Positions 1 to 21,648 of a DNA stretch of 21,648 nucleotides are shown piece after piece. The position numbers and the translations under genes are program-made. This DNA is from a virus. The first letter of the stretch is position 1, and every line of letters begins with the position of its first letter. The notes beneath the pieces were generated by a model. The model did no database searches, was not told the origin of the DNA, and was given only the letters and a program-made list of their open reading frames with translations. The stretch lies in the IMG/VR virus record IMGVR_UViG_3300033149_006321, positions 1-21,648 of that record. The stretch is one strand, 5' to 3'.

Positions 1-149
1 GTGATTCATGGCTTCCGTGCTCATGACATCTCTTCTATAGCCCCTTTCGGTCCCTCCGTCCAGTCATTTCCCATCAATCATCAGCGTATTGCGATTCTTT
101 CACAGGCTCTCAGCCCTTCGACAGCAGCCCCGGCGTCGAACGCCTCGTC
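1..149 (+). promoter_or_regulatory. Upstream region of the sigma-like operon
   Basis: No convincing gene is seen here. The first ~110 bases are clearly less GC-rich than the rest of the window, as expected of a promoter region. A CTATAG at 35-40 resembles the TATAG of the -10-like element found twice elsewhere, but its upstream half is missing. The reading frame of the following sigma-like gene stays open from 27 to 149 without an ATG, so part of this stretch could be coding if a rare start is used. Confidence 0.3.
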
Positions 150-722
150 GTGCGGATCATCGCCGCCAAGGCCAGGCGGCTGATCCGGCAGCGGAAGTTC
201 CACAGCCAGGACTACGAAGACCTGGTGCAAGAGCTAACGTTGGAGTGGCTGCGATACCGGCCGCTGTTCGATCCCCGACGTGCGAGCCTCAGCACCTACG
301 CCACGCGGGTGATCAACAACCGGATCGCGGCCCTGATCCGCCATCGCAAGGCCGTCAAGCGCGACCGGGGCGGCCCGATGCTGTCGCTGGACAGGCTCGT
401 CAAGGACCCCGGCGACGGCCGGGCTCGGCTGGGGGACGTGCTCTCCGATGAAGACGTCCGGTTCAGGGTGGGTGCCGCCCAGAACGAACGCCGGCGCGAT
501 CTGGCGGTGGACGTCTCGGCCCTGCTGGCCGTCCTGCCTGACGCCCTGCGGGCGCTGGCCGTGCAGCTCCAGACGATGACGATCACGGGGGTGTCCCGCC
601 TGACAGGCGTGCCCCGCTCCACGGTGTACGAGTCGGTCGGCAAGCTGCGTCGCCACTTCGCCGCGGCCGGTCTCGACCAGTACCTCCCGACGCCTCGCGG
701 CGATTCCGCACACAACGGTTAG
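150..722 (+). CDS. Sigma-70-like RNA polymerase sigma factor (first copy)
   Basis: 190 residues from a GTG. Residues ~20-70 look like sigma region 2: an acidic stretch (DYEDLVQELTLEWLR), then FDPRRASLSTYATRVINNRI, which matches the helix that binds core polymerase and the -10 element. Residues ~130-172 form a helix-turn-helix (TGVSRLTGVPRSTVYESV) like region 4, which reads the -35 element. It is shorter than housekeeping sigma factors and lacks regions 1 and 3, as in ECF or phage sigma factors. It probably directs host polymerase to phage promoters. The start is uncertain: the frame is open back to 27 with no ATG, and plausible residues (FDSSPGVERLVV) precede the GTG. A second, more diverged sigma-like gene lies 315 bases downstream. 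The family call is fairly safe; its promoter specificity is unknown. Confidence 0.75.
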   Translation: MRIIAAKARRLIRQRKFHSQDYEDLVQELTLEWLRYRPLFDPRRASLSTYATRVINNRIAALIRHRKAVKRDRGGPMLSLDRLVKDPGDGRARLGDVLSDEDVRFRVGAAQNERRRDLAVDVSALLAVLPDALRALAVQLQTMTITGVSRLTGVPRSTVYESVGKLRRHFAAAGLDQYLPTPRGDSAHNG

Positions 723-756
723 GGACAGCCCATTTCGGGCGGAAAAGGACAGGCCC

Positions 757-1041
757 ATGATCATGCGGGGTTACAGGTACAGACTTCTCAGCAGCCGTGC
801 CCTGCGGGAGGCGGAGGCGACCCTCCTTCTGGCTATGGTGGCGGCCGAGGGGCTCCACGGGGAAAGCCGCGTTCGGATGGACGCCGCCTACGCGGTGGAC
901 GACGCCTTGTGCGCCATCGCCGTGGACACCTCCACCGTCGTCGGGGAGGACATCGCGAGCATCTTCACGGCCTTCCTGGCGAAGGAGTTGGGGCACAACA
1001 AGTTCTTCGTGCGGCCGCTGAGCAGGGAGGCACAGGCATGA
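757..1041 (+). CDS. Small protein of unknown function between two sigma-like genes
   Basis: 94 residues. I do not recognise it. The first half is rich in Ala and Glu and likely helical (ALREAEATLLLAMVAAEGLHGES). The second half has a short hydrophobic segment (DALCAIAVDTSTVV) too weak for a membrane span, and there is no signal peptide. A purine-rich AAGGA sits before the ATG at 757; a second in-frame ATG at 763 is possible. The stop overlaps the next start as ATGA, so it is almost surely co-translated with the second sigma-like protein. That placement makes an anti-sigma or sigma partner role conceivable, but nothing in the residues shows it. Confidence 0.65.
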   Translation: MIMRGYRYRLLSSRALREAEATLLLAMVAAEGLHGESRVRMDAAYAVDDALCAIAVDTSTVVGEDIASIFTAFLAKELGHNKFFVRPLSREAQA

Positions 1042-1772
1042 CCGCCGCCGGTGCCTCCCTCCTTGCGCCCGCCGAGGGGGCCGCCCTCGCGGAGACCGAG
1101 CCGCGAGGGCGCCGTCCGGGCTTCGCCAGCCCAGACGGTGTCGGCGAAACGAACTCGCCGGCCACCGTGCCGGGCGCCGAGCAACAGACCCACGAGGCCC
1201 CCGAACGACTCGCCGATCTCCTGGGGCAGTTCGTGCCCGACCTCGACCGGGACGAAGCCGAGGCGTACGTCCACGAGCGGATCGCCTTCAAGGTTGGCCG
1301 GATCCTGGAGAAGTTCGGTCTGGACGGCTCGCAGCGGGAGGACTTCAGCCAGGACCTGTTGGCGGCGCTGGTCCGGGTGGTGCCCCGCTACGACGGCAAG
1401 CGGACACGCTGGAAGACGTTCGTCAGCCGCGTCCTGGACCAACGGTACAGGAACCTGATCCGCAAGCTGCTGGCCCCCCAAAGCGGCGTGGCCGCGCGCC
1501 CCATCCGCTTCACTGACGTGGGCGACTGGTTCGAGGAGGCCATCGTCGACCCCAGGACTGCGGCGGAGCCCTTCGCGGCCGAGGACCTGCGGATGGACGT
1601 GGAGAGCGTGATCGGCCGCTTGCCGGAGGATCTCCAGATCGCCTGCCGCCTGCTGATGGCCCATCCGCGTCGGGAAGCGGCCCGTCTGCTGGGCGTCTCG
1701 CCGTCGGCGATCACCCGCATGATCCGCAGGGCCCGCCCGGTCTTCGAGCAGGCGGGACTGACGCCATTCTGA
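1038..1772 (+). CDS. Sigma-70-like factor (second, diverged copy)
   Basis: 244 residues starting at the ATG that overlaps the previous stop (ATGA). Residues 1-55 are low-complexity, rich in Ala, Pro and Gly, with no recognised domain. Residues ~95-145 (REDFSQDLLAALVRVVPRYDGKR, then WKTFVSRVLDQRYRNLIR) resemble sigma region 2, and residues ~190-232 (IGRLPEDLQIACRLLM, then EAARLLGVSPSAITRMIRRA) a region 4 helix-turn-helix. The layout matches the first sigma-like protein but the sequences differ greatly, so the pair may serve different promoter classes or times of infection. A 7-bp hairpin follows the stop. An alternative is a sigma-like DNA-binding protein that does not bind polymerase. Confidence 0.65.
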   Translation: MTAAGASLLAPAEGAALAETEPRGRRPGFASPDGVGETNSPATVPGAEQQTHEAPERLADLLGQFVPDLDRDEAEAYVHERIAFKVGRILEKFGLDGSQREDFSQDLLAALVRVVPRYDGKRTRWKTFVSRVLDQRYRNLIRKLLAPQSGVAARPIRFTDVGDWFEEAIVDPRTAAEPFAAEDLRMDVESVIGRLPEDLQIACRLLMAHPRREAARLLGVSPSAITRMIRRARPVFEQAGLTPF

Positions 1773-1776
1773 GCCT

Positions 1777-1795
1777 GCGCGAAAAGGATTCGCGC
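1777..1795. terminator. Hairpin after the sigma operon
   Basis: Perfect inverted repeat GCGCGAA / TTCGCGC with a 5-base loop, beginning five bases after the sigma stop codon. There is no T-tract, so it is not a classic intrinsic terminator. Its right half overlaps the upstream part of the promoter-like element at 1780-1811, so it could instead be an operator. Confidence 0.4.
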
Positions 1796-1811
1796 CTCTC
1801 GCAAATATAGA
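1780..1811 (+). promoter_or_regulatory. Candidate phage promoter, copy 1
   Basis: CGAAAAGG (1780-1787), ten bases, then CTCGCAAATATAGA (1798-1811). The same two blocks with exactly the same 10-base spacing occur at 19640-19671, giving 27 of 32 identical positions. The element ends 35 bases before the ATG of the recombination operon, and a GGGAGAG ribosome site lies in between. AATATA/TATAGA resembles a -10 box; the CGAAAAGG block is not a standard -35 box, which would fit a phage sigma factor. Confidence 0.55.
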
Positions 1812-1846
1812 GAACTGGACCAGGCCACGAAGTCGGGAGAGTAAAC

Positions 1847-2662
1847 ATGGATGACCTGTTCATCGACCTGAGCGTCCTGACGCACGAGCCCGAGGAGGCA
1901 TACCACGCCAGGGCGGGCGAGTACCTGACGAGCCACCTGCTGGCCGACTTCCGCAAGAGCCCGCTGCTGTATCACGGCAAGGTCACCGGCGTGATCCCCG
2001 ACGAGGACCGGCCGGCCTATGTGCTTGGGCGGGAGGCGCACTGCCGCATCCTCGAAGGCGCCGAGGCATACGCTGAGCGGTACATCGTCGGCGACGGGCC
2101 CATCAACAAGACCACCGGCAATCCGTTCAAGAGCAACTCGAAGGCCTATCAGCGATGGGCCGCCGCCCAGGGCAAGCCGGTCGTCTCCACCAAGGATGAC
2201 GAGCTGATCAGGAATCTCGCGGCCGGTGTCGCCATGAACGCCCAGGCCGTGGACCTGATCTGCCACGGCGAAGCCGAGGGCGTGGTCCGCGCGGAGTACT
2301 GCGCGGTGGACTGCCAGGCGCGTCTCGACTGGGTTCACCCCCATCGCGGCATCGTCGACCTGAAGACGTGCGACGACCTGACGTGGTTCGAGGCGGACAG
2401 CCGCCGTTACGGCTACGTCTACCAGCTCGCGTTCTACCGCGCCGTCCTGGCGCGCGTCCTCGACGGCCTGCTCGTGCCCGTCCACGTCATCGCCGTGGAG
2501 AAGAAACAGCCTTTCCGCTGTGGCGTCTGGCGGCTTGGCGACAACGCCCTGGCCATCGCCCAGAAGGAGAACGAGGCGGCAATCCGCCGACTGCTCCGCT
2601 GCCGCGACCTGGGCGAGTGGCCGACCGGCTACGAGGAGATCCGCGTGCTCGACGCGGCGTAG
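1847..2662 (+). CDS. PD-(D/E)XK exonuclease, RecE C-terminal/DUF3799-like
   Basis: 271 residues; first gene of the recombination operon, with a GGGAGAG ribosome site. It is likely a 5'-3' dsDNA exonuclease producing 3' single-stranded tails for phage recombination. The RecE/lambda-exo style core is visible: GREAH near residue 61, an acidic GEAEGVVRAE at 141-150, RLDW (D161), VDLKT with D171 and K173 as the D...(D/E)xK catalytic set, and YVYQLAFYR (Q193) as the C-terminal motif. The next genes are a Sak4-like recombinase and a DUF669 protein, the expected partners. A RecB-family nuclease of other use is the main alternative. All catalytic residues appear present. Confidence 0.85.
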   Translation: MDDLFIDLSVLTHEPEEAYHARAGEYLTSHLLADFRKSPLLYHGKVTGVIPDEDRPAYVLGREAHCRILEGAEAYAERYIVGDGPINKTTGNPFKSNSKAYQRWAAAQGKPVVSTKDDELIRNLAAGVAMNAQAVDLICHGEAEGVVRAEYCAVDCQARLDWVHPHRGIVDLKTCDDLTWFEADSRRYGYVYQLAFYRAVLARVLDGLLVPVHVIAVEKKQPFRCGVWRLGDNALAIAQKENEAAIRRLLRCRDLGEWPTGYEEIRVLDAA

Positions 2663-2738
2663 GGCATGGAGGCCCAGGAGTGCCCGGGCGGATCAGGTGA
2701 GTCCAGCAGCAAGCGACGGCCGCCGCCCGGGCCGCTTC

Positions 2739-2810
2739 GGCAGGGCCGGGCTACCAGGGGCTCTTTGTCAAAAATCCCCTGGGACGCGGGTTCGACTCCC
2801 GCACCTGCCT
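2739..2810 (+). other. tRNA-like element without a D-arm (degenerate tRNA or attachment-site remnant)
   Basis: A perfect T-arm is seen: stem GCGGG (2786-2790), canonical loop TTCGACT, stem CCCGC (2798-2802). It is followed by ACCTGCC, whose last six bases pair with GGCAGG at 2739-2744, making a 72-base unit. The middle is not canonical: CCAGGGG (2754-2760) pairs with CCCCTGG (2776-2782) around a 15-base loop, and there is no D-arm and no CCA. The stretch before the T-arm (GGACGCGGGTTCGACTCC) also resembles the 3' end of many tmRNAs. It lies in the only sizeable gap of this operon (2663-2863). A working tRNA is unlikely; a remnant, mimic or old attP core fits better. Confidence 0.4.
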
Positions 2811-2812
2811 GT

Positions 2813-2826
2813 CGGCTGGCCAGCCG
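2813..2826. repeat. 14-base perfect palindrome
   Basis: CGGCTGGCCAGCCG reads the same on both strands and sits three bases after the tRNA-like element and 37 bases before the recombinase start codon. It could be an operator or a short hairpin in the leader. No T-tract follows. Confidence 0.4.
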
Positions 2827-2863
2827 TGTCGGACATCAACAACCCAAACATAAGGAACTACGA

Positions 2864-3652
2864 ATGTCAATCATGGCGAGCATCGAACGTGGGGTCCGCC
2901 ACAAGCCGCCCCGCTTGCTGATCTACGGCACCGAGGGCATCGGCAAGAGCAAGACGGCCTCCGAGGCGCCGAAGCCCATCTTCATCCCTACCGAGGACGG
3001 CCTGAACCAGATCGACTGCGACAGCTTCCCGTTGGCCACCAGCCTCGAGCAGGTCTTGAAGGCCCTGGAGGCGCTGGCGGACGAGCAGCACGACTACCAG
3101 GCGGTCGTCGTGGACACGCTCGACTGGCTGGAGCGGATGATCTGGGTGCAGGTCTGCGCCGACCGCGGCGTGAACAACATCGAGGACATCGGCTACCAGA
3201 AGGGCTACGTCTTCGCCCTGGACCACTGGCGCAAGATCGTCGACGGGCTGGACGTCCTCCGCAACCAGCGGGGCATGTGCGTCGTGCTGCTGGCCCACTC
3301 GAAGGTCGAGAAGTTCGAGGATCCCGAATCGCCGGCCTACGACCGCTACTCCCCGCGCCTGCACAAGCACGCGACGGCGATGATCACCGAGTGGGTGGAC
3401 GCGGTGCTCTTCGCCACGATGAAGGTGCACACGACCACGGAGGACGGGGGCTTCGGGCAGAAGCGCACCATCGCCACCCGGGGGGCGACCGACCGCGTCC
3501 TGCGGTGCATCGGCAGCCCCGCCTGCGTGGCGAAGAACCGCTTCAACCTGCCCGCGGAGATCCCCCTGTCCTGGCACGAACTGATGAACCACATGGCCGC
3601 CGGGATGGACCCCGACGCCGCCGAAACCCCCAAGGAGAACGTCAATGGCTGA
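2864..3652 (+). CDS. Sak4-like (AAA_24) RecA-fold recombinase ATPase
   Basis: 262 residues. The start is the ATG at 2864, with AAGGA about seven bases upstream. Walker A is GTEGIGKS (residues 22-29), Walker B is VVVDTLDW (81-88), and VLLAHSKVEKF (141-151) matches the sensor strand of the phage AAA_24 family. This family includes Sak4 proteins, RecA-core ATPases that promote single-strand annealing together with an SSB. It sits between a RecE-like nuclease and a DUF669 protein, its usual setting. The stop overlaps the next start by eight bases. The frame is open upstream to 2666, but that extension crosses the tRNA-like element and has no start as good as 2864. Confidence 0.85.
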   Translation: MSIMASIERGVRHKPPRLLIYGTEGIGKSKTASEAPKPIFIPTEDGLNQIDCDSFPLATSLEQVLKALEALADEQHDYQAVVVDTLDWLERMIWVQVCADRGVNNIEDIGYQKGYVFALDHWRKIVDGLDVLRNQRGMCVVLLAHSKVEKFEDPESPAYDRYSPRLHKHATAMITEWVDAVLFATMKVHTTTEDGGFGQKRTIATRGATDRVLRCIGSPACVAKNRFNLPAEIPLSWHELMNHMAAGMDPDAAETPKENVNG

Positions 3653-4103
3653 CCTGAACGGCTTCAACGCCCACGAAGTGGACCCCATCGCCTCGTTCGA
3701 GGCCATCCCGGCCGGCAAGTACCTGGCCGCCATCACCGACAGCGAGATGAAGGCCACCAAGAGCGGCTCGGGCAACTATCTCCAGCTGACCTTCACGATC
3801 CTGGAGGGCGACTACAAGAACCGCCTGGTCTGGGCCCGCCTCAACCTCAACAACCCCAACGACACGACCGTCAGGATCGCCCGCTCGGAGCTGTCGGCCG
3901 TCTGCCGGGCCGTTGGGGTCATGCAGCCGAAGGACAGCGTGGAGCTGCACAACATCCCGCTGGTGATCACCGTGAAGGTCAAGAAGCGCCAGGACACCGG
4001 CGAGCTGACCAACGAGGTCAAGGGCTACGAGCCCAAGTCGGCGGCGGCCGGCAAGCCCCAGCAGGCGCCCGCCAACAGCACCACCCCGCCGTGGCGAAGG
4101 TAG
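3645..4103 (+). CDS. DUF669 family protein, predicted single-stranded DNA-binding protein
   Basis: 152 residues. The pattern IPAGKYLAAITDSEMKATKS, then LQLTFTILEGDYKNRLVWARL, is typical of DUF669 phage proteins, which are considered SSB-like partners of Sak4 recombinases. The fold is probably an OB-type barrel across residues ~20-130. The tail is Pro- and Ala-rich and ends in PPWRR, without the acidic DDDIPF-type tip of bacterial SSB, so host proteins that recognise that tip would not be recruited in the same way. It overlaps the recombinase gene by eight bases and is followed 13 bases later by RusA, with GGAGGG in the gap as ribosome site. Confidence 0.8.
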   Translation: MADLNGFNAHEVDPIASFEAIPAGKYLAAITDSEMKATKSGSGNYLQLTFTILEGDYKNRLVWARLNLNNPNDTTVRIARSELSAVCRAVGVMQPKDSVELHNIPLVITVKVKKRQDTGELTNEVKGYEPKSAAAGKPQQAPANSTTPPWRR

Positions 4104-4116
4104 GAGGGAAGGCGGC

Positions 4117-5292
4117 GTGATCCTCGAACTCCCTTGGCCGCCCACGGCGAACACGTACTACCGCCACGTGGGCTACCGCACGCTGATCAGCCGGGAGGGC
4201 CGGGCGTTCCGCCGGAACGTCTGTGCCCTCCTGGGCGGCGGCGGGCCCCGCAAGCCCCCGGCCGGTGGGCGGATCGCCCTGTGCATGGATGCCTTCCCGC
4301 CGGACCGGCGCCGGCGCGACCTGGACAACCTCCTGAAATGCACCCAGGACTCCCTCTCCCATGCGGGCGTCTACGAGGACGACAGCCAGATCGACCTGCT
4401 GGCCGTGACGCGGCGGGATCCGATCCAGGGCGGCACGGTCGTGATTCGGATCGACGAATTCCCCCCCCCCGCCGCTGCCCGCTTTGTGGCAGCAGGTATC
4501 CCCTGGCAGAAAGCGAGCACACCCATGACAACTGAACCCCAGAACCTGAGGCTCGACCAGATCCGGATCGACGGCGGAACGCAGCCGCGCGTCGCCATCG
4601 ACGAGCAGGTCGTGGCCGAGTACGCCGACCTCTACGGCAGCGGCGTGGACCTGCCGCCTGTCACGGTCTTCTACGACGGCGCGGCCTACTGGCTGGCCGA
4701 CGGCTTCCACCGCTACTGGGCCAACAAGCGGATCGACTGCGAGTTCATCTTCGCCGAGGTCCACCAGGGCACCCAGCGGGACGCCCAGTGGTATTCGTTC
4801 GGCGCGAACGCCGAACACGGCTTGCGCCGGACACGCGAGGACGTGGCCACCATCCTGGAGAAGATCTTCTCCGACGAGAACTGGTCGCAAAAGTCGGACT
4901 ACGAGGTAGCGGATCACACCGGCATCCCTCGCAGCACAGTCCAGCGTCACAAGGAACGCCATCTAGCCCAAATGGGCCAGATAGACAGCGGCGAACGCGA
5001 GGTCAGGCGCAAGGGCCAGACCTACAAGATGAACACGGCCAACATCGGTCGCCGCCGGTCCCCCGCGAAGCCCTCGCCGCCGCGACAGATCATGACCAAG
5101 GAGGAATACGAGGCGGGAGGCGAGGCCGAGCCGCGCGCCGACGCGCCGCCCGCCGGGGCCAAGCAGCCCAGCATCGCCATCCAGCGGGGCTACGAGGCCA
5201 TCGCCGTCCTGAAGTCCATCAACCCGGGCGACCCGCGCCGAACCGAGGCCATGCACATGGTGCGGGACTGGATCATCGACAACTTCGGCTGA
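4117..5292 (+). CDS. rusA: RusA Holliday-junction resolvase reading in frame into a ParB-like protein
   Basis: As written, one 391-residue frame from GTG 4117. Residues 1-115 are RusA-like: LELPWPPTANTYYR at the N-terminus, RRRDLDNLLKCTQDSL with acidic residues D68 and D70, and VYEDDSQI (D88, D89). These are the metal-binding acids of the dimeric resolvase that cuts Holliday junctions. At residues 115-119 a run of ten C (4461-4470) encodes FPPPA. From residue 137 (an in-frame ATG at 4525) a normal ParB-like protein starts. One C fewer would end RusA at TGA 4526-4528, overlapping that ATG as ATGA; one C more would end it at 4533-4535. I therefore think two overlapping genes are more likely than a true fusion. 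Confidence 0.7.
   Translation: MILELPWPPTANTYYRHVGYRTLISREGRAFRRNVCALLGGGGPRKPPAGGRIALCMDAFPPDRRRRDLDNLLKCTQDSLSHAGVYEDDSQIDLLAVTRRDPIQGGTVVIRIDEFPPPAAARFVAAGIPWQKASTPMTTEPQNLRLDQIRIDGGTQPRVAIDEQVVAEYADLYGSGVDLPPVTVFYDGAAYWLADGFHRYWANKRIDCEFIFAEVHQGTQRDAQWYSFGANAEHGLRRTREDVATILEKIFSDENWSQKSDYEVADHTGIPRSTVQRHKERHLAQMGQIDSGEREVRRKGQTYKMNTANIGRRRSPAKPSPPRQIMTKEEYEAGGEAEPRADAPPAGAKQPSIAIQRGYEAIAVLKSINPGDPRRTEAMHMVRDWIIDNFG
4461..4470 (+). repeat. C10 homopolymer at the RusA/ParB junction
   Basis: Ten consecutive C after GAATT. Both alternative frames after the run stop within a few bases of the downstream ATG at 4525. The run therefore decides whether one fused or two separate proteins are read. 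It may be a sequencing error, a slippage site or a real fusion point. Confidence 0.85.
4525..5292 (+). CDS. ParB-like nuclease/DNA-binding domain protein (likely true start of the second half)
   Basis: 255 residues if started at ATG 4525; this is the C-terminal part of the fused frame. LRLDQIRIDGGTQPRVAIDEQ is the usual ParB N-terminal strand pattern, and WLADGFHRYWAN (about residue 53) stands at the ParB nucleotide-binding box. YEVADHTGIPRSTVQRHKE (~128-146) is a helix-turn-helix. The C-terminal third is a linker rich in Pro and Ala plus a short helical end. The ribosome site is weak (AGCGAG), which would fit translational coupling to RusA. Such stand-alone phage ParB-like proteins are common and most have no tested role; a DNA-binding regulator or a partition-type clamp is possible. 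Confidence 0.65.
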   Translation: MTTEPQNLRLDQIRIDGGTQPRVAIDEQVVAEYADLYGSGVDLPPVTVFYDGAAYWLADGFHRYWANKRIDCEFIFAEVHQGTQRDAQWYSFGANAEHGLRRTREDVATILEKIFSDENWSQKSDYEVADHTGIPRSTVQRHKERHLAQMGQIDSGEREVRRKGQTYKMNTANIGRRRSPAKPSPPRQIMTKEEYEAGGEAEPRADAPPAGAKQPSIAIQRGYEAIAVLKSINPGDPRRTEAMHMVRDWIIDNFG

Positions 5293-5327
5293 GACCCCCA
5301 GCCGCCAAGAACGCACAGGAGAACCCC

Positions 5328-6089
5328 ATGCGCGTCAAGAAAACGAAGGACTACTCGATCTTCTCGATGACGGCCCGCAACCGGGCCGTGCGTCTGGACA
5401 ACGCCAAGCGGCGACGACTCACGCAGTCGATGCAGCAGCACGGCTTCATCCCCGCCTACCCCATCTACGTCTGGCGGGTGGACGGCCGGCTGGAGATTCA
5501 GGACGGCCAGCACCGCCTGGCGGCCGCCAAGATGCTCGGCCTGCCCGTGTACTACATGGAAGTGCCGCACCCGATCGACATCCCCCGCATCCAGAACACC
5601 CAGGCGCCCTGGTCGATCCGCGACTACGGCGAGTCGTACGCCAACGCGGGCAGCCCGCACTACCAGGAGCTGCTGGAGTTCGCGGACATCCACGAGATCC
5701 CCATCGGCACCGCCCGCGACATCCTGGGCAATCGCGTCGGCGGGCGATCTGGGCAGGTTACCGCCAAGTTCAAGCGCGGCGACTGGCAGGTCACCTCGCG
5801 CGAGAACGCCGAGCGCGTCGTGCACCTGCTCTCGGCGATCACCGCGGTCGCGCCGCAATGCCGCAGCCGGTTCCTGATCGCCGCGCTGTTCGCCTACAGC
5901 CTCATCGAGGGCACCGACGACCGGCAGCTGACGGCCAACCTCCATCGCAAGCCGGAGCTGGCGCGGCAGTACGGCTCGCGGGACGGCTACCTGGACATGC
6001 TGGAGCAGATCTACAACTTGCGCGCCCGCCAAGCGGTGCCGATCCGCGTCTACGCCGAGAACATGCTCAAGTTGCGCCGCCGCCGGTAG
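5328..6089 (+). CDS. Second ParB/DGQHR-type domain protein
   Basis: 253 residues, with CAGGAG six bases before the ATG. Residues 22-76 hold a ParB-like domain: RRRLTQSMQQHGFIPAYPIY, then LEIQDGQHRLAAAKMLGLPV. The DGQHR box is the version seen in many phage and mobile-element ParB-like proteins. The remainder is mostly helical, very basic at the C-terminus (MLKLRRRR), and not recognised. It follows the first ParB-like gene by 35 bases and precedes the NDT-like gene by 14, so it is in the same operon. The two ParB-like proteins are not close copies. Role unknown; DNA binding is likely. Confidence 0.7.
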   Translation: MRVKKTKDYSIFSMTARNRAVRLDNAKRRRLTQSMQQHGFIPAYPIYVWRVDGRLEIQDGQHRLAAAKMLGLPVYYMEVPHPIDIPRIQNTQAPWSIRDYGESYANAGSPHYQELLEFADIHEIPIGTARDILGNRVGGRSGQVTAKFKRGDWQVTSRENAERVVHLLSAITAVAPQCRSRFLIAALFAYSLIEGTDDRQLTANLHRKPELARQYGSRDGYLDMLEQIYNLRARQAVPIRVYAENMLKLRRRR

Positions 6090-6103
6090 GAGACCAAGCA
6101 CAG

Positions 6104-6764
6104 ATGAGCGATCCGAAACGCATCTACATCGCCGGGCCGATGACGGGCCTGCCCGAGCACAACTTCCCGGCCTTCCACGCGGCGGCCGAGCGCCTCAAGG
6201 AGGCCGGCTGGGAGACCGTCAATCCGGCCGAGAACTTCGGCGGGCGGACCGACCTCCCGCGCGAGCTATCTCAGGGCCGACATCGAACTCCTGGCCGCAT
6301 GCGACGCCGTGGCCATGCTGGCGGGCTGGGAGGACTCGCGGGGGGCGAAGCTCGAGTACCTGATTGCCTGGGAGCTCGGCATTCCGGTCTTCGACATGGC
6401 CACGCTCCAGCCGATCGGGCCGAATCCCCCGGTGCCGTCCGTCAACCTTCACCGCCCTGCCGTCGTTCGGGACCAAGAGGCCGAGGCGCCCGAATCCCTG
6501 CTGGACGAGGCCAAACGCATCACGGGCGGCACTCGGCGGGAGGATTACGGACACCCGGCCGACGACTTCGCCAAGACGGCGCGGATGTGGACCGGGATCC
6601 TCGCCGCCAAGCTGATCGACGGGGCCGAGGTCACGGCGATGGACGTGCCCCTCTGCATGATTGCCGTCAAGCTCGCACGCCAGGCCCACCGCCACAAGCG
6701 GGACAACCTCGTGGACATCGCAGGCTACGCCCGGACGGCGGCCATGGTCGCGGGGGACGAGTGA
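6104..6764 (+). pseudogene. NDT-like (DUF4406) plus DUF6378 protein, interrupted by a frameshift
   Basis: The frame from ATG 6104 starts as a DUF4406 protein (RIYIAGPMTGLPEHNFPAF, then NPAENFGGRTDLP), the nucleoside 2-deoxyribosyltransferase-like fold. After ~6260 that frame turns to nonsense. The family continues in another frame from ~6261: SYLRADIELLAACDAVAMLA, GWEDSRGAKLEYLIAWELGI, then a DUF6378 domain with RREDYGHPADDFAKTARMW and HKRDNLVDIAGYARTAAM. The break is in CGCGCG (6258-6263); one extra CG unit restores DLPRASYLRAD. The repaired protein is about 220 residues. It would act on nucleosides or nucleotides, but substrates of these phage proteins are not established. Both halves look well kept, so a sequencing or assembly error is as likely as a recent mutation. 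Confidence 0.7.
6309..6764 (+). CDS. Downstream open part of the frameshifted gene, with DUF6378 domain
   Basis: 151 residues from the first in-frame ATG after the frameshift. It begins inside the NDT-like domain (MAMLAGWEDSRGAKLEYLI) and so lacks the glycine-rich N-terminal strand. Residues ~70-150 are the DUF6378-like region with YGHPADDFAKTARMW and MIAVKLARQAHRHKRDNLVD. No ribosome site is seen before 6309, so this start is probably not natural. The stop overlaps the next start by one base (TGATG). Best read together with the upstream half starting at 6104. Confidence 0.5.
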   Translation: MAMLAGWEDSRGAKLEYLIAWELGIPVFDMATLQPIGPNPPVPSVNLHRPAVVRDQEAEAPESLLDEAKRITGGTRREDYGHPADDFAKTARMWTGILAAKLIDGAEVTAMDVPLCMIAVKLARQAHRHKRDNLVDIAGYARTAAMVAGDE

Positions 6765-7534
6765 TGGCCAAGGCGCACAGCAAAACGTTCCTGGCCTTCG
6801 GCGACGTGCACGTGCCCCACCAGAACGGCCCGGCGCTGGAGGTGTTCTGCCGCGCGGCGGAACGCCTCCGGCCGGATCTGATCGTCTGCCTGGGCGATCT
6901 GCTCGACTGCGGGCAGTTCTCGACGCACCCGCCGACGTACGGCATGCCGGAGACGGACTACGTGGACGACCTTCGCGTGGCCAACGCGCTGCTCGACCGT
7001 CTCCAGGCCGCGTGCGGCCGGTTGATCATGGTCGAGGGCAATCACGAGTATCGTCTCGACCGCTGGGCGGCCGCGACGGCCGAGGGGCGGGGTGCCTACT
7101 CGATGCTGGCGCCGCGCATCCGGCTCATGAAGGGCCGGTCGAAGTGCACGTACGTGCCGTACGGGTCGGTCCAGGGGCGCTACCCGCACTACCAGCTCAA
7201 CAGCCGCGTGATCGCCGTCCACGGCTGGTCGTACGCCAAGCACGCGACGAAGAACCACCTCCAGGTCAGCCAGGGCAAGAGCGTCATCCACGGGCACACG
7301 CACCGCGCCGATACCAGCATCGTGCAGAACATCTGGTCGCCGGGGAAGGTCATCCAGGCCCGCAGCGCCGGCTGCCTGTGCAAACCCATTCCGCTGTACG
7401 GCACCGGCCGGCCCGTCGAGTGGGTCAACGCCTTCATCCTGGGCTACCTCGGCCGGCGCAGCGACACGCTCTACACCATCCCGATCCTCGGCGGGCGCTG
7501 CATCTTGCCCGACGGCGCGGAGGTGGCGGCATGA
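6764..7534 (+). CDS. Calcineurin-like metallophosphoesterase
   Basis: 256 residues. All metal-binding motifs of the family are seen in order: FGDVH (12-16), LGDLLD (43-48), EGNHE (91-95), AVHGWS (H153) and IHGHTH (175-180). It would hydrolyse a phosphomonoester or diester with two metal ions. Phage relatives often sit in replication blocks, but their substrates are seldom known. There is no signal peptide, so it is cytoplasmic. It starts on the last base of the preceding stop (TGATG) and ends in an ATGA overlap with the helicase, so all three are translationally coupled. A DNA-end or nucleotide phosphatase is an inference from its neighbours. Confidence 0.85.
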   Translation: MAKAHSKTFLAFGDVHVPHQNGPALEVFCRAAERLRPDLIVCLGDLLDCGQFSTHPPTYGMPETDYVDDLRVANALLDRLQAACGRLIMVEGNHEYRLDRWAAATAEGRGAYSMLAPRIRLMKGRSKCTYVPYGSVQGRYPHYQLNSRVIAVHGWSYAKHATKNHLQVSQGKSVIHGHTHRADTSIVQNIWSPGKVIQARSAGCLCKPIPLYGTGRPVEWVNAFILGYLGRRSDTLYTIPILGGRCILPDGAEVAA

Positions 7535-9258
7535 CGGGAGCGCTGTTCGCACCGCCGACCGCCGCGCCGATCGTCCTGCGTCCCTACCAGCGGGAGGCGG
7601 TCGAGGCCGTCTACGACCACCTGCGCCGCCGGGACGACAATCCGTGTGTGGTCTTGCCAACCGCATCCGGGAAGACCCTCGTGATTGCCACGATCTCCCG
7701 CGACGCCGTACAGCAGTGGAACGGCCGCGTCCTGATCCTGGCCCACGTCAAGGAGCTGCTCGAGCAGGCGGTCGACAAACTCCGCGCGATGGCGCCCGAC
7801 CTGTGGAGCCGGATCGGCGTCTACTCGGCCGGCCTCAAGAGCCGCGACACCAAGCATCCGATCATCGTGGCGGGCATCCAGAGCGTCTATCGCCGGGCCG
7901 CGGAGCTGGACCGCTTCGATCTGATCTGCATCGATGAGGCCCATATGCTTCCCCCTGACGGGGAGGGAATGTACCGGACCTTCCTGGCGGAGGCGAAGGT
8001 GGTCAACCCGAACGTGCGCCTCATCGGCATGACGGCCACGCCGTACCGCATGACCACGGGGATGATCTGCGAACCGGAGAACCTGCTGAACGAGGTCTGC
8101 TACGAGGTCGGCGTCCGCGAACTGATCGTCCAGGGCTACCTCTGCCCGCTGAAGACGAAGGCCGGCCGGCGGAAGGTCGACACGTCCAACTTGCATATCC
8201 GAGGCGGGGAGTTCGTCGCCGACGAGGTCGAGGCCCTGATGGACGACGATTCGCTGGTCCAGTCGGCCTGCCGCGAGATCGTGGACCACACGCAGGATCG
8301 CCACTCCGTGCTGATCTTCGCCGCCGGCGTACAGCACGCCCTGCACGTGCAGCGCGTCCTCGACGAGATGGGCCAGGAGTGCGGCTTCGTCTGTGGCGAG
8401 ACACTGCCGTTCGACAGGGCCGAGACGCTGCGGCGGTTCCGCGACGGAGAGCTGAAGTACCTGGTCAACGTCAACGTCCTGACCACGGGCTTCGACGCCC
8501 CGAACATCGACTGCGTGGTGCTGCTGCGCCCGACCAACTCGCCGGGCCTCTACTACCAGATGGTGGGTCGCGGCTTCCGGCTGCATCCGTCGAAGGACAA
8601 CTGCCTGGTGCTGGACTTCGGCGGGAACATCCTGCGCCACGGGCCGGTGGATGCGCTCCAGATCAGGGACAAGGCCCAGGGCAACGGCCAGGCGCCGGCC
8701 AAGGAGTGCCCGGAGTGCCAGGCCGTGATCCACGCCGCCTACGCCGTCTGTCCGGAGTGCGGCCACGAGTTCCCGCCGCCCCAGCGCCAGCAGCACGATC
8801 GCCACGCGTCGACGGCGGGCATCCTCTCCGGGGAAGTCACCGAGACCGAGTACCAGGTCACGGAGGTCTACTACAGCGTCCACGTCAAGCGGGACGCCCC
8901 GGAAGACCACCCCCGCACCATGCGGGTCGACTACCGCTGCGGCTTCAACGACTACCACAGCGAATGGGTCTGCTTCGAGCACACCGGCTATGCCCGGGCG
9001 AAGGCCGAGGCCTGGTGGAAGGCCCGCAGCCACGAACCGGTGCCCGAGACGGCCGAGGAGGCCGTGGACGTCTGCGAGGCCGGCGGGATCGCGCCGACGC
9101 TCGCAATCACCGTGCGGTCCGTCACGGGCGAGAAGTACGACCGGATCGTGAAGCACCAACTCGGGCCCATCCCGCCGCGACTCGACGGCAGCGATGAGCG
9201 GGAGGACAGCGCCCCTGGGCTGCCGGACCGGGTCGACGAGGGGGAGATCCCATTCTGA
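7531..9258 (+). CDS. Superfamily 2 DEAD/DEAH-type DNA helicase with zinc ribbon
   Basis: 575 residues. The N-terminal LRPYQREAV is the Q-type motif of RecG/UvrB-like SF2 enzymes. PTASGKT (43-49) is Walker A, IDEAH (134-138) is Walker B, and MTATP (167-171) is motif III. TTGFDAPNID (~318-327) is motif V and YYQMVGRGFR (341-350) is motif VI. All catalytic motifs look intact. A four-cysteine ribbon follows (C393, C396, C407, C410), then ~165 residues of unknown fold containing a Trp-rich segment. It is likely the phage replicative or origin-remodelling helicase, given the primase gene two genes downstream. It starts inside the metallophosphoesterase stop (ATGA). Confidence 0.9.
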   Translation: MTGALFAPPTAAPIVLRPYQREAVEAVYDHLRRRDDNPCVVLPTASGKTLVIATISRDAVQQWNGRVLILAHVKELLEQAVDKLRAMAPDLWSRIGVYSAGLKSRDTKHPIIVAGIQSVYRRAAELDRFDLICIDEAHMLPPDGEGMYRTFLAEAKVVNPNVRLIGMTATPYRMTTGMICEPENLLNEVCYEVGVRELIVQGYLCPLKTKAGRRKVDTSNLHIRGGEFVADEVEALMDDDSLVQSACREIVDHTQDRHSVLIFAAGVQHALHVQRVLDEMGQECGFVCGETLPFDRAETLRRFRDGELKYLVNVNVLTTGFDAPNIDCVVLLRPTNSPGLYYQMVGRGFRLHPSKDNCLVLDFGGNILRHGPVDALQIRDKAQGNGQAPAKECPECQAVIHAAYAVCPECGHEFPPPQRQQHDRHASTAGILSGEVTETEYQVTEVYYSVHVKRDAPEDHPRTMRVDYRCGFNDYHSEWVCFEHTGYARAKAEAWWKARSHEPVPETAEEAVDVCEAGGIAPTLAITVRSVTGEKYDRIVKHQLGPIPPRLDGSDEREDSAPGLPDRVDEGEIPF

Positions 9259-9267
9259 GGTAACGCC

Positions 9268-9693
9268 ATGGACGGCAACAGACCCATCTGCCACATCATC
9301 CGGGGCCTGCCGGGTGCCGGCAAGAGCACTCGCGCCGCCCGTCTCGGATGCCTCGTGATCTCGCCCCAGGACATGTACGCGACGCGCGCTGGCGTCTACC
9401 GGTTCCGGGAGGGCCAAGACGTGGCGGCGGTCGGTTGGGCGACGAAGCTAGCGCTGCAAGCCATGGAGGCTGGCGTCGACCTGGCGATCACCGAAGTCCT
9501 GCCCCGACGGGAGGACGTCGCCTACTGGGCGAGCCTGGCCCGCCGGCACGGTTATGGCGTGCGCGTCACCGACCTTGAGATCACCCCGGCGCTCTCCGAC
9601 CGGCGCAACGTCCACGACGTGCCCCGGGCGGTGATCGACGCGATGGCCGAGGCCTGGGAGTCCTGGCAGGTCGAGACGGAGGCTGCGGGATGA
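9268..9693 (+). CDS. P-loop kinase-like ATPase (AAA_33 type)
   Basis: 141 residues, with GAGG upstream of the ATG. Walker A is GLPGAGKST (13-21) directly after the first strand (ICHIIR). A second strand with an acidic residue is seen at VDLAITEVLP, and the arrangement resembles polynucleotide-kinase/zeta-toxin type P-loop kinases. The lid region is short. The substrate could be a nucleotide, a DNA 5' end or a modified base; the sequence does not decide. It overlaps the primase gene by four bases (ATGA). Relatives in phage genomes are often annotated only as ATP-binding protein. Confidence 0.7.
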   Translation: MDGNRPICHIIRGLPGAGKSTRAARLGCLVISPQDMYATRAGVYRFREGQDVAAVGWATKLALQAMEAGVDLAITEVLPRREDVAYWASLARRHGYGVRVTDLEITPALSDRRNVHDVPRAVIDAMAEAWESWQVETEAAG

Positions 9694-11897
9694 GGGAGGC
9701 CGCCCGCGCCTATCTCGACGCCGGCCTCTGCGTGCTCCCGGCCCGCCTGGCCGAGAAGCGCCCGGCAGTGGGCTCCTGGAAGCAGTACCAGAAGCGCCTG
9801 CCCACGCCGGCGGAGGTCGACGCCTGGTTCGCCAACGGGCCCGACGCCTTGTGCGTGCTGACGGGGGCCGTCTCCGGACACCTGGAGATGCTCGACTTCG
9901 ACCGGCGCGGGGAGCTGTTCGATCGCTGGGGGGAGGTCGTCGAGGCGGAGGCGCCGGGTCTGATTGGCCGCCTGGCCATCGAGCGGACGCAGCGCGACGG
10001 GCGACATGCCGCGTACCGCTACCAGGAGCCGGTCTGCGGCAGCATGAAGCTCGCCCATCGCCCGGGCCCCGACGGCCGGCCCGAGACGCTGATCGAGACC
10101 CGCGGCGAGGGCGGGCTGTTTCTGTGCGCCCCGTCGCCGGGCTACGAGCTGCTCCAGGGCGACCTGGCCAGCCTACCCATCTTGACTGCCGCCGAGCGGG
10201 ATGTCTTGCTGTCCGCCGCCTGGGCGCTAAACGAGGCGCTTCCGGCCCCCGAGCCGATTCCGGCCGGATGTTCGAACCTGGCGCGACCTGGCGACGATTT
10301 CGCGGCGCGTGGCGACGTACGGGCCGTCCTGGCCCGCCACGGCTGGGCGCTCGTCAAGGCCGGCGAGAACGAATACTGGCGCCGGCCCGGTAAGACGGCC
10401 GGCTGGTCCGCCACGCTCAAGGACGGCGTCTTCTACGTCTTCAGCTCCAACGCCGCGCCGTTCGAGCCGCGGAAGGCCTACGCCCCGTTCGCCGTGTACG
10501 CTCACCTGGAGCACGCCGGCGACTTCGCCGCAGCGGCCCGCGCGCTCCGCGCCGAGGGCTACGGCGAGGATGAGCCGGCCGGCGACGTCGACATCTCGGG
10601 CATCCTGGCCGCATCGAGCCCGGCCCCGGTCGCGCCCAGTCGCCGCGGGCCCGAGGACCCCGGCCGCCTGCCCGTCGAGCTGCTTCGCATCCCCGGGTTC
10701 ATCAGCGAAGTCGTCGACCACTGCCTGGCCACGGCGCCGTACCCGAACCAGGCCATGGCCTTCGGCGCAGCCATCACGCTCCAGGCGTTCCTGGCCGGTC
10801 GGCGGGTCCGCGACCCGGGCGATAACCGCACGAACCTGTACCTGCTCGGCCTGGCCCACTCCGGCGCCGGCAAGAACTACCCACGAGAGGTGAACACCTC
10901 GATCGTGCACCGCATCGGCTTGGCGTCCGGACTGGGCCAGCGCTTCGCCAGCGGCGAGGGCATCGAGGACGCCCTGTTCCTGACGCCGAACATGCTGTTC
11001 CAGACCGACGAGATCGACGGGATTCTCCAGTCAATCAACGGCGCCCGAGACGCCAGGCACGAGTCCATCCTCAACACGCTGCTGACCATGTTCTCGTCGG
11101 CGAACAGCGTCTTCCCCATGCGGCGGAAGGCCCGGACCAAGAGCAGTGAGCCGCCTGGCGTGATCGACCAGCCGTGCCTGACGATCTTCGGCACGGCGAT
11201 CCCGAACCACTACTACGCCGCCCTGTCCGAGCGAATGCTGACCAACGGCTTCTTCGCCCGGATCATCGTGCTGGAGGCCGGTGAACGGCCCGCGGGCCAG
11301 GAACCGGGGCTCCGCGATCTCCCACAGCGGCTCGTGGACACCGCCCAGTGGTGGGCCGACTTCCAGCCGGGCGAACGCGTCGGGAACCTCTACGACGTAC
11401 ACCCCGTCCCCCGCGTGGTCGAACAGACGGACGCCGCGCGGCAACTGCTGATCGAGATGCGCGAGCAGGCCGAGGTTGAATACGCCAAGGCCGAGGCGGC
11501 GAACGACCCGGTCGGCACCACCGTTTGGGCTCGCGTCAGCGAACAGGTCCGGAAGTTGGCCCTGATCTACGCAGTCAGCGAGGACCACCAGGCGCCGGAG
11601 ATCGGCTCAGCGGCCGTCAAGTGGGCTACGGCGTTCGTCCTGCATCAGACCCGGCGGATGCTCTTCATGGCCGACAGCCACGTGGCCGTCAACCCGTTCC
11701 ACGCCGAATGCCTCAAGCTGCTGCGCAAGCTCAAGGACGCCGGGGGGCGGATGGACCACAGCTCGCTGCTACAACGCATGCACATGAAGGCGACGGACTT
11801 CCGGGAGCTCATCCAAACACTGGTGCAACAGGGGGATGTCGAGGTGATCACGACGCCTCGTTCCGGCACCGCCAAGGTGGAGTATCAGGCCCTATGA
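9690..11897 (+). CDS. Primase-polymerase (Prim-Pol) fused to a DUF3987-type helicase-like ATPase
   Basis: 735 residues. Residues 1-185 are a bifunctional primase/polymerase domain: GLCVLPARLAEKRPAVGSWK, MLDFDRRG with D69 and D71 as the metal-binding pair, RHAAYR (H106), and ETRGEGGLFLCAPSPGYE. Residues 205-295 form a small middle domain with a FYVFSSNAAPFEP segment. From ~330 a DUF3987 ATPase follows: Walker A AHSGAGKN (389-396, Asn where Ser or Thr is usual) and Walker B LFQTDEID (436-443). The C-terminus (~670-735) looks like a winged helix. It would prime and perhaps unwind phage DNA. The repeat-rich, origin-like region begins right after its stop. Confidence 0.85.
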   Translation: MREAARAYLDAGLCVLPARLAEKRPAVGSWKQYQKRLPTPAEVDAWFANGPDALCVLTGAVSGHLEMLDFDRRGELFDRWGEVVEAEAPGLIGRLAIERTQRDGRHAAYRYQEPVCGSMKLAHRPGPDGRPETLIETRGEGGLFLCAPSPGYELLQGDLASLPILTAAERDVLLSAAWALNEALPAPEPIPAGCSNLARPGDDFAARGDVRAVLARHGWALVKAGENEYWRRPGKTAGWSATLKDGVFYVFSSNAAPFEPRKAYAPFAVYAHLEHAGDFAAAARALRAEGYGEDEPAGDVDISGILAASSPAPVAPSRRGPEDPGRLPVELLRIPGFISEVVDHCLATAPYPNQAMAFGAAITLQAFLAGRRVRDPGDNRTNLYLLGLAHSGAGKNYPREVNTSIVHRIGLASGLGQRFASGEGIEDALFLTPNMLFQTDEIDGILQSINGARDARHESILNTLLTMFSSANSVFPMRRKARTKSSEPPGVIDQPCLTIFGTAIPNHYYAALSERMLTNGFFARIIVLEAGERPAGQEPGLRDLPQRLVDTAQWWADFQPGERVGNLYDVHPVPRVVEQTDAARQLLIEMREQAEVEYAKAEAANDPVGTTVWARVSEQVRKLALIYAVSEDHQAPEIGSAAVKWATAFVLHQTRRMLFMADSHVAVNPFHAECLKLLRKLKDAGGRMDHSSLLQRMHMKATDFRELIQTLVQQGDVEVITTPRSGTAKVEYQAL

Positions 11898-11907
11898 ACA
11901 CGCGGAC

Positions 11908-12086
11908 CACGTTTAACACACGTTTAGCACGGGGTGCTAAACGTGCCAAGTCTGGGGCCGAAAAACGCCCCCACGTTTCGCACGTTTCGCACACGTTTAG
12001 CAGGGGGTTTGCTAAACGTGGGGGCGGTCGTAAGTATAGATATAACAACAACACACTCTCTCTCTATCTCCACGTTTCACACGTTT
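11908..12086. repeat. CACGTTT repeat array, candidate replication origin
   Basis: Seven direct CACGTTT copies start at 11908, 11919, 11972, 11981, 11992, 12071 and 12080; two inverted copies (AAACGTG) are at 11939-11945 and 12014-12020. Adjacent direct copies are 9 or 11 bases apart, about one helical turn. Two perfect hairpins form: CACGTTTAGCAC with GTGCTAAACGTG (11919-11945, 3-base loop), and CACGTTTAGC with GCTAAACGTG (11992-12020, 9-base loop). An AT-rich patch at 12031-12050 (16 of 20 A or T) lies between the sub-arrays, in otherwise GC-rich DNA. Iteron-like sites plus an unwinding element next to helicase and primase genes suggest an origin; an operator cluster for a ParB-like protein is the alternative. 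Confidence 0.65.
12027..12040 (+). promoter_or_regulatory. Weak third copy of the phage -10-like element
   Basis: GTCGTAAGTATAGA matches the CTCGCAAATATAGA block of the two strong copies at 11 of 14 positions. The CGAAAAGG block is not found at the expected distance upstream. If active, it would start a transcript running through the leader hairpin at 12140-12178 into the operon beginning at 12197. Confidence 0.3.
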
Positions 12087-12139
12087 ACACCCACCCCCCC
12101 ACGATGCAGGATTTTGGCCTCTGCGCGTGCGCGCGGGGG

Positions 12140-12178
12140 GTCTGCGAAGCGAGACCTGCTAAGGCAGGTTCGCCAGAC
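12140..12178 (+). promoter_or_regulatory. Bulged hairpin in the leader of the Cys-rich gene
   Basis: GTCTG (12140-12144) pairs with CAGAC (12174-12178), GCGA (12149-12152) with TCGC (12170-12173), and ACCTGC (12154-12159) with GCAGGT (12164-12169). The loop is TAAG. There is a 4-base bulge (CGAA) and a 1-base bulge on the 5' side. The hairpin ends three bases before the GGAAGGAAGG ribosome site, so folding or protein binding could affect translation of the gene at 12197. It could also simply be a spacer hairpin. Confidence 0.45.
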
Positions 12179-12196
12179 ACGGAAGGAAGGCAAACC

Positions 12197-12562
12197 ATGA
12201 CGGAACCGCTCTGTTTCGACTGCATCCACTTCGCGCCCGACGGCGCCCGGCGCAACGAGCTGACGGAAGACCAGTGGGACGAGTGCCTGGAGGGCGAGTG
12301 CCGCCGGCACGTGCCCCACCTGGGGCCGGTGCTCAAGGACCGCCACGGCGATACGTTCCGCCACTTCGGCGAGTGGCCGAAGGTCATGGCCGACGATTGG
12401 TGCGGCGAGTTCCAGCCACGTCGGCGAGCGACGCCCGACGGCGCCGCCCAGACGCGCCAGGTTTGCGCAGGTTCGAACATCTCCTGCGGAGGCGAGCAAG
12501 GATGCGGCCGCGCGCCGGTGCGCCGCCCTGGCGAAGACCATCAAGGTGGGCAAGATGCGTAA
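12197..12562 (+). CDS. Cys-rich small protein with WPxVxxxDWCGEF motif
   Basis: 121 residues, chosen start ATG 12197 after a strong GGAAGGAAGG. The first 75 residues carry CFDCIHF, ECRRHVPHLG and WPKVMADDWCGEF. This spacing of four cysteines resembles short phage and bacterial proteins that probably bind a metal; none that I know has a proven function. Residues ~76-121 are low-complexity and use poorer codons than the alternative frame over the same bases, so the true protein may end soon after CGEF and the tail may reflect a frame change. An upstream ATG at 11894 is in frame, but the intervening 300 bases are the repeat array and look non-coding. Confidence 0.6.
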   Translation: MTEPLCFDCIHFAPDGARRNELTEDQWDECLEGECRRHVPHLGPVLKDRHGDTFRHFGEWPKVMADDWCGEFQPRRRATPDGAAQTRQVCAGSNISCGGEQGCGRAPVRRPGEDHQGGQDA

Positions 12563-12689
12563 AGCGTCGCACGGTTCCTCCGCGAACGTAAGTCCTTGCT
12601 ACTGCGGCGGGAACCGTCGCGCTACAAGAGACAGTTGCTTTCGCCTGTCCGGATTCCACAAGACCCCTTTGCATGGAGGCTTACGATGA
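12555..12689 (+). CDS. Small Cys-containing ORF bridging to the methyltransferase gene
   Basis: 44 residues from ATG 12555, overlapping the previous stop by eight bases and ending in an ATGA overlap with the methyltransferase start. AAGGTGGG lies before the ATG. The peptide includes CYCGGN and a third Cys, with a basic C-terminus (TPLHGGLR). The same frame is open and has GC-rich third positions from ~12483, upstream of the ATG, so the gene could once have started earlier. An 8-bp inverted repeat (ACGGTTCC at 12571-12578, GGAACCGT at 12610-12617) lies inside it. No function recognised. It fits the operon pattern exactly but is short enough to be chance. Confidence 0.4.
   Translation: MRKASHGSSANVSPCYCGGNRRATRDSCFRLSGFHKTPLHGGLR
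12571..12617. repeat. Inverted repeat within the small ORF
   Basis: ACGGTTCC (12571-12578) and GGAACCGT (12610-12617), extendable inward by CCGC/GCGG with small bulges. It lies about 70 bases before the methyltransferase start, so it may be a regulatory hairpin or operator rather than, or in addition to, coding sequence. Confidence 0.4.
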
Positions 12690-13999
12690 AGATTGAGCTG
12701 CGTGACATCGACGCGATCCGCCCGTACGAGGGCAACCCCCGCGTCAACGACCAGGCCGTGGACGCCGTGGCCGAGAGCGTCCGCCGGTTCGGCTTCCGCC
12801 AACCGATCGTGGTGGACGCCGACGGCGTGATCGTTTGCGGCCACACCCGCTGGAAGGCCGCGAAGAAGCTCGCCTTGGCGAAGGTGCCCGTGCACGTCGC
12901 CAAGGACCTGACGCCGGAGCAGGTGCGGGCGTACAGGCTGGCCGACAACAAGACGAACGAGCTGGCCGAGTGGAACATGGAACTCCTGCCCATCGAGCTG
13001 GCGGCGCTGGAGAACACGGACATCGACCTGTCGCTGCTCGGCTTCGACGCCGACGATCTGGCCAAGCTGCTCGACCCGGGCGTCCAAGACGGCCAGACCG
13101 ACCCGGACGAAGTGCCGGCGCCGCCGGATGAGGCGATCACGCGCCCGGGCGACTTGTACATCCTCGGCGAGCACCGCCTGTTGTGCGGGGACAGCGGCAA
13201 GCCGGACGACGTCGACCGCCTGCTCGACGGCGCCTCGATCCACCTGGTGAATACCGACCCGCCCTACGGGGTCAAGGTCGCCCCGCGCAGCGGCAACGCG
13301 ATGGTCGCTGCCCAGGCCAAGAAGAAGTACACCGGTCAGCAGGGCATGGACGCCAAGCTCCGCGGCCGGGTCCACGCCACCACCGAGAAGATGCGCCCCA
13401 AGGACCGGCCCCTGGAGGGCGACTTCGTCTCGGACGAGGAGTTCACCCGAATGCTGCGGGCGTGGTTCGGCAACGTCCAGCGCGTGCTGCTGCCCGGCCG
13501 TGCCTTCTACATCTGGGGGGGCTACAGCAACATTTGGAACTACCCCAACGCCCTCCGCGACTGCGAGCTGTACTTCTCGCAGATGATCATCTGGGTCAAG
13601 GAGCACCCGGTCCTCACGCGGAAGGACTTCATGGGCAACCACGAGTGGTGCTTCTACGGATGGAAGGAGGGCGCCGCCCACGTCTTCTACGGCCCGGCGA
13701 ACGTCTCGGACGTCTGGTCCGTGAAGAAGGTCAACCCCAACCAGATGATCCACTTGACGGAGAAGCCCGTCGAGTTGGCCGTGCGGTGCATGCAGTACTC
13801 GTCGCTGGCCGGCGAGAACGTCCTGGACCTTTTCGGCGGCTCCGGGAGCACGTTGATCGCCGCTGAGCAGACGGGCCGGCGGGCGTTCCTGATGGAGATC
13901 GACCCGCTGTACGCGGACGTCATCGTCCAGCGGTGGGAGCAGTTCACCGGCAAGAAGGCCGAGCGCATCGCAGCCGCAGCCGAGGAGGCAGCAGCGTGA
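12686..13999 (+). CDS. ParB-like domain fused to a beta-class DNA methyltransferase
   Basis: 437 residues, GGAGG before the ATG. Residues 1-130 are a ParB-like domain (IDAIRPYEGNPRVND, then GVIVCGHTRWKAAKKLAL). Residues 150-425 are an N4-cytosine/N6-adenine methyltransferase: DPPYG (191-195) is catalytic motif IV, LTEKP (357-361) is the conserved motif before the SAM site, and DLFGGSGST (381-389) is SAM-binding motif I. Motif IV comes before motif I, the beta-class order. The ParB part may help find DNA; such fusions are frequent in phages. It is probably an orphan enzyme protecting phage DNA from host restriction or timing DNA events, since no restriction gene lies beside it. The target sequence is not predictable from this. 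Confidence 0.9.
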   Translation: MKIELRDIDAIRPYEGNPRVNDQAVDAVAESVRRFGFRQPIVVDADGVIVCGHTRWKAAKKLALAKVPVHVAKDLTPEQVRAYRLADNKTNELAEWNMELLPIELAALENTDIDLSLLGFDADDLAKLLDPGVQDGQTDPDEVPAPPDEAITRPGDLYILGEHRLLCGDSGKPDDVDRLLDGASIHLVNTDPPYGVKVAPRSGNAMVAAQAKKKYTGQQGMDAKLRGRVHATTEKMRPKDRPLEGDFVSDEEFTRMLRAWFGNVQRVLLPGRAFYIWGGYSNIWNYPNALRDCELYFSQMIIWVKEHPVLTRKDFMGNHEWCFYGWKEGAAHVFYGPANVSDVWSVKKVNPNQMIHLTEKPVELAVRCMQYSSLAGENVLDLFGGSGSTLIAAEQTGRRAFLMEIDPLYADVIVQRWEQFTGKKAERIAAAAEEAAA

Positions 14000-14418
14000 G
14001 CAAGCCAGCAGAGAAAGGGCCGACGGGCGTGGTCCAGGTGCTTGAGCGTTTCCTGGACGCCGAGCTCCGCCAGGAGGTCATCGGCGGCGTGTCGCTGGCG
14101 GACGTGCTGGACTTCGTCGACCTGGACGTGGCGTACAGCCCCGTGGTCGAGCACCCGGTCGATGACGACTGGCCGCGGCCGGAGCGGTTGCGCGTGATCG
14201 CGCTGGTGAAGCGCGACGACGGGCGGTACGAGGCGCGGCGCCAGACACCCGCCGGGCCGACGTTCGAGCTCTTCGATCCGGGGCAGGTTCGCATCATGCG
14301 CGCCCGGTATCTGCTCTGCCGCGACCACTTTGCCCGCTCCATCGAGAGCTACGGCTACTCCGACCGGCAGCGGATCCTGGCCGACTTCTTCCCCCATGGT
14401 CTGTGGAGGCCGAAGTGA
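13996..14418 (+). CDS. Small protein of unknown function downstream of the methyltransferase
   Basis: 140 residues from GTG 13996, overlapping the methyltransferase stop as GTGA. I do not recognise it. It is acidic in its first half (LADVLDFVDLDVAYSPVVEH), followed by an alternating pattern (RLRVIALVKRDDGRYEARRQ) that looks like a beta sheet, and a basic, aromatic end (YGYSDRQRILADFFPHGLW). No membrane segment or signal peptide. Its coupling to the methyltransferase and the next gene suggests one operon. Function unknown. Confidence 0.65.
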   Translation: MSKPAEKGPTGVVQVLERFLDAELRQEVIGGVSLADVLDFVDLDVAYSPVVEHPVDDDWPRPERLRVIALVKRDDGRYEARRQTPAGPTFELFDPGQVRIMRARYLLCRDHFARSIESYGYSDRQRILADFFPHGLWRPK

Positions 14419-14648
14419 TCTTCCACCCCCGCATCGGACAGCGCGTCCGCGTGCACTACGCCAAGCGGGCCGCGACCGTCATGCCGCACCACGGCAAGGG
14501 CGGCTTCGTGCGGATCGTCACCACCGGCTCCGGGCCGCGGAACGTCGGCGTGGAGATCGGCGGGCGGCTCGTGGTGGTCCCACGCGGCAATCTGGTGGCT
14601 GAGAGCGCCCCGGCCTCAGGGACCGGGGCGCAGGAGGTGGGGAGTTGA
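14415..14648 (+). CDS. Small basic beta-rich protein, KOW-like in appearance
   Basis: 77 residues from GTG 14415, with GGAGG seven bases upstream and a GTGA overlap with the previous stop; a GTG at 14403 is a weaker alternative. The sequence IGQRVRVHYAKRAATVMPHHG, then VGVEIGGRLVVVPRGNLV, suggests a small beta barrel of the type that binds nucleic acid, but I cannot name a family. The last 15 residues are encoded by the strong hairpin at 14605-14631. It is the final gene of the plus-strand operon, eight bases from the convergent minus-strand gene. Confidence 0.6.
   Translation: MIFHPRIGQRVRVHYAKRAATVMPHHGKGGFVRIVTTGSGPRNVGVEIGGRLVVVPRGNLVAESAPASGTGAQEVGS
14605..14631. terminator. Strong GC hairpin at the convergent operon junction
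   Basis: GCGCCCCGG (14605-14613) pairs perfectly with CCGGGGCGC (14623-14631) around nine bases. It lies inside the last codons of the plus-strand operon and 26 bases beyond the stop of the minus-strand operon, where a shared bidirectional terminator is expected. There is no T-tract on either side. Confidence 0.45.
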
Positions 14649-14656
14649 TGGTCGCG

Positions 14657-15271
14657 CTACTTGGCCAGGGCGAACTTGCCGCGGTCGACCTTGCGGAAGC
14701 GGCTGGCGTCGCCCTTCGTGGCGATCTCTCTGATGATTGCGGCATAAATCGTCGCCGAAGGCGTCCGTCCGCCGGTCTGCCAGAGGCCCTTGGCCAGCAT
14801 CCGCTCGACCATCTCCTTGCAGCCCATCGGCTCGCCGGCCTCGGCCAGGACCTGCGCCGCGGCGTCCAGGCCGCTCGGCTTGCGCTGCTTGGCGGGCTTG
14901 TCGCCCTTGGGCTGGCGCTTCTTCTTGTCGGCGGCGACGGCCTGCATCGCGGCGTTGACGGCGTCGGCCTTCGTGGCTTCGGTGATCCCGCCGCGCTTCT
15001 TGCGGGCCGTCGGCACCTTGACGCCCTTCGCCAGATCGCCCTTCTCGGCAGCCTCGACCGTCGCGGCCACGTCGGGCTTGGCCTTCTGGCCAGGCCCGCG
15101 CGTCTCGTGACGCAGGCGCTGGGCACTCTTGATGCGGACCTTCTTCTTCGTCGTCAGGTTCGTGGCGTCCCACCCGCCTCGCGGGTTCTCCGCGTCGATG
15201 CGGACGGTCGCCATCCGGCCGGACACTTTCGCGGCGTAGAAGCCGCCCACTTTGACCTCGTCCTTCTTCAT
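14657..15271 (-). CDS. HARE-HTH-like winged-helix protein
   Basis: 204 residues, with AGGAG before the ATG. Residues 1-55 (VKVGGFYAAKVSGRMATVRI, then WDATNLTTKKKVRIKSAQRL) look like a small beta domain. Residues 56-130 are a Lys- and Ala-rich linker. Residues 132-203 (GLDAAAQVLAEAGEPMGCKE, MVERMLAKGLWQTGGRTPSA, TIYAAIIREI, FRKVDRGKFALA) match the HARE-HTH (HB1/ASXL) winged helix, which is linked in bacteria to restriction enzymes and DNA modification. It is the last gene of the minus-strand cassette. A DNA-binding regulator or modification-related protein is plausible. The winged-helix call is good; the role is inference. Confidence 0.75.
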   Translation of the reverse strand: MKKDEVKVGGFYAAKVSGRMATVRIDAENPRGGWDATNLTTKKKVRIKSAQRLRHETRGPGQKAKPDVAATVEAAEKGDLAKGVKVPTARKKRGGITEATKADAVNAAMQAVAADKKKRQPKGDKPAKQRKPSGLDAAAQVLAEAGEPMGCKEMVERMLAKGLWQTGGRTPSATIYAAIIREIATKGDASRFRKVDRGKFALAK

Positions 15272-15296
15272 CGCTGCATCTCCTCGTGCTGGGGGC

Positions 15297-15473
15297 CTAC
15301 GAGGCCCAGTCCTTCAGGAACGCGACCCACTCGTCGCGCGTCATCGGTTCGTGCGCTTCGGTCGCCTCGTCGTCCTCGACCCGCCACAGCGACGGGTCGA
15401 TCGGGTCGGCTGACACGCGTGCTCTGCCGCGTGCGAGGCGATTGGCCTGCTCGATGGTCAGCGTCTGTTCCAT
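15297..15473 (-). CDS. Small acidic protein of unknown function
   Basis: 58 residues from ATG (complement of 15471-15473), chosen because AAGGAG lies six bases before it. A TTG at 15494 would lengthen it by seven residues but has no such site. It starts MEQTLTIEQANRLARGRARV and ends EPMTRDEWVAFLKDWAS, likely two short helices around an acidic middle. I recognise no domain. It lies 18 bases after the 200-residue gene and 25 before the winged-helix gene of the same strand. Confidence 0.6.
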   Translation of the reverse strand: MEQTLTIEQANRLARGRARVSADPIDPSLWRVEDDEATEAHEPMTRDEWVAFLKDWAS

Positions 15474-15490
15474 GCGGTTCTCCTTGGCGT

Positions 15491-16093
15491 TCAAATGCCC
15501 AGCTCGTCGTAGAGCCGATTGAGCTGCTCGGGCCCGCCGACCAGTTCGATGAGCGTGTCAGCGAACCAGCGGACCTGGCGGTTGACGGCCTCGTCGTTCG
15601 TCCGGACCGACTCGAGGTGCGCTACCATCGCCGCCACGGTCTGCGGCGAGAGGTTCTCGCGGAGTGCTTCGGCCAGAGAACTGACGGCCTTGTCGTGCCG
15701 AACCGGCTTCTGGCCGGCGGCGTGGTCCCGGTCCCAGAAGGCCAGGATCTCGTCGTCGCTGTAGCCCTTGCGGCGGAAGTACGCCAGGTCGCTGGGCGAG
15801 AACATGGGATGGTTCGCGATGCGCTCGGCGGTTCCGGGCGCGTCGTCGTCCTGGCTCTCCGGGACGGTCACGCGGACCTTCCGGCCGGCGTGCTCCGCCT
15901 CGTACGTCTTGGGTCGCTTGCGCTTCATGATCGTCACTTGGAACGTGGTGCCGTCCTTGCACCGCACCACGACGCCGCGGTTGCCGGTCAGCACGCCGGC
16001 CTCCTCGAACGTCCGGACGCCGGCGACCTCCGGGACGATCTCCTCGTCCTGGAGCGTCTCGTACAGCATGGTCTCCATCTCGATCTCGTTCAT
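15491..16093 (-). CDS. Unknown protein of the minus-strand cassette
   Basis: 200 residues, with AAGGAG before the ATG. The N-terminal half is acidic and then basic (EIEMETMLYETLQDEEIVPE; RGVVVRCKDGTTFQVTIMKR). The middle contains FSPSDLAYFRRKGYSDDEIL, which reads like a short helical DNA- or protein-binding motif. The C-terminal 60 residues are helical (LSPQTVAAMVAHLESVR and on). No catalytic motif, membrane segment or signal peptide is visible. No family recognised. It is separated from the gene upstream of it by 117 bases with a palindromic element. Confidence 0.6.
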   Translation of the reverse strand: MNEIEMETMLYETLQDEEIVPEVAGVRTFEEAGVLTGNRGVVVRCKDGTTFQVTIMKRKRPKTYEAEHAGRKVRVTVPESQDDDAPGTAERIANHPMFSPSDLAYFRRKGYSDDEILAFWDRDHAAGQKPVRHDKAVSSLAEALRENLSPQTVAAMVAHLESVRTNDEAVNRQVRWFADTLIELVGGPEQLNRLYDELGI

Positions 16094-16164
16094 GTCGGTC
16101 TCCTTGTGCCGGGTAGCGCCGGCCGCGCCGCCGACGTCCGGCCGTCCGGGCGCCCGCGGCGGGG

Positions 16165-16198
16165 CCGCCTGCCCGCCGTAGCCTCGGCGGAGGCGGGT
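16165..16198. repeat. GC-rich palindromic (REP-like) element
   Basis: The core CCGCCG (16173-16178), TAGCCT, CGGCGG (16185-16190) is a perfect hairpin, flanked by further complementary GCCTGCC/GGCGGGT bases. It sits in the 117-base gap (16094-16210) between two minus-strand genes. On the minus strand it reads CCGCCGAGGCTACGGCGGGC, which resembles a widespread palindromic repeat I recall from several bacterial phyla. Only one copy is in this window, so repeat status is inferred. Confidence 0.4.
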
Positions 16199-16210
16199 GC
16201 CCCGCGTCGG

Positions 16211-16495
16211 TCAGTCCTCGAAGATGGCGATCGCTCTGCGGTACTCGGCGACGTCGCCGTTCGTGCCGCGGCAGCCGTCCAGGTGGCGCTGGAGCGTCCG
16301 GGCGGCTTGGTCGTTGGCGAACGTCTCCCAGGCGTCCGCGTGGACGACGAACGGCTCGGTCACCAGGCTTGTCCGACCGTCCTTCGTCTCGATGGCCTTG
16401 ACCAGCCGGTGGCCGGTGATCTCGATGCACCGGCCGACCCGGCGGATCGTTGCCGTCCCGTTCGTGCCCTCGATGTCGATTCGCGTGGTCCTCAT
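16211..16495 (-). CDS. Unknown small protein of the minus-strand cassette
   Basis: 94 residues, GGAG eleven bases before the ATG. The first 55 residues alternate hydrophobic and charged positions (TTRIDIEGTNGTATIRRVGR, then IEITGHRLVKAIETKDGRT), suggesting a small beta sheet. The rest is helical (DAWETFANDQAARTLQRHL). No known domain. It starts 12 bases after the stop of the first cassette gene, so the two are likely co-transcribed. Confidence 0.6.
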   Translation of the reverse strand: MRTTRIDIEGTNGTATIRRVGRCIEITGHRLVKAIETKDGRTSLVTEPFVVHADAWETFANDQAARTLQRHLDGCRGTNGDVAEYRRAIAIFED

Positions 16496-16507
16496 GGTCG
16501 TGGTCTC

Positions 16508-16738
16508 CTACTCGGCGTGCAGTGCGATGATGGTCCGGGGCGTGTACCCGCAGCGCCGGGCCTCGGCGTTGATGGCCTTGCGGACGGCGCTGCCGGGCCG
16601 GGCGGCCAGATAGATGCCCGCCAGGCGCTTCCAGCCCAGCCGCTCGATCCGGCGGACCCCGCCGCGCCCGGCGGCCAGCAGCCACCGCAGCGTCGCGGCG
16701 GCGTTCTTCGCGTTCGTCTTGGTCTTCTTCGCGTCCAT
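16508..16738 (-). CDS. Small basic protein, first gene of the minus-strand cassette
   Basis: 76 residues, with AAGGAG seven bases before the ATG; a longer upstream frame is a shadow of the terminase genes. It is strongly basic: MDAKKTKTNAKNAAATLRWL, LGWKRLAGIYLAARPGSAVR, then RRCGYTPRTIIALHAE. The residues around 45-70 could form a helix-turn-helix, and nucleic acid binding is likely from charge alone. As first gene after the divergent region it could regulate the cassette, but no family is recognised. Confidence 0.6.
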   Translation of the reverse strand: MDAKKTKTNAKNAAATLRWLLAAGRGGVRRIERLGWKRLAGIYLAARPGSAVRKAINAEARRCGYTPRTIIALHAE

Positions 16739-16858
16739 CGGTTTCTCCTTCCGCATGTTCATGACCACATGGGGCCGAGAAACCGCCGAAAAGCCAAGGG
16801 AAACCCCCAAAAACATGCAGATTCCCGAATCTCTTATGCTCCGCTGAGGGCGTGACTT
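16739..16858. promoter_or_regulatory. Divergent promoter/operator region
   Basis: 120 bases between the leftward cassette and the rightward terminase genes. It is less GC-rich than its flanks. AGATTC (16819-16824) and GAATCT (16827-16832) form a perfect inverted repeat with two bases between, a likely operator. TTATGCT follows at 16834-16840 and could be a -10 box for the terminase genes. CGAAAAG at 16787-16793 recalls the first block of the twin promoter element, but the second block does not follow convincingly. Confidence 0.4.
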
Positions 16859-17155
16859 ATGGCCAGTGGGCGAGATTCTTCGAAGGTTCCCGGCGGCCCG
16901 GCTGGCCGATCGTCGCCCCGCGCCGCCCCCGGCGGACGGCGGGCGACGGCCCCGCCGGCCGGGAAGCTGGACCCCGGCGCCCTGACGGTCGAACAGGCGG
17001 CGAAGATTCTGGCGGCCGTGGGCGGCCGGCACGCGACGGCCGACGTCATCCGCCGGCACATCGACCGGGGGGCGCCCACGACGGCGGACGGGCGGATCAA
17101 CCTGGTGCACTACACGGCGTGGCTGGTGCGGGAGATGGCCGGTGGCGAAGAATGA
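16859..17155 (+). CDS. Terminase small subunit-like DNA-binding protein
   Basis: 98 residues. The first 40 are disordered, rich in Gly, Pro and Arg. Residues 42-92 (ALTVEQAAKILAAVGGRHAT, then RRHIDRGAPTTADGRINLVH) look like a DNA-binding helix bundle, and the end HYTAWLVREM closely resembles RYAAWLIDTL in the N-terminus of the next protein. Its place directly before the terminase large subunit, overlapping it by 14 bases, fits a small subunit that recognises the packaging site. It is shorter than most small subunits. A general DNA-binding protein is the alternative. Confidence 0.5.
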   Translation: MASGRDSSKVPGGPAGRSSPRAAPGGRRATAPPAGKLDPGALTVEQAAKILAAVGGRHATADVIRRHIDRGAPTTADGRINLVHYTAWLVREMAGGEE

Positions 17156-19418
17156 TCCCAGGCGACTGCGGCCGTCGGCGCTGGTTCGGGCGCTGAACTC
17201 CACGCCGTTGGGCGAGGTGATCAGCGAGCGCCAGCTCTACCGCCACCGCTCCCGCGCGGGCTTCCGCATCGGCGACGACCAACACGTGGACCTGCTGCGC
17301 TACGCCGCGTGGCTGATCGACACACTGGAGGAGCGGGCGGAAGCCGCCGCCGATCCGAAAGCGGCCTACGAGGCGACGAAGGCCCGCGCCGCGGCGCGGA
17401 ACGCCGAACTGGCCCGGGCCGGCCAGGACATCGGGGAGATTCCGGCCGTGGAGGCGCCGGAGCGGAAGGCCAAGGCGGCGGGCAACTTCCGCTTCTTCTG
17501 CGAGACGTACTTCCCGGAGATCTTCTACCTGCCGTGGTCGCGTGACCACCACCGGGTCATCGAGAAGATCGAACGCGCCGTGCTCAATGGCGGCCTGTTC
17601 GCCATGGCCATGCCGCGCGGCAGCGGCAAGACCGTCCTGTGCCAGACGGCCGTGGTGTGGGCGGCGCTGACGGGCGCCACGCCGTTCGTCTGCCTGATCG
17701 CGGCCAGTGCCGAACGGGCGAAGAACCTGCTGGAGACGATCAAGACCTGGCTGGAGACCAACCCGCTGCTGCACGCCGACTGGCCCGAGGTGACCTACCC
17801 GATCCGCTGCCTGGAACGGATCACCAACCGGCAGAAGGGCCAACGGTACGGGGGCGAGCCGACGCGGATCGAGTGGTCGGCCGACAAGATCGTGCTCCCC
17901 ACCATCACGGACAGCCGGGCCAGCGGCGTGGTGATCTCCTGCTCGGGAATGAAGGGCTCGGACATCCGCGGGCAGAACCACGCCCGGGCCGATGGGCAAG
18001 TGGTCCGCCCGCAGCTCGTGATGGTCGACGACCCGCAGACGACCGAGTCGGCCTGGTCCCCCTCGCAGTCGCAGCGCCGCGAGGCGATCCTGGCCGGCGA
18101 CGTGCTGGGAATGGCAGGGCCGGGCAAGAAGATCGCCGGGCTGATGTGCGCCACCGTGATCCGGCCCGGGGACATGGCCGACAAGATCCTGGACCGGGAG
18201 AAGCACCCGGAGTGGCAGGGCGAACGCACGAAGCTGATCTACTCGTTCCCGACGGCGGAGAAGCTCTGGGCGCGCTACGCCGAGCTCCGCGCCGACAGCC
18301 TGCGGAACGACGGCGACGGCCGGGAGGCCACGCGGTTCTACCGCGAGCACCGGGCCGAGATGGACGCCGGCGCCGTCGTCGCCTGGCCCCAGCGGCACAA
18401 CGAGGACGAGCTGTCGGCCATCCAGCACGCGATGAACTTGAAGCTCCGGGACGAGGCGGCGTTCTTCGCGGAATACCAGAACGAGCCGATGCTCGAGGAG
18501 GAAGGCTCCGCCACGCTGACGGCCGACCAGATCGCCGCGAAGACCAACGGGCAGCGGCGGGGAGAGATCCCGCTGGGCGCCAGCCACCTGACGATGTTCG
18601 TGGACGTCCAGGCCCGGATGCTGTTCTACGTGGTGGCCTCGTGGGAGGACGACTTCACGGGCTACGTGGTGGACTACGGGGCGTGGCCGGACCAGAAGCG
18701 GCAGTACTTCACGCTCCGCGACGCCCGGCGGACGCTGGAACGGGCGTCTCCCAAGGCCGGTGTGGAAGGCGCCATCTACGCCGGCCTGGAGGCATTGACG
18801 GGAGACTACCTGGCACGCCAGTGGCGGCGGGGCGACGGGGCGATGGTGAAGATCGACCGCTGCCTGATCGACGCCAACTGGGGCCAGTCGACGGACGTGG
18901 TCTACCAGTTCTGCCGACAGAGCGCAAGCTCGGCCATCCTGCTGCCCAGCCACGGCAAGTACGTCGGGGCGACCAGCACGCCGTTCAGCGAGTACAAGCG
19001 CAAGCGCGGCGATCGCATCGGGCACCACTGGCGGATTCCCAACGTGCAGGGCCGACGGCAGGTCCGCTACGTCCTGGTGGACACCAACTACTGGAAGAGC
19101 TTCGTCCACGCCCGCCTGGCCGTCGCGATGGGCGACCGGGGCTGCCTTTCGCTCTTCGGCCGCAAGGCCGAGGAGCACCACCTCTTTGCCGAGCACCTGA
19201 CGGCCGAGTACCCGGTGCGGGCGGAGGCCCGCGGCCGCGTGGTGGACGAGTGGAAGATCCGCGCCACGGCACCCGACAACCACTGGCTTGATTGCCTGGT
19301 CGGCTGCGCCGTGGCCGCCAGCGTCCAGGGCGCCGTCCTGCCGGGCACGGAGGCCGCCGTCACCCAGTCGCGTCAACGCATCCGCCTGTCGGAATTGCAG
19401 GGGAGGAGCCGCCGGTGA
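17142..19418 (+). CDS. Terminase large subunit with extra N-terminal domain
   Basis: 758 residues from GTG 17142 (GGGAGA upstream), longer than the usual 450-650. Residues 1-115 are an extra region: a small-subunit-like motif (RQLYRHRSRAGFRIGDDQHV, RYAAWLID), then a charged helix. The ATPase follows: MPRGSGKT (157-164) is Walker A, QLVMVDDPQ (291-299) is Walker B with Asp-Asp where Asp-Glu is common, and GLMCATVI (333-340) is the coupling motif. The nuclease part has FVDVQ (D488), LIDANWG (D578) and DNHWLDCLVG (D717), like the GpA-type RNase H fold. It packages DNA into the prohead and cuts concatemers. It is the first gene of the head module and is coupled to the next gene (GTGA). Confidence 0.9.
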   Translation: MAKNDPRRLRPSALVRALNSTPLGEVISERQLYRHRSRAGFRIGDDQHVDLLRYAAWLIDTLEERAEAAADPKAAYEATKARAAARNAELARAGQDIGEIPAVEAPERKAKAAGNFRFFCETYFPEIFYLPWSRDHHRVIEKIERAVLNGGLFAMAMPRGSGKTVLCQTAVVWAALTGATPFVCLIAASAERAKNLLETIKTWLETNPLLHADWPEVTYPIRCLERITNRQKGQRYGGEPTRIEWSADKIVLPTITDSRASGVVISCSGMKGSDIRGQNHARADGQVVRPQLVMVDDPQTTESAWSPSQSQRREAILAGDVLGMAGPGKKIAGLMCATVIRPGDMADKILDREKHPEWQGERTKLIYSFPTAEKLWARYAELRADSLRNDGDGREATRFYREHRAEMDAGAVVAWPQRHNEDELSAIQHAMNLKLRDEAAFFAEYQNEPMLEEEGSATLTADQIAAKTNGQRRGEIPLGASHLTMFVDVQARMLFYVVASWEDDFTGYVVDYGAWPDQKRQYFTLRDARRTLERASPKAGVEGAIYAGLEALTGDYLARQWRRGDGAMVKIDRCLIDANWGQSTDVVYQFCRQSASSAILLPSHGKYVGATSTPFSEYKRKRGDRIGHHWRIPNVQGRRQVRYVLVDTNYWKSFVHARLAVAMGDRGCLSLFGRKAEEHHLFAEHLTAEYPVRAEARGRVVDEWKIRATAPDNHWLDCLVGCAVAASVQGAVLPGTEAAVTQSRQRIRLSELQGRSRR

Positions 19419-19576
19419 AGACCGCTCGTCCGCCCGTTGGACTCGAGTGCCCCCGCTGCGGGTGCCGTCACTTTCGCGTCATCTACACGCGCCCCCGCAA
19501 CGGCTTCATCCTCCGCCGCAAGGAGTGCCGCCACTGCGGCCGCCGCGTGGTCACACGGGAGCGGATGGGCGCCTGA
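19415..19576 (+). CDS. Small zinc-ribbon protein resembling the NrdR N-terminus
   Basis: 53 residues from GTG 19415, overlapping the terminase stop, with GGGAGGAG upstream. LECPRCGC and KECRHCGRRV give a CxxC...CxxC ribbon. The linking residues (RVIYTRPRNGFILRRKEC) match the zinc ribbon of NrdR, the repressor of ribonucleotide reductase genes, but the ATP-cone domain is absent. It would bind zinc and possibly DNA. It could be a phage transcription factor that mimics or blocks NrdR, or a small packaging accessory. The likeness is by pattern only. A terminator-like hairpin follows its stop. Confidence 0.65.
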   Translation: MKTARPPVGLECPRCGCRHFRVIYTRPRNGFILRRKECRHCGRRVVTRERMGA

Positions 19577-19578
19577 CC

Positions 19579-19594
19579 GGCCTCCACGGAGGCC
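19579..19594. terminator. Hairpin after the terminase operon
   Basis: Perfect GGCCTCC / GGAGGCC inverted repeat two bases after the stop codon of the zinc-ribbon gene. The loop is only two bases, so a 6-bp stem with a 4-base loop is the practical form. No T-tract. As with the hairpin at 1777, it is followed by the promoter-like element. Confidence 0.4.
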
Positions 19595-19639
19595 CGAATT
19601 CCATATCTGTAACGATTTGCTCCCTCATCGGCCTCTTGT

Positions 19640-19671
19640 CGAAAAGGTCTGGCCCCACTCGCAAATATAGA
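19640..19671 (+). promoter_or_regulatory. Candidate phage promoter, copy 2
   Basis: CGAAAAGG (19640-19647), ten bases, then CTCGCAAATATAGA (19658-19671): same blocks and same spacing as at 1780-1811. It ends 18 bases before the ATG of the head operon, with GAGG as ribosome site between. This copy is not inside an inverted repeat, which shows that the conservation is not due to a hairpin. Confidence 0.55.
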
Positions 19672-19689
19672 CCTGTGAGGCCGATCCCC

Positions 19690-19887
19690 ATGACCGAAGA
19701 GCTCGACAACGCGATCCGCGAGAACGCCCAGGGCCCCGCCAAGGCCGGGGCGGACGGCGTCACCGTGGAACAGCACGATCTGGACGACCAGATCACCGCC
19801 GATAAGTACCTGGCCAGCAAGAACGCCTCCCGCCGGTCGGGCCTGGGCGTGAAGCTGGTCAAGCTCTCCCCCGGAGGGACCGTCTGA
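19690..19887 (+). CDS. Small head protein in the gpW position
   Basis: 65 residues, GAGG nine bases before the ATG. Sequence features: MTEELDNAIRENAQGPAKAG, then VEQHDLDDQITADKYLASK and a basic end (SRRSGLGVKLVKLSPGGTV). The DLDDQITADKYLASK segment recurs in small phage proteins found between terminase and lambda-type portal genes, as far as I remember. In lambda this position holds gpW, a head completion protein of similar size, but the sequences are not clearly alike. It ends in a TGATG overlap with the portal gene, so it is co-translated with it. Confidence 0.6.
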   Translation: MTEELDNAIRENAQGPAKAGADGVTVEQHDLDDQITADKYLASKNASRRSGLGVKLVKLSPGGTV

Positions 19888-21335
19888 TGTGGCCGTTCCG
19901 CAGCCGGAAGAAGGCCAGGCGGTTCGTCCCGGCGGTGATCCGTGCCCGGTTCGACGCGGCAGTCACCACGGCGGACAACGCGCGGCACTGGATGCACGCG
20001 GACGGGCTGTCGGCCGACGCCGCCGCCAACCCGGAAGTCCGCCGTATCCTCCGCAACCGCGCCCGCTACGAGGTGGCGAACAACTCCTACGCCCGGGGGA
20101 TCGTCCTGACGCTCGCCAACGACGTGATCGGCACGGGGCCACAGCTGCAGATGCTCGGCGAGAGCGCCGAGATCAACCAGGCCGTCGAGCGGGAGTTCGC
20201 GGCGTGGGCGAAGGCGGTGGACCTGCCGGGCAAGCTCCGCACCATGCGGATGGCCCGGGCACAGGACGGGGAGGCGTTTGCGGTCCTGTTCAGCAACGAC
20301 GGGCTGGACAGCCCCATCAAGCTGGACCTGAAGCTCGTCGAGGCCGACCAGGTCGCCACGCCGTCGGTGAGGATCAAGCCGGACCCCAATGCGGTGGACG
20401 GCATTGTCTACGACGAGTCGGGCAACCCGAAGGAGTACCACGTCCTGAAGGCCCATCCCGGCGGACGCGCCGCCAGCGCCGCGCTGGACTTCGATCGCGT
20501 GCCGGCCGACAGCGTGGTCCACTGGTTCCGCGCGGACCGCCCTGGGCAGAGGCGCGGGATCCCCGAGATCACGCCGGCGCTTCCCCTGTTCGCCCAGCTT
20601 CGTCGGTACACGCTCGCGGTGATCGCGGCCGCCGAGACGGCGGCCGACTTCGCGGCGGTGCTGTTCACGGATGCGCCGGCCAACGGGGAGGCACAGGCCC
20701 TTGAGCCGATGGACGTGGTCGAGCTGGAGAAGCGGATGGCCACCGTCCTGCCCGACGGTTGGAGGCTCGGGCAGATCGAGGCCCAGCAGCCGGCGACCAC
20801 GTACGGCGAGTTCAAGCGGGAGATCCTCAACGAGATCGCCCGCTGCCTGAACATGCCGTACAACATCGCGGCCTGCAACAGCTCGGGCTACAACTACGCC
20901 TCGGGGCGGCTGGACCATCAGACGTACTTCAAGAGCATCCGCGTCGAGCAGTCGCACATCGAGACGGTCGTCCTGGACCGCATCCTCGAGGCGTGGATGG
21001 CCGAGGCCGCGAAGGCCCTCGGCCTGGGGCAGGCTGACGACGCTTCCCACCAGTGGTTCTGGGACGGCCACGAGCACGTTGACCCCGCCAAGGAAGCGTC
21101 GGCGCAGGCCACCCGTCTGAACAGCAACTCCACCACGCTCGCAGCGGAGTACGCCCGCCAGGGCAAGGACTGGGAGACGGAACTGCGGCAGCGCGCCAAG
21201 GAAGTCGCGCTGATGAAGGAACTCGGACTGACCGTCGCACAGACAGCACCGACACAGCCGGCGGATCGGCCGGACGCCACGGAGAACGACGATGAAGACG
21301 ACGAAGACGAGCGCCGAGAATCCCGAGCCGCGTGA
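19887..21335 (+). CDS. Phage portal protein, lambda family
   Basis: 482 residues. The lambda-family signature runs through it: RFDAAVTTADNARHWMHADG near the start, RRILRNRARYEVANNSYARG, LTLANDVIGTGPQLQM, then RMARAQDGEAFAVLF, VHWFRADRPGQRRGIPEITP and NMPYNIAACNSSGYNYASGR. It forms the dodecameric ring at the prohead vertex through which DNA is pumped by the terminase. Length is typical of the family (about 500). The C-terminal tail is unusually acidic (ENDDEDDEDERRESRAA), and the bases encoding it also encode the start of the next gene over 44 bases. It follows the gpW-position gene with one base of overlap. Confidence 0.92.
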   Translation: MWPFRSRKKARRFVPAVIRARFDAAVTTADNARHWMHADGLSADAAANPEVRRILRNRARYEVANNSYARGIVLTLANDVIGTGPQLQMLGESAEINQAVEREFAAWAKAVDLPGKLRTMRMARAQDGEAFAVLFSNDGLDSPIKLDLKLVEADQVATPSVRIKPDPNAVDGIVYDESGNPKEYHVLKAHPGGRAASAALDFDRVPADSVVHWFRADRPGQRRGIPEITPALPLFAQLRRYTLAVIAAAETAADFAAVLFTDAPANGEAQALEPMDVVELEKRMATVLPDGWRLGQIEAQQPATTYGEFKREILNEIARCLNMPYNIAACNSSGYNYASGRLDHQTYFKSIRVEQSHIETVVLDRILEAWMAEAAKALGLGQADDASHQWFWDGHEHVDPAKEASAQATRLNSNSTTLAAEYARQGKDWETELRQRAKEVALMKELGLTVAQTAPTQPADRPDATENDDEDDEDERRESRAA

Positions 21336-21648
21336 GGTCAATCTCGCGGCGTCGCTGACCATCGAGGCGGCCGAGGCGCTGCCGGAAGGCGGCAAGCCCC
21401 GCAACCGCCGCTTCACGATGGTTGCCTATACCGGCGGGCCCATGCGAATCGCCGGGTTCTCCTACCCCGTCGTCGTGGACCTGGCCGGGCTGGACCTGGC
21501 CCGCGCGTCGTTCCCCGTCTTCGTCGGCCACCAGCAGGATCCCGACTACCTCCTTGGCCAGGCCGATCGCGTCGAGGTCGTCGGGACGAACCTCGTGGCC
21601 AGCGGCGACGTGATCGACGTGGCGCCGAAGGCCCGGCAGGTCGTTGAG
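21292..21648 (+). CDS. Prohead protease-like protein, 5' part only
   Basis: 119 codons without a stop; the gene continues past the window. ATG 21292 has GGAG seven bases upstream. After a basic, Pro-rich start (MKTTKTSAENPEPRE) it reads RRFTMVAYTGGPMRIAGFSY, PVVVDLAGLDLARASFPVFV, GHQQDPDYLLGQADRVEVVG, then LVASGDVIDVAPKARQVVE. This is the pattern I know from phage proteins next to portals that are called prohead core proteins or head maturation proteases: the VGH is at the position of the active-site His of such serine proteases. The catalytic Ser would lie beyond the window. It overlaps the portal gene by 44 bases. Confidence 0.65.
   Translation, partial: MKTTKTSAENPEPREVNLAASLTIEAAEALPEGGKPRNRRFTMVAYTGGPMRIAGFSYPVVVDLAGLDLARASFPVFVGHQQDPDYLLGQADRVEVVGTNLVASGDVIDVAPKARQVVE

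Follow-up and report, generated by a model that had tools for sequence, protein, structure and literature searches.

A twin promoter-like element and its candidate sigma factor in a lambda-type phage probably infecting Planctomycetota

Gene content of the window and its twin element

The window analysed in this study is a stretch of 21,648 bases, the whole of an IMG/VR contig, and represents part of a lambda-type phage that also encodes a primase-polymerase. Relatives of its portal protein in GTDB genomes belong to Planctomycetota in 79 of the 80 loci listed (the remaining one is labelled Fimbriimonadales) and include the complete genome of Planctomycetales bacterium ZRK34 (CP050848), so the host is very probably a planctomycete. 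The genes and features relevant here are as follows.

150..722, +, sigma-1, a sigma-70 region 2 protein (Pfam, 3.4e-11)
757..1041, +, 94-aa protein between the two sigma genes; it follows sigma-like genes also in relatives G005, G006 and G011
1038..1772, +, sigma-2, an ECF-like sigma factor with regions 2 and 4 (Pfam, PDB profile, AlphaFold/Foldseek, covariation)
1780..1811, +, promoter-like element, copy 1, ahead of the recombination/replication operon; CGAAAAGG (-35-like) at 1780-1787, CTCGCAAATATAGA (-10-like) at 1798-1811
1847..2662, +, DUF3799/exonuclease VIII-like nuclease, which opens the recombination operon
2864..3652, +, Sak4-like AAA annealing protein
3645..4103, +, DUF669/single-strand DNA binding protein
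17142..19418, +, large terminase, gpA type; its operon precedes copy 2
19412..19576, +, small zinc-ribbon protein, the final gene ahead of copy 2
19599..19612, no strand assigned, degenerate copy of the palindrome TTCCATATMTGGAA, upstream of copy 2
19640..19671, +, promoter-like element, copy 2, ahead of the head operon; CGAAAAGG at 19640-19647, CTCGCAAATATAGA at 19658-19671
19690..19887, +, 65-aa protein that opens the head operon; every relative examined has it conserved ahead of the portal gene
19887..21335, +, portal protein, lambda family (Pfam, 8.5e-61)

The element CGAAAAGG-N10-CTCGCAAATATAGA occurs on the plus strand at both sites with all 22 specified bases present, and the two copies are identical at 27 of 32 positions with equal spacing. 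The coordinates, strand and identity given for this twin in the first-pass annotation were all reproduced, and shuffled sequence gave no match to it. By chance, 0.017 pairs of 32-base sequences equally alike would be expected across the record as a whole, and about 0.0001 within its approximately 1.7 kb of non-coding DNA. The -35-like block (CGAAAAG) and the -10-like block (GCAAATRTAGA) lie about 18–20 nt apart, a two-block geometry that fits sigma promoters; the blocks may also be written CGAAAAG and AAATATAG. Copy 1 ends 35 nt before its ATG (1847) and copy 2 ends 18 nt before its own (19690), consistent with the distances of 18–35 bases described earlier. No sigma-70 promoter (TTGACA/TATAAT with 16–18 nt spacing) was found in either region.

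The record holds no further copies. A third, partial copy had been proposed at 12027-12040, but it lacks the upstream block (16 of 32 positions) and 0.39 matches of equal quality are expected by chance, so this site was rejected. The first-pass annotation had also placed a hairpin at the end of the operon preceding each copy. Hairpins do exist, but they have no T tracts, and that of copy 1 (GCGCGAA-AAGGA-TTCGCGC, 1777-1795) overlaps the element instead of preceding it, while that of copy 2 (GGCCTCC-AC-GGAGGCC, 19579-19594) lies 45 nt upstream; no intrinsic terminator (GC-rich hairpin plus T run, plus strand) was called before either copy, and the idea of preceding terminators was dropped.

Other non-coding features of the window include a perfect 9-bp inverted repeat, ATCGGCCTC/GAGGCCGAT, at 19627-19635 and 19677-19685, which flanks copy 2 only. 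L171, L174, L176, L178, L190 and L192 carry the palindrome TTCCATATMTGGAA at 75–100 nt before the head operon; apparently common to several element classes, it is possibly a separate operator. At 2732-2809 there is a tRNA-like remnant (acceptor stem GGCAGG/CCTGCC plus a T arm) that is not called by ARAGORN, and in its place G003 and G004 (L217, L218) carry a called tRNA-Met(CAT). Directly after the primase-polymerase gene, at 11912-12090, a cluster of CACGTTT repeats with inverted repeats (CACGTTTAGCA...TGCTAAACGTG) looks like a replication origin.

Distribution and concerted change of the element in relatives

The same element was found at the corresponding positions of related phages. In L212 and L213 the sequence CGAAAAGGATTCGCCCCTCACGCAAATGTAGA separates the exonuclease gene from the gene of a sigma-2 with 62% identity, and in L038 and L127 it lies ahead of the 65-aa head gene. 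The first-pass annotation had proposed scanning relatives for the two blocks; across all of IMG/VR (2.9 million contigs), the full-element pattern was present in five contigs, every one at these two operon starts (exonuclease sites in L212 and L213, head sites in L127, L038 and L388), with the consensus CGAAAAG-N5-GCSC-N2-CNCGCAAATRTAGA. The 14-base -10-like block alone is uninformative, since it occurs in 111 IMG/VR contigs, and almost every one is an unrelated phage in which the upstream block is missing. On its exonuclease side G003 has the element, and at its head site a different and unpaired one. Many relatives have no sigma element in the spacer ahead of the head operon, which contains instead a terminator-like run and a gene for tRNA-Met(CAT) (including L116, 9673-9744; L121, 1594-1666; L130, 962-1033; and L159, 7082-7153). 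Several portal-bearing, prophage-like regions are present in a single host genome in Rhodopirellula rubra (L321, L323, L325) and Rubripirellula obstinata (L328, L329).

More widely, among relatives that comprise phages and prophages, nearly all of Planctomycetota, a gene orthologous to sigma-2 adjoins the recombination operon, and the spacers after the sigma gene and before the head operon of one genome share an element whose sequence differs from genome to genome. Pairwise spacer comparison has been advocated for finding phage-sigma promoters (PMC4331800). In the present study, the two regions were compared in the 19 genomes that carry both, and own-pair scores were set against 20,000 permutations; for G011, the exonuclease-side region was shifted upstream of an inserted 94-aa gene, where the element had already been shown (the homologue of the window's 94-aa protein being the first gene after the element in that genome). 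The summed own-pair score was 465; the permuted sums averaged 215.6 (sd 22.1, maximum 388), and none of the 20,000 permutations was as good. Own pairs above the shuffled maximum of 14.4 numbered 13. A twin element of the genome's own kind is thus seen in 13 of 19 genomes, in about nine classes, and no twin was found in the other six by this spacer comparison.

The classes differ in sequence. G007 has GGCATAGGTAACCAGTAA twice, G015 has GCAACAAAA-N9-CTGCAGAAGTAG three times, G031 has GCGGGACACAT-N7-AC-YY-GCGGAAGTAAGAGGGTG three times, G011 has a GACA block plus GGYGGTAGGTAGTGAAGG three times, and G038 (ZRK34) has CGGGAC-N-G-N-CTCTGC-N2-GTT-N2-CATAGGTAACTAGAG twice; further kinds occur in G023, G033, G036 and G025. 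Third copies stand ahead of integrase or recombinase genes in G002, G011, G015, G025 and G031, the operon so marked encoding DUF2924 and a serine recombinase in G002, G011 and G025, a serine recombinase in G015, and an excisionase-like HTH protein with a tyrosine recombinase in G031 (the recombinase types were read off the translations and do not come from a family search). In G002, two of the sites share a different upstream block, and the -10-like block alone is common to all three.

The complete 5.7-Mb genome of ZRK34 could be searched as a whole. With up to three mismatches allowed, its element, with CATAGGTAACTAG, is found only at the two expected sites (5,488,931-5,488,967 and 5,503,932-5,503,968) of a prophage spanning approximately 5.488–5.505 Mb. 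The promoter reading predicts few copies or none at other places, and that is what was found.

The sigma-like proteins and element class

Sigma-2 has the features of a sigma factor. All 15 aligned orthologues match PF04542 (sigma-70 region 2) and five of the 15 match PF08281 (region 4); for the window's own protein, the region 4 match (Sigma70_r4_2, E=2.8e-4) scores below the curated cut-off. When a family profile was run against the PDB, it hit solved structures of several kinds of sigma factor. AlphaFold predicts confident helical domains at residues 58–145 and 178–238 with a disordered linker between them, and the best Foldseek matches of this model in the PDB are ECF sigma factors, with low TM-scores, as the linker leaves undefined how the domains are arranged.

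Both sigma-like proteins of the window had been put forward as readers of the element. Relative G002 carries the element and a single sigma-like gene, a sigma-2 orthologue (40% identical), which makes sigma-2 (1038-1772) and not sigma-1 the candidate reader; sigma-2 would so suffice for the element in G002, a record that could be incomplete. Sigma-1, which G002 lacks, was set aside, and no element of its own was found when the spacer after sigma-1 was compared with the head region in G005 and G006.

In most genomes a sigma-like gene precedes the first site; in G033 and G036 it is divergent from the exonuclease gene. All seven genome pairs with a sigma identity of at least about 0.40 share an element across sites (scores 15–36), while among pairs below about 0.40 only 2 of 84 exceed the null maximum, and the one of these that was inspected matched unrelated sequence. 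Eight pairs are particularly instructive, as their portals are 75–82% identical and their sigma proteins only 21–28%: none shares an element (10.1–12.7, the null level), and some of their exonucleases are up to 84% identical. The element tracks sigma identity, not portal or exonuclease identity, and linkage does not explain the swap pairs, since the portal gene lies beside the head site and the sigma gene about 15–18 kb away. Genome pairs are not independent, and no formal p-value is therefore claimed for this comparison, which replaced a Mantel correlation and was chosen after the weak correlation had been seen. Over all pairs, the rank correlation between element similarity and sigma identity is weak (0.14–0.23) and the Mantel correlation on sigma identity does not surpass those on portal or exonuclease identity, the reason being that most sigma pairs have an identity of about 20–30% and the compared head regions hold other shared sequence.

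Within the sigma proteins, the helix of the helix-turn-helix appears to vary with the upstream block, although this was read by eye and is suggestive only: SRSSLYRR, SRSSLYER and HPSTVYRA go with GACACATT, GACACATA and GACAAATT, and SPSAITR or SPATITR with the CGAAAAG block.

Proposed role and comparison with known systems

On this evidence it is highly probable that the two 32-base elements are phage-specific promoters read by the host polymerase together with the phage's sigma-2. The phage very probably switches its gene blocks on with a private transcription factor of its own, as the tags of its relatives change together with the adjoining sigma-like protein. The earlier reading of a promoter served by a phage sigma factor is strengthened accordingly by the relatives, in which both sites change together and in step with sigma. 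For sigma-2 and its element, we infer binding, transcription start and timing along the following lines. Some other promoter would first give rise to sigma-2, which would bind host core RNA polymerase and recognise both blocks; it would then fire the neighbouring recombination/replication operon and, at a distance of 18 kb, the head operon, and in relatives also the integrase/recombinase operon, the whole forming a small private regulon. Several observations count against this scheme, namely the different upstream block of G002, the unpaired head element of G003, the six genomes without a twin, the weak rank correlation, and the short leader predicted at head sites, where at copy 2 a start 6–9 nt downstream would leave 10–14 nt with the Shine-Dalgarno sequence at the 5' end.

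Could the elements instead be operators for a phage repressor or activator, with the sigma-like protein incidental? Genome-specific paired sites before operons are also typical of repressor operators, some head genes have the separate palindrome upstream, and the elements of G033 and G023 are partly self-complementary. The window copies, however, lack dyad symmetry (identity to their own reverse complement at 4 of 32 and 8 of 32 positions), the two-block spacing and the single orientation toward the operon are kept, and the element class goes with the identity of the sigma-like protein, which together render operators improbable. Even less credence is given to promoters read by a sigma factor of the host and not by a phage protein, since there is no sigma-70 match, the classes differ among close phage relatives and go with the phage sigma gene, and the ZRK34 chromosome has no copy outside the prophage; in its favour, the TATA-like block resembles a loose -10 box, and planctomycetes have many ECF sigma factors.

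An equally small chance is allowed for elements that act in RNA, as leader control, or that are boundary sequences promoting the exchange of modules between phages. These phages are mosaic, and copy 2 stands against the ribosome-binding site and between the arms of the 9-bp inverted repeat; yet copy 1 has no flanking repeat and the two copies carry different self-complementary stretches, and boundary sequences would be expected to be common to different genomes if they are to aid exchange, whereas the elements differ between genomes and match within them.

With sigma-directed promoters as the preferred reading, it is tempting to view these phages as one family with many mutually orthogonal sigma–promoter pairs, at least nine promoter classes occupying the same two or three operon starts, in which gene order was kept while the scattered sites were replaced along with the sigma gene; we would place this somewhat short of an even chance. 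If true, sigma–promoter classes may act like immunity groups, so that co-resident prophages do not cross-activate one another. More generally, the findings suggest that a handful of private promoters drives the lytic programme of lambda-type phages in Planctomycetota. The proposed sigma–promoter pairs form a natural series in otherwise similar genomes, so how residues of regions 2 and 4 specify the bases of the -10 and -35 blocks is directly testable, and they could yield orthogonal promoter parts.

No report of gene control in lambda-type Planctomycetota phages, or of such a sigma family, was found in the literature searched, which included few subscription journals. Phage sigma-like proteins that reprogram the host RNA polymerase include gp55 of T4 and gp28 of SPO1. 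T4 and SPO1 are large and lytic, and each has many promoters in its genome as well as accessory proteins, unlike the window phage. Sigma-2 resembles bacterial ECF sigma factors (SigH, SigE/RpoE, CnrH, AlgU) in having region 2, a linker and region 4, but it is a phage gene with no anti-sigma gene recognised next to it. ECF promoters have motifs of the GGAAC/GTC kind, which the window element does not resemble.

The closest known systems are phages 7-11 and phiEco32. Salmonella phage 7-11 has the sigma factor gp47 and late promoters of the form GTAAtg-(16)-aCTA (PMC8948821), and resembles the proposed scheme in having a phage sigma with regions 2 and 4 that takes the host RNA polymerase to a small number of two-block promoters before gene blocks, gp47 and sigma-2 being likened by layout and promoter use and not by sequence kinship. 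It differs in being lytic with eight late promoters, where the present phages have two or three sites and are lambda-type, prophage-forming and of Planctomycetota. In E. coli phage phiEco32, the sigma factor gp36 uses the promoter tAATGTAtA (PMC8948821), a -10-like motif resembling AAATGTAGA, but gp36 has no region 4 and its promoters are without a -35 block, both of which have counterparts here in region 4 and the upstream block. At similar positions of their genomes, phiEco32 and 7-11 have promoters that are unlike each other (PMC8948821), a swapping that is the same pattern as in the window family; what sets the latter apart is that about nine specificity classes would occur inside one lambda-type, prophage-forming family.
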